Shown here: piece after piece, positions 1 to 64,000 of the stretch
How positions within the stretch are numbered: position 1 is the first letter of the stretch
Layout: the number at the start of each line of letters is the position of its first letter
From: Aquanectria penicillioides
Lineage: Eukaryota; Ascomycota; Sordariomycetes; Hypocreales; Nectriaceae
DNA length: 64,000 nucleotides
NCBI GenBank assembly: GCA_003415625.1
Contig: PYIU01000010.1
Span: 124,001-188,000 of the forward strand
Direction: 5' to 3'
Translations under genes and position numbers: made by a program
The notes under the pieces: model-generated
Told to the model about the DNA's origin: nothing
The model's database searches: none
What the model saw: the letters and a program-made list of their open reading frames with translations, nothing else

Positions 1-1168
1 AAATATTTAAAGGAAGTCTAAAAGGGTTTTATATTAAATATATAGAGATTGCTTAAGGCTATAAAGTGCCTTTTATAGTTTATAGACTTTTATTATAGTA
101 TCTTTATATTCTTTTAGCTATTTAATATAGATTTCTTTATTAATATTACTATAAAGGAAGGCTATTTTAATATTTATTTATTCCACTTTAAGACTTAAGG
201 TAGCAGTAATAGTAAAGAGGGCCTTATAGCTTATAGGCTTAATAATAGATATAAAGGTTTTATAATAATTAATTCCTTCTTTTTATTTAAAGCCTTAGAC
301 TATAAAGTGTGCTTTATATTAAATAGTTTAGCCCTTACTATTCTTTTTCTCTTTATAAATCTATTTGCCTTTAAGGGGTGTTTTTCCTTATAGGCAATCT
401 ATAAGTTCTTAAGTGCTATTTTCTTAAAGCAATTTAATTTCTATATCTATTGCTTATTTTTAATTATTTTATTTAATTAAATATCTTGCCTTTTTATAAA
501 ACTTAAGTTTAATAAATTCAATAGATCCTATAAATAGGGCTAGTTATAATAAAGATTTAAATATAAGGTCTTAATATAATAGTACTATATAGTTCCTATT
601 AAAATGCATTGCCCTTATAGGGGTATCCTAAGCTTAAGGTATTTATTAAAAGTTTTATTTAATATTTTATATATTTTAACTATAGGGTTAATTGTTTATA
701 TCTATTAATTATTCCCTATAGTTAATACTATAATAGTATTGCTTAATAGTAATAGTATTTGCTCTTTTAGTTTAATATATAAAGCAAATATAATAGCTTA
801 AATTGGCTTTAGTAGAGCTTAATCTTAAGGTAAAGGGATATTTATAGAAATATTTTAATATTTTATATTATTTATATTTAAATTATTCTTTAATTGCTTT
901 TACTTTTTAAAAGATATTTTATTAAAATTAATATTATTTATTATAAAGATCTTATTATTATTATTAATAAAAATATAGTTTTTACTCCTTTAATAGCCTA
1001 AAAGTTTACACTTAATTATCTTATCTTTTATCTTCTTTTATTAAGCAAATAAAAGTAAGGCCTAACTTTTATATTTTAAAATATAAATATAACTTAAGTT
1101 AAGTTTCTTATTTATTTAAGCTTTCTATAGGGTTTTATCTATTTTAATAATTAATAAAATATTTTAAT
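1..1168 (-). mobile_element. Ty1/copia element, C-terminal part (integrase end and RT), RIP-degraded
   Basis: Reading the minus strand with TAA/TAG taken as mutated Gln codons gives a copia reverse transcriptase start between about 420 and 1. It contains a PLKGKWIYKEK-like block, then a KAHFIVQGFKQKEGI-like block, then a KALYSLKQS-like block, the three landmark blocks of copia RT. Between about 1,140 and 850 the same strand resembles the copia integrase C-terminal region. The element runs off the left edge, so the rest of RT and RNase H lie outside. It ends at the 311 bp repeat at 1,174 and resumes beyond 18,648. It cannot code as it stands because of many stops. Confidence 0.75.
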
Positions 1169-1173
1169 AGTAT

Positions 1174-1484
1174 TATTATATATATAAATTATATAATAAA
1201 TAGTACTTTTAAATAGTTAGCCTTTATATCTTTTAAGTAAAGGTTAATAATCTATAAATACATTTATACTTTAGGATCTATTATTATAGTAGTCTTAAGA
1301 TATAAGTTAAGTAAAGTTTAATATATAATTAATTATTACTTATAGCTAAACTATTAATTCTAATATAATTATAGAGCCTATATTTATGCTTTTTAGTATA
1401 ACTATAAAATAAATAGTATAATAGTTCTATTATTAAAACTATTACTTTTAATACTATTTATAATAAAATAAATAAACTATAATA
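1174..1484. repeat. Left copy of 311 bp direct repeat (probable LTR)
   Basis: This block aligns without gaps to 18,332-18,642 in the same orientation. About 16 differences are visible; all but one are transitions, as expected when two identical copies are independently hit by C-to-T mutation. The 5 bases before it (agtat) match the 5 bases after the right copy (aatat) except for one G/A transition, which fits a target-site duplication. Its ends, TA...TA, could be a mutated TG...CA. A polypyrimidine stretch follows at about 1,495-1,505. Confidence 0.75.
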
Positions 1485-2311
1485 AGTAATAGTAATTACT
1501 TCTTTTTATTATATAGCTATAATCCCTATTAAGTATTTAAAAGTTAATAATTTATAAAGGGATAATAGAAATATTAATAGAATTACTAAAATTAATAGTA
1601 AGAGCTAAATAAATAAGACTAGCTAATTTAAAAAGGAATTTTTCCTTTTTTAAAACTAAACTATAATTAATAAGCTATAATTAATAGATCTAGCTATAAT
1701 CTAAAGGTTTTAAACCTTCTTATTATAAAATCCAACTTGTACTATAAAAGGAATTACTTTAATAGATTCTTCTATTTTTAATAAATTAAAGGATCTATTC
1801 TATTTTATTTAGTAATACTCTATAGGTCTTGCGACAAGTAGTGCTTCTATACTGTTTTTAATAGAGGAAAAACCATATATATAAGATATTAGATAAAAAC
1901 CCCTATATCCCTTACTTGCTAGCCCCTTATTTGTCTCTATAGATTAGAATTAATTGGACATTAATTGTGCCTTTTATAGTTTAATATATATTAACTACCT
2001 TTCTCCTACTTTTACTTATGATAACTATACTATTAATTGGCCCTATAGGAACAGTATATTATTATACCTAAAATTTACAGCTAGAAAGACTGCTAAAGAT
2101 CTTGCGCTTTAATTGCAGCCTAAGTTTATTTAAGAGCTATAGGGCTAGGCTCTTACAGGCCCTGCCCAAACCTATAGCCTTACTATTATAGGTTAGGCTT
2201 GCTGGGATAACGCTCTAGAAGCGGCTGAGTTTTTTGCTACTAGCTATAAGCTAGGCTGCTTTTAAGTTCCCCTTGCCTTGCCTGGGTGGACCAATCTTAA
2301 GTAGGTAAAAA

Positions 2312-2391
2312 GAGGTGCCCTAATGGGATTTGAACTCACTTCCTCTATATTGAGGGCTTTTAGGCGGTAACCACTCTACTATAAAGGGGGA
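2312..2391 (-). pseudogene. tRNA-like remnant (tRNA pseudogene or SINE head)
   Basis: On the minus strand an A-box-like segment (complement of 2,366-2,384, reading TATAGTAGAGTGGTTACC) is followed at tRNA-like spacing by a B-box-like segment (complement of 2,325-2,337, GAGTTCAAATCCC) and a 3' end reading AGGGCACC. The 5' end does not pair cleanly with that 3' end, and the B box carries an A where C is invariant, so a working tRNA is unlikely. The flanks at 2,090-2,340 are less AT-rich than their surroundings. A tRNA-derived SINE is the other explanation. The anticodon cannot be assigned with confidence. Confidence 0.5.
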
Positions 2392-4799
2392 TCTATTTTA
2401 TTAAATATATAATAATAATAGTAAACTATAAAATATTAATTAGCCTTAAGAAAAAGCTTTTTTTATTTATTAAAATATTATTAATTAATATATAATTATA
2501 TTTACTTAAAAAAAAATAGTTAAAAGCATTATTTTAAATATTAAAATAGTAAGATTAATATTAAAAAAGTGCTTAAAGGCATAATACTTAAGCTCCTTAA
2601 AGGACTTTAATTGCAATTAAGAATTTATAGTTAATTAAAAAGGATTTACTAAAAAAAAAAAAAAGGCAGTAATCTTTAATACCTTTAATTAAAGACTTTT
2701 AATAGAAAAAGAGAAGGAATTAATAAATAATCTATTATTTTTATAAAGATTACTATAGGACCTATTTTAATAAAGGAAAGGGGATTTAATAGACCCTAAA
2801 GAATTAAAGGGTTTATTAAGTAAAGGCTAAATATTAACCTTAATCTTATTAAACCTAATACTAATAGAGATAAATTCTACTAGCAGCTAGAAAACCTTTA
2901 GTTTAAAGGAATTATTAAAATCTTTTAATACTATTAAATAAAGTATAAAACTTAACTCTTTAATAGCAATAGTATAAGCAATCTACTAATAACTAAAAAA
3001 AGTAAAACTATTAAACTAAGCGCTATTTATAGAGAAAGTTACTATTGCCTTAATAAATCCTATATTTTAGGCTTAAATTTAGCTGCTAAAAGCAAGTACT
3101 TTAGTAATAGTTTAAAATTACTATATTAGGCCTTTAGTTTTGCCTATTAAAAAGCCTTTATTAATTAAATAGGGTTAGAAATTAAGGATCTATAACTAAA
3201 GCTAGCCTTATAACTTATAGTACCTAAAGTATAAGAATAAAGGTATATTAAGCTATATAAATAGTTTTTTATATTAACTACCTTTAGGACTAATAATATT
3301 AAAACTGCCTTAATGGAATATAAGAGCGCTTAATTAAGCACTAACTTTTGCATTAAAGTTTTATAAGAATAATATTTAACTTTAAGATATAGGCCTCTTT
3401 TAGCCTAATATAAAAGAAGGGAATACTAATAATAAAGATATATTTTATAATAGAAAATAGATTATTTTTAGCAATATTAAACTATAAATTAATGCATTTA
3501 GATTTTATTAAATAAATGCTAATTTTAATATTTAAAAATATATTTGCATAAATTTATAGAGTTTATTCTATAGATTTACATTTATTTAATATTACTATTA
3601 ATTAAACTAAAATAAAAGGGAAGAGCTATAAAAACAATTAATTAATATACTATATATATACCTTTATAAAGAATTTAAGATAAAGCTAAATAATGCAATA
3701 AAGTAGCTAAAATTAGCTAAATATATTAAGACTAATATTATAAAAGATATTTTTATATAAGTATTTACTATAAAAGTCTTTATAAAAGAGTAGGCTTTTA
3801 GCTATATAGCTAATATTTAGCTCCTTTTTATAGTTTATATAAAACTAAATCTAAAGCTAAAAGTACTTTATTTAGTACTAATAGTATAAAATATAAGATC
3901 TTTATTCTTAAGGGCAATTAATAAAAAGTAATATTAGCTTAAAGATAAGCTTTAAGCTATACCTTAAGGGATTAGTAGACCTAATATAAAAAAGGCATTT
4001 ATTGCTAATAAAAGTAATAGATTTAATAATATAACTAAAAATAAAGAAATGCATTAAAAATACTAAAATAAAGGAAACTATTTTAATAGATAGTATTAAA
4101 TTATACCTTTAAAGTGCTTTAGTAATTAAGAAACTTAATATAGAAACTTAACCCTAAAGAAGCCTAAAATGGACTAATAGAAGATAAAACCTTAATAGAA
4201 TAATTAATTGCATAAATAATAGAGAAATAATAACTATAATATATATATATTTACTTAAGAGTAAAATAGTAAGAATTAACTACCTTTATAAAGATTTAAT
4301 TAATATTAATATTAAAAGGGAGCCTTAAATAATAAAGCTAATCTTTTAGAGGTTTAGCTATATTATAATAATAAAGGATTTTATTAAAGATATTAAGAAC
4401 TATTAAATAGTAAATATATATTAATAAAAAAAGGGGATAATTTTAATAAATTATTAAAAGGTTTTTTTGCTAAAAAGAATAAAGATAATTTAGCTTTTAT
4501 AGAAGTCTATTATATAAATAAAAAAAGAATAAAAGATATAAACTTTATATTAAAAATAGGCTAAGTTATTAAAGCTATAGATAGGCCTAACTTTTATTAA
4601 TATTTAGAAAAGAAAGTAAATACTTACCTTAAGCTATTAATTAAATTTAATAATAAAGGCAATTTCTATAATATTTATATTAATATTAAAACTTTAATAG
4701 TTTTAGTTAATAAAAAATAGTTAAAAGCCTATATAATAAAAGTAATATAAAAGCAATAAGCCCTAAAAAGAGTAAATAAAGTTAATATTAATATAAAAA

Positions 4800-7700
4800 T
4801 CTTAAAATTAATTACCTTTAACTTTTATATACCTAAAATTGCTAAAAATAAAAAAGTATCTATATATTTTATAATAACTATAAATATTATAAAACAATTA
4901 AAACTTAAAATATTAATAGAAATAAACTTTCTATTTAAATATAAAGCTAAGGTTAATTTTATTAACTTTAGTATTATATTTTGCTTAGCCTATAATATAA
5001 TCTTTAGGGCAGAAGTATTTTAAATGCATTAAGAAAACTTTATTAAAGCAATAATTAGCATAAGTATAATAGTAATTGCATTAAAGGAAATTGCTTTTAT
5101 TTAAGCTAATTAAAAGGACTTTTTTAACTTTAAAGATGCTTAAAGAAATCTAAAGGCCTATTACTTTTAATTTTCCTATAGTGCTATTTTTAATACTATA
5201 GTAAATAAAATTACTTTAAGATTAATTTAGATTTATAATGCTAGCAATAAGAAGCTAGTTATAAAATAGCAATAATAAATAGAATAAATTGCTAATTATA
5301 ATAAAGAGAAGAAAGCTAACTATATTAAAATGGACAAAAGCATCTCTAGCCTATAAGGAAAGAAATTTAACTCTATAGAAGGATTTTTAGCTGCTATAAA
5401 AAGGGATAATTTATTAAAAGAAAATAAGGGATTTAATCTATTTAAGATTAATGCTAGTACTTTAAGCTATAAGATTTCTAGACCTAAAGATATCCTTAAT
5501 ATTAAAAATAAATATAAAGTATATATAGCCTATTTAAATTAAGCAGTAATAAAAAGGATTTATAATATAATAGATAGATATAATATTTATAGGAATAAAG
5601 GGATTATTTTTATACTTAAGGAAATAAAGATATAAATAGACTTAATAGATAAATAGTAAAATTAAAAATGTATAGTTAGGAAATACCTATTAGGCACTAA
5701 AGATTATACCTTATTAAATAAAAAATACAATAAGCTATAAGCAAAAGGCAAAATAGAATTAATAGATTAATTGGCCTTAATAGTATGCTTTATTTTTATT
5801 ATTTAAAGGGTAGTAAATAGCAAAAGAAAAGAAAGAGTTATAATTAATCTATAATTACTTAATTAATTAGCTATACTTAATGCCTACCCTTTATTTAATT
5901 AATTTAATATTATAGCTAATATAAAAGGCAAGAAATTTTACTCTATAATAAATAGATTAAAGTTTTTTTATTAGCTGCCTATCTTAAGTGCCTATAAAAA
6001 CTATATAGTTATTATATTTAATAGAGAACTTAAGGTTTTTAATATTGTATTAATAGAATTTAAGAATGCATTAGTATTTATATAAAGGTTTATAGATTAA
6101 CTTTTTAGGGAATATAAACACTTTATATAAGCCTATATTAATAATATAATTGTCTTTTTTAATATTTTAAATAACTATTTAAAGCACTTAAAAATTATCT
6201 TAAGGTTAATATAGAATAATAGGCTATAAATTGCAATAAAGAAATCCTTTTTTAGATACCTTATAGTATAGCTATTAGGTTTTATTATTAATAGTAAAGG
6301 AATCTATAAAATAAGCAATAGATTAAAGGCATTTATAAAAATAACCTTTTTAAAGAATCTATTAATACTTAAAACCTTTATTAAAATAGTAGGATACCTA
6401 TAGTAAGGGATTTTATAGTATAATATTTAAATCTAACCTTTATAGATATAAAAAACAGTAATATTGCAATAAGCTAAAAAGCAATAATTAATTTTAATTA
6501 AGCTATTAAAATTAGCTTAAAGAAAGAAAGTAATAACCTAAATGTTTAAATTAATAAAAAAAAAATTAAAAGCATTTTAGGACTTAAAAACCTTTTTAAG
6601 AATGCAATTCCTTTTTTATTATTATAATTTAATAAAGCCTTTATTTTTTAAGCTAAATATATATAAAAATGGATTTAAGTTATATATCTTCTAGCTCTAT
6701 AGGGACTAAAATAGAATTAGCATTTTAAGCAAAAATATTCTAGCTATTTAATTAAAACTAATACTATTTCTTTTAAAGTTAACCTCTTTAATAGAATAGA
6801 GCTATAATTCCATTAAGGCAAAAGTAATAGCAATTGCTTAAGCTATTAAAAAGCTATAAAAAATAGTTTAATTTAATTGCAATTTAATTAATATTATAAT
6901 AGATTATATTACTATAAAAGGGATTATAATATATATTTCCTTTAATATAATAGACCTTAATAAAGCTAATCTAAAGCTTGCTAAGATCTTTAATTATCTC
7001 TTTAGATTTAATTTAAAAATATTCTATATTTTTAGAACCCTTAATATAGTTTTAAATACTCTTTTAAGGCTATTAATAGAGAAACTACTCTATTGGCAAG
7101 CTATAGATAGCTATTTTAATAAGCTAAATGCTAAAGCTAATATAGTAAAAGCTAATGCAATTAAAATTGCAATATTACTTAAATTCTATAAAGAAATGCT
7201 TAAGGGATATAGTAAGAATCTAAAACTTAATAGAATCTATATCTATATCTAAAAGATTTAATAAAATAATACTTAAAACCTATAGAAAAAGCAATATATA
7301 AACCCATTCTATTTATAAGAGCTAGCAAAAGATAGATTACTTTATTATATAGATTATAAAGAGTAAAAAAGACTTTATATTTTTAGGCTAGCAATTAAAA
7401 CTATTTTTATAACTATTTATAATAACTTATAGTATATTAAAATCTTTAAGATTTTATATAAATTAAGCTATATTTATTTCTATAAAATAAATAAAATAGT
7501 AAGGAAGTTTATTATATATTGCTTAATATATAAAGAGAATTTAATAAATAAAAGACTATTAATAGGCAAACTAAAGTTAATTTCTATAGTTCTATAATTA
7601 TTTTATATTATTGCATTAAACTTTATAATTAACCTTCCTAAAGTTATATCTATAGATATAGTATAGGCAATTCTAAACTATAATAAGCTAAATTAGCTAT

Positions 7701-8730
7701 ATTTAATAAACTATTTATTTTTAAAGAAAACTATTTTTATATTAAGGCATTTAATATATACTATATAGAATTAGGCATTTATTCTATTAAGGGTATTGCT
7801 TTTATGCAATTAAAGAATACCTATATATATTTTTAGCAATTAAGACCTAAAGTTTATAAGTAATATATAAAGAGCTATATTAGCCTTTTTTAATATAAGG
7901 GTCTTTATATTTACTATATATTACTTTTAAACTAATAGTATATCTAAAAGGAAAAACTAAATAATAAAAATTGCAATATAGTATTATACTACTATAAAGC
8001 TAAATATACCCTAAATATAGGCGCTTTTAGTAATTTAATATAACCTAAATAATATAATTGCTTTAGCTATAGATTACTTATTAAATAAATTACTATATAG
8101 TTTTAAACTAAAAATAATTATTAAATTTACTGCTAAAAGTAAAGTTATTAATTAAAAAGCTAATAGAACTGCATTAAAGGTTTTATATAAATTATATTTA
8201 TAGAAAGTATAACTTTTAATAGATATAGCAGCTATACTATTAAAGATTTAATATAATTAATATTATTAATTAATTAAAATTAATAAAGAAAATATTATTT
8301 ATTTATAGCTATATAAAGAATACTATTTACTAAAAAAACTAAAGTATAAATAGTCTTTTATTAAAGCCAAATCCTATAAGGTAATCTATAAGATCTATAG
8401 TTAAGCTATTAAACTTAACTTCCCTTTATATTAATAGATGCATTTAATAGTCTTTATTGCCTAAATATAGAAACTAAAGTAAGGGAATAACCCTTTTAAT
8501 TGCATACTATTACTACTATTAGCTATTAAAATTAATAGGGATAAGGCAGTAAGCTAATAGAAAGTAAATAGAATTATTTAGCAAAAGATTTAATAGTATA
8601 AATAGAGGCTAATATATTACTTTTTATTGTAATAAAAAGGATATACTATTAAAAATAATAAATAAATAAATAAAATTAAATTAAGGGAGAATGCTTTTAA
8701 TTTTATTAATAAATACTTAATTACTAACCC
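4800..8730 (+). mobile_element. Ty3/gypsy chromovirus-type pol, RIP-degraded
   Basis: If TAA and TAG are read as Gln, one frame stays open across most of this stretch and shows the Ty3/gypsy order. A protease-end/linker region lies at about 4.8-5.0 kb. Reverse transcriptase is at about 5.70-6.43 kb, with landmarks corresponding to YPLP, the YIDDI box (here AYINNIIVF) and the LLGF motif. RNase H is at about 6.78-7.09 kb, and integrase at about 7.28-8.24 kb, beginning with a degraded zinc-binding region. A chromodomain-like tail with a QQKGYT block (from WKGYG) is at about 8.50-8.70 kb. Gag should lie upstream at about 2.6-4.6 kb but is too eroded to define. Dozens of stops mean it is dead. Which LTRs belong to it is unresolved. 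Confidence 0.8.
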
Positions 8731-10960
8731 TATATTATAGGAAAAAGAATATAAAAAAAAAGGTTAGAAATTGCTATAAGGCATAATAAATCTAGCATTT
8801 AAATAGCTAAAAGCTGTTTATTAATTTTTATTATTATAAGAAAATTCTTTTTTATATATTTACTATTTAATTTAAAAGAATTTAATATAAAGGTAGCTAA
8901 ATTCTATAAAAAAGGGAATATTTAAAATAGATTAATAGTAATTTACAATTAGCTTACTTAATATATAATTAAAGTAATTAAGTAAAGTAAATAATTAAAT
9001 GCCTATATAGCATAAAGGTAACTACTATAGCTTAATATACCTCTTTTAACTTCTTTAATCTTATATAACCTTTATTTTCTATTTTTATATATAGCCCTAT
9101 ATTTTATTGATTTTAATAGTATAAGTGCTAAAACCTATTGCTTATTAAACTTTTTAGCTTTTCTTCTTTATTTTATATAAATATTTAACTACTATAAAAA
9201 CTATTATTTATACTATTAGATTTAGTATCTTTACTATTAGTTTTAGCCTTTTTACTATTAATTTCTATACTTTTCTCTATCTCTTTTTAGTAAATATCTA
9301 TATAATAGCTAGCTTAATGCTTGCTATATTAAATCTAGCACCTTTACTGCTAATCTTAGCTCCTTTACTGCTAATTTTAGCACCCCTTTATAGCTTAAGC
9401 CCCTTTAGCTTTAGACCTTTTACTATTAGCTAGCAGTAATATAGAACTTATTGCTATATATTAATAAATTAAGCAATAAAACAATATATATAAAGCTTAT
9501 TTTATTAAAAAGAAGTATAAATCTATTAATTAATTTATTAAAAACTATATTAATTAATCTTTCTTTAATAAATATAAAGTCTTTTATAATAATATTTTAT
9601 TTAGACTTTTAAATAAGCATTAAATATTATTTAATAAATATAATAAGCTTATTAATACTTATAATAATAATAGCAATAAATTTAATATTAATATTAATAA
9701 TTCTAATACTATAATATTATTAACTATAGTATTTCTAGCAAAAAATAATAATTTAATAGAATCTATCTATAATTTTACTATTAATTGCAATTATATTAAT
9801 AATAATATTAGCCTTTTTAATAAAGACTTAAATACTAGTATATAATAACTTTAGGATAATATAAATATATTAATATAGATAGAAAAGAAAAAGAATTTAA
9901 ATTAAAATTAAAAGTTTTTATCTTTAAATAATAAAATAAAGAATAAAAATAAAGAAAATAATAAAAAGATTATAATAATTAATAGAGAATATACTAAATA
10001 TAGTAGAAAGAGTATTAGTAGAAAGACCTTAAAAGGAAAGACTTCTATTTAATATAGTAAAAGGGATTTAAATGCTTAAAATGCAAATTAAAATCTTATT
10101 GCTTTAACTATTAGCACTTATAAAGGATTTAAATAGAAGGTAGATATTTCTATAAGTAGGGGTTTAGCCTATTATAAATACAATAAATTAATAGAAATAA
10201 TAAAATTAAAGAATAATAGAATTAATACTAAAAGCACTATAATCTATAGTAATTACTATTTTTTAAGTAAATTAATTAATAGGCTAAAAAGCTAAAAGCA
10301 AAATAATATATTTATTTACCTTATTTATAACTTTTAGCTTTATAGCCTAAAGGGTACTTTTAGCAATAAATTTAATAAATTCTACTCTTTAATAAACCTT
10401 TTTATTAAGTATAAAGAAGTTATTAATTAATACTATATTTATTTATTTATTAATACTTTATAGACCTATAAGATAGATAGTGCTTCTATACTATATAAAT
10501 AAAGAAAAAAAACTATACTAATAGAGTAAAAACCTTTATTTAATATAATATTAGGCCTATTATAGGTTCTCTATAGAAGGGCATTAAATTAAAAGTTAGT
10601 TTAGTGCTATTACTAAAATATTCTATTTACCTAATTATAGGGTTAATAAGCAAAGTGAAAGTAGGGCCTATAATAGGCCTAAATTGTCTATACTATAGGC
10701 CTATTGCAAGAAGTAAGGCGCTAATCTAATGCTAGCTAGCAGCCAGCTGGCTGCCAGCTATCTAAATGCTATTATTATTATTTCTTAATCTTTATAAGTA
10801 TACCTAATTCCTTTTTCTTTTTTCTTTTTTTATATACCTCTATAAAAGCTTTCTATTGCCTTTAAGTATATACTTTACTAATACATTATTTGTATAGAAT
10901 ACCCAACTTATATAAGCGCTAATTACTATTTCTATTACTATTTTATACTAATTGTATATA
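8731..10960. other. AT-rich tract, probably the 3' part of the gypsy element and another decayed repeat
   Basis: No ORF survives. With stops read as Gln, the plus strand at about 9.45-10.55 kb gives a long Asn/Lys-rich, low-complexity protein-like stretch that I cannot assign to a family. A segment at 10,479-10,535 resembles 1,843-1,905 (shared string agtgcttctatact and similar flanks), so the two places probably derive from one repeat family. Nothing else is recognisable. Confidence 0.4.
10739..10754. repeat. 16 bp perfect palindrome
   Basis: The string gcagccagctggctgc is its own reverse complement. It sits in a GC-richer patch (about 10,715-10,760) with further imperfect symmetry (gctagctagc on the left, ccagcta on the right). 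It is one of the few islands inside the AT-rich region that keeps many CA and TG dinucleotides; almost all of them lie in GCA, TGC or CAG/CTG contexts. Its function is unknown. Confidence 0.6.
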
Positions 10961-10968
10961 GTTAAGGA

Positions 10969-11077
10969 CAATAACTATAACAATAATAATAACAATAATA
11001 ATAATAATAATAGCAATAATAACAATAATAATAACTATAACCACAACTATAACTACAACCACAACCATAACTATAAC
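10969..11077 (+). repeat. Simple-sequence tract of CAA/TAA/CTA-type triplets
   Basis: The tract is about 110 bp of AAC/AAT/AACT-type units. It starts with caataataataac units and becomes more C-rich toward its right end (accacaactataactacaac). It keeps several CA dinucleotides outside the GCA context, unlike the rest of the island, so it may have formed after the main mutation episode or may escape it. Confidence 0.8.
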
Positions 11078-11099
11078 GGTTTGTATATACTATAGGCCT

Positions 11100-14000
11100 A
11101 TTATAGTTTCTATATTAATGCTTATATAGATGCTAAGATGCTAGGCTGGCTGCACTAAAGTAGGGGGTGCTAAGCTGTCCTTAGGGGCAGTATGGGATCT
11201 GCCCTACTCTATATATATTATATAAATAGCAAAAGATAGAAAGAAGGGTCTATATTAGGACTAGGCCAGTAAGTTATATCCCTCTATTATAACTTTAGGT
11301 AGCTAATAGCAATAAATACTAAAGCTAGCGGCTATATTGCTTATACCTATATATATAAGCTATATAAGCTATTATTATATTTAGTAAAGGCTAATGCCTA
11401 AGCACTAATAGTAGCTTTATAAAAGGGAATAGCTATAATAAGTACTTTTTAGTTTTAACTTAAGTTTACTGCTAATACAGTCTATTAGGTAGAGAAGCTC
11501 TAGCAATTAGGGGCTAAAGCCACTTAAGCTAAAAAAAGGGCAATTTAAGCGCACTTTTAAGCTATACCTATAGTTTTAACTATAGGTCTTAATGCTAATT
11601 AGCTCTATAAGCTAATTAATAGAGTTAATTGTATAGCTATAGCTCTTAAGAGCTTAATAGCTATACTGCCTTTTTTAATTAAGGGGGCTAAAGCTACTTA
11701 AGGATAGATAGCATTAAAAAGTAATAATAGCAATAAATTAAGTTAGTCTTAATATAGGTTTATATTAGCTAATATTAATAGTAAATACTAAAGTTTAATA
11801 TAACTTCTTAAGTAATAGCTTAGGCTTAAATAGAGCTAAAGGGGGATTAAAGTAAAAAGGGCTTAAAAATAAAGAGGAGAACTATAAGAAAAATAGCAAA
11901 AAGGATAAAATAGATCTTATATCTTTTAGGGAGAATATAAACTTAAAGTAAATAGTATTGCTAAAATAAATAAGTATAGATTAAATACAGTAATAAATAA
12001 AAGTTAAATCTAAAATAAAAGTAAAATAGAGATCTAGCTATTAAGGGGGCGGGCTTTAGTATATTATTTATATAATAAGCTAGTTTTTTCTCTCTTTTAA
12101 AAGGGGTTTTTTTAAGTGCATTAACTTCCCTTTTAATAGAGGGATTAAAGCGCTTAAATAAAAAAGTTACTAAAAGGTAGGGGCAGTATATAAATAAGTA
12201 TATTTTAGATTAAGTATAGCTTAATAGCTAATTTATAGTGCAATATAATATATAGATAGGCTAACTATTTAATAAAGCAATATATAGTTTAGGCTTTAAA
12301 TAGGTACTGCTTAAGCTTAAAGAGATTATAGGGTAAGTTAAATAAAGATTCCTTTTAGCTTAAGTAAAGTAAGTAGTATAATATAATATAGCTAATTATT
12401 TTAATAGTATCTTTATACTAGCATTAAGGTATACTTACTTTAGGGACTTTTCTTTAAAAGAGAAATCCCTAAAGCCTAATGCATTTTATTTGCATTTAGG
12501 TAAGTAAAAAGCTTTTATACTTTTTAAGTTCTTTATAAAAGCAAATAGTCTTCTTTTTTATATAAAGTAAAAAGACTTTAGTTACTTCTATTCTATTATT
12601 TATATAGTATTTATAAAACTTATATTTAGCTTATTTCTATTAATGCCTTTAGTTAATTAATGCTTAATTCTTAATTAACTTTTAGTTCTTTTTATATTCT
12701 TTATTAAGGAGTTAATTAGCTAGCTACTTTTTATATTTTTGCATTAATTTATATTAAGGGCTATTGCAATAGTAGCAATAGATTTATTATATTGCTAATA
12801 TAGCTATAGAAAGAATGAGTTTTTTAGTGCTTTAGGCTTAAAGTTAGCCCTAAAATTAAGCAAATTATTTATTAAGGTATATATTAAGTAAAGAGATTTT
12901 AAGCTTGCTTTTTAGCAGTTTAATTAAGGTGGCCTTATAGCTTCCCCCTATAATATAGAGGGCTTAGGTCTATTTAATAGATAGGGCTTTAGCAATCCCT
13001 TTTAGGTTTCTACCCCTTTTTGCTAGAGAATAGTATATATTAGCACTATAGGTAATTATAGACTTAATTATATATATATATATTATATAGGCAGCCTTAA
13101 GGTTTACTCTCTATATACTTACTGTAAGAGCAATAAGGGCCTGCCTTTAGCGCTTAAGTTTTCCTTTAAGCTTAAAGATATATAGGCCCTAAAGTAGCTT
13201 TCTATATAGCTATAACCTAAGGAAATAGTATAATTTCTATAGCTAGATTGTATTATAGGTAAGGGTTAATTAAACTTAATGCCTTTAATATTAATAGAAA
13301 AAATAAAGGAGTTAGGCTTTAATAGGTTTAAAGGTTATACTATTAGTAAAGGCCTAAAATATATATACTATTTATATAGCTTTAAGTTAGGCTTAAGTCT
13401 CTACTATATCTTTTCTAAATGCAAGTATATTTATATTATTAGTAAATTTAATTACTATAATTTTAAGGACTTTTTAAAGCACTATATAAAGCCTTAATAT
13501 AAATAGAATAAAGAGAATAAAGAAGAGCGGCAATCCCTATAGGACCCCTACTTTAATGCTATAGGGTTTAAAGGACTTACTATTAAATTAAAGGCGCACT
13601 AAATGCTTAAATAAATAGCTAAAAAGCTAAATTAATAACTACTATAAATAGCCTTAATTGTAAAGGGTAGTAATAAGCCTTTTATAGTTAATTAAATTAA
13701 AGGCTATAGTAAAGTTTAATTAAAAAAGCAATACTATTTTACTATAGGCCTATACTATATATATTACTTTTACTATAACTATAAGGGCTAGCTTAATAGA
13801 CCTTTAGGGTTTATTCTTTATTTAATTATTAAAAAGTATATTTAGGTTTTTAATTGCTACTACTATTTATTAGGCTATTATTAACTTTATTACTTTACTA
13901 ATAATATTAAAAAGGGAGATAGGTTTCTATTTAAATACTATGCATTTTTAGGCTATTATTTTATTAAGTTTAGGGATAAGTATAGCAGTTATATAGTAAA

Positions 14001-17000
14001 AGTAGTATAGAAAATGCTTAAATGCAATGCTTATATTAATAATAGTAGTAAGGGCTTTTAGAAAGGGCTTGCTATATACTTTAAGGAAGCTAATAAAGAA
14101 TCTATTACTATTAAAAGCTTTTTATAATTAAATTTTAAAGAGTAAATAGGCTAGTTTATAGAGTTTAATATAGTTTTACATTAAATTCTTAGTATTTTAT
14201 AGTATTTAATCTATATTTAATAATTATATTATAAGGTTTATTATAATAGATTTAATGTTTTAGTTATTTACTTAAGGCTTAAGAAAGAAGCATTTTATTA
14301 ATATAGTTGCCTTTTTAATATAGCTTATAGTTAGGGAATCTTACTTAAAGCAGTTAAGGGGAGAGAGCTATAAAGGGGCTAAAGCAATACTGCTTTAAAG
14401 TTATATCTATCTCTTTAAGTTCTAAAGTTTCTTTTAGCTATTAATGCCTTTCCCTATTTTAGCTTTAAATAGAGTATTGCGCCAAGCTATATGCCTAGCC
14501 TTAGCTATATAAGCCTTTTGCTTATTGCCTGCCTTTTGCAATTCTAGCCAATTGGCTGCTATACTATTGTATTATATGCATCTTTATACTTATTTAAGTT
14601 AATAAGTAGCCTTTATAATAGGCTAGTCCTATTAGTTATTACAGTTAGGCCTAAATCGCCTTTATATTAAGATAGTATATTAAGCAATTTAATGCAATCC
14701 TTAAATTAGCTATTTAATTGCCTCTTTTAGCTATTATATAAAGATTATTTTATTTAGGGTTTAATAAAGGGTAATTTATACTTTAAGTTTAGCTTTTTTA
14801 GGATTTATTATATATTAGTTAAATGCTATAGGCTAAAGGTCTAATAAAAAGAAAAGCAATATATCTATAGAGAACTTAATATATATTTACTATAAAATAT
14901 AGTTAAAGCTATTTAAATTATAATTAAGGCTTAAATAAATAGTATAACTATTCTTTAAGGCTTAAGCTAAATTAAAAGTGCTATTTTTAGCATTATTTGC
15001 TTCTTAAGTTATAGTTCTATAGGGGGTTATTAAAGCTATATTTAATTATTATATTTCCATTAAAAAGATTAAGCTATATAAAGTGGTTTTACTATAGCAG
15101 TTTTATATTAGGTAGTATAGATTAAAGTCTTTAATTATAATTATTTTAAGGGCTAAAGTAAAGTTAATTAAAGTATATATTGCCCTTAAATCTCTCTTAC
15201 CTCCTAAAGGGTTATATACTATAATTATTCTTATATAGCAATATTTAAAATTAACTTTAATTTAGTTTTTTTTTACTTAATAGATTTAAGTCTTTAATCT
15301 ATATTATTTATATATATAGAGAGCTATATAGCTTAAGTAATAAATTATAGTATAGTTTAATCTTTTAGGGTTTACTAAAGCATTAGTCCTTTAGTTTTTA
15401 GCTAGTTTTAGAAGTGCAATTATATTATATTTATTATAAATATATAGCGCCTAATGGGTTAACTTAAGGCAGTAGTATATATTTTAAAATAGAACCTATA
15501 TTAATTAAATATAAATAGGGGGGTTAATTTAATAAATAGTAGCAATAGGGTATAGGCACTAAAGGAAGGGAAAGCATTAAATAAAATATAGTGCTATTTA
15601 TTTATAGAGCTTAAGGGTTAGCTAACTCTTTTAATAGAGAGGGGAGCTATAAAAAGGGAGTTTTTAAGGAAGCTATTCTATTATATATAGGGAATGTTTT
15701 ATTATACTAAAGTGCATTCTTTATATTTTATTAGTTATTTATAGTATCTTTCTTTTATATAGATTTAGTGCTTTTTTGCTATAAAATAAATATAGCTTTA
15801 GGCTAGGTAATCTCTATAGTAAAGAGTGCAGTAATAAGGGATTTCTTCCTTTTTAATAGAGCAATTATTATATATTAAGCTACTATATTAATTGTAAATT
15901 AAAGTAAATTAATAGTTTCTTGCAATATAGCTATACTTATAGTATTAAAAGTATTAAATGGGTTTTAATCCTTTATTAAAGGGTTTGCAATTATAGAGTT
16001 TAGCATTAAAAAATAGCCTATTATTATATAGGCTATTAGCTTCTTTAATAGATAGAATATAAAGGATTAGGTTTATTCTTATTATAGTGCTATTATAAGC
16101 TTAAGTAGGCTTTACTTTATTAACCCTTAAGGTATTAGCATTATTAATAGTTTTAATAAGTTTATTTATATTATTAGGGATAGATTTAATTTAAATTCTC
16201 TTTACTAAAATAGTAAAGATAAAAGAAGCAAAAAAGGCATTATTTCTAAATATAATAGCTACCTATTCTTTCTTATAGAAGGCTTTAGCCTATTTTAAGG
16301 TAAGAAAGGTAAGGACTGTATTTCTACTAAAAAGGCAGTATATTGCAATTATATAGAAGTTGCTATAAGCTTAATTTACTGCTTATACAATTTCTATTAA
16401 AGTATAGTTTTTAATATTTTTAAAAGTATCTTTAGTATAGATAGTAACCTTATACTTAATGCAGTTATATATTATACATTTATTAGTTTTAATATTTATA
16501 GGTATAAGGCTATATAAAAGGACTAATGCATAAAACTGCTATATTAGCTAAAGAGAAAAGAAGCTTAAATTAACTAAAGTAGCTATTATTACTATAGTAA
16601 TAATAGTTATTATAGCAGTAGTGATTTTATTAATAAGTCTCTTTTTAGAGGTTGTATTAATCTTAAAGGGGGGCAAGAGTGTGCCTTATATATATTAATA
16701 TAAGTTTAGAATACCTTTTAAACCGCTTTAAGGAGGTAAGATAGAACAATCTTAATAATAGCTTTATAGGCTTCTTTATTTTTATTAGTTATAGGGCTTC
16801 TATTAGCTTCTATTGCTTTATTTACTTTAGGTGCATTGCTATATTAGCTAGCAGTAGAAAGGGAGTTGTATTAGCTGTTTTTAATGCTATATCTTTTTAA
16901 ATTAATAACTATTAGAAGGGCTGTGGTATTAGCATTGCGCTCTTAATATACTATTATATTTAGGGGTAATCTAATATAAAGGATCGATTAATTGTGTTTT

Positions 17001-18331
17001 TAGATGTTTTAAAGGTAGTTTAGGATAGCTGCAAGTAATTGTAAGTCTAAGGGTAAAGGTTTTAATTAATACTATAATTAAATTAATAAAAAGACTAATA
17101 TTAAGTTTAAGCCTTTTAAAGTAGAATTTAGCTTTATTTAATGCATTAAAACTACTACTATAAATGCCTTTACTTTCTATTAAAATAGTAAGTATAATAA
17201 GTTTTAAGGGAACTATTAGCACTTTATAGCTAAGCTATTTAAAAAGAAAAAGGCAATAGCTATAGTTTTTATTAATCCTTATAGTGCAATTAATACTTTA
17301 GCTATTAAATACTTTATTACTATAGGGTATAGTTATTTAATAAATATTAATATATTAAATTAATATAATTACTTTATTAAAAATAACTTATTTATTGCAA
17401 AAGCCATTATAGCTAATATAGCTATTAGTGCCTATTAAGCTATAACTAAAATTAAAACTTTAAAGGATAAAGTTACTTAACTTAAGGAGTAGCTTAAGGC
17501 TAATACTAAATCTACTAATATTAAATTTTATAAAGTTATTAATAAAGTTAAAAAATAAGCTATTAATATCTTTACTTTTAATAATTTAATTATTTACTTT
17601 AATACTATTAGCAATAGCTAAAATAATAAAATTAAAGAATTAATAGTTTAAATAGTAAAAGTAAAGAAATTTAAATTAATAGCTCTTTTAGTAGCTAATA
17701 AAGCTAAGCTAATTAAAACTATTATAGCTTAAATTAAATCTAAACTCTTTTAAGGTAGATTAGCTAAAGGCAATTAACTATTTTATATATTTACTTTTAG
17801 CCTATTAAAATAGGCACCTTTATTAATACTTTAGGCAAATAATATAGTATATTAATATATAAATTTATAGCCTATTAATAACTTTCTTTTAGGAAAGAAG
17901 CAACTTAATAAAGCTATAGCAGCTAGCTCCTTTAAGCGCTATAAGCCTAATAGTGCAATAAAGGAATTAATAGCTAAACCATTAAAGTTAGCTTTTAATA
18001 AAAAGGGATCCTTTTTTATTATTATTAATATTAATAATCTATTTAACTAATTATATTTTTAATACTTTATGTATTAATACTAATAGCTATTAAACTAGCT
18101 AAATTCTATTAAGGTTATATAAAATTAAAAGAAAATAATAGGGAAATCTATAAGTTTATATAAAGATTTAAAAACTTTACTAAAAATTTAAAAGCTAATA
18201 GCTAAATACTGCAATTATATAAAATAAATAAAAATAATTAATAAATAGAATAAATATAAAGTAAATATTAAGAACTTAACTTTAGTTTTTATTACTATAA
18301 ATAGTAGTCTTTCTTTTAATCTAAAGGCATT
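11100..18331. other. Unclassified decayed repeat sequence
   Basis: About 7 kb of AT-rich DNA lies between the gypsy-related region and the right 311 bp repeat. Treating stops as Gln, the plus strand gives protein-like stretches at about 11.3-11.9 kb (alanine- and glutamine-rich), 13.28-14.40 kb (72 codons open at 13,279-13,497, rich in Tyr/Phe/Lys), and a Lys/Ala/Gln coiled-coil-like stretch at about 17.44-17.75 kb. An 83-codon minus-strand ORF lies at 16,971-17,222. I recognise none of these. They are likely remains of one or more further transposons, but the class (DNA transposon, Helitron, gag) cannot be told by eye. Confidence 0.45.
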
Positions 18332-18642
18332 TATTATATATATAGATTATATAATAAATAGTACTTTTAAATAGTTAGCCTTTATATCTCTTAAGTAAAG
18401 GTTAATAATCTATAAATACATTTATACTTTAGGACCTATTATTATAGTAGTCTTAAGATATAAGTTAAGTAAAGTTTAATATATAATTAATTATTACCTA
18501 TAGTTAAGCTATTAATTTTAATATAACTATAAAGCCTATATATATGCCTTTTAGTATAATTGTAAAATAAATAGTATAATAGTTTTATTATTAAGACTAT
18601 TACTTTTAATACTATTTATAATAAAATAAATAAACTATAATA
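18332..18642. repeat. Right copy of 311 bp direct repeat (probable LTR)
   Basis: This is the same-orientation partner of 1,174-1,484, gap-free, and differs almost only by transitions. It is followed by aatat, which matches agtat before the left copy apart from one transition. On its right the copia integrase reading on the minus strand resumes immediately, and on the left side of the left copy the copia integrase continues. The pair therefore bounds an insertion into copia. Confidence 0.75.
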
Positions 18643-18647
18643 AATAT

Positions 18648-21400
18648 ACTATAAATTTTAAAATAAAAGGCTACTATTTTAAGTCTAAAAGTATATATTA
18701 TAATATTAGATTTAATTTTTCTATAAATATTTAATTTAGTATTTTAATAAGGCTATTTTATTTATATTATTTTATTATAGATAGAGTAATCTAAATAAAG
18801 TTGTTTTTATAGAATAGTATAATAGTTTTACTTTAATTTTCTTTATTTTAGTTTAATTTTAGGTAATAGCACTTTTTTATTAGGGTTTCTATAGATTTAA
18901 GAAGTTCCTTAAAGATTGTTTTAAATTCCAATTTATAGAATAGTAAAAACACCTAAACTATATAGATAAAGTTATTAATAAAGCATATTTAATATCTCTT
19001 TTCTTTAATCCTAATATTAAGGAAAGGTCTAGCAATATTGCTATAAAGGCTTTTTAAGGGCTAAGTTCCTTTAATAATATAGCCTTAATATAGCTTTTCT
19101 TTTATCCTTCCCTTATAGTAAGCTTTATATATTTCTTTATATAGAATTAGTAAAATATCTATTAATATACTTTATAGTTATTAAATATTTTATTCTTTAA
19201 GGTATTTAAGTCTTTTATATTAAATATAAAGGTTTTAGTCTTTAATTATAAAGAATGCTAGGGCTATTAATTACTTACTATTATTATTAACTATATATAT
19301 ACTGCCTTATTTTATTGCTACTAAAAATACTTTTTTATTTTTAATTATAGCTCCCTTTCTATTTTTAAAGATTATAGTTATACTATTTTTTTTTAAAGCA
19401 AAAACTAAAATTAAATTTAATTTAGCTTTAGGTATAAAAAGGGCATTAAGAAGGTTAATAGAGTAGGTAATATTTAGTCTAACTTAAGCTTAAAGCTAGT
19501 ATATTTCTTTACTTTAGGGGTACACTTATATATTAGCTATACTATTAATTAATATACTATTATATTCTTTAATATTTATAAATTTATTCTTTTAGTATAT
19601 AGTATAAAAGGAATATTTACTATTAAAAATAAAAATGTATTTAAGTAGTTAGCTTAAAAAGTAGGGTTTTAAGTAAGCTAATAAAGTATAGTTCTCTATT
19701 AAAATAAATACTAAATTAAAAAAGGTAAATACTGCAATATTATCTTTATTAATTTTATTATTTAAGGGCCTAATTTATAGGTTAAGTTAGTTTATAGCTT
19801 TCTTTTCTTTTTTTCTTTTCTGCTTAATATTGCATTATTTAATATATCTTTTCCTTAATTTAAAATAAAGTTTTTAATATCTATCTTTCTTATATCCCTT
19901 TCTATTGCAGTAATTGCAATAAATAGTAAATTTTACTAGCATTGCAATTTCTTTATTATTCTTTTATTGCATTTCCACTTTTGCCTATTTAACTACTTAA
20001 ATAATAGTCTTCTATAATATTAAGGGCTTAATAATAATGCTATTTTTCTATACTAAAAGAAAGATATAATTTTAGTAAAAGGATATTTAAAAGGATTTAT
20101 ACTTAAGGCCTAGTCCTTAAAGGAATTTTCTAATAAATTAAAGATAGTAGATTTAAATACTTTTATTAAGCATTTTTAGTAAGTTCTTTATTTCTTTAAG
20201 TTATTTAGTAAATTTAAAAATACTTCTATATGCATTTAGTAATAATTTAGTGTATTATTTATTAAGTTTATAGTAAGTTCTACTTTTAATTAATTTATAG
20301 TAATATTTAAGAAGGTTAAATATATTTATAACTAAAAGATTCTATTTTTTCTTTCTTTAGGCAATTATAATAGCTTATATATTAATGCCTAATTAGCTAA
20401 TAATAGCTCTATAAGCTTATTTAATCTTATTTAACTAGCTTTTAAGTTTATTTATAGAGGTTATAAAAGGTATAAAAAATATAGTTAAAGTATTTATAGA
20501 CTGTTCTTTATTGGTTTTAATCTTTAGTTTTATTATATTGCATTTATTTAAAAGTAAGTCTCTATATTTTACTATCTAAAGCCTATTTAAAATATCTTAT
20601 TTCTATTAGATCTAACTATAGCTTAACTTAAGTTTTACTATATTAGCTAGAATTATAAGTCCCCTTTATTTTAATTTTAATATCTTAAAGGATTAAAAGT
20701 TTTATTACTAATTAATTAAAGGCGCTTAAGGTAATAAGTAGTCCCTAATATAAAAGTAATATTATAGTTTTAGTATTACACTCTTTAGGGTAGAATACTA
20801 TTTAAGTAAGTTATATATTACTAGTTAATTTATATTGCCTTTCTTTTAGGGCCTATTCTAAAGTTATATTATTTAAGCTATCTTTATTATTTGCATTTTA
20901 TAGGGAACTTTCTTCTATATTTAACTTAAATATAGAGTAGATTAAAGAGAGTTCTTTTATAAAGGCTATAAAAGGTCTTTAGGCAGCCTTTTGATTATTT
21001 AAATTAATAGATAAGGTTACCTTTAGGCCCTAGATATTAGTTAAACTTACTTTTAAAAGGGAATTAAGGGTTAATTGCCCTTTAGTAAGTTTATTAAATA
21101 AGATTAATAAGCTAAAACTATAGTTTAAATTATTTAGGTTTAATTTAAAGAGAAAAGATTGCTACTTTATTATTTAGCTTATATTATAGAATTTAATAGT
21201 TAAATAAAGGAAAAAATCTTTATTTAAAAAATAAAAAACTATTACCCTTTTTAAAGGGTATAGCTAAAAGAAGCTTTATTTCTTAATTATTATATTTTAA
21301 TAGATATAGCAATTATTTTAGTAATAGTAAATTAATTAAAGGTAAAAAAAAGCAAAAGTATATTGCATTGCTATATAATTTAGTTTAGTCTTATAGCAGT
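18648..21400 (-). mobile_element. Ty1/copia element, N-terminal part (gag, protease region, integrase N-half), RIP-degraded
   Basis: On the minus strand, going from high to low coordinates, there is a gag zinc-knuckle remnant near 19,930-19,880. It reads CNYCNRKGYKKDRY, a CCHC box in which the His and the last Cys have become Tyr, as expected from CAY to TAY and TGY to TAY. A block at about 19,400 to 19,250 reads like copia protease/integrase linker (KQGSIYIVNNNSKQSIAL). After it comes a mutated integrase zinc region and a core ending near an NQTLNRKIKSN-like motif at about 18,700. The coding sequence then stops at the inserted repeat and continues at 1,168 and below. The 5' LTR should lie near 21.4-21.7 kb but cannot be proved without its partner. 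Confidence 0.7.
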
Positions 21401-21687
21401 AATTTCTTTATATTTTTTAATGTTTTCCTCCTTTTTATATAATATAAGGTTTTATTATTTTAATTATACTTTAGCAAAAAGGGTATTTATTATCCTTTAG
21501 TAATAGAATAAGGCTATAAGGCCTTAAAGTATAGATATATATAATTAAGTTTTTTATATTTAAGTAATTTAGCTTATAGGTAATATTATATATTGCCATT
21601 TAGGCTTATAATCTAATAAAAGGTAATGTATTTATTATTAAAGGTCTTAAGTTCTATGTAAGTATATATGCTTAAGTGGGATATATA

Positions 21688-22656
21688 TTAACAGGAGGCT
21701 AGTATCTTGGCTTCATTAGGACGGACTAATGTTTGCCCGAGCCCCCGGCTTCTAACACGGAGAGCATCCAGGTCATAGGGTAGATCAATACCAACAAAGA
21801 AGACAGTGGCAATGAAAAGGCTAAAGATGCTCCAGAATGTCCACCGGATTGCAGATGGAATAGAATTTTGCGGGTTGTGGGCTTCGCCGGCTCCCACCCC
21901 AACAAGTTCAGTGCCTTGATAACTGAAAGCAGCAGTAACAAGGACTGACCAGAAAGCAACAAACTTGCCTGCTCCACCAGTCGTCAGATGCTCTGCAAAA
22001 GGTCCCGGGTTCTTCCAATATTTAAACCCAATGTATCCTTCATCTCCGACACCGGCGTTAATGCACAACGCAAAGATAATAAAACCCAGCACCGTAATGA
22101 CCTTAATTATCGAGAACCACATCTCGATTTCACCAAACCATCTAACGGGGAAAAGGTTAATGGCAGTGAAGATGACCCAGAACACGGCAATCCAAATCGC
22201 AATACTTAAACGCTCATCCCAATACTGGATGATCAGACCAGCTGCTGTTAGCTCAAGGGCATAAGTAATAGCCCAGCTAAACCAGTAAATCCAGCCCATA
22301 GAAAAGCCCAGAGCCGGATCAACGAACCGAGTGGCATAAACGGTCATGGATCCAGCAACGGGCATAAATGCAGCCATCTCTCCAAGGCTAACGAGGACAG
22401 AATATATGACACTGCCCATAAAGATAAACCCAATGAGAAGAGCAACGGGGCCAGCGTTAGCCAATGCACTACTAATACCAATGAATAACCCAGTCCCAAT
22501 CGTCCCTCCAATGGCGATAAACTGGAGATGGCGGCTCTGCAGCGTCCTATTAAGGCCACTAGATTCAGTTATTTCCATCTGTTTTTGGTCAGAGCCAGCT
22601 GTCACGTCACCATGTTGTGGCGAGGCAACGTTCTTCTGTATCGTGGAGTCTGCCAT
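21688..22656 (-). pseudogene. Amino-acid permease, C-terminally truncated
   Basis: The first about 300 codons are a clean fungal amino-acid permease (APC superfamily, YAT-type). A hydrophilic N-terminus leads into an FIAIGGTIGTGLFIG block, the substrate-binding loop of TM1. Further TM helices follow, with a SWAITYALELTAA segment and a SYQGTELVGVGAGEA motif typical of this family. After FVGIDLPYDLDAL the sequence turns into about 23 unrelated residues and stops, 30-60 bp from the AT-rich island. Family members are about 500-560 aa; this predicts 322 aa from the Met chosen at 22,656, so about four C-terminal helices are missing. An upstream in-frame Met at 22,740 would add a second hydrophobic leader and is less likely. 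It was probably cut by transposon insertion or rearrangement and is probably non-functional. Confidence 0.8.
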
Positions 22657-23445
22657 TTTCCAAGAGGGCGACAGGTGTACCGGTAGTAATGCAAATGTGA
22701 GCGATGAAAAACACGAAACAAAAATAAAAGAACAAGACACAGAGGAAATCGCTCGGTATATAGAAGCTGGGGGAGAAAAAACTAGACTTAGGTTTGGTTA
22801 TGATGTGTCAGAGAAAGGCTTCTCTTACGAGTGCGATCCAAACGTGGAGCCTCCGGCCGGCCGCCGGCCATTCGCAACAACTTGTGCGGGAGTCCGATTT
22901 CTTCTTCCTCCACTCAACCTACGGGGCATCATGGACCGGGACATGTCACACACACTGCTAGCGGCCGCCGGCCCGTCTGGCAAACTTTGCCCAGTCTGCT
23001 CCTCCAATCGCTGGCACTAGATCCTCAATTGTGGAGTGTGCGAGTCTGGGCGTTGGGATTAGATCTAATTATGGGGCGGTGTGATGGAACTCATTACCAA
23101 ATAATTAAACCCATGGGTCTATTTCCTCTTCCGTCGGGATGGAAATGAGTCTTTTGCTCGTTAGACCCCAGTGTTGTGGTACATTCCAAATTCTTGTTAG
23201 GATTCAAGATCAGTTATAGCAATACCAGTTCGATTCTAAACCTAAAGAAGACTCGCAAGCAGTCAGGTTTTAGAGACATCAAAGTCAAACACAACAAGAC
23301 AATTATGGTGTGCTCGAGCAATATTTCGAGACAATGTATTTACATCTCCACTGAAATCAAGACAATGTCATATCTTGTCGTAGATAAAACAAGGTCGAAA
23401 TTATTAGCCATGCAGCTTACCGTGTTGACAAAGGATCTGTGTATT
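22657..23445. other. Intergenic, promoter side of the truncated permease
   Basis: Normal base composition. ORFs here on both strands are short and show no family features. A GC-rich patch at about 22,850-22,990 contains several near-palindromes (ccggccggccgccggcc; gcggccgccggc). No gene is supported. Confidence 0.5.
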
Positions 23446-23805
23446 CTATGCATGAGTCCCGTGGTAGCTCTCTACCTTATCCCATGAACGTGGCCAATAT
23501 GTTATATCGAGCTTCTTGGCTTCCTTATCCAGAAGACATTTTCTCAATTTCAACTCCATAGGTGCATCAAAATTTTCCTTGCAGCGTACTAGATCCGGCC
23601 ACGAGAGGATTTCATCGTTGTTCGAAATGCCAGCACAAGCAGCGGGCATAAAGTTTCTGCAAAGATCACGAGGATGGGAATGTAGAATGGGTTCATCTGG
23701 TAGTGTACGTTTACAGGTCCCATTCTGTTGTTTTATCTGTCTATCTCTGGTATCTATGTTGATTCCCAGTCTTTCGATAGTGAGGAAGGAAATCAATTGA
23801 GACAA
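23446..23805 (-). CDS. Possible hypothetical protein, 119 aa
   Basis: This is an intronless minus-strand reading frame with no recognised domain. It has five Cys residues and a Trp/Lys-rich C-terminus (KKLDITYWPRSWDKV). There is no signal peptide or membrane helix. A plus-strand frame of 94 codons overlaps it, and neither has convincing support. It lies between the permease promoter and the 3' end of the SDR gene. It may be a fragment of a lost gene or chance. Confidence 0.22.
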   Translation of the reverse strand: MSQLISFLTIERLGINIDTRDRQIKQQNGTCKRTLPDEPILHSHPRDLCRNFMPAACAGISNNDEILSWPDLVRCKENFDAPMELKLRKCLLDKEAKKLDITYWPRSWDKVESYHGTHA

Positions 23806-23977
23806 CTAAGCAGCTAGCCTGGCTCGCACGTGTCTAGCCAGCTTAAGAAACGAAGAAAAGACTTAGTATTCACTGCTTGTCAGCTCACACCAACAAGAGC
23901 CCTCCACCTTTCAGCCCATCTCGTTCCTTACCTGCTATCTGTAGACCATACTCTGGGTTATCCTTTCCTAGTTGGCT

Positions 23978-24967
23978 TCAGGATAAGCCAACAAGTTTGA
24001 GGGAATCCCTCCAAAGTCGCCTTTCCCTCTCCTCATCGTAACAGTGCTTTTCATAGCCTGCATAATCTTTATCGTGCTTCACGGGCTCAGCCTCGGCACA
24101 GTAAACCAGGTATTTTCCTCCGCGATTCGCCCACTCTTTGCCGATCGCAGCCCAGACAGTTGTGGCAGCCCCTTGCTCGGGGCTCATCAACATATTCGAC
24201 GCTTCCTTGATTGTTAAGAGAGCCTTAATCTCAGTCTCTGGAACATATTTAGCCAGACCTGTCAAGATTCCACCAGGGTGTAGGCTTGTGGCGTGAAGGC
24301 CTTGAGGTCCATACCGCCGCTCAATTTCATTTGCCATGTAGATATTAGCGGTTTTGGATTGCGCATATGAAACCGTCGGCTCGTAGCCTCCTTTTTGGAA
24401 ATTGTAGTTGTCTGATTCGTTGATCCCGCCTGCCAAATGCGCAGCAGAGGCGACCACAACAACACGAGAGTGGAAGCTAGGCGTAGCAGCTGCGAGGAGG
24501 GCTGGCTTCAATAGCTCGAAAAATAGAAAATGAGCAAGATGATTGGTTCCGAATTGCAATTCATGTCCATCTTCTGTGAATTCAAGGTCCGGTACTCTCA
24601 TGACTCCTGCGTTGTTGACCAGAATATTGATCGTATCCGTCTTGGCGAGAACATCCTTTGCCGCAAGACGAACGCTTTCCAAGGAGCCCTGGTCCATCTT
24701 CACAAGCTCCATGCGGTCGGGATCAAAAAAATCTGCCAAAGCAGTCTTGGCCTTTCCCAGATCACGAGCAGTCAGGAAGAGGCGTGCGCCCGTAGCCGAC
24801 AGAGCACGAGCTGTTTCGATGCCGAGGCCAGAGGAGACGCCGGTGATGACGATGACTTTGTCCTTCAATTTGCCTTCAACTCCTTGATCTTCAACGATTT
24901 GCAAAGCTGTTGGCCTCGCGTCCCCGGGCCCATGAGGATCAGCGAAAAATGTTGCGTATTGAGACAT
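23978..24967 (-). CDS. Short-chain dehydrogenase/reductase (retinol-dehydrogenase-like)
   Basis: Intronless, 329 aa, a cytosolic NAD(P)-dependent oxidoreductase of the classical SDR type close to the retinol dehydrogenase/WWOX-like fungal group. Visible motifs are the nucleotide-binding TGVSSGLG at residues 42-49, NNAG at 118-121, the catalytic Ser in VVASAAH at about 174, and the catalytic YAQSK with Tyr201 and Lys205. After these comes the LHPGGILTGL segment that often follows in this family. Length is usual for the group. A basic/aspartate residue in the second strand (LTARDLGKA) suggests NADP preference. The substrate cannot be told. No cluster-type TCGGC inverted repeat is seen in its upstream region, so it is probably not part of the catabolic cluster. 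Confidence 0.85.
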   Translation of the reverse strand: MSQYATFFADPHGPGDARPTALQIVEDQGVEGKLKDKVIVITGVSSGLGIETARALSATGARLFLTARDLGKAKTALADFFDPDRMELVKMDQGSLESVRLAAKDVLAKTDTINILVNNAGVMRVPDLEFTEDGHELQFGTNHLAHFLFFELLKPALLAAATPSFHSRVVVVASAAHLAGGINESDNYNFQKGGYEPTVSYAQSKTANIYMANEIERRYGPQGLHATSLHPGGILTGLAKYVPETEIKALLTIKEASNMLMSPEQGAATTVWAAIGKEWANRGGKYLVYCAEAEPVKHDKDYAGYEKHCYDEERERRLWRDSLKLVGLS

Positions 24968-25464
24968 GGCAGAATATGTGTGTCGGTATCAGTGTAAATG
25001 ACAGTGGTGAGGTCCGGTTGAAAGTAGGGATGGTTTTGCTAGTTTCTGAGTGCTCCTTTTATATTCCATCGCGGGAATTCTCAACTCCGCCCAATCTCGA
25101 GTTCCTAGATCGTCATTCTCTCCTCCACTGTCATAATAGTCAAGTGTAATACCCGCCTAGCCACCGCAGACATCTTGTGCTCTGCCTACGCCACGATTGA
25201 TTATCCCGAACGCCGTGCAAGGTCCACAATTCGAGCTGACCATTTCTTCCACTTTGGTCGTAGCGGTAAAGCTTGGGTCTTCAAGAAGCTGACCAAACTT
25301 ACCTCTTCGGGCTTGGTCTCATGTTCGTTAGGTAATCAGCACCTTATCTGTCCGAGATGGCTGCATTCAGCATTGTCACGGACTGACAAATATTTCCCCT
25401 TTTGAAAGCATCTTATGCCTCCGTGGTCGCCGCACCATACTCCTAAACTGCTACCGCGCACTTT
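24968..25464. promoter_or_regulatory. Divergent intergenic region, SDR (-) and bZIP-DUF3425 (+)
   Basis: A 0.5 kb spacer between the starts of two divergently transcribed genes. No distinctive operator was found. Short ORFs inside it overlap the bZIP exon antisense and are not supported. Confidence 0.4.
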
Positions 25465-26499
25465 ATGGTGGAATTGAGACGGAAAATGGTCCTGAATCTC
25501 ACAGTTAAAGAGCGGAAAGAGCGGAAGACCGTGCAGAATCGCTTGAATCAGCGAGCACGCAGTAAGACAGTGAAACTCCTGCAATCCTTGTTCTCGGCTT
25601 AAAGCGACACAGGAAACCGAATCAAAGAGGAAGAAACCAGAAATGCCGACCATCAGACGCACAATTTCCGGGTCCGTCGTTGGCGACTTGCCGAGCCTCC
25701 TACTGTCTCAGACCATGTCACATCTCCCACTACTCCCAGTTCGGCCCGTCCAGGCCGCTGTGCTAGCAACAGATGTCCCTTGGATAATATTATTCATCGA
25801 ACTGTGCAGTCACAATCTATGATTATCCATCAGGTGCTGGAGTCAGAATCTTCTGGTTTGAGTCTCGAGCCAACGCACGACTTCCAATATCCTCTGCCTG
25901 TCGATCACCTTCTGATACATCTGATTACGGAGAACGTTTCTCGTGGATTAACATCTAACAAATCTATCCTAAAACTGGGGGCAAACTTCATTGACGCTGT
26001 TCACATTCTCCCAATGCCTCTTGACCTCATGATGCCATGCAGGATTTCAGTGCTTCGGCCAACTGACCAAGCGATGCCGCACTGCCTGCGGCCAACACAG
26101 CTTCAAATGAACTCGCCACATCCCTCTTGGATTGATGTGCTCCCATTTCCGGATATGAGGGACAATCTCATTCGTCAGCAGTCTTATTTCAATCATAAGG
26201 ATTTCTTAGAAGATTTGATGGGGCATTGGGTGCGTACAATGCCGCCGAGTATCGTTGTAGAGGGAGATGTGACCCTGGCAAACCACCCGAGTTCCACACA
26301 ACAAAGTGACACCCAAGTCTCACCGAATAACAAAGGGTTGATTGTATGGGGGGAGCCTTATTTACCGGAAAGTTGGGAGGTCAGTCCCCATTTTTTAAGA
26401 AAATGGGCTTGGGCGATCGGGCGCTGTGATGAGCTTGTGGACATTTCCAACAAATGGAGAGCTGCTCGTGGAGAAGATTTACTTAATGTGTACCTCTAG
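25465..26499 (+). CDS. bZIP transcription factor with DUF3425 domain
   Basis: Two exons, predicted 327 aa. Exon 1 encodes a basic region reading KERKTVQNRLNQRAR, the NxxxQR-type signature of fungal bZIP proteins that carry DUF3425. A 51-nt intron at 25,562-25,612 (GTAAGA...ACACAG) keeps the frame and joins this to the second exon. That exon holds the DUF3425 domain: a VDHLLIHLITENVSRGL helix, then HPSWIDVLPFPDMRDNLI, then FLEDLMGHWV and a closing WGEPYLPESWEVSPHFLRKWAW block. The leucine zipper is short or absent, as is usual in this family. A start at 25,486 is also possible. It is a nuclear DNA-binding regulator with unknown targets. Without the intron the basic region ends at a stop, so a gene finder could easily miss exon 1. 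Confidence 0.8.
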
Positions 26500-27075
26500 C
26501 AACTTAGCTAATGTTGAGATATGATTGAAAAATCACAAACATCTTGAAGTCTAGACGCTAACATTTGGTTTGTTCGGACTAACAAGGTACTTAGCGCTGT
26601 TGTTTCAACATTTTCTCATTCTATCCAAGTATTAATTTAATCCATAAAGATATCTCTGAGCTTTGTTAATATATATAGGGAATACAGTACCACAAGGATT
26701 TTTACTTATTTTAATATAATGATTGTGTTGATATATTTACAATACAAAGTTTTCGGGGCAATTCAGATATGATGTTCAGGGTAGCACACTGCAAGTGTCT
26801 GAGACTAATGTCGCACAGATATTTTCAATACCTAGTCTGTACCTTATTCCCGTAAGTATCACTCCACTTTGTTTAGCTTCGCTCGATTGCTGCTCTATTC
26901 CCGGGGGTATCCGCATGCACAAAAGAGCTCTAGCGTATAGCAGCCGCAAAAACTCATTATCTGTGATCAGAATTTTCACGCGCAAACATCATCACGTTAG
27001 TATATTGCATTACATCAAGACCCCAAATAACAGCCTCTCTGGTCAGAATTTTGATTTATTTTCCTGTTATACACG
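26500..27075. other. Intergenic, no gene seen
   Basis: This AT-richer spacer holds the 3' end of the bZIP gene and the promoter of the small zinc-ribbon gene. The ORFs at 26,776-27,103 on both strands lack family features. Confidence 0.4.
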
Positions 27076-27447
27076 ATGCCCATCTCCAAGAAAGACAGAG
27101 TAGGTAGATTTATTTGGTCCTCAGCAGCTCCCATAGATCTCTCGTGCCTTTACTCACCCTCGACTCTATAGCGTAATAGGGAGCAGAAGAAGGCTGAAGC
27201 TGCCGGTACTCGTGTTCCAGTCAAGGCCAATGGCTTGCCCGTAAAGCCACCCAAGCCTACTTCAATTGTGAGTGTGGCCCGCTTTGTCATCCTTAGATGA
27301 GTACTAATGAATGGCGACTTAATATAGTGCCAAAATTGCCGCAAGGAAATTGTCAATACAAACAAGATCCAGCTGGAGGTACATGCTAGCACTCATGATG
27401 AGAAGCTCTGGCCGAAGGAGAGGTGCTGGCCCAATGACTTCCAATAA
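27076..27447 (+). CDS. Small zinc-ribbon protein (At2g23090/4F5-like), 79 aa
   Basis: Three exons: 27,076-27,099, 27,172-27,267 and 27,328-27,447. Introns are 27,100-27,171 (GTAGGT...TATAG) and 27,268-27,327 (GTGAGT, branch TACTAAT, ...TATAG). The joined product starts MPISKKDR, continues through KKAEAAGTRVPVKANGLP, and ends in CQNCRKEIVNTNK...HASTHDEKLWPKERCW. That is the conserved CxxC...H...C zinc site of a small eukaryotic protein family known from Arabidopsis At2g23090 and fungal homologues. The lysine-rich N-terminus is typical. Its function is not established. Exact agreement of both splice phases with the conserved frame makes the model strong although no exon is long. Confidence 0.85.
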
Positions 27448-28077
27448 ACCCTCAACATTTTAGCCTCCGTTAGTAGCTTTACTAGGTTGGATGGCTTGGG
27501 CAAAATCAAGCCCAAGGAAAAGAACGCGGCTGAACACCTGAATACCCCAATATTCCGAACGGGCCCAGCAGAGGCATTGAGAGTCCCCCAAATCAGCAAA
27601 ATGACAATACCGGCAAAAACCTGTACCTGCCACCCATAACTGTGCATAGTTTCCTGCCCTGCTAGCGTCTGAGGAAAAGCCTATGTCGGATATACTAATA
27701 GAATATCATTTTCAATACCTTGATATACGGTCTATGATGAGCCGCATAGGCAGTGATTACTAGCCACATGCCTAACTTTTTTTTAAAAATTTCTTTTTAA
27801 TTTTTTCATAAATTCTTCTTCCATTGCCGGGTATAACTTAATAACGGAGACTAATTCTTTGATGTTTTACTGATGTACTTGACAGACATTAGTTATAGGC
27901 TAATCCTCATACCAGCCGAGTCTTGAGTAAGAATTGTGATAGTGCCTGATAGTCAAAAACAAGGCAGTTCGAAACACCACGCCTGTGAAATATCACTGTT
28001 GTTGATAGTTTGTACATTGAGTGAATTAGTAGTTCAAATTTAATTTTCTTCCACCTAATGCTTGCGGTTAGGCAGCT
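27448..28077. other. Intergenic between convergent genes
   Basis: Lies between the 3' ends of the zinc-ribbon gene (+) and the dipeptidase (-). A T-rich run at about 27,778-27,812 may belong to 3' processing. No gene is supported. Confidence 0.4.
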
Positions 28078-29469
28078 CTATGGATAGTCCACAGCGGGAA
28101 TTCGATTCGGGTTGCCCGGTATCATAAATGGCAAAGGATTGTTCCATCTTGAGAACTTCCTTCCCTCCCAGACGTCCTCAACTGGCACCATCTTGCACAG
28201 TCGTGCCGCCACGATCTCATTCTCACGCCAAACCCTGCAAATTATTAGTAACACGAACATAAAGAGAGGTCCAACGCACCTGAGAAGATTTCCTCCAACG
28301 AGCTTCTTAATCTGTTCATCCGTAGCACCACGCTTCATCACGGCCTGGATGAGCTTGGGATAGTCTGCAACAGAATTGATGCCATTCGCCAAGGTCACGG
28401 TTCCATCGAAGTCCCCTCCAATGCCGACATGATCCCATCCAGCTACTTTGACTACATGCATAATATGATCCACTACAGAGTCAATGTTTGCGCTGTTTGG
28501 GTTCTTCGAGTTCAAAAATCGTTTCACGAACATGACCATGAGGATTCCTCCATTCTCCGTGAGTCGCGCGATGATATCATCGGGAACATTTCGATAATTA
28601 GCAGCAAGCTCATAACAAGTGCTATGACTGAAAATGACAGGTGAAGCCGTCATGTCCAACACCTGGCGCATGGTCTGATGGGAAGTATGTGAGAGGTCAA
28701 CCATCATCCCTAGGCGATTCATCTCACGGATACCTGCAGCTCCAAATTCTGTTAACCCTCCGTCCGCACCACCACTGGTCACCGTAGATGCGGCCGTTGC
28801 GTATGGATTGTCACAATTATGTGTGATGGTGATATATCGCACCCCAAGATCAAACAACTGCCGAATCACCGCTATTGACGAACCAGTTTGATGCAAACCT
28901 TCTGCGCCGAGCATGGAAGCTAGTTTCCCAGCCTTGAAAGCCGAGCTCACACATGCAGAGGTTTCGCAATACTGGAAATCATCGATTTCGTCGATGAATC
29001 GTCGTGCTACATCAATTTGCTCCAAGGTGTCTCGGACACTGTGGCTTGGATCATCATGATCTGTGGTTTCCGGACATTCAACGAAAACAGACCAGAATTG
29101 TCCACCAACTTGGCCTTCTTTCATTCTTTTCAAGTCTGTGTGACTTGCAAGGCCTAAAACTGGTGAACATAAAGGTCTGAGGCCTAGGAGTCAGATATTA
29201 CCATTGCGAAATGAAAAAGTATCATGATATATCTTGTTTTGAAGCTCGAGACGAAGCAAGTAGGGCAAATCATTGTGGCCATCGATTAGAGGCGTGGTGC
29301 TCAAGATCCTCTGCGTTCTCAAAAGATAATCTGTAGGTTCCACAAAGTTCGCATGCTTGTAGTACCCTGCGAATGCCAAAGCTATGCCGGCCACACCCGC
29401 AAGTACAAGCAAGGCGGACTGGGTCCGTGACGTATCTCGCTGTGAAGTCATGGTTGTTTGAAGTTGCAC
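28078..29469 (-). CDS. Membrane dipeptidase (peptidase family M19), signal-anchored
   Basis: Three exons, 426 aa, with introns at 29,136-29,201 (GTAATA...CACAG) and 28,235-28,279 (GTGCGT, branch TACTAAT, ...TGCAG). The N-terminus has one hydrophobic helix (about residues 20-40, SALLVLAGVAGIALAFAGYY), so the enzyme is probably a type II membrane protein or vacuolar/secretory. Zinc ligands of the M19 family are present: HND in LIDGHNDLPY, the bridging Glu in MLGAEGLHQ, and the two His in ITITHN and VIFSHST. GGDFDG near the C-terminus is also conserved. M19 enzymes cleave dipeptides such as Cys-Gly, and some fungal ones act on glutathione conjugates. It shares a divergent promoter with the cluster's Zn2Cys6 gene, and that promoter holds CCGATCGG and CCGACGTCGG palindromes, which suggests co-regulation. 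Confidence 0.88.
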
Positions 29470-29834
29470 TTTACAACGAAAATAGCCAATTCAACGTCAA
29501 TTATGGCCGTGTTAGGTTCTATTCTCGCGCCACCATGCTCATACTGAGCATCAGACATTTAGGCGTGTGATTCTATCCGTATGCCGATCGGTAACGCAAT
29601 GCCGACGTCGGTACGTACTGGCAGACAGCCAATGACAGGCACTGGCTTATTCTCAAGGCAAGTCTTATCTCCTATCACGTGACCACGTGGAGGGAATATC
29701 ATGTTTGCTCACGGCCAAGATCGGCCTGCAATCGCCGATGTAGGCCGTGGTTCGATTTAACAGACCAAGTTAGACTTATCATCCGGCTCCATTAGCCGGC
29801 CCCCTCATTCCGACTCACCTTTTGTCATCTCAAC
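29470..29834. promoter_or_regulatory. Divergent promoter: M19 dipeptidase (-) and Zn2Cys6 regulator (+)
   Basis: Contains CCGATCGG at 29,584-29,591, the perfect palindrome CCGACGTCGG at 29,602-29,611, and TCGGC (29,721-29,725) facing GCCGA (29,734-29,738) across 8 bases. Similar elements recur in the other promoters of the block, so these are probable operator sites for a Zn2Cys6 protein, possibly the adjacent one (autoregulation). Confidence 0.6.
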
Positions 29835-32134
29835 ATGGCCGAATCCAGCACGGACAGACCTGTAGCTGAGCCGAGTCGGAAAAGAAGGAAACGATCCTAC
29901 ATTGCGTATGCAGCTTTGCCCCGTTACTCGTTGTCCTGCTTATCTAATGGCTCCTAGTTGCGGTCGATGTCATGGTCTGAAGGTCAAGTGTTCTGGTGGC
30001 GTGCCGTGCCAAAGATGTCAGAGTGCGAGAAAGGCATCTTTGTGCGAGTATCCGTCACGCGAAAGACGCGTAACTGTTTTGGCAAGGTAAGGATACCGGT
30101 GATGCCATGTGCGAGTGCGGATAGATTATTCATAATGCCCCAGTTACCTGCATTGCCTGCAAAATAATAGTGCCGGGGGCCTGGCGGGTGATGATACCCT
30201 GGATCTTGCAGATGCTACAGCGCCGACAGCGCAGGACTCTCGCGCTGCCAGCCAATCCGTTGATCACGACATTAGCAATCCGATTCACGAGCCTCGGAGA
30301 ATCTTTCAATTGGATCAAGCCTCACAGCAGCAGTTTGTGGGCGAATCAACATGTCTCGCATTTGGAGACCGAATTTTGCAATGTCTCAGTCCGCAGTCCG
30401 TGACACCACCGGGGCTTCCAGATCATCAGTATGTTCGCGATCTAGTCTTTGCAAGACAAACTACAGTTGTTTCCGGGGTAAAACTTCCCGAACGCATACG
30501 GGCAAATCTTCTTGTTCGTGTCGCTCTTCGTTTCATTGGTCAGGATTACCACTTTTTTCTGCATCATGACTTTCTTCAGCGCCTGGAGAAGGCGTACGAG
30601 TCTGAAAGCCCTCCCAATGATCCCATCTGGGTTTGCAAGTTCTTTGCTGTCCTAGCACTGGGCGAACTATATTCGTGTTCGTCGCCATCGGCCAAAGACA
30701 ACCATACACCCTCAGTGCCGGGAACAAACTACTTTCTGACAGCAGTTGGCTTACTTCAAGATTTGTTCGAGGAGCCGTCCATCGCTCAAATCGAGACAAT
30801 GTTGCTTTTCGTAAGTCGCCACCCCTCACCTACGCCATGGTTTGCATCTAGGACACAGGTACATCGGATGGAAGACTTTGTTGTGGTCATCATCCCATCA
30901 TGTCGAGCGGCTAGAAAACATGCCGATCCGGACTGACAAGAAATAGTGCTTCTACTCAAATGCTCTTGGGAGGATAAAGTCTGCGCATATGTACAGCGGC
31001 ATGGCTATGCGGCTGAGCACTTGTCTTGGAATGCATAGAAACATTCCCGAAGGATCGATGTCGCCAACGGAGCGGGAACATCGGATTCGCCTATGGTGGA
31101 CCGTCTATGTCTTTGAAAGGTCGACCTGTTCAAAGCTCGGGCAACCTTTGACGATTCGTGATTCTGATATTGACGTTGGAATGCCTGGGTCTGAAATGTT
31201 TACGGCAGATAACAATCCGCAAAAGCTGGGCCAACCAGAGCACTTGATCGCACATATCAATCTGGCGCGTATCACCGGTTTGATCATGTCGGATTTGTAC
31301 TCGCCGTCTGCAAAAGCTAAAACTGGAAGATTTGTGCAAAATGTGCGTGCCATATTACAACAGCTGAGGAAATGGGATTCGCATGTTCCGGCAAACCTGC
31401 GATGGAAGCAAGAGGGCGGCGTACCACGATCCGTGGCGTCTCTGCAGTTGCATTATAACCAGTGCATTATATTGACCACGCGCCCCATCCTTCTCTATGT
31501 CCTCAAAGCCAGGAATCCCTTCGCCGCCACTGAAAATGGCCAGACCTCGATTTCAGATACAACAAGGTCCCTCGCTGATTCGTGCATATCTGCCGCTCGA
31601 ACCTCAAATACCATTCTGTCGCAGCTTTTCGTGGAAAACGCCTTGGCAACCTGTGGATACTTTGATGCACACCATTTATTCGCTTCTACCCTTGTGCTTA
31701 TAATCTCGGCGATCACATCTCCCAATTCCAGCGACTCCGATGCAGTTCAGACGGCTTTCCAACTGCTGATGATGATGCGTGATAACGGAAACCTTGCTGC
31801 TGGCGAATACTTTTCACGACTCGTCCAGATACAGTGGAGTGTCAGCCGACTATTCAGAGCAACAGCGGAAGACGCGGCAAATGAAGCATCAGCCGACACG
31901 GTGCCAAACATTCCGTCACCCAACCCGGCTCCAGAAACAATGGAGCTGGATAATTACAATTGGAGCACTTTTCTCATCCCAAACTCGTCCTATCCAAGCT
32001 ACGATGATGCAGGTGCTGGAAACATGAATGCAGACCCGTTGGATAATCCCTTACTACAAGCCTTTCTTGATCATACGGACAGCGTGGATGAAAACTCTGT
32101 TTTGACTGCTGAGGAAATGGGATTTGTGCTGTAG
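29835..32134 (+). CDS. Zn2Cys6 transcription factor, fungal-specific TF domain
   Basis: Four exons, predicted 675 aa. Introns are 29,906-29,957, 30,087-30,170 and 30,811-30,946; the total length is a multiple of three and all phases agree. The zinc cluster is split by intron 1. It reads AC-GRC-HGLKVKCSGG-PCQRC-...-C, the six Cys of a binuclear cluster, preceded by a basic KRRKR stretch. The middle region has the fungal_trans domain (PF04082 type), with MYSGMAMRLSTCLGMHRN and the following RIRLWWTVYVFERSTCSKLGQPLTI block. The C-terminus is acidic and Asn/Ser-rich, a probable activation region. It lies inside the catabolic block, and the block's promoters share CGG/CCG inverted repeats, so it is the obvious candidate for the pathway-specific activator. 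The inducer is unknown. Confidence 0.85.
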
Positions 32135-32239
32135 ATAATTTGATACATGCCCCATGACTTTTCTTTCCCAAAGTCTTCTTCAGAAAGAGTAAAGTACAGA
32201 ATGTATAGATAATTAGGTGTCTGATAGTTCTACCTCAGG

Positions 32240-33527
32240 CTATCTGCTCATCACTTGAATGATGGCTTGTGCAACATACTTAACATTCTCTTCGTTGACA
32301 CCGCTCAAGCTAGCTCGACCGTTGAGCATAAGATAAATATGATGAACTTGTCTCAGCTGCAAGACCTGATCCTGAGCCAAACCAGTATAGCTAAACATAC
32401 CAATCTGAGACTCGAGGTGGCTCCAATCACCAGCCGCGGTGCTCTTTTCAATCTCGTTTCTGAGAAGCGTTCTCATTCGTTTAATACGACCTGCCATAGT
32501 CTGCAGATCCTTCTGCCACATTTCCCTGAGTTTAGGGTCTGACAGAATTTTATGGACGATTCGACACCCAAACAGCGGAGCATTGGACATCTCTGCTCGT
32601 ACCAGCCGGAGTAATTGGCCTCTCGCACCTGCTGTCGGGGTTTCCGAAGGAAGGACGAGATGAAATGCACCTACACGTTCTCCGTACAGCCCAAAGTTTT
32701 TAGCAAATGACTGCGCGATACAAATTCCTTGGGGCTTGGCAACACATGAGTCAAAGATAATTTCTTGGAAGTGCCTTACAGCCCAAGCATCGGCATCCAA
32801 GTCTCCTGTAGCAAAGCCTTGGTACGCAGAGTCAAACAAAGCAAATAACCTTTTTCGCTTGACGAGTTGTGCTAGTGACTTCCACTGCTCTCTGGATGGA
32901 TCGACACCCGTTGGATTGTGAGCGCAGGCGTGTAAGATGATGACATCGTCCTCAACCGTCTCAGCCTCCAACGTTGACATCATGCCATCAAAGTCCAGTG
33001 AGCGTGTCGCACTGTCGTAGTACGGGTATGTTTTTTGAGTGACGTTTGGTGCTGCCATTGTCCAAACAAGATGATGGTTGCTCCAGGTAGGATCGGATAT
33101 AAAGACATGTCGGGGCTTTAATTGCTGGGCTAGGAATGCAGCTCCTAGGTGATTTGCACCTGTGCCCGATATTGTTTGGATTGAAACAGTGCTCGGACTA
33201 CATGATCCCAATATGAGTTCCTGTGCGACGTTGAGGAAAGCCTCAGACCCTTGGACAGGCAAATATTCATGATTCAACGCTTCCTCATGAAGAACTTTTT
33301 TAGCCTACGGCTAGTTAGCATTTTGAAGTTGCTGAGGTCAATATTCGTACTGCTTTCACGCTTGGAAGGATCCATGGTTCGGAATGTTCGTCCCTGTATA
33401 CCCCTGCCCCTAGACTAACTTTATTGATATCAGTATCGGCGTTAAAATCTGCCGTGATGGCAAACGCTTCGTCTCTGGGGATTTCGGGAATATCTGCGAG
33501 TTTGGCGGGCATGATAAGCTTGAACAA
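32240..33527 (-). CDS. Aspartate-type aminotransferase (class I, PLP)
   Basis: Two exons with an intron at 33,305-33,350 (GTACGA, branch TGCTAAC, ...CGTAG). Product is 413 aa from Met at 33,527, or 408 aa from the second Met at 33,512 (MPAKLADIP), which looks like the usual cytosolic start. Class I signatures of eukaryotic aspartate aminotransferase are clear: VSLGAGVYRDE near the N-terminus, LHACAHNPTGVDPS, and the PLP-lysine motif SFAKNFGLYGERVG. No mitochondrial presequence is obvious. It exchanges amino groups between an amino acid (Asp/Glu type) and a 2-oxo acid. Its promoter carries a GCCGATCGGC palindrome. In the cluster it could remove nitrogen from the amino acid released by the amidohydrolases. 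Confidence 0.87.
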
Positions 33528-33764
33528 AGCGTACGATAATGATATTTAGGTTAACCCTGAATAGCTTGAACAATGTTCCTATTGCGAAGCTAATGAGAAT
33601 ATTTATTAAAATGCTACACCCCTGGAGCGCATACTGATGGAATGAACTCAGTAGTACATCGGCTGCAGGCTCATTTGCCGATCGGCGATAACAACAAGGA
33701 AACCGACTGAGCAACGACCAATCGCATTGCGCAATGCTGTATTCATATCTTGTTACTCTTTGCT
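33528..33764 (-). promoter_or_regulatory. Promoter of the aminotransferase gene with GCCGATCGGC palindrome
   Basis: The 237 bp gap between the aminotransferase start and the end of the M20 gene contains the perfect 10 bp palindrome GCCGATCGGC at 33,677-33,686 and a half-site ATCGGC at 33,658-33,663, about 150 bp upstream of the start codon. It matches the element found in the other cluster promoters. Confidence 0.6.
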
Positions 33765-34872
33765 TCATTTGGATAACATCTCCAACACTAATCGCTTATA
33801 AACTGTCACGCATTCAATGAGGTCGGCAATAACGACCTGCTCTTTTTCTCCATGGGCGTGTAGGATGGACCCCGGGCCATAGAGATACTTTTTATGATCT
33901 CCATTGAGACGTTGGATATCTGTGCCAAATGAAACGGGCATCGAGTCCAATCCTAGTTAAAATATTAGTGTAATTCCAATCAAGTTATGCAGCCTACTTG
34001 CCTTCAAGCTGGTGATCAAGAAGCGTCTCCGGGTATGCGAATGATTTCTTCAACTTCACATCAGGGTATTTAGCCACAATTTCGAACACCTTCTTCTCGA
34101 TACTGGGCAGATTTGCAGCGACACGAATGCCACACAGAGCGTAAGCATCTGCAGCAAGAACATTGTATGCTACCCCGCCCTCAACCTTCCCACAGTTGAA
34201 TGTGGTCGGCCCGAGTAGCTCAGATGTAGGGAGGTCAAGGGCCTTGAGCTCTTCCAGAAGTGAAATGAGAATGGCTGTAGCACTTTTGCCTTTCTCGGGA
34301 TAACCTGAGTGACATGCAACGCCCGTTGCGAATAGCTCAAAGACGTAATGTCCCTTATGACCAGTGGCTAATTTTCCCTCGGTCGGTTCGCCAAAAATGA
34401 CAGCTTCCCAGCTGAGGTTCATGTCATTAGCTGCAAGCATTCCAGGCCCTCCTTTCTCCTCTCCCACGACGAAAAGCAACGAGACGTCGCCTGCTTTAAC
34501 CAACCCCTCAGCCCTTAGCTCTTCAAGTGCGACTATCTGAGCGGCCAAAGGGCCTTTGTCATCACAAGCCCCTCGGCCATAGATGATCCCATCTTTCATA
34601 GTCATAGGTATATGTGGCGGGACTGTGTCCATGTGAGAAGTGAGCAGAGTACGTGCTTCGCGTTTCTCTCCTAGATATGCATAGATATTGAGTCGATCAG
34701 ACCCCGGAGATATCGGGATGACTTCGACATTATACCCTAGATCTCTGAGGTACTTGTCGAGGAAGAGACCTATTTCGTGTTCCTCTTCGCTGATAGATGG
34801 AATATCCATCAATTGTTTGAGAAGATTCACAACAGGAGAGTCTGACATATTGAACAAAGGAGTTTCTTTCAA
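33765..34872 (-). CDS. M20-family amidohydrolase/peptidase (ArgE/DapE-like)
   Basis: Two exons separated by a 49-nt GC-AG intron at 33,953-34,001 (donor GCAAGT). Product is 352 aa, or 344 aa from the second Met (MSDSPVV), which starts the conserved part. Metal-site motifs of M20/ArgE-type enzymes are visible: SHMDTVPP (His and Asp), GRGACDDKGPLAA (bridging Asp), VVGEEKGGPG (catalytic and metal Glu), GEPTEGKLATGHKG, and a C-terminal SILHAHGEKE His. These enzymes hydrolyse N-acyl or N-carbamoyl amino acids or dipeptides. Acetylornithine deacetylase, carnosinase-like and carbamoyl-amino-acid hydrolase activities all use this fold, so the substrate is open. It is cytosolic (no signal). The promoter has TCGG (34,967) facing CCGA (34,981) and GCCGAC (35,094). 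Confidence 0.85.
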
Positions 34873-35347
34873 CTGAAGGCTTTGTAGTTCGAGTAGCTGT
34901 ATTGTTGAGAGCTATATGATACCCGTTGGGTGTCTTTTAAATGACAATTTCGAGCACAATCCAATGTCGGTATCCATTTGCCGAACCTGTAGTAGATCTT
35001 ATAGGCTTATCTCAAGTCTTCATCAGCTCAGATTATGCCCTGATGCCGTTGAAATGGTCGATAGGCATGCTAAAGTAATGGCAATGTACCGAAGCCGACA
35101 CGTGCATTCTTGACAGTGGTTACCACACTCACACTAGTCTCCCGCTACGCCTAAGTTGGAAAAATATCGCCATGACAAATTTTACAGGGAATATTCGAAA
35201 TGATATTTGCAATTATGATCAGGATCTGCTCCCCATATTTGATGGGGAAGTGTTTGCTATGTACTGTTGTGAACCTTGATGGATCGGATTTAGGCAAGTC
35301 TGAAAGTCCCGCCTAGACACTTTATGTGCTTTTATCCGTCGGCGCAA
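34873..35347. promoter_or_regulatory. Promoter of the M20 gene; also 3' flank of the MFS gene
   Basis: The spacer contains GTCGG at 34,966-34,970 facing CCGA at 34,981-34,984 (10 bp apart) and a single GCCGAC at 35,094-35,099. These are the same half-sites as elsewhere in the cluster, though the inverted pair is less perfect. No gene is seen. Confidence 0.45.
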
Positions 35348-37012
35348 CTAGATAGAATACTTGAAGTGGACATCATAATCTCCCAACTCTGGGCGTGGCG
35401 GGATCGGCGCTCCCGCCTGTTCGGCTGCTAGAATGATCGTAGCGCGTTTTCGGTTCACGTAGGTAAAGCTGACCATGAGAACCACGACGATGAACAAGGC
35501 AAAGCATGCAAGCCCCAGGGCGATCGACAAACCGGAGATGTATCGCGGTGAGGATGCAGTTGTGAAAATTTGGCCCACGGCCACACCGGCGGTGTTTCCA
35601 AGGCACAGAGTAAACCCAATCATTGTTGCCCGTTTGTAATGCCTCGAAACATTGTCTGACAGCCACATCATTGACAATCCGGTTGTTGGATAGATACCCA
35701 GAGCCGCGACTAGCCACTATCAGTATTTTTTGTATTATTGGGGCCATGGTAGCTTACCAAAGCACGCAAAGAACCTGACTTTGAGATTATCGACACTGAT
35801 CAAGAGAGCGTACCCGATGATCAAGCAGAGCAAGCACCCGCCCATAAATGGCCCTCGGTAACCCGTCTTGTCTGAAAAGTAGGCAATTACAAGGAAAAAG
35901 ATTAAAGAGCAGATGTAAATAGGAACGGTCATGAGATTGGCATGGACCGAGGTATATCCCAGCCCACGGACGATGGCCGGCATGAAGGTCGTCAAACCGT
36001 ACAGCGAGATATTCACAGAGAATTGGTACGCAAAGAAGGCATACCACTTGGGATCGACAAATGCCTTCATGCACTCTTTCCAGGAAAATTCCTCGTCATG
36101 GCCCCAAGATGGATCGGAGTCATAACGGGCCTTCATCATCTGCTTCTCATCCGCAGTCAAAAACCAGGCGTCTGTCGGACTGTTGGGAAAGATGGCCCAA
36201 AAGATGGGCACCGCCACGAGGGTCATGGCTCCTTCTACGGCAAATAGCCATCGCCAGCCTTCGAAATGAGCAGTACGGATTTGAGTGAGGCCAAACGCGA
36301 GGATTCCGCCAAAGGCACTGGAAAAGGCGCTGAAGGCAAAGATCATTGAAGACCTTTGGCCTCTTTCTGACTTCTTGTAGACCCATCCGAGGTAAACGTT
36401 GATAGAGGGGATCAACCCTGCCTCGAACAATCCAATCAGAAGTCTGCAGGCGTATAAAGACTTGGAGTTTGTAATGAAGGCTGACACTGTTAGATGATGC
36501 CCAATGCAAGGATTCATCACACATACACATTCCGAGCGTGACGCAGCCCCAGCAGAAGGCACTCGCGGTCATCAGAGGTTTGGGGCCAATTACTTTCAGA
36601 AGAACTGCCACAGGACCCTCGAGAGGGACATATGTAGCGAAGCTGATCGAATGAGCTTAGGACGTATAACTCGAGGCGTGGACTTACAGCAACGTCGTGG
36701 CCGTGCCGAATTGATTCCCAACCAATCCAATGTCGGCTGGCATTCCCGAGATGTTTGCATTTCCCAAATTGCTTCGATCGAGATTGGACATCATGTACAG
36801 GATGCCCATGGCAGCTACAGCGTACAACTATGCTTACATTTCAGCGGTTGAATCTCTTGGACAAAAGGCATGCTTACATCAAACTTTCGCATCATACGCC
36901 GTTCCTTGACAGGATCGATGTAGTGACTGGACGACCCATTTTCGGAGTCTTGCATTGACGGATCATCAGAGATGACCGCTGATTCTTTCGAGTGGGGATG
37001 AGGCTCCGACAT
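35348..37012 (-). CDS. MFS transporter, anion:cation symporter (Dal5-like) family
   Basis: Five exons, predicted 493 aa. Introns are 36,828-36,877, 36,643-36,687, 36,487-36,526 (only 40 nt) and 35,711-35,758. The hydrophilic N-terminus ends VKERRMMRKFD. The first helix carries the ACS-family motif MSNLDRSNLGNA, followed by NQFGTATTLLFATYVPLEGP. About 12 hydrophobic segments follow, including RLLIGLFEAGLIPS, the usual TM4-loop motif. This family imports allantoate, ureidosuccinate (N-carbamoyl-aspartate), dipeptides and vitamins in yeast and moulds, which fits a cluster that processes N-carbamoyl or cyclic ureides. It is divergently transcribed from the 5-oxoprolinase gene over a promoter rich in GTCGGC/GCCGAC. 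Confidence 0.85.
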
Positions 37013-37476
37013 GATGGCTGCGTATGGAAGGACAAGCTCTGAGGTGCTAGTCAGGAATATCCACAATGCTTCTTCACTCGCTTCCGTGCAGGCTGTCCAT
37101 GAAATATAGTTGCTCTCTGAAGCAAGCTACATCCGTCCCATGCCCTGCTAGTGATTGGTAGATTGATGCTATAGACCCACAAGAGATAAGCCCTCATAAG
37201 TAAAAGGAGATAAAGCGATGTCTATATCATGTCTCCTCTTATCTACAGGGATGCCAAGATAACAAATCAAGTAAAGTCGGCACCGTGGGCCGACATTTGG
37301 TCGGCATTCTAGTGCTTGGACCGATCGGCTTCTTGGGTCACTCCACTAGGAACACCCGTAATTGACGCCATCGTCAATTAATGGAATACGCATTGCACAT
37401 CAACCTTCATAAAAGGCCCTGGTCTACTTGTCTTAAGTGAAAGATCGAGCCAAAAACCCAATTTCCGAGATATACG
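37013..37476. promoter_or_regulatory. Divergent promoter: MFS transporter (-) and oxoprolinase (+)
   Basis: GTCGGC (37,276-37,281), GCCGAC (37,289-37,294) and GTCGGC (37,300-37,305) form two overlapping inverted repeats with 7 and 5 bp spacing. CCGATCGGC follows at 37,321-37,329. This is the densest set of the shared element and lies about 150-200 bp upstream of the oxoprolinase start. Confidence 0.7.
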
Positions 37477-40400
37477 ATGGCAGCACACGGCATTCGCATC
37501 GCCATCGATAGGGGCGGTACCTTTACTGATGCCTGGGCGTGGATCCCAGGAACTCAAGAAGAACTGGTCATCAAAGTTCTCTCACAATGCCCTGATGAAT
37601 ATGAAGATGCACCGACAGAGTGCATCCGGCAGATTCTGGAAACCGCCACCAATACCAAGATTCCTAGAGGAACGCTGCTAAACCTAGACCAAGTCGAATC
37701 AATTCGCATGGGTACAACTGTGGCAACAAATGCACTGTTGGAACGCAAGGGCGAACGAGCTGCGCTAGTGATCACCAAGGGATTCCGGGATATCTTGGAA
37801 ATCGGTAATCAGGCCCGACCTCATATCTTTGATCTATCAGTCCGCCGGATGGCCAAGTTGTACGATACCGTCTTGGAGGTCGATGAGCGTGTGACTATTG
37901 AGGGTTTTGCTGAAGACCCGGAGCCGAAGCGAATTGATGTCGACTCAGACCCTAACTTGACGATTGGATTAGCCGGTGAAGCTGTCCGCATCATCAAAGT
38001 TCCCGACTACGATGAAGTCTGTCGGGGTCTTTCCGGGCTATGGTCACAAGGGTATCGGAGTGTGGCTATCGCTATGATGCATTCGTATACTTACCAAGAC
38101 CACGAGCTTGGAATAGCCAAGGTTGCTCGACAACTAGGCTTTAGGGTTGCTGTATCTTCCGACCTCCAAAAAATGACCAAGATTGTGCCTCGAAGCCAGT
38201 CAGCGGTTGCCGATGCCTACCTTTCCCCAGTGACGGACAAGTATCTCGAGAGTTTTCGAAAAGGATTTGAAGGTCAACTTGAGGACCATAATGCCAACAA
38301 GCTGTTCTTAAACCAGTCGGATGGTGGACTCACGGCCTACACCAATTTTACCGGACTTCGAGGAGTGTTAAGTGGTCCAGCCGGCGGTGTGATAGGTCTC
38401 TCAAAGACTTGCTACGATGAGAAGGACGGGAGGCCTGTGTTAGGATTTGACAGTAAGTTGGAACCTAAAGAGTATCTATCTTGACTAACAACTCGCAGTG
38501 GGCGGCACTAGCACTGATGTTGCGCGCTATGCCGGATCTTTGGAGCACATCTTCGAAAACACTATCGCTGAAGTTACTATTCAGACCCCACAGCTGGACA
38601 TTAACACCGTTGCAGCAGGCGGTGGCTCGATTCTAACGTGGCAGAATGGACTTTTCAAAGTCGGCCCGGGTAGTGCCGGTGCCAACCCTGGCCCAGCCTG
38701 CTACGGCCGAGGCGGTCCGCTTACAGTGACGGATGCGAACTTCTTCCTTGGAAGGATCGTGCCAGATCTTTTCCCTCGACCTCTCGATTATGACATCGTC
38801 CAAAAGAAGTTCACTGAGATCACTGATGCTATCAACCTGACCAAACAAGGAGACACAGAGTTCACACCGGAAGAAGTAGCCATGGGATTTCTCATGGTTG
38901 CGAATACTACAATGTCGAGACCAATCAGAACCCTCAGTGAGGGACGTGGCTTCGAAACAGGAGCCCATAATCTGGGATGTTTTGGAGGTGCCGGTGGTCA
39001 GCATGCTGTCGCTGTAGCACGAGACTTGGGGATCAGACACGTCATTATTCCTCGCTACTCAAGCATTCTATCTGCGTATGGTATGGCCCTTGCCGACGTT
39101 GTGGTGGAGAATCAAGAACCAGAATCACAAACATTCTCAGGGGAAGCATTCAAGACGTTACAGAGCCGACTTGATAGGCTTTTCGCCAAAGGTCGAGAAG
39201 GGCTGATGTCTCAAGGGTTCAACGAAGATGAGATTCGACACGAGTCATTCCTAAATATGAGATATCAAGGTAGCGATACATCCTTGATGATCCAGCATCC
39301 AGGGAAACTCTGTGACTTCGGCGAAGCATTCATCGCTCGTCACCATCAAGAGTTTGGCTTTACGCAACCTCGAGACATTATAGTTGACGACGTCAGAGTG
39401 CGTAGCATTGGCAAGGGTGCAGACCTCAAGCTGGCCAACCCCTTCGAAGACATGCGAACAGTTCAGTCTTCACCACCAGTTACTCCGGTGAAGCCCCAGT
39501 CCATGCGAAAGGTCTATTTCGAAAACCAAGGCTGGACAGAAACTGGCCTCCATTTCCTTGGTAGCCTCCCAGTCGGAGCACGCGTCAGAGGACCTGCAAT
39601 GGTTGTTGATAAGACTCAGACTATTGTGGTAGACCCATCTAGTTCAGCCGTAATCCTGTCTGAACATCTTATGCTTGAAATATTGGATGTTGAGCGGCCT
39701 GAGATTGCCACAAATGTGGTAGACCCGGTGCAGCTGAGCATTTTCGGTAACCGGTTTATGAGTGTGGCGGAGCAAATGGGGCAGACGATGCAAAAGACGT
39801 CTATTTCAGTCAATATCAAGGAGAGACTCGATTTCTCCTGTGCTGTGTTTTCCGCAAGCGGTGGATTGGTTGCAAATGCGCCACATATCCCAGGACACTT
39901 AGGCTCCATGAGTTATGCTGTTGCATACCAAGCAAATCTCTATGGCCCTGGAGAGCTAAAACCCGGCGATGTTCTGCTTAGCAACCACCCTAGGGCTGGA
40001 GGAACCCATTTGCCAGATCTTACAGTTACTACACCAGTTTTTGATGAGAATGATCCATCAAGAATCCTCTTCTTTGTTGCAAATCGAGGCCATCACGCTG
40101 ATATTGGCGGAATTCAGCCTGGGTCTATGCCTCCGAATTCAACAGAGCTGTGGCAGGAAGGTGTTGCCGTCGAGACGTTCAAGATTGTTAAAGAGGGTGC
40201 CTTCGATGAGGCCGGTCTCCACGAGATTTTGGTCGATATCCCCGCTTCCTACCCAGGCTGCAGCGGGACCAGGACTCTCAAGGACAATATTGCGGATCTC
40301 AAAGCAGCTATTGCTTCAAATAACCGCGGAATTCAACTCATCAACGCCTTGGTCAAAGACTATTCCTGGCCTGTGGTTGAGTTCTATATGGAAGCCATCC

Positions 40401-41510
40401 AGAACAATGCCGCACAGGCTGTGCGAGAGTTGCTCAAGATATTTTCGAAGCGATTCGAAGGTCAGGATCTAAGCGCGACAGATTACCTCGACGATGGCAC
40501 GCCTATTTCGTTGAGAATTGAAATTGACAGCGAGACCGGCGACGCTGTCTTTGATTTTGAAGGAACTGGGCATGAACACTACGGCAACCTCAACTGTCCT
40601 CCGGCCGTAATGCTTTCCGGTATCATGGTAAGTCCAAACCAAAGGAGAATTCTGTAACATATACTAACAACTTCAGTATTGCTTGCGATCTATGATCGCC
40701 ACAGAGACGCCTCTCAATCAAGGCTGCCTCGCACCGATCAAGCTCAAACTTCCCAAAGATTCGATTCTTTCACCATCCTTGAAGGCAGCAACAGTTGGCT
40801 CCAACGTTGAGACGTCACAGCGAATTGTTGATCTGGTCTTCAAAGCCTTCCAGGCTTGTGCAGCGTCCCAAGGTACCTGCAATAACCTGACATTTGGATA
40901 TGGCGGTACAGACGCGGATTCTGGAAAGGTGACTAACGGCTTTGGATACTACGAAACCATCGCTGGAGGCTCAGGTGCTGGCGCGGATTGGGAAGGTGAA
41001 AGCGGAGTACACACTCATGTCACCAACACACGAATTTCCGACCCAGAGATCTTTGAGCGCCGTTACCCTGTTCTTCTTCACGAGTTCTCCATTCGACATG
41101 GAAGTGGCGGCCCAGGACTGAACCGGGGTGGTAACGGATGTGTTAGAGATATCGAGTTCCGTATGCCCCTGCAAGTATCCATCCTTTCGGAACGTCGAGT
41201 GATTGCGCCTTACGGAATGGCAGGCGGCGATGAAGGCAAACGAGGTCTCAACTTGTGGATACGACGGGATCAAGAGGATGGGACTACACGGACAATCAAC
41301 CTGGGTGGGAAGGCAACTACTCAGATGAATGCTGGAGATAGGATCATTGTTCTCACGCCGGGAGGAGGCGGATACGGTAGAGATCCGACCAAGGTGGACG
41401 CCAAGGAGCTATTCGGAGCCTTCAAGATTGGGGAGAAATTTTCAAACGCCGCTCTAGCTAGGAATAACGGCAGCGTGGCTCAGAGAAACGCTGTTGCCAC
41501 AGGTAATTAG
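37477..41510 (+). CDS. 5-oxoprolinase / ATP-dependent hydantoinase (HyuA-HyuB fusion)
   Basis: Three exons, predicted 1,312 aa. Introns are 38,453-38,498 (GTAAGT...TCGCAG) and 40,628-40,676 (GTAAGT, branch TACTAAC, ...TTCAG). The order is Hydant_A N-terminal domain with the phosphate-binding IDRGGTFTDAWAW at residues 10-22, then the hydantoinase A domain with a second actin-like motif FDMGGTSTDVARY directly after intron 1. The hydantoinase B domain follows, with HPRAGGTHLPDLTV, RGHHADIGG and the closing LTPGGGGYGRD. Length equals that of eukaryotic 5-oxoprolinases (about 1,280-1,300 aa), which open 5-oxo-L-proline with ATP to glutamate. The bacterial relatives open hydantoins to N-carbamoyl amino acids. 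The neighbouring carbamoylase-like and D-amino-acid genes make a hydantoin-type substrate worth testing. It is cytosolic. Confidence 0.9.
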
Positions 41511-42070
41511 TTGGAGCTTTATCAAAATTGGCAATTTTAAATGCTTTTCTTAGAATATGAGATTATGTGAGGGTTGATAACTTTATCCAAGTGTATAAGC
41601 TGCATCGCATGTTTGATCTTATCAAACTAGGTATTTTTCAGGCGACGTAAGGCGCTGCCTTGTCCAATCGAGCGAAGTTTCGGTACACTCGTATTAGAGT
41701 ACAAGCCAGGAAACCAATCCAGTCTACATACTCCAGAAATCGAACGCAACAATTCAAAATGACGCGTGTAGTTCTGCATTACCAAAGGCCGATGTAACTC
41801 TAGTTATCAGCTTGGCGGGGAAATCGACTCATGCGATAAGCATGGAAGCAAGTTCCCGACATCGGCCATTCGGAGCCGACATTGTCGGCACAATCATCGA
41901 TGGACAATTACCCCGTATCTCCATTGCCGATTCTTATCTGCTGGTACTATCTAGAGCGAGAAGAAATGCCGAGTTATACTATAGCTTGTACGGAGACGAA
42001 GTTGGGTTTCATTATATCCCTGCTAACACTGACCTCTTGATTTCGCAAATTTCCCTCCGAGACCGACAAC
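41511..42070 (+). promoter_or_regulatory. Intergenic; promoter of the 2-hydroxyacid dehydrogenase
   Basis: Contains ATCGGC (41,861-41,866), GCCGAC-ATT-GTCGGC (41,875-41,889, a perfect inverted repeat) and GCCGAT (41,926-41,931), 140-210 bp before the start codon. A 103-codon plus-strand frame at 41,812-42,123 overlaps the gene start and is not supported. Confidence 0.65.
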
Positions 42071-43105
42071 ATGGCCGCAAAACCCGATGTCCTTCTCATC
42101 GAGTCCACTGTTCAAGCAACTGATGACGCTCGTCGTCGCGCCCTCTCGGAGAGGTTCAACTTCATCCAGTACGACTGTGAATCAATAGAACAGTTCAAGC
42201 AACGCATGCAACCAGGCGGACCTTATGCCAATATCGTGGCAATTGTCCGAAATGGCTGGCTGAAAGCCGGCCCACTTGCATATTTGGTTCCCTTTGCCTC
42301 CCATGTCGTGCCACATTACCCACCGTCTCTGAAGCTCATATGCTGTAGTGGCCATGGGCATGACACGGCTGATGTCGAAGCCATAACAGCGAAGGGGATA
42401 TGGTATTGCAATACGCCAAATGCATGCACTGAGGCTGTTGCCAATACTGCATTGTCTCTTGTTCTTGACTCCTTTCGCTTCTTTACCTATGCACAATGGT
42501 GTGCCAGATTCGATTGGATGGAAAGTCGGGCCTTAGGCTTGCAGTCAGTTGATCCGACATCCAAGTCGCTTGGTGTGGTTGGATTGGGGGACATTGGGTT
42601 GGCTATTGCTCAGAAATGCGAGGCTTCGTTCAATATGAGGATTCACTATCATGGACCCCGACCAAAGCCAGGGGCGGAAAAGTTGTTGAAAGGAGGAACG
42701 CAGTACCATTCAACGGTGGAAGACATGATTCCTCACGTTGACTGCATTGTCCTTGCTGCGCCATATACCAAAGACACGCACCATCTACTGGCCAAGGAGC
42801 AGTTTTCTTTGGCGAAGAAGGAAGGTATCAGAGTCGTCAATATTGCTAGAGGCAAAATGGTAGACGAGGACGCCTTGTTAGAAGCACTTGAGAATGGAAA
42901 GGTCGTCGGTGTAGGTCTTGATGTACACGCCAACGAACCTGGCATAAACCCGAAATTACGGGACAATTGGCGAGTTACGGTTCTACCACACATAGGTGTT
43001 TGCTCAGGTACAAGCTGGGAGAACTTTGAGAAAGTAAATCTTGATAACTTAGAGGCGTTCTTTGATACAGGGAAGCCGATTACGCCTGTCAATTATGTTG
43101 AGTAG
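42071..43105 (+). CDS. D-2-hydroxyacid dehydrogenase (glyoxylate/hydroxypyruvate reductase-like)
   Basis: Intronless, 344 aa. The Rossmann motif GVVGLGDIGLAIAQ is followed by a second-strand segment HGPRPKPGA, whose Arg/Lys instead of Asp suggests NADPH. Catalytic residues of the family are present: Arg in VVNIARGKMVDEDAL, Glu in LDVHANEPG, and His in LPHIGVCSG. Enzymes of this type reduce 2-oxo acids to D-2-hydroxy acids or run the reverse reaction, in cytosol or peroxisome. No peroxisomal tail is seen (ends ITPVNYVE). In this setting it may reduce the 2-oxo acid made by the neighbouring D-amino-acid oxidase or aminotransferase. Its promoter has one of the best inverted repeats in the cluster. 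Confidence 0.88.
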   Translation: MAAKPDVLLIESTVQATDDARRRALSERFNFIQYDCESIEQFKQRMQPGGPYANIVAIVRNGWLKAGPLAYLVPFASHVVPHYPPSLKLICCSGHGHDTADVEAITAKGIWYCNTPNACTEAVANTALSLVLDSFRFFTYAQWCARFDWMESRALGLQSVDPTSKSLGVVGLGDIGLAIAQKCEASFNMRIHYHGPRPKPGAEKLLKGGTQYHSTVEDMIPHVDCIVLAAPYTKDTHHLLAKEQFSLAKKEGIRVVNIARGKMVDEDALLEALENGKVVGVGLDVHANEPGINPKLRDNWRVTVLPHIGVCSGTSWENFEKVNLDNLEAFFDTGKPITPVNYVE

Positions 43106-43468
43106 GAATCACGAAATCCACAAACAGTAGAATAGTCCTATAGAGTCAATGCATTGACGCGATAAACATCAAGCTTTTGCAAGAATTATTATTATCGACT
43201 CGCCGACACCAGGCGAATCTCGCTCTTTTCGGTGCATCACGTAATAAGATCTCAATCGGCTGTATACTGACTTGTTCACGGCCTGCTCTACCCGATTGTA
43301 GTCGGTTAATCAAATCTTGGCTGCCCTCTGTGCGGTTTGCCTGAGTAATCTTATAACCCCCCCCCCCCCCCTGCTAGTATCAAGAAAGGAGCGAGCCTAC
43401 GTACCCCGAATTGAGGAAAAATCTTGCATCGACCAGCAGCCATAGCCAATTGGAAGATTCGCAACAAG
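43106..43468 (+). promoter_or_regulatory. Promoter of the D-amino-acid oxidase gene
   Basis: Half-sites GCCGAC (43,202-43,207) and ATCGGC (43,255-43,260), and an inverted pair CCGA-N6-TCGG (43,292-43,305), lie 160-270 bp upstream of the start. A run of 15 C residues occupies about 43,357-43,371, between these sites and the start codon. Confidence 0.6.
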
Positions 43469-44763
43469 ATGCGTGAGTTGAAAAATAACCCATGGAGAAG
43501 TTCACCGCTAACTACATTTGCAGCATTCTTTTTAGTTATCGGGGCTGGTGTCGTGGGACTGACAACAGCGCTTGAGCTTCGAGCTAGGCACCCAGACGCT
43601 TCGATCGTTGTAGCAGCAAAGTTTCTCCCTGGCGACTCTGCGCCGGACTATGCATCAGCCTGGGGAGGTGCAAACTGGTTCCCAGCTTCGAGAGACAATG
43701 GCCGCCAGGAAGATTGGGAAGCTATTACGTACCGGAAGTTCAAGGAGCTTTCGTCATCGCGACCGGAATGTGGCATCCGACCCATGGACATTCGGTGGCA
43801 CTACGAGGACCAAATTGAAAACGTGGGCATCCTGACCCCTGCCACCGGGAAACTGTGGTTTGAGGAGCTTGTTGGTGGCCTGAAGAAGATTGCCGAACAA
43901 GATTTACCAGATGGAACTGCGTTTGGATTTGAGATGGCCAGTTTTGTCATTGATGTACAAAAATATCTGCCATGGTATGTTAGTATGGGATGCCCTCGAA
44001 GATCTGAACTAAATTACCTAGGCTTCAAACCGAATTGACGAAATTCGGCATTGACATACACCGGCGAGTTTTCACTCACATCAAAGACGCCTTTCGTCTT
44101 TACCCAGAAACAACAGCCGTCTTCAACTGCACGGGCTTGGGGGCGTTGACATTGGGCGGGGTAGAGGACAAGAAGATGTTCGCTGCAAGGGTAGGCACTA
44201 GAAACTCGCCCTTGTAATGATGCTCACACATGCGCAGGGTCAGATTCTTCTAGTGGAAGGCCCCGAGACACCCATTCGTAAAATGGCTTTCCGGGCGCCA
44301 CACCGCGATGGTGAGGCTACTCACATCTTCCCGCGAGGGGAGAATGGTCGCGGGGGCGTCATACTGGGAGGTTGCCGACAGAAACATAACTGGGATGGCG
44401 AAACCGACATGGACTTTGCAGAAGTTATCAAGAAGCGCTGCTGTGCTTTAGTACCAGAACTTGGAAGTCCTGAGGATCTCAAGCTAATCAAGCACGGCGT
44501 GGGACTCCGCCGTACGTACTGTGAATAGGTGCTACAAAGCTCGAAGCTAACATAGGCCCTAGCTGGAAGAGAAGGTGGCTCTCGAGTTGAATCCGAAACC
44601 ATGGACGGCAAGTTGGTCATTCACAACTATGGTGCTGGAGGAACAGGTTTTCAAGCTTCCTGGTATGCTCTTCGACACTAGCACTAACACAGAGGCTAAC
44701 AAACCAATAAGGGGGTTAGCCAAGTACGCTGTAGACCTTCTCCCTCTAAAGGCACGAATTTAG
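43469..44763 (+). CDS. D-amino-acid oxidase (FAD)
   Basis: Six exons, predicted 349 aa. Introns are 43,473-43,523, 43,975-44,021, 44,191-44,237, 44,512-44,562 and 44,663-44,711; all phases fit. Exon 1 is only ATGC. The next exon begins the FAD-binding strand, giving MPFFLVIGAGVVGLTTALEL with the GxGxxG motif. Then come SAWGGANWFP, the FNCTGLGALTLGG segment, GQILLVEGP and the C-terminal signature reading GLRPGREGG...HNYGAGGTGFQASWG, the family's second FAD/substrate region. The enzyme oxidises D-amino acids to 2-oxo acids, ammonia and hydrogen peroxide. The C-terminus KARI resembles but does not match a peroxisomal PTS1 (S/A-K/R-L/M), so peroxisomal import is possible but not certain. A family-typical Arg for substrate carboxylate lies in the GLRPGRE region. 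Confidence 0.88.
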
Positions 44764-45625
44764 CATTCTAGTTGAAAGGAGTAAGGTTTATTCAGGCGGA
44801 GGGACTCCAGGCTTCAGCACAGCTAAAACCGACGGAGGATGGTAAACGACTACAGGGTAGGTGAATTAGGTACAAATAAAACGCCGAATGTCGATATCAC
44901 GCGCTCATCGAAGATGATACCACTGGATTGGGAGCAATCGGTACAGGGTCAATGGACTTATTCGTGAATCTAGACATGATTGTATAACACCCTTCATAGT
45001 ACAAAGTCAGCCAATCTCAACACCAAGGATTGCCTTGCGAAACACCCCAGGTAGGTTATTTGCGGCAGTTTCTCTGCTTCTTGCATGTTTCTAGTTCATC
45101 AACTCGGCTTCGTTTTTATGGGCGATGTATTTTACAAGCGGAATGCCCCCTTGTACGATTTTCCAACCATGTATTTATTCACTTTTTCTTTACCTTGAAC
45201 TTCCGCATTTCTCACTTTACGGCATCGTTTTTGTTCCAACTGATATCTGTGTTCTCCCATCCATCCCAGCCTGAGTTTGCGTCTCCCATTTACTGTACTA
45301 TAATTATTCAACATATCTCAAGTTAGCATTTCAATGCAAATGAATTAGACCATTGCAGTTTGACCATCTTCTTCGCTATCGTTTATCTATCATCCTTGAC
45401 GACGTATTTCAGTGCGTAATCACACTGTCGGCAAATACCCCGCCATCGGCTGGCTCATGCCGATCCACTGTCATAATTGTCGGCCCACAATCACGGCTTC
45501 GATAGCTATGCTTATCAATAACATGTTACTTGTCAAAGAAACCCTGCATAAATTGCCTCCCTTTCACGCTGATAAAGAAGATCGGAGGCGTCAAATCCAA
45601 GAGATACTCATTATATCTTATCGCC
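44764..45625 (+). promoter_or_regulatory. Intergenic; promoter of the carbamoylase-like gene
   Basis: The distal part (44,764-45,400) shows no gene; the ORFs at 45,030-45,326 are not family-like. Close to the start, GTCGGC (45,427-45,432), ATCGGC-N8-GCCGAT (45,445-45,464, a perfect 6 bp inverted repeat) and GTCGGC (45,479-45,484) form a dense set, 140-200 bp upstream of the ATG at 45,626. Confidence 0.6.
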
Positions 45626-46755
45626 ATGGGTGTGGCATCAAGGCCATTGACGGTTGCTGCGGCCCAGCTGGGCCCGGTAAGGAGTCTAAGTACGCCACGC
45701 TTAGAGACCTTGGCTCGAATGATCAAGCTCCTCGAGGAAGCCGCGGAAAAGGAAGTTAGATTGGTAATCTTCCCAGAACTTTGCTTCACGACTTTCTTTC
45801 CATCCTACATTATAGAAGACCCCCAGAAAATTGCAGAATTCTTTGAGCCTGCATCCCCCTCAGACCCCTTTGCAATCGTCAAATCGCCCAATGCCGAACC
45901 ACTTATTGACAAGGCCAACGAACTTGGAATTGATATATCCTTTGGCTATGCAGAGCGTTGGGAAGATGAAGATGGGAACATCACCGACTACAACACCGCG
46001 ATATATTACTCGTCCACCCAACGCCAGTGTGTCGCAAAGTACAGGAAGGTTCATCTTCCTGGTCGCTACGAACCAGACACACGGCCTGGGGTGACCCAAC
46101 AGCTAGAGAAGCGATATTTTAAGCCTGGTGACCTTGGATTTCAAGCATTCAGAGTGCCAGGGCTGATAGAAGGGACTCTGAGAGCCGAAGATGCTGAAAA
46201 TGGTGGCCCAGCAAGTGAAACCGAAGGAAAGGGTGATCCGATTCTGGGCATGTTGATCTGCAACGACCGCCGATGGGCTGAAGGCTGGAGGTCCTATGGA
46301 TTGCAAGGCATAGAACTTCTGGTGGTAAGCAATTAGCCACGATCGGCATTTTCAGGGCGAGAGTTTACTCACATTCAAACTAGGAGGGCTATAATACTAC
46401 TGCGTTCGCCCCTCAGTATGAAGGAACCGACGCCGAGCAAGAAGAGGAAGCTCTCTTCCATCATCGTCTTTCTTGTCAAGCGGGAAGTTACCAGAATGCA
46501 TGTTATAGCATTCATGCAGCCAAAGCTGGCAAGGAGGATCATGGATCGTTAATTGCAGGGTCGAGTATTGTCGACCCAAATGGGCATATTATTGCTGAAT
46601 CTAAAACTAAAGGTGATGAGCTTGTCTATGCAACTATCGACTTGGCAAAATGCAGAAAAGGAAAAGAACGGGTCTTTGCTTTTGATAAGCATAGAAGAGT
46701 GGAACATTATTCCCGCCTAGTTAGCCAAATCGGGGTACAAGAGCCACCTCTATAA
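45626..46755 (+). CDS. N-carbamoyl-D-amino-acid hydrolase-like enzyme (nitrilase superfamily)
   Basis: Two exons, 356 aa, with an intron at 46,325-46,383 (GTAAGC...AACTAG). The Glu-Lys-Cys triad of the nitrilase superfamily is in place: Glu in VIFPELCFTTFFP, Lys in KYRKVHLPG and Cys in MLICNDRRWAEGWR. The string ICNDRRW is the hallmark of D-carbamoylases. The conserved EGYNTTAFAPQYEG segment directly follows the intron. Such enzymes hydrolyse N-carbamoyl-D-amino acids to D-amino acids, CO2 and ammonia. I place the start at MGVASRPLTVAAAQLGP, since the frame further upstream is not family-like. Together with the oxoprolinase/hydantoinase and D-amino-acid oxidase it gives a complete hydantoin-to-2-oxo-acid route on paper. 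Confidence 0.87.
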
Positions 46756-48053
46756 ATAATGATCTATAAAGCTATATTATCAAAGTTTCAATGAAATATG
46801 ATATGCATACTCACCGGTTAACTTCACCATTGGTAGGGTACGGTTCGCATGCGATTGATTCCGATTGGATCTTGATACATACAACACATGAGATGACGAA
46901 GCACATGTCGGATTTTACATGAATGGGACCCGTATAGAGGTACCTGGCTATCAGATTGAGTGCCCAGATAGTATTTGATAAGATACGTGGGTTCCATTAT
47001 GCCTAGTACAGTGAGTGCTTGGGTAGACTTATTTTTTGAAAGTAATTGCACTATAGATGTCGCTCTACCATTCGGGCCGTATCATAATTAGTCTTTCTAG
47101 CGATGCCTTTTGGCCAGATAGAAACCAAACTTGTGCGTAAAATGCGGCTTAACTCGCTGTCAAGAAGTAATGTTGGACAACGTATTCTCGGCTCATTTAA
47201 CGAACGGCTATCCATGGTATAAAATATGGTTCGGCATTTGCATACATGTGGAAGCACCTGTCGTTTGTATCAACGTTCTTTCGCTGTGGTGGGATGCATT
47301 GAATGTGGGTCTTGATGAAACTAGTAACTCGAAAGCTGGAGCTACCAACAATGAGCTGATTGTCGGCTCTGCCTTGCTTGTAAATAGCTCTGTCAAGATG
47401 TTGTCCAAGGGGCCCCTTCTTGTGTATTCTATCGCTTCCTATCTAGTCCTTGTGCCTGGTTCTGACCTTTTCTGTTCGATTTGATTGGTGCGGATCCGAG
47501 TTTACACTTTGGAGCCCGCTCTTCTCCCTTCGAGTCGGATGCAAGGTGTTTTCCCCCGGTAGCTTTCTTGCAGGGGCGCGTGTCACTATCCATTTGCACC
47601 CGAGACCCGAAGAAAAATAAAAGAAGCAAGAAATGAGAGATCAGGGTGGTCGATGTTGGCCCGCATCACAAGACCCAGAGTAGCAGCATCCAAAGAGCTC
47701 GAGGGTTCAGTCGCTATTCGAATCATCAAGGGGAGCAAAAGTATTGAATGAGTCTAGAAAATGAGAATTTTGAAATGGAACATCTCAGCCTTTTATTCTG
47801 CGACCCTGGCACATTTGTTGCCTGTACCTTGACAACACCGCAACCTCATGTTGTTGGTTCGAACCATGTCATTATGCAATGAAATGATTGGTAATTCACT
47901 TGCTGTCGTGTTAATGGACAGGGAATAGAAAATCATAAAGCTTGGGGACCCCCTCTTCACGGGCAAGAGGGTGTGTTTCATGACCAAATGTTTCCCGATT
48001 GACATGACTAGAACCCAACGCAGTAAATGCCGCCTACGAATTTAGAGAAGAAA
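46756..48053. other. Intergenic, 1.3 kb, no supported gene
   Basis: ORFs at 46,824-47,051 (-), 47,131-47,484 (+, 117 codons) and 47,429-47,629 (-) have no recognisable features and overlap one another. Probably only the 3' flank of the carbamoylase-like gene and the promoter of the methyltransferase. No TCGGC inverted repeat was found here. Confidence 0.4.
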
Positions 48054-49490
48054 ATGGCCACCAGCGATGAAAACCTTGTGTTAAACCCTATTGAAAATGT
48101 TTCGCAACATCTAGTCCAAGCGGGTCCTATATACTGACTTGAAACACAGGACACCGATGACGGAGACTCTTCGCTCGGAGACGTATGGTAGCCCCGACTC
48201 CATTTTACTCGTGGGAACAGAAATAACTGATCATTTTACTTAATTATAGGACACTGCGTCTTCGACACAAAGTATTTCAAGTTCAATTCTCGACTACAGA
48301 CGTGAGAATGGAAGAACATATCACAAGTACAAGGATGGGAGTATGTCGACTGTCCAGCCCAGCATGATCAATCAGAACATACTTGTGACTCTGAAGCGTA
48401 GAATATTGTCTTCCGAACGACGAAATTGAATTGGAAAGGCTAGGTACAATACTTCCAATGGCTTGCCGATATTTACGTGCTGATAGGAATAAGATTTACA
48501 GCATCATTTGTGCCTATTGACTTTGGACAATAAACTTGGCTTGGCGCCGCCAAATACCTTGGGCTTTAAGATTGGAAGAGTTCTCGATCTCGGCACTGGT
48601 ACAGGAATATGGGCCATGGATTTTGCAGATGAGCACCCAGAGGCCGAGGTGATATATTCGTGACCTTTTGGTTCAGGAAGTCTTGGCTGATACAAAGTAG
48701 ATCACTGGTATCGACCTCTCTCCTATTCAGCCAAGTTTGTATGGCTCCCATTGCGATATTTACTTCAACCTGATATTAACTCAATAAGCGTGCCGCCGAA
48801 TGTTCGGTTTGTTATAGACGACATTGAGGAGGAATGGAACCATGCAGCGCCTTTTGACTACATCTTTAGCAGGATGATGAACATGTCTATTGCGAACTGG
48901 GATGACTATCTCCAGAACACATTCGAGTATGCGAGATGACGTGGTTTCTTCTTTTGTCTGATTAAATAGGCTAACTGACTTAGTAATCTAGTTCCTGGGG
49001 GCTATGTTGAGGTGCAGGAGATTACATCTCCTATGCAATCCGATGATAACACACTGACAGAAGGCCACAGTCTTTACAAATTGTGTGGATTTTTGAACGA
49101 GGCATGTATAAAGCTAGGGAGACCAGTGCAGACTTTGGATCACATCAAGAATCTTATGAGCAGAGTCGGCTTTGTTGACATCGTGGACAAGCGTTTCAAG
49201 TGGCCAATCAACCGCTGGCCAAGCGACCCGAAGTTGAAGGAGCTTGGTGCTTGGGGCAACATGAATACCGTGAATGGCTTGGAGGCAGCTACAATGGCAC
49301 CATTCACCAGAGGTCTTGGCTGGACGAGTGAAGAAGTTCAAGTCTTGTTGATTGACGTGAGGAAAGACTTGAACAACCCGGAAATCCATGCATACTGGCC
49401 AATGTATGTATGTTTTCTTCAGTAAGAACACGGCAGGTAGGGCTAACGGAGCATAGGTGCGCCATTTACGGAAGAAAGCCCGACGCCTAG
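48054..49490 (+). CDS. LaeA-like SAM-dependent methyltransferase
   Basis: About nine exons, roughly 331 aa. Supported introns are 48,183-48,249, 48,341-48,401, 48,444-48,493, 48,649-48,700, 48,739-48,788, 48,927-48,983 and 49,404-49,456. The exons from 48,150 on sum to a multiple of three. The first intron (ending 48,149) has an uncertain donor near 48,099. The protein shows the usual fungal order: SISSSILDYRRENGRTYHKY, CLPNDEIELERLDLQHH, then SAM motif I VLDLGTGTGIWAMDFADE, then GIDLSPIQPS, VPPNVRF, and VPGGYVEVQE. It ends CAIYGRKPDA, as many of these proteins do. Members include the secondary-metabolism regulator LaeA and many pathway methyltransferases, so a specific role cannot be assigned. 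It lies just beyond the catabolic cluster but lacks the cluster's promoter motif. Confidence 0.85.
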
Positions 49491-51006
49491 GCTTATCGTT
49501 GAGAATGAGGATGGTGCTACTGCTGGGGTAATATCTCCAAGGATGCGAACAAGATTGCCGATTGCTATAGCCTTGCACTAAAACTTACCCAAGTTATTGG
49601 ATAAATGATCGTTTTTAATGTTGTAATTCACTCCTAGACTAACTTCTCATGCCCAAATATGCTTACGTCTTTAGCTCTTTATATTATTCTAGTACCTCAA
49701 TGCAGTATTGTTGGTGATTTATGTCTTTTCATTAGCTAGTATGATGTTGTGGTTGACCATGCTTTGGTTTACCCTGAGATGTTGATCATATCAACTTCCC
49801 TTGATTTCTATATGCACTGGTCCAATGGCAATAACTAATTAGATAAATTATTTTCCAATAGGCGCAAAAGCAATCTGCCATAAGCTGCTGTGAAGTTTCT
49901 CCACAGTGTGGAACTGGGGACTGGATGATGAAGAGACACCAAATTTGGAGTTCCACTTCGACCCACACAACTTCCTCCCTTGGATCTAGCTTCAACAACT
50001 ACCGATTGGGGGATAATACTGCCAGTGGCTGGAAAACCGAACCATTACTTTCAAGAAACAATTGAAAATGTTATTCAGCAAGCAGCGCCCTCCTCTTGTT
50101 GCATGGAGAGGAAATATGTGAAATGGAACGGATCCAAGCGCATAGTGAAGTTTAGGATATAGAGGACAGCCCTGAGCGCATTTCCCTAGTACGATCCATT
50201 ATTCCAGGGGTTGGAAAAGTATTCTATAATGGTCCAGCTTCATTAAATGTATCTCTGCATCTTCGCGTACGTCAGCAACTTAGTTTCAGGCGCTTCGTTC
50301 GACCAAGACGTGGTTGAGTACAGGAGTATATCTCAGAGATTACGCCAAGGGCTTATTGAGTCATTCAAAATTTTCCTTATTTATGGTTGAGTAACTAGAC
50401 CTGTCGTCAGTCGGCTCTGACGTGCTTGTCATGTGGTCTCCGTGCCCTGGAGCTGCCAACCGCCCCAAGGTTGACCAGGTCTCGCGGCCCGATTCTTCCC
50501 ATTTCTTATTCAGCTGAGAGCCAAGCACCCCATATCTGAAATATGGCTAACTATTCATCAGTTTAGTAACTGTTGAGTTGCATTCCCTTTTGGAAGAGGA
50601 AGAAGGTCACCTATGAAATGGCCAAACATCAGCTGTTGGCTTTTCACACTCTATTTTAGGTTTCATGCACATTGAAATTTCTCCGAAAGTGCACATCCTC
50701 AGCCGAAAACGCGTAAAGGGAAAGATTAAGATGACCTGACTCGCAAAAAAGCGGCTGTGTTAAGTCAGGCTGGATACAACATTGGAGCCTTTCATAGATT
50801 CCCCCGCTTCTCCTCAAAATTACGCAAACTAAAGACCTCCTGTGTTTTGTTCTTTAAGTTCGCTGCGATCTCTGTTACGATCACCATCATAAGGGCACGG
50901 GTGTATCGGACATTACTTACCGCTAATAAGTCTTTAGGGCCTTTTGCTCTCAAGTCACTCCATCCTTGCCGCTCGCAACTTTCGGTCTGCTGTCTCGAGA
51001 AGGAAT
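49491..51006. other. Intergenic, 1.5 kb, no supported gene
   Basis: Short ORFs only (for example 49,786-49,998 minus and 49,980-50,162 plus), without family features. The last part is the promoter of the former NLR gene. Confidence 0.4.
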
Positions 51007-54000
51007 ATGGGTCGACGAGATCAAAACTTCAACATGGGATCCAAAGTCGTTGATGAGGGGGGCCTTTGCCTCCCGTCTCTCGACGGCGGGGGAGTTCGTG
51101 GTCTTTCTTCTCTTTACATTTTGCAGTCCATCATGCATCGTTTGAACAACGAACGGAGGAATGTTGGGCTTCTGGAGGTAAGGCCTTGTCAAATTTTTGA
51201 CCTCATCGGAGGAACAAGCACAGGAGGGTAAGAGCCTACCTGGGTTGTTCGACTAATTCATAATGATTGCTAAGTTGTTAGGTTAATTGCGATTATGCTC
51301 GGCCGACTCGAGATGAGTGTCGAAGAGTGTATCGAGGCATATAAGGATCTGATGAGCAAAATTTTCGAACCGATTCACAGGTCGCGGTTGACATTGAAGC
51401 TTGGCATGAAGCCTCAATTCGACTCAAAGAAGCTCAGGGAAGCGATTGAGGATACGATAAAGAATCGAGACAGGAAAATTAGCAATGATACACAATTTAA
51501 TATTGGGCGTCCTGGTTGTCGAGTGTAAGTCACGTTACCCTTACGCATTGTAGCTCCTTATTGACAGCAAATAGATTCGTTTGTGCCAAGGCAACGCAAA
51601 CCAATAGCGTCGAGATTATAAGAAGCTATAATACCGGCAGGTATCCCGGTGACGAAGTGACTATCTGTGACGCAGCCATGGCAACGACAGCAGCCCCAAC
51701 CTTGTTCGAGCCCGTTCAAATTGGCGACATTGGATATGTGGATGGCGCTCTTGGCGTAAATAATCCAGTTGACTACGTCGAAAGGGAGGCGATAAACATA
51801 TGGTGTCCTAAAACGGGGGACCTGAAGCCTTTGGTGAAGTGCTTCGTATCCATCGGAACGGGTAAACAGAACACACACGCCATTGAGGAGAACGCATTGA
51901 AGCTATTGAGGAGAACGCATTGAAGCTATTGACTAAGACAGTGCTCCAAATTACGCTCGAAACCGAAGACGCAGCCAGAAAGTTCACTGCAAGATGGAGA
52001 GATTCCACCGACTCAAATAGATACTTTCGCTTCAATGTTGAGAGTGGCCTACAAGGTGTTTGGCTTCCGGAGCACAAGGAGTCCGGTACTATCCAAGCGG
52101 CAACGCGATTGTATTTGGATGACGACAGAGTGGGAAGTGACATGGGCAACTTGGTGGCCAACTTGACCCTAAACAAGAGTCTACATCCATTGGAATGTTG
52201 TAAAGAAGAACTGTTATAATGAAAATTGTAGATGGAGCTGACAGTGTATTGGAAACTATTATTCAAGGAAAAGTGTTATGTTCTCTTCATATCTTCAAGC
52301 CCAAGCTCACACATTGTATTCTTGCATGAGCCACAAGTTTCCCTCGCATCTCAATAAACGGCCTTACCTTGAACACAAGGATAGAAACAAAGAGCGACTT
52401 TAAGGTACTTGCCAATGGTTCTTAAGCCATCCATCATTTCAGCACTGGAGAGGGCAACGTGGCCCAGGCTTCCTCTGGGTCTCAGCAGACCCAGGTTGTG
52501 CGAAGTCCGTGTTAGACAAGAGCTTGGTTGATGAAATCCTTCCTAAAACCCCTTGTACCAATAATATTATCTGCTATTTCTTCTTCAAGGAGGACTTCGA
52601 GAGTGAAAGAAGGCTGGACTACGCCATATGTTGTATTCTGCACGAGCTGTTTAGCCGACGACGAGAGTTGCTCACCGACGAAATCTCAAGGGAGCTTGAC
52701 GAGATAGGCAATACAATTTGCGAAGGTTTCGCATATCTTTGGAATCTTCTAATAGAGGCTTCAGGAGACCTCAAGCACGAGCGAATATTCTGCGTGCTTG
52801 ATGCCTTCGACGAATGCGAGGAGACTGGTCGACATAACTTAGTCCAATCACTCAAGAAGCTTTACGATCCTCAAAAGGCTGAATACCACAACTTAAAATT
52901 TTTGGTGACGAGTCGCTACTACGGAAACAGTTGCTGGGGTTTACAAGAGCTCAAATTAAAGGCTCCTGAGATTCATCTTGGGGTCGAAGAGCCGAATATC
53001 ATCCAGCAAATGTCGAGCGATATCAACATCGTCATAAGAGCCTGGGTGAAGGGTCTCGGCGCACAGCGCAATCTCGGCAGCGAGTAGCAAGATGAAATTG
53101 CCAACGAACTCACATCTCGTGAAAGCCGAACCTATCTCTGGGTTCATCTCATGTTTGAAGCTCTCGAAGATAGCCCATTTTTTGACGGGTGGGGAATTTC
53201 GGGAGACTATCAGTAAACTACCCATGTCAGTAAACAGTGCGTATGAAAACATATTGAGCAAGAGTAGAAATGAAGCTGCAACCAGAAGACTGTTGAAAAT
53301 CATCATTGCTGCAGAAACACAGTTGACGGAGAACGAGATGAGGATCGCGTTGACAATGGAGCCTAAACCTCTGTCATTTACTGAGCTAGATCATTGGGGT
53401 GATCAAAGTGGTGCCTTCGACTTCATGAAGGAATTGTGCGGACTTGTCGACATGCGTGATTCAAAAGTCTACTTTTTACATCAGACAGCACGAGAGTTTC
53501 TGCTCCGCAAGAAAATGAGGCCAGGACGGCTTTCCACTCAATCTACTTGGGAGAATTCATTCTCACTAAGGGAGGCTCACAAGACTCTCGCTGAAATTTG
53601 TCTTTGGTATCTTCTCATGGAAGGCTCTGATGATGATGAGACACGGGCAAGCTTTGCAGCCTATGCTGCCACGAACTGGGCGATACATTATGCCAACACC
53701 GGATTGGAACAAAGACGAAAGCTGGCGGATCTGGTTGGTCAACTTCTCAGGTGTAACTGTAACAGTAGGCGGTGGCTCGCTATCCGCTGGAAGGAAAATT
53801 TGAAAAAGGATCTGAACAATATTTTGACTAAGAAGATGTCGGTAATAAACCTGCTAGAGACTCCAAAACCGACCGATGCGATGTTGGCTCGAGAAAGCAT
53901 GGATACAGACGACGGCTTGGGGAACACGACACCGCATGCAAATGAAAAGGTGCTCCAAAAGCAAGGGGCATTTCTCCAAAAAAGGATCCATAGTCTGGGA

Positions 54001-54069
54001 GGGTTGACAGATGATGAGCTGAGGAACGTCGCTAATGGCCTGAAGGCTATTTCAAAGACAGCTGAGTGA
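51007..54069 (+). pseudogene. Patatin-NACHT NLR (nucleotide-binding receptor), disrupted
   Basis: The order matches fungal NLRs with a patatin N-domain and a NACHT domain. The patatin part is spliced by introns 51,228-51,281 and 51,525-51,574. It shows the oxyanion DGGGVRGLSSL, nucleophile GGTSTGG and catalytic-Asp motif VDGALGVNNP. The NACHT part shows GFLWVSADP leading to the P-loop at about 52,485-52,508, and Walker B as CVLDAFDECEE. A winged-helix-like region follows with LPMSVNSAYENILSKSR and VYFLHQTAREFLL. Lesions are a 23 bp tandem duplication at 51,885-51,930 that shifts the frame, a stop near 52,396-52,399, a P-loop reading DPGCAKS instead of GCGKS, a TAG at 53,085-53,087 (Gln position), and a frameshift near 53,200. 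No C-terminal TPR, ANK or WD repeats remain; it ends at 54,069. Such receptors act in heterokaryon incompatibility and programmed cell death. Confidence 0.82.
51885..51930 (+). repeat. 23 bp perfect tandem duplication in the patatin domain
   Basis: Two adjacent copies of a 23 bp unit beginning gaggagaacgcattgaagct, at 51,885-51,907 and 51,908-51,930. Because 23 is not a multiple of three, the reading frame after VSIGTGKQNTH is lost. With one copy removed the frame would continue into LTKTVLQITLETEDAARKF, a normal patatin C-terminal part. The copies are identical, so the event looks recent. Confidence 0.9.
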
Positions 54070-55301
54070 GAGGATGGAGCAGCTGAGGAGGAAGTCGGAC
54101 CGCGCATCCGTCCCAAGGTTGCCTGAGCTTGTTTGCAACCTCAAAGGTATGAGAATTATAAACATTTGAAGAAATGATCCTTTTGTGAAATAGAGAACTA
54201 GCTTTCAACTACATCACTATTTTGAGACGTCCAGGTACGCTAGATTCATTTACTAATGACACTACTTGAAGCCGCCATCTTCCAACCGAAAATCCTAATT
54301 TATAGCTAGCTGTCAACTTGGGATAGATTTTTTTTTCAATCTAGTATCCAAGGCTTCAGATTTACATTGGGATTAGGTACCATGATATAGGTGCTGTTCC
54401 TACTCCATTATCATGCGACCGTGCTTGGCTCCTTGTCCTTATCATCGTCGGCGTTATCAGGGCAAACCACCTATTTACCGACTAATTGCCAATGAGTCTC
54501 TTGGTAATCATGTGACATCGATGCCTCATTGCAAGGTTTTCCTGCATCTTGCCACAACCGGCAGAGGCCAGCTTAAGGCAGAAGTCCCAGTAGACGGGGG
54601 AGGAGAATTGAATAGTCTCATTGGCTATGGTCGAAGTGGGCATTTTCTTCTTTGTTCATTCTGCCATAGCCAACTACGCGTACGGATATATCCAGACGCG
54701 ACATATGTACCATCTACTCTTATCATTTGACTCTAGCTTTCAGGTATGTTTTTGCCGGGCAGCACGAGGCCGTATCGGTACGCGGACGGATATTGCAGGA
54801 TAGTCAGGTTACAATGACGTTCTCGGCAGAACTGCCCGTAACTAGTCGAGATTCAGGCTGGCACTTTTGTTAGCATTGGCGTGGCGAGAGCTTCTTATTG
54901 GTCAAGCCGAGACACGATGGCGGGTCTAACCCTTGGCACATAGCAAGGAGCCTGGTCTCTCACGACTGAGCAGCCAATCGACGGCCACGATAGTCATCAC
55001 AACCAATGCGATCACATGCCCCACAGGAGTTCCTCAAAAGTCCCTGGCACCGGTTGGCGCTTTGCCCGGCCAGTGCCCTTCCCGGAAGCTGTGCCCAGGT
55101 AGGAAGGTGTCTGCCGAGCCTCGATACCAACTGAAAACTCAACCAACAAGAATTATGGGGCTATGGAGGAAGTGGTGGAATGACGGCCGTTGCGGCGGAA
55201 TGTGAAAGGTCGACCCTCACTATCCGTGTCCCTATTTCCAACGACATCTGGCTACTGGCGCCTCCCAGCGTTGGTTGCTCTGGCGAATACCCTCAACCAC
55301 C
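54070..55301. other. Intergenic, 1.2 kb, no supported gene
   Basis: Carries short overlapping ORFs with no family features. The right end is the promoter of the OPT transporter gene. Confidence 0.4.
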
Positions 55302-57940
55302 ATGGCGCCAGCCATATTCTACCAGCGTCGGGAGGACGTTCTGCCCAACCCGGACCAGGTCGAGGGTTCCACGGATATCTCGCCTAACGAGGGCCTCGAG
55401 CAGATCGAGAAGACGCAGTGGCGGTTCGACCCGAATCTGCCCATCGCCGAGTCCAACCACTCCAACAGCTCCAACCCCACGCTTGAGACTGGTAATCATG
55501 TCTCCGACGAGATCGAGCATGCCCTTATAGAAGATAATAGTCCATATCCCGAGGTTTGTTTCCTCTAACTCTTCTCCCTGTTCAACATGCGTACATGGGC
55601 ACAGGCTGCATCGTTGCATCAGAGATGCTTGTTTGGAATGTCTTGACTAGAACTTATTGATTGACTTTGGACACGACAGATCCGGGCTGTGATTCGTAAT
55701 CATGACACTGACCTCCCTGCTAACACCGTCCGCGCCTGGGTCATTGGAATTCTGCTCTGCACTATTGGCTCTGCTCTGAACATGATCTTCTCTCTGCGCA
55801 ACCCTAGTATCTCCGTCACTACTTACCTAATTCAACTCGTCGCATATCCTATCGCTCTTGGTTGGGATTTGGTTATGCCTGACCGGGAATGGACTCTGTT
55901 TGGCCTAAAGTTCAATCTCAGGCCTGGTAAATTCAACTACAAAGAGCATGTTGTCATCGTCGTCATGTCAAATGTATGTCACGCATCGTCTTTCTCCTTG
56001 TTTACATCAGTCATGTTTAACACAGCATGCAGGCAGCATATGGTGCCGGTCCTCTCTACGCAGCAGATGTCATCTTAACCCAGCGGATCTTCTATGGCCA
56101 AAACTTTGGTTGGGCCTTTCAACTCCTATTCAGCATCACTTCGGTCTGCATTGGCTATAGTCTGGCCGGTCTGGCACGACGCTTCTTGGTGTGGCCTGCA
56201 GCCACGATCTGGCCATCTACTCTTGTCAACTGCGCCCTATTCTACACGCTCCACGACCATTCGGCATCAAACCCCACTGAGACTAATGGCTGGAAGATCA
56301 GCCGTTATCGGTGGTTCCTAGCGGTTGCTTGTGCCAGCTTTGCTTGGTACTGGTTTCCCGGGTGGATTTTCCAAGGCCTATCCTACTTTACCTGGGTTTG
56401 CTGGATCGTTCCTCAGAACGTTGTTGTCAACAAGATTTTCGGTGGCTTATCCGGATATGGATTGATGCCAATCTCCTTCGACTGGACTGTGTTTAGCGGT
56501 TTCCTGCAGTCACCCCTAATCCCCCCCTTCTATGCTATTTCTAACGTTGTGTTTGGCATATTCATCTTTTTTATCTGCATTTCAATGGGCATTCATTTTA
56601 CTGGAACATGGTATGCCGACTATTTCCCAGTTCAATCTTCTCAGTCATACGACAACACTGGCGCTGTTTACAACATTTCCCGCATTGTGGACAGCAATTT
56701 CCATTTCAACGAGACCGCTTACAAGGAGTATTCACCCCTGTTCCTTTCAACTCAATTCGCCTTGGCGTACGGCCTTTCGTTTGCTGCTGTGACAGCTGTC
56801 ATTGTCCATGTTATTCTGTATCATGGTGGAGATATTTGGAGGCAGTTCCGTCTTGCTCGCAACCAAGAAGACGACGTGCATATGCGGATGATGAAGAGAT
56901 ATCGCGACGCGGAGGACTGGTGGTATATCGGTATGTTCATGTTGCATAGAAAGGCAGGTGAAAGCCCAAAACTAATCTATGAAACAGCCCTATTCATTGT
57001 CATGGTTTCCATCTCCTTTGCAGTTGTAGCATGCTGGCCGACCGGATTTCCTGTCTGGGCATTTGTCCTCTGCATGGTCATCACAATCATATGGCTGATA
57101 CCTATTGGCCTAATCCAGGCCATTAGCAATATCCAGCTTGGTCTAAACGTTTTAACAGAGCTCATCATTGGCTACATAGTCCCAGGGCGACCAATGGCTA
57201 TGATGATGTTTAAAACTTATGGCTACATCAGCATAAGCCAGGCTTTGTACTTTACGCAAAACCTCAAGCTGGGACACTACATGAAAGTACCACCAAGAGC
57301 CATCTTCTCCGCGCAATTGATTGCATCAATTTGGTCTTCCATCGTACAGGTTTGTGTAATGAACTGGGCCGTGGGCTACATCGATGACGTCTGCTCTGAG
57401 AATCAGCCAAACAACTTCACTTGCCCTAATACTCGCGTTTTTTACACAGCATCCGTCATCTGGGGAGTTATTGGGCCCGCTCGAATTTTCAGTGGCAGTG
57501 CGCTCTATGCAAACCTTCAGTGGTTCTGGCTCGTCGGAGCGGTCACGCCGATCCTGACATGGGCGCTCGCAAGCAAGTGGCCTAGGTCTATTTGGCGATA
57601 CGTGAACACGCCATTGATATTTGGCGGCTCTGGGCTCCTACCTCCTGCAACGGTCTATATCTATCTGTGCTGGGGTGCTATGGGAACTGTGTTTAACTAT
57701 TTCATCAAGCGGAGATACACTCGATGGTGGCTCCAGTATAACTACATCACATCAGCTGCGTTGGATTGCGGCCTTATCATGGCCACTTTCGTCGTATTCT
57801 TCACTCTTTATTTGACAAACGCCGCCGATCCGAGTTGGTGGGGGAACAGAGGCGCTCTAAATACACTTGATTTGAAAACGGCGGCGATCAAGTCTAAAGT
57901 GGCTCCCGGACAGACATTTGGGCCTTCAACATGGGCCTGA
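55302..57940 (+). CDS. OPT-family oligopeptide transporter
   Basis: Four exons, predicted 798 aa, with introns at 55,554-55,679 (126 nt), 55,974-56,032 and 56,931-56,987. The acidic N-terminus (EDNSPYPEIRAVIRNHDTD) is typical, with TM1 following as VRAWVIGILLCTIGSALNM. Further family segments are YGAGPLYAADVILTQR, GWIFQGLSYFTWVCW, NKIFGGLSGYGLMPISFDWT, YIVPGRPMAMMMFKTYGY and the closing KRRYTRWWLQYNYITSAALDCG. Around 14-16 hydrophobic stretches are present. OPT proteins are proton-coupled plasma-membrane carriers for tetra- and pentapeptides, glutathione or metal chelates. The last intron is 57 nt with no stop, so an unspliced read would still be open, but splicing gives the conserved WWYIALFIVMVS junction. 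It lies about 8.5 kb from the cluster with other genes between. Confidence 0.88.
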
Positions 57941-58565
57941 AGCAACGTTTTGGTGTTGATGACGGCATAAATCATGGCTTTGGCAAACAAAAACTCGAGT
58001 TGCTTTGGCTATTCAGACAAATCTATTACAGTCTGTGCCAGCCAGATACTCGAAGCACTCGAGCGTCTGCCTATTACGACCTACCAAGATAAAGCTGGTA
58101 TGATCATGTCTATTCCCTCGCAGTCAAGTGCTTGAGAAACAGGTTGGGGTGATGGATGAAGAATAAATCTTTGCTTGGATTTTGGAGCGATACTACACAC
58201 GGCTGTTTGTTTTCCATTATTCTACCCAAATGTACCATTATGAAGTTCGCTGCGGGGCAATTTGCAAAGTAAAGATTGCAATAAACAACAAGGGAGGACA
58301 GAGGCAGAGATAGCCATGGAAAGCAAAGCTTGCGATTCAAGGCCACGGTTAGGCATCGTGTGAAGGATACTTTTTAGCGTTTACATTAGGATTGACATAG
58401 ATTAACCAGTATATCTTACTCATAGCGTGATCTCCCAAATCAAAACAGTAACCACTCTGCTCATAGGAACTCAACTCTTGATCAAGTAATTTTCCCGGTT
58501 TTGGTGCTGCTAGTAATGTAGAGGGCCAGTAGCCATAATAAAATACCACGATCTCTAGATAATTC
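57941..58565. other. Intergenic between convergent genes
   Basis: Lies between the 3' ends of the OPT transporter (+) and the pepsin-like protein (-). Two small minus-strand ORFs (58,110-58,346; 58,349-58,549) lack any recognisable feature. Confidence 0.4.
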
Positions 58566-59861
58566 TTACTTTTTGAGAGGGGCCAAGCCGAATACCAATC
58601 GTTTGAAGTCTAAGACGACATATTGTCGCTTTAGAAACGCCGAACCCAAAACCAAAACTTTGGCGTCTCCATTATCGGTTTTTCCGTACCGCCACACATT
58701 AACGTTAAGATAACATGTCCGCGTTGACAGATTCTTCAACTCGATCACGTAATCCTCTGGCGGAATTGTATATTTCTGTCGTCCATCCAGCTCATAGGCA
58801 AGTTTGGGGAAGCCTTTGGTGTTGCAAGACACAGTGTACCAGTTTTGGCTATCTTGGTTGTATCCGGAAGAACCTTGGGAGGCAATGGCTTGTATGGTTG
58901 CATTTGAAGCAAGCTTGCCGTTGACCCGGCGTACCAAGACCTCGTATGCATTCTGGGACAGTGGCGCGGCGAGACCCTCTGATCCTTCATCTAGCACGGC
59001 AATGGGCTTTGCTGTCTGGTTGTCCGAAGTCGTGAACTCAACGGCAAAATTCTTGTTCTTGGACGGTTCGCCGATCCAGCTACCCGTTAAGGTTGTGCTC
59101 CAGTAGTTCGTTTTCGGAGGAGTGTACGGATAGAAAGCATCCGACAACCACGATGGGTTCTTAAGGGTGTAGTACTGGACATTTTTCGTATTGTATAGCG
59201 AAGTATCGGTGCCACCAAAGGTAAATTTTGCATCCCCTCCTAAGCAAGTGGATGAAGATGAGAGAGAATCACAGGAGTGCCAGCCAACTGTTGAGCCCAT
59301 TTTACCCCTCTTCCAGGCCTGATAGTTTGCCGTGAAGAAGGTCTCGTTGACATCTGGCGTCACGGGGGCCAGACCGAAGATGCCTCCGAATGGCACGGTG
59401 GGGATACTTTCAGCTGAATAGGGGAAGTCCGAGACTTCAAGAATAGTTTTGGGATTGCAGATGTTTCCGATGCACACCGTGTCCTTGCCATAGTCCACAG
59501 TAAAGTAGGGCGCAAATGCCGAGACAGGCCAGGAAAGCTGCGGCAGCGTCGTGTTCCGAAACGTCGACGAGGCTCGTTCGTCAAACCAGGATTGGCCGGA
59601 GCTGCCCACACACCGCTTCGGGTTGTATTGGTTTTCACATCTTCCTGAGCGCACGAACAAGGATACCCAGGTCCAATCAGTGAGCACCGTCATCTCCTGC
59701 GGAGGACTTCCCACGGTAATGTTGAGGAGGTATCCATACGTGTTCCAGTCGGCCGGGACTGCAACACAGTTTGTTCCGCAGCTCCCCACAGCACTTGCAA
59801 CGGCGGTATGGACAAGGCCGCATATCAGCTGCATGAGAACAAGGCGATACGACGGGTACAT
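58566..59861 (-). CDS. Secreted pepsin-fold (A1) aspartic-protease-like protein with altered catalytic motifs
   Basis: Intronless, 431 aa. The N-terminus is a signal peptide (LVLMQLICGLVHTAVASA). The mature protein follows the A1 fold: YGYLLNITVGSPPQEMTVLTDW at the first catalytic site, IFGLAPVTPD, WSTTLTGSWIG, and VLVLGSAFLKRQYVVLDFKRLVFGLAP at the end. The first active-site motif is TDWTW instead of DTGSS, and the second is LDEGSE instead of DTGS. The Asp residues remain but the Thr-Gly context does not. Many Asn-X-Ser/Thr sites suggest glycosylation. It may be a weak protease, an inhibitor-like or a structural member. Fungal A1-like proteins with such changes exist, and I cannot say which role applies here. 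Confidence 0.8.
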   Translation of the reverse strand: MYPSYRLVLMQLICGLVHTAVASAVGSCGTNCVAVPADWNTYGYLLNITVGSPPQEMTVLTDWTWVSLFVRSGRCENQYNPKRCVGSSGQSWFDERASSTFRNTTLPQLSWPVSAFAPYFTVDYGKDTVCIGNICNPKTILEVSDFPYSAESIPTVPFGGIFGLAPVTPDVNETFFTANYQAWKRGKMGSTVGWHSCDSLSSSSTCLGGDAKFTFGGTDTSLYNTKNVQYYTLKNPSWLSDAFYPYTPPKTNYWSTTLTGSWIGEPSKNKNFAVEFTTSDNQTAKPIAVLDEGSEGLAAPLSQNAYEVLVRRVNGKLASNATIQAIASQGSSGYNQDSQNWYTVSCNTKGFPKLAYELDGRQKYTIPPEDYVIELKNLSTRTCYLNVNVWRYGKTDNGDAKVLVLGSAFLKRQYVVLDFKRLVFGLAPLKK

Positions 59862-60829
59862 TGCGACAGGATGGTTAGGATATCAAATTGAACGCCGAAG
59901 TGGTAATGAGAGGATGGATGAAAAGCTTAGATGGCGGCCATGAGATGAATATGGCTTTATAATTGGCGAATTGACGTACGCGCCCTTCCACTATTGGTTC
60001 CATCAGCTCATTTTTGGGCTCTCAAGTCAACCTGAGGGCTTCTTCCAACAAGGCTGTGCAGCCAGCCCTGTTCGGTCGGAGTCAAAGTGGGGTTGATTCG
60101 GCGGCAACAGTTTGCGAGCGCGAAAGGCGCCGATCGCCGAAGTTGACGCACGTCAAGGCACGTCAGCTACACTTACCAGCTCACGAGAAACAAGCTGCCA
60201 GGCTGTCAAAATTGACATCGGAGAGAGGGCAATCAGGGACTACTCTCCGCACGGCAGACGTGTTTTGCAAACTAGAAGCCCGCGGCACTTTAGACGCACT
60301 TCTACATTTGTAGTCCGCATCCACTTCAAAGTGGCCGTGTAACCCAATTCCGCCTCTACGACTTGAAGCCTTGTGATGGAGCAGCTGTTTGACTGTTGGC
60401 CATCTTTGCATTTGAACCAATCTTAGTCTCCTTCAATGCAACAATAAAGATTTTTGTCGGTGCACTCGGCAACATGGTGATGCCGCCACGAGTCCGTGTA
60501 CACGATCCCGCATTCAATTCGTCGGGTTTGCTCCCGGAGCTTCGGTCTTTATGATAAGCCTGAATTTTTGACGCCAGCCATTTCTGATATGCAGAAGAAT
60601 CTTCAAAGATCTCTTTCCTTAAATGAAACATCTTTAGACCATAAATAAATACACTTGTCTAGCTCAAACTATACTCGCCTCTACCACCCCTAGTCAATCT
60701 TGCTTTCCCATTTCCCACAACCTCATCAGCATCCCATACTTAGGCTTTGCAGTGATAGTAAAAATCTAGTAAGCGAGACCGTTTTCTTTAGTTTTGACAC
60801 CCACACTCTTTTAGTCGCTCTTGACAGTT
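59862..60829. other. Intergenic; promoter of the A1-like gene and 3' flank of the P450 pseudogene
   Basis: A minus-strand frame of 91 codons at 60,356-60,631 has no family signature. A TATA-like run (tttataattggcg, about 59,954) precedes the A1-like gene. No other gene is supported. Confidence 0.4.
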
Positions 60830-61980
60830 TAGTCATGCCACTCATCATATCGTTCCTCAAAGTCGAACCGTCGTAAAACCACGGCTAGAATAACCCCAGT
60901 CTCAATCATTGCCAGCTCCTAGCCAATACAGTTAAGCAGCCCTCGATCTTACTCAGGGCTTCCTTCGCGGAAGCTTGCGGCCGAGGGATAGAGTAGAAGC
61001 GTTTCTTTGATCACCGCGTTAGTGTAGGGTAGGGCATTGACCAGCTGGGGGTTCGACTTGATTACATTGGCGGCATTCTCTACGTCAAGGCTAAATACTT
61101 GATCGTGCCTTGAGTGCATTTTGGCTAAGATATCTGGGTGCTTAGATAAGAGGTGAATGATGTACTGCGCAACAGGGTAGAATTTCCGGTATGTCGATTG
61201 CAAGGGTAACATACCGCGACAGCGGTGCGCGAAATCATCGTCAACTTGGTTGTTTATCTTCTCTCCAGCTGCTTCTTGGTGAGCTTTTAGGGCTAGGTCG
61301 ACTAGCGTTTCTTTCGCACCGGCATATTGGATTGCTCAGCGCGAAGGTCATTTAAGACTCGTTTCACGTAATGATCCATACTTCGTTTGTAGTAGCGTTA
61401 CATCATACATCTGACCGGGTTTAGGTCCAAACCCGATCCGACAAACCACGACATGGACGCGTCAAAGGCCTCGACGAAGGCACTGCGCCCTCTTTGAGGC
61501 TTGAAGTCATGGTTCAATACAACCTTGCCCATGATATCGACAGTCAAATGTCTAGCTGTCCTCTCGACAAGACAGATCTTCTCCTGCCTTGCCATTCCTG
61601 AAAGGACTTCACAGAATACCTCGGCATCGTCTGCCATCACGTCTACCATGGTCAATAGGTGAGAGTAGAAGAAGCCAGGCGTGAAGGTGCCCCTGATGTG
61701 CTTCCATATTGCACCATCTGTGAGTAATAATCCCATATGGCCGGTAATAGGAGCCTAGACACCCTCAGTCATATTCGACTTTCTTAACCCTACTTTGCCT
61801 TGATTGACCAACCTGGCTACCTTGGGGTCACTCATAAGGCAAAGGCATGACCTCATAGGCCACACATCAGGGAAATAAACGTTCAGCAGATCATATTCCT
61901 CACGGATTGCCGAGATAATGTACTGTGGATGGACGTGTGCAGGAAACCTGGACGCTACTCTGAGAAATGGTGGCAAGTGC
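60830..61980 (-). pseudogene. Cytochrome P450 pseudogene, minus strand
   Basis: P450 landmarks follow in order on the minus strand, spread over three frames. Near 61,900 there is an AIREEYDLLNVYFPDVWP block, then a GHMGLLLTDGAIWKHIRGTF block (about 61,735), then HLTVDIMGKVVLNHDF. A YYKRSMDHYVKRVL block (about 61,385) comes next, then ALKAHQEAAGEK in another frame (about 61,290). A damaged I-helix is followed by AVIKETLLLYPSA (about 61,010), where the ExxR Arg has become Leu. The heme loop reads NCIG then stop then ELAMIET (about 60,920). Lesions include TAG at 61,755-61,757 and at 60,919-60,921, both at positions where Gln is usual (CAG to TAG), a TAA near 61,397, and a frameshift near 61,310. 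The segment between ExxR and heme is deleted. It cannot be functional. Confidence 0.82.
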
Positions 61981-62970
61981 CCTAAAACGAGAGAATGGGG
62001 CGGGCCAGGCTAGTGATGTTCGGCTCAGCAATTTTCACTTGAAAAGAGGGTGTAAATCGTACCAAATTATGAAACTAAATTCGATGCTTGTAAACCTTTT
62101 GCACACACACGGCTACGAGGATCAGGCGCAGTCCCAAGCCCACGGAAGCATCAACGCTGGAGATAGTGTCTCCATATTGCTACAATGAATTAATTAAAAT
62201 GAGAGGAGAGTACAGTGACACCGATGGGAATGGATTCTCCCAGATGTTTCTTATGGTCAAGACCAACAGACTGTTCGGCGACGTTGGCGTGCTCAACCTA
62301 GCTCTCGTACGATGAATCTGCATTGTTCCATCTGCTTGACGCTTGTACTGTTATATCTTGTGAGATCCTGATCAACACCTTCTACCTGCATCTATTTATG
62401 GTGTCACGGTCCATGAAACAGCATCCATCGCCTAAACGTCAAAAAATCGCCATTGTGAGACGAGCTCCGGCTGTTCTCGGCTCCTTTCAGCCGGGTGGGG
62501 ACGTTCGGAGACTTAGACACTGGTTTTGTTGGTTAAAGACGAGGAATAGAGACCCAACAATCGTGCGCTAGCCAATTAAGATGCCTCTATTGTCTGCTCT
62601 AAGATGCAGGTCGGTGGATCGTTGAAAATCTTCCAAGCCATCTTACCTGGATGGGGATCGGAACCAGGGTAAGTCTGATGGGGTAAGGCATCAAACAAAT
62701 ATAGGAATGACTGTGATGTCGGAGAATATGTACTATGAGATCACAGAAGTGCTTCAAATTGATTAATGAACCATTTATTCAAAAATCCTTTGAAGTGCCG
62801 CCCCGCAGGAGGCTATCGTAGGTTCGATTCCAACCGCAAGTCACCGAAACCAGTGAACAGCCCCTGCACGTCCTGAACATTCTGGCCTTATTACTCGGGA
62901 GTGTAATGATAATTTGCACCACTGACGAGCATACCCACTGTCATTTTTCCCTACTCGCAAGGACGTTGCA
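61981..62970. other. Intergenic between the two P450 pseudogenes
   Basis: This is the former divergent promoter region of two P450 genes. A B-box-like string (ggttcgattcc, about 62,820) has no A box in range. Short ORFs have no family features. Confidence 0.4.
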
Positions 62971-64000
62971 ATGGAAACAAACACGGTCACACCTCAATCA
63001 TCCAACGTGAGATTGATCAGCAATCTAATAATCCCGGCATTGATACTTTTCGCCGCCTTCATTTTCATTGGGGCAAGTCAGGAAATGTCGTTCGAAATTA
63101 AATATTTCTGACGGTGATAATTCAGGTTCTTAGAAGGATTCTTGCCTCTAACATCTCCGTTCCTGACCCATGGATCAACAAGATCTCCAGCTGGCCCTTC
63201 TTTTTGGCTCTCACCCGAGGCGAAAGGTAAGATCTCACTGCTAGGCGAAATACAGTCGACTGTGACTCACATGAAACTAGCCATCTATTCGTGCAACGCA
63301 TGCACGATGAATATGGACCGATTGTGCAACTTAATGTCAACACCATTGCTGTATCGAACCCTGACATGATCCGCAGGATCCTCATTACCAAGGACGTGCC
63401 CAAGGACACTAAAATCTACACTAATTTTCGAAACACCAAGGGTCGTCCATCTCTCCTCACCTTTACCGACAAGAGATTACGCAAAACGCAAGAGACTTCT
63501 ATCTTCAGCTTTGGGTATCAGACCTATCCGTTTAATGCAATCGCTCATGCGATCATGAATCAGTGTGCTTGTCGAGAAGCTTGACGAGATTTCTGCCAAC
63601 GCACCAGAGGGTGCTGCTGTGAACATGAGCAGGATGTACCATTCTCTCGCTGTTGACATCATTGGCAGTACAACATTTGGACAGACATTTGATGTGGTTA
63701 AGAAGGGTACCCATCCTTTGCTGGAAGAAATTAAGAAGGGCTTGAAAAAGTCTAATGTGACGCAATTTCTCCCGATTCTCAAACTGTTGCCCTACTACGG
63801 GAGACGCGGAACGTACATAGCCGACTTTACGCACCAGATTATTGAGGGCAGGCGAAGTTCCATGGGTAAAGAAACACACCACGACCTCCTTGAGCGGATG
63901 GTGGCATGTGTGGATGACTCGGACGGCTCTCCCTTCAATACTGTCGATCTCCAGGACGAGACGGTTGTTCTTCTCATGGCAGGTAGCAAAACTACTGCTA
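62971..64000 (+). pseudogene. Cytochrome P450, plus strand, frameshifted, truncated by the window end
   Basis: The N-terminus has one membrane anchor (LIIPALILFAAFIFIG), followed by a 53-nt GC-AG intron at 63,073-63,125 (donor GCAAGT) and a second intron at 63,227-63,280. Exon 3 opens well: HDEYGPIVQLNVN, then IYTNFRNTKGRPSLLTFTDKRL. Just after about 63,479 the P450 pattern moves to another frame (KRKRLLSSALGIR), as if two bases were lost. In that frame a TGA follows at 63,556-63,558. After that the frame stays open to the window edge: VLVEKLDEIS, AVDIIGSTTFGQTF, DLLERMV, and an I-helix AGSKTTA. ExxR and heme lie outside. Two lesions make it a probable pseudogene unless either is a sequencing error. 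Its anchor points to the endoplasmic reticulum. Confidence 0.72.

Follow-up and report, generated by a model that had tools for sequence, protein, structure and literature searches.

A candidate co-regulated gene cluster for the catabolism of cyclic and N-carbamoyl D-amino acids in the fungus Aquanectria penicillioides

Hydantoinases of the HyuA/HyuB type need ATP. In Pseudomonas sp. NS671, the hyuA-hyuB-hyuC genes are presented as encoding ring opening by HyuA and HyuB, then hydrolysis of the N-carbamoyl group (PMC8453981). The genes of the hydantoinase process encode a D-hydantoinase, a hydantoin racemase, and a D-carbamoylase, and the eukaryotic 5-oxoprolinases OPLAH and OXP1, involved in glutathione turnover, are single chains of four domains. 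Fungi can have many paralogues of this oxoprolinase/hydantoinase family, most of them with no established function that we are aware of. The nine-gene locus described here resembles hyuA-hyuB-hyuC in the predicted order of ATP-dependent ring opening and N-carbamoyl hydrolysis. Unlike it, HyuA and HyuB are fused, the carbamoylase is a D-type CN hydrolase, the set also contains an oxidase and an aminotransferase, and there is neither a racemase nor a HyuC-type M20 enzyme. A D-carbamoylase-type gene is shared with the hydantoinase process, but the cluster combines it with an ATP-dependent enzyme of the oxoprolinase type instead of the dihydropyrimidinase type and, again, with no racemase. Like OPLAH and OXP1, the oxoprolinase is a single chain of four domains; unlike them, it is encoded beside D-carbamoylase- and D-amino-acid-oxidase-type genes, at one of ten Hydantoinase_B loci in the genome. 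We consider it an even call that these genes act together, under common regulation, in the catabolism of cyclic and N-capped (N-carbamoyl) D-amino acids.

The window, the whole 64,000-nucleotide stretch analyzed, occupies kilobases 124–188 of contig C2 in a genome of 53.8 Mb. The nine genes span 28078..46755, the interval given in the preliminary description, which had recognized nine adjacent genes of the families listed in table 1. Intact models could be built for all nine, free of internal stops and with splice sites that follow the consensus (one of them GC-AG), and Pfam supports the family assignment of each protein. A 21-kb AT-rich block adjoins the cluster. In protein searches, the closest relatives of the CN hydrolase and the oxoprolinase were found in Thelonectria olida (Nectriaceae), and the ITS of the genome appears hypocrealean, whereas the preliminary description had looked to Eurotiales.

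Table 1. Genes and everted promoter elements of the nine-gene locus, with positions in the window
Feature	Position	Strand	Details
M19 membrane dipeptidase, 426 aa	28078..29451	-	3 exons, hydrophobic N-terminus; PF01244, E 1.3e-104
Two everted CCGA..TCGG elements	29584..29611	.	M19 / regulator promoter
Zn2Cys6 regulator, 684 aa	29835..32134	+	4 exons; PF00172, PF04082
Aspartate-type aminotransferase, 408 aa	32240..33512	-	2 exons
CCGATCGG, everted element	33678..33685	.	Aminotransferase promoter
M20 metallohydrolase, ArgE/DapE type, 344 aa	33765..34848	-	2 exons, GC-AG intron
Major facilitator (MFS) permease, 493 aa	35351..37012	-	5 exons; PF07690
Two everted elements	37290..37328	.	Permease / oxoprolinase promoter
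5-oxoprolinase/ATP-dependent hydantoinase, HyuA+HyuB fused, 1312 aa	37477..41510	+	3 exons
Two everted elements	41856..41888	.	D2HDH promoter
D-2-hydroxyacid dehydrogenase (D2HDH), 344 aa	42071..43105	+	Single exon; Pfam
Everted element	43292..43305	.	Oxidase promoter
FAD D-amino-acid oxidase (DAAO) family, 349 aa	43469..44763	+	6 exons; D-aspartate-oxidase-like arginines
CN hydrolase, N-carbamoyl-D-amino-acid hydrolase type, 356 aa	45626..46755	+	2 exons

The assignment of the CN hydrolase to the D-carbamoylase type is well supported and agrees with the initial proposal; its predicted substrates are N-carbamoyl-D-amino acids. The ICNDRRW motif begins at residue 211, and both the Glu-Lys-Cys triad and the CNDRRW site, which we take to be the carboxylate site, are present. 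D-carbamoylases account for the 11 best of 20 matches with solved structures. On the other side, eight NCBIfam families matched the protein, all below their cut-offs, though none of these eight is a D-carbamoylase model. Genomic context favors the D-carbamoylase type, since bacterial relatives often lie beside a hydantoinase and a racemase, as does the protein's own paralogue. Among 80 bacterial loci encoding relatives of 42–49% identity, a dihydropyrimidinase-type hydantoinase occurs in 33, an Asp/Glu/hydantoin racemase in 37, and both in 24. HyuA and HyuB occur together in only four of the 80, and relatives of the cluster's oxidase or aminotransferase in none at E 1e-8, some of these loci being only 3–5 kb long. 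The exact combination thus has no bacterial precedent in this 80-locus sample, and on that basis we rejected the idea that all nine genes came from bacteria. The paralogue, 60% identical to the cluster CN hydrolase, lies near 953–961 kb of contig C2 in the company of genes for an Asp/Glu/hydantoin racemase and a D-hydantoinase-like protein, a set of the hydantoinase-process kind. This second, more classical set qualifies the earlier view that the cluster has no described fungal counterpart; among the open-licence PMC papers listed, and as far as their titles and abstract openings go, we found none on a fungal cluster like that of the nine genes.

The identification of the 1,312-aa protein as an oxoprolinase/ATP-dependent hydantoinase is supported by its Hydant_A_N, Hydantoinase_A, Hydant_A_C, and Hydantoinase_B domains, all above cut-off, and by the intact ATP motifs given in PMC8453981, two for phosphate and one for adenosine: DRGGTFTD (residue 11), DMGGTSTD (325), and GANPGP (386). 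By our own assignment, NHPRAGGTHLPD (821) and GHHAD (856) would provide metal-site histidines. We know of no residue diagnostic for hydantoin versus 5-oxoproline, and the sequence appears to fit either ring substrate. The main rival reading is a salvage of 5-oxoproline, glutathione, or small peptides, in which the M19 enzyme would cut peptides, the oxoprolinase convert pyroglutamate to glutamate, the aminotransferase use this glutamate, and the CN hydrolase act as a general amidase. It is consistent with the best solved relatives of the M19 dipeptidase, which are entries of gliJ, presumably a Cys-Gly dipeptidase, and with an oxoprolinase paralogue on contig C13 adjoining an aminotransferase gene whose product is 41% identical to that of the cluster. 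The fused architecture is also that of 5-oxoprolinases, hydantoinases being described as unfused (PMC8453981). However, N-methylhydantoinase 7hk5, which is the best match with a solved structure (aligned over residues 7–1279), is a single chain too, so fusion is no proof of oxoprolinase activity. The nine genes include neither a gamma-glutamyl transferase nor a cyclotransferase, and salvage leaves unexplained both the D-carbamoylase-type enzyme and its sharing of contigs with the oxidase in other fungi. We judge salvage unlikely.

The oxidase belongs to the D-amino-acid oxidase family, as first proposed, and can be refined further. Its residues R231, R255, and R299 align with R216, R237, and R278 of human D-aspartate oxidase, and R231 and R255 are kept in all 16 cluster-clade orthologues. 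The roles of these arginines in D-aspartate oxidase are those given in PMC8260693. Arginines of this type point to acidic D-amino acids. This acidic reading is weakened by four observations. Unlike in D-aspartate oxidase, the equivalent of Tyr223 is a histidine (His237), again in 16/16 cluster-clade orthologues; the column of R231 (Arg216) sits in a gapped loop; the solved D-aspartate oxidase 9vpf has a methionine at the position of R255; and the Rasamsonia DAAO, which has neither arginine, is reported still to oxidize D-Glu (PMC6697736). D2HDH is nearest to D-mandelate dehydrogenase (2w2k) and so gives no pointer to acidic substrates. The oxidase ends in ARI, which we take to be PTS1-like as in D-aspartate oxidase, and is probably peroxisomal.

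The aminotransferase matches its yeast aspartate-specific counterpart (1yaa) at E 4e-109, an alignment in which we presume the residue roles. The only NCBIfam cut-off it passes, 377 bits, belongs to a model named "aromatic amino acid transaminase" (NF006719; score 398), a point against our reading. We rejected a D-amino-acid transaminase identity, as the alignment is with aspartate aminotransferases. The aspartate type announced initially stands, with its role moved downstream and no longer on the D-amino acid itself. The M20 enzyme had been credited with removing an N-substituent. Its best matches are ArgE/DapE deacylases, and no hydantoinase or carbamoylase model is among the best 25 of its 47 matches; N-acyl removal is kept as a proposal and an identity as a HyuC-type L-carbamoylase is dropped. 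The permease was labeled Dal5-like in the preliminary description; yeast Dal5 is described as carrying allantoate and ureidosuccinate and as required for growth on N-acetyl-L-glutamate; the same source reports dipeptide transport, in favor of salvage (PMC1342634).

The intergenic regions of the cluster share an everted element, CCGA-N0-9-TCGG. It was first spotted by eye in these same sequences, so that its P value is post hoc: eight copies occur in 3,491 bp between genes against 0.40 expected from 60 dinucleotide-model resamples. Among 256 tetramers, CCGA ranks first as half-site for enrichment of everted elements between genes. Promoters of seven of the nine genes carry the element. Elsewhere in the window, there is one copy in the 15.2-kb gene span, one in the 16.9 kb to the right, and none in the 27.9 kb to the left, which is mostly AT-rich; the genome mean is 0.127/kb. 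The sites CCGATCGG and CCGACATTGTCGG are candidate targets of the regulator's zinc cluster. A paralogue of this regulator on contig C1 adjoins the closest oxoprolinase paralogue. With the shorter half-site CCGA|TCGG, another locus equals the cluster promoter, and the C1 promoter shares the value 8 with several others; the cluster and C1 promoters both come out on top only with the longer GCCGA|TCGGC. The closest permease paralogue also lies on C1 (7.943 Mb), but we rejected its membership in a paralogous oxoprolinase cluster, since about 13 kb containing other ORFs separate it from the regulator paralogue and no further homologue of a cluster gene was found there.

In 11 other fungi, two or three of the orthologues of the CN hydrolase, oxoprolinase, and oxidase share a contig, as judged from identical longest-contig sizes of 90% protein clusters and some locus tags, contigs of several Mb being weak evidence of linkage. 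All three share a contig in Stachybotrys elegans. CN hydrolase and oxoprolinase do so in T. olida, Ilyonectria destructans, Neonectria ditissima, and Apiospora phragmitis; oxoprolinase and oxidase in Paecilomyces lecythidis (tags 001607 and 001613), Fusarium fujikuroi, and Talaromyces pinophilus; CN hydrolase and oxidase in Phialemonium thermophilum (9903 and 9902), Periconia digitata, and Penicillium hispanicum (000163 and 000167). The CN hydrolase and a D-amino-acid-oxidase relative are on one contig in eight other fungi, in half of them through a lower-identity pair. The 120 matches listed include no cluster-type oxidase from T. olida or N. ditissima. Of the synteny that the preliminary description proposed as a check, shared contigs are seen for the three genes surveyed; for D2HDH, linkage is suggested by a single Curvularia kusanoi model in which a stretch resembling D2HDH (63% over 197 residues) is joined to the oxidase.

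The distribution is patchy, and the CN hydrolase tree contains cross-class groupings in common with the oxoprolinase and oxidase trees, which suggests that the three genes were transferred as a unit. Patchiness and cross-class groupings would also suit a cluster for the detoxification or use of one natural product or xenobiotic (a cyclic D-amino-acid peptide, lactam, or ureide), the named reactions being then only family resemblances. The proximity of D2HDH to D-mandelate dehydrogenase and the location 124–188 kb from the contig start, beside the AT-rich block, fit this scenario as well. However, the nine genes include no oxidative tailoring enzyme (P450 or monooxygenase) and are all compatible with primary nitrogen catabolism, and we hold it to be improbable. 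MFS, Zn2Cys6, and FAD-dependent oxidoreductase families are common in filamentous fungi and could become neighbors by chance. The promoter element, the same-contig orthologues in 11 fungi, and the common tree groupings argue for more than chance adjacency, and a set of unrelated genes is hardly credible. Apparently, the nine genes form one catabolic, co-regulated cluster.

Under the reading of cyclic and N-capped substrates of the D-series, the steps can be ordered by inference as follows. Uptake of an anionic N-substituted amino acid, hydantoin, or lactam would be the task of the permease, and D-amino acids or dipeptides may be supplied outside the cell by the anchored M19 dipeptidase. The oxoprolinase would open the five-membered ring with ATP and the CN hydrolase strip the carbamoyl group from the N-carbamoyl-D-amino acid, while the M20 enzyme would take off another N-acyl group. 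The FAD oxidase would convert the D-amino acid to a 2-oxo acid and NH3, the aminotransferase and D2HDH disposing of the 2-oxo acid. This retains, from the single hydantoin/N-carbamoyl-D-amino-acid route first proposed, a co-regulated catabolic set with a D-carbamoylase-type enzyme, and changes the roles of the M20 enzyme and the aminotransferase. Six PF01177 (Asp/Glu/hydantoin racemase) matches were found in the genome and none in the window; the lack of a racemase among the nine genes and an M20 enzyme not of the L-carbamoylase type count against a hydantoin-type reading. Given the three arginines of the oxidase and the aspartate-type aminotransferase, our leading specific guess is that the products are acidic, D-Asp or D-Glu yielding oxaloacetate or 2-oxoglutarate. 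More tentatively, and less likely than not, the cluster is a horizontally moving fungal regulon. Its substrates would be acidic lactams or cyclic ureides, such as hydantoin-5-acetate, hydantoin-5-propionate, or D-pyroglutamate; these would become N-carbamoyl-D-Asp or -D-Glu, then D-Asp or D-Glu, and reach central metabolism by way of a D-aspartate-type oxidase located in peroxisomes and the aspartate aminotransferase.

If correct, these predictions would add a eukaryotic gene cluster to the known settings of hydantoin and D-amino-acid catabolism, with ring opening by an ATPase of the oxoprolinase type; in bacterial D-carbamoylase loci, a dihydropyrimidinase-type hydantoinase is the more frequent partner. 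The cluster may yield eukaryotic D-carbamoylases and D-aspartate-type oxidases for biotechnology. By linking one of the ten paralogous oxoprolinase/hydantoinase loci of this genome with enzymes of the D-carbamoylase and D-amino-acid-oxidase types, it offers a direct handle on the function of these paralogues.

The nine gene models of the cluster carry consensus introns and no internal stops, and they span 28078 to 46755, as the preliminary description had proposed; its oxoprolinase length (1,312 aa) and its ICNDRRW motif likewise proved correct. Pfam searches confirmed M19, Zn2Cys6 plus Fungal_trans, MFS_1, M20, Aminotran_1_2, four hydantoinase domains, 2-hydroxyacid dehydrogenase, DAO, and CN_hydrolase. 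The genome comprises 53.8 Mb in 13 contigs, the window being C2:124001-188000. Window positions 1-21700 form an AT-rich block (GC 0.17-0.26) without ORFs of at least 130 aa before 21.6 kb. At its edge, an amino-acid permease ORF (21688-22797) matches the Pfam profile over its first half only. At 51501-54069, a patatin-like ORF precedes an NPHP3_N ORF, an order seen in fungal NLR-like proteins.

Protein searches with the CN hydrolase, the oxoprolinase, and the oxidase (120 matches listed each) gave as closest relatives Thelonectria olida (Nectriaceae) for the first two (87% and 90%, respectively) and Ilyonectria robusta for the oxidase (82%), which makes Hypocreales a more probable placement of the genome than Eurotiales. 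Among the matches listed, at least two of the three genes share a contig, as judged from identical longest-contig sizes and locus tags, in 11 fungi: T. olida, Ilyonectria destructans, Neonectria ditissima, Apiospora phragmitis, Paecilomyces lecythidis, Fusarium fujikuroi, Talaromyces pinophilus, Phialemonium thermophilum, Periconia digitata, Penicillium hispanicum, and Stachybotrys elegans, the last with all three together. Because the matches are 90% clusters, the contig assigned to a species may in fact come from one of its close relatives. Locus tags indicate close spacing in P. lecythidis (001607/001613), Phialemonium (9903/9902), and P. hispanicum (000163/000167). Two linked sets include more distant homologues (T. 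pinophilus oxoprolinase, 73%; P. hispanicum CN hydrolase, 56%), and a second, lower-identity CN hydrolase/oxidase pair lies on common contigs in Aspergillus steynii, Pleurostoma richardsiae, Geosmithia morbida, and A. ellipticus. One predicted protein of Curvularia kusanoi combines the oxidase with a stretch of D-2-hydroxyacid dehydrogenase (D2HDH; 63% over 197 residues), probably because gene prediction or assembly merged two neighbors. As counter-cases, two of the genes fell on different contigs in several other species, e.g., Microdochium trichocladiopsis and Penicillium salamii, where paralogues, strain differences, or faulty gene models may account for the separation. For T. olida and N. 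ditissima, the 120 oxidase matches listed include none of the cluster type. The P. hispanicum oxidase orthologue (P0251) is predicted as a fusion to a PF01042 domain of RidA type. As an imine deaminase, this part would complete D-amino-acid oxidation; the fusion may be a gene-prediction join.

Trees were built from hand-picked samples of the matches (39, 27, and 22 of 120 for oxoprolinase, CN hydrolase, and oxidase, respectively), each with the window protein. In the CN hydrolase tree, Fusarium (Hypocreales) falls with two Dothideomycetes, Periconia and Exserohilum (100/100), and the oxidase tree again unites it with Periconia (100/99); the oxoprolinase sample included no Periconia sequence. 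Parastagonospora (Dothideomycetes) joins Apiospora (Sordariomycetes) in the CN hydrolase tree (100/99), and Apiospora, Colletotrichum, and Microdochium in the oxoprolinase tree (100). Phialemonium, from another order of Sordariomycetes, falls with Neonectria and Ilyonectria in both (98/97 and 98); its grouping with Ilyonectria is weak for the oxidase (87/52). For P. lecythidis (Eurotiales), the oxoprolinase tree gives Stachybotrys chartarum as partner (99), and the CN hydrolase tree gives no resolved position. These groupings fit with the set moving as a unit; loss combined with old duplications could also have produced them.

CCGA/TCGG half-sites are abundant in the cluster spacers, many as everted pairs. 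The 3,491 bp of intergenic cluster DNA contain the element CCGA-N0-9-TCGG 8 times, against 0.40 expected from 60 dinucleotide-model resamples, and it ranks first among all 256 tetramers put through the same test; the P value of 2.5e-8 is post hoc, because the element was first spotted by eye in these very sequences. Elsewhere in the window, we counted one in the 15.2-kb gene span, one in the 16.9 kb to the right, and none in the 27.9 kb, mostly AT-rich, to the left. The genome mean is 0.127/kb, with no genome-wide enrichment over the reversed control (6,825 vs. 9,826). The eight sites lie in the M19/regulator, aminotransferase, permease/oxoprolinase, D2HDH, and oxidase promoters, which serve seven of the nine genes; in the promoters of M20 and the CN hydrolase there are half-sites and no such everted pair. 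A partly independent check of the candidate element comes from contig C1, where the closest oxoprolinase paralogue (68% over larger pieces; L018 3048-4216, about 7.926-7.927 Mb) and a paralogue of the cluster's regulator (32-41% by piece) form a head-to-head pair. Their shared promoter contains six GCCGA/TCGGC half-sites in 250 bp and ties with the cluster D2HDH promoter for the highest density among 9,581 windows over 242 kb; with a looser half-site, it is unremarkable. Another oxoprolinase paralogue (L026 2081-3003; C3, about 312-313 kb) faces a permease related to that of the cluster across a region with repeated CCGAG-type half-sites (CCGA/TCGG 18.4 per kb vs. 7.9 in the 20 loci), and a further one (L023 5549-9983; C13, about 343.5-348 kb) adjoins an aminotransferase gene (41% identity to the cluster's). 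We consider it very likely that the cluster is a real catabolic regulon.

The CN hydrolase is predicted to be of D-carbamoylase type: the best 11 of its 20 solved relatives are D-carbamoylases and the catalytic motifs are intact; its NCBIfam matches are all under the cut-off. A two-motif scan confirmed at least 563 bacterial or archaeal relatives. In the DNA around the best 80 loci (42-49% identity), a dihydropyrimidinase-type hydantoinase is encoded in 33, an Asp/Glu/hydantoin racemase in 37, and both in 24; HyuA plus HyuB occur in four, and a cluster-type oxidase or aminotransferase in none at E 1e-8. The only close paralogue in the genome (next match, 28%) lies near a D-hydantoinase-like gene, whose NCBIfam matches, scanned in two pieces, are under the cut-off, and a racemase. 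This region (L027/L028, C2:944000-963999) is a putative second hydantoin locus in this fungus, of a more classical kind; farther along, at C2:968.6 kb, is a fragment of a permease related to that of the cluster.

Genes of the putative second hydantoin locus on contig C2
Feature	Position	Remark
Zn2Cys6-type regulator ORF	about C2:951-961 kb	by eye
D-carbamoylase paralogue	C2:953.4-954.5 kb	60% to cluster CN hydrolase
D-hydantoinase-like amidohydrolase	about C2:951-961 kb	
2-oxoglutarate oxygenase look-alike	about C2:951-961 kb	by eye
Asp/Glu/hydantoin racemase	about C2:951-961 kb	PF01177
Ketopantoate-reductase-like gene	about C2:951-961 kb	

The oxidase C-termini are mostly PTS1-like. According to excerpts of PMC8260693, human D-aspartate oxidase binds its substrate through Arg216 (side-chain carboxylate), Arg237 (gate), and Arg278. 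The cluster oxidase has arginine at all three aligned positions (R231, R255, and R299). All 16 close orthologues share the first two, which recur in 94 and 98, respectively, of 104 further matches; both are absent from the Rhodotorula and Rasamsonia D-amino-acid oxidases. Against a D-aspartate-oxidase type, however, His replaces Tyr223, R231 falls in a loop with alignment gaps, and Met takes the R255 position in a further D-aspartate oxidase of solved structure. The Rasamsonia enzyme, which lacks these arginines yet oxidizes D-Glu (PMC6697736, in excerpt), is a further point against the arginine argument.

The M20 protein is ArgE/DapE-like, and the D2HDH is nearest to D-mandelate dehydrogenase, with a best other match in the genome of 35%. 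Yeast aspartate aminotransferase is the nearest match to the cluster aminotransferase, in which the dicarboxylate-binding residues are present; the NCBIfam model that it passes, however, bears the name aromatic amino acid transaminase. Yeast Dal5 transports allantoate, ureidosuccinate, and some di/tripeptides, and is required for growth on N-acetyl-L-glutamate (excerpts of PMC1342634 and PMC2329640). By analogy, this range would suit import of N-capped acidic amino acids, if the permease is Dal5-like, as labeled in the preliminary description. The main rival explanation, salvage of pyroglutamate or peptides by these genes, seems to us rather improbable. In our best reading, to which we give about an even chance, the cluster handles cyclic or N-carbamoyl D-amino acids; an acidic version of this D-amino-acid reading is attractive and less certain.
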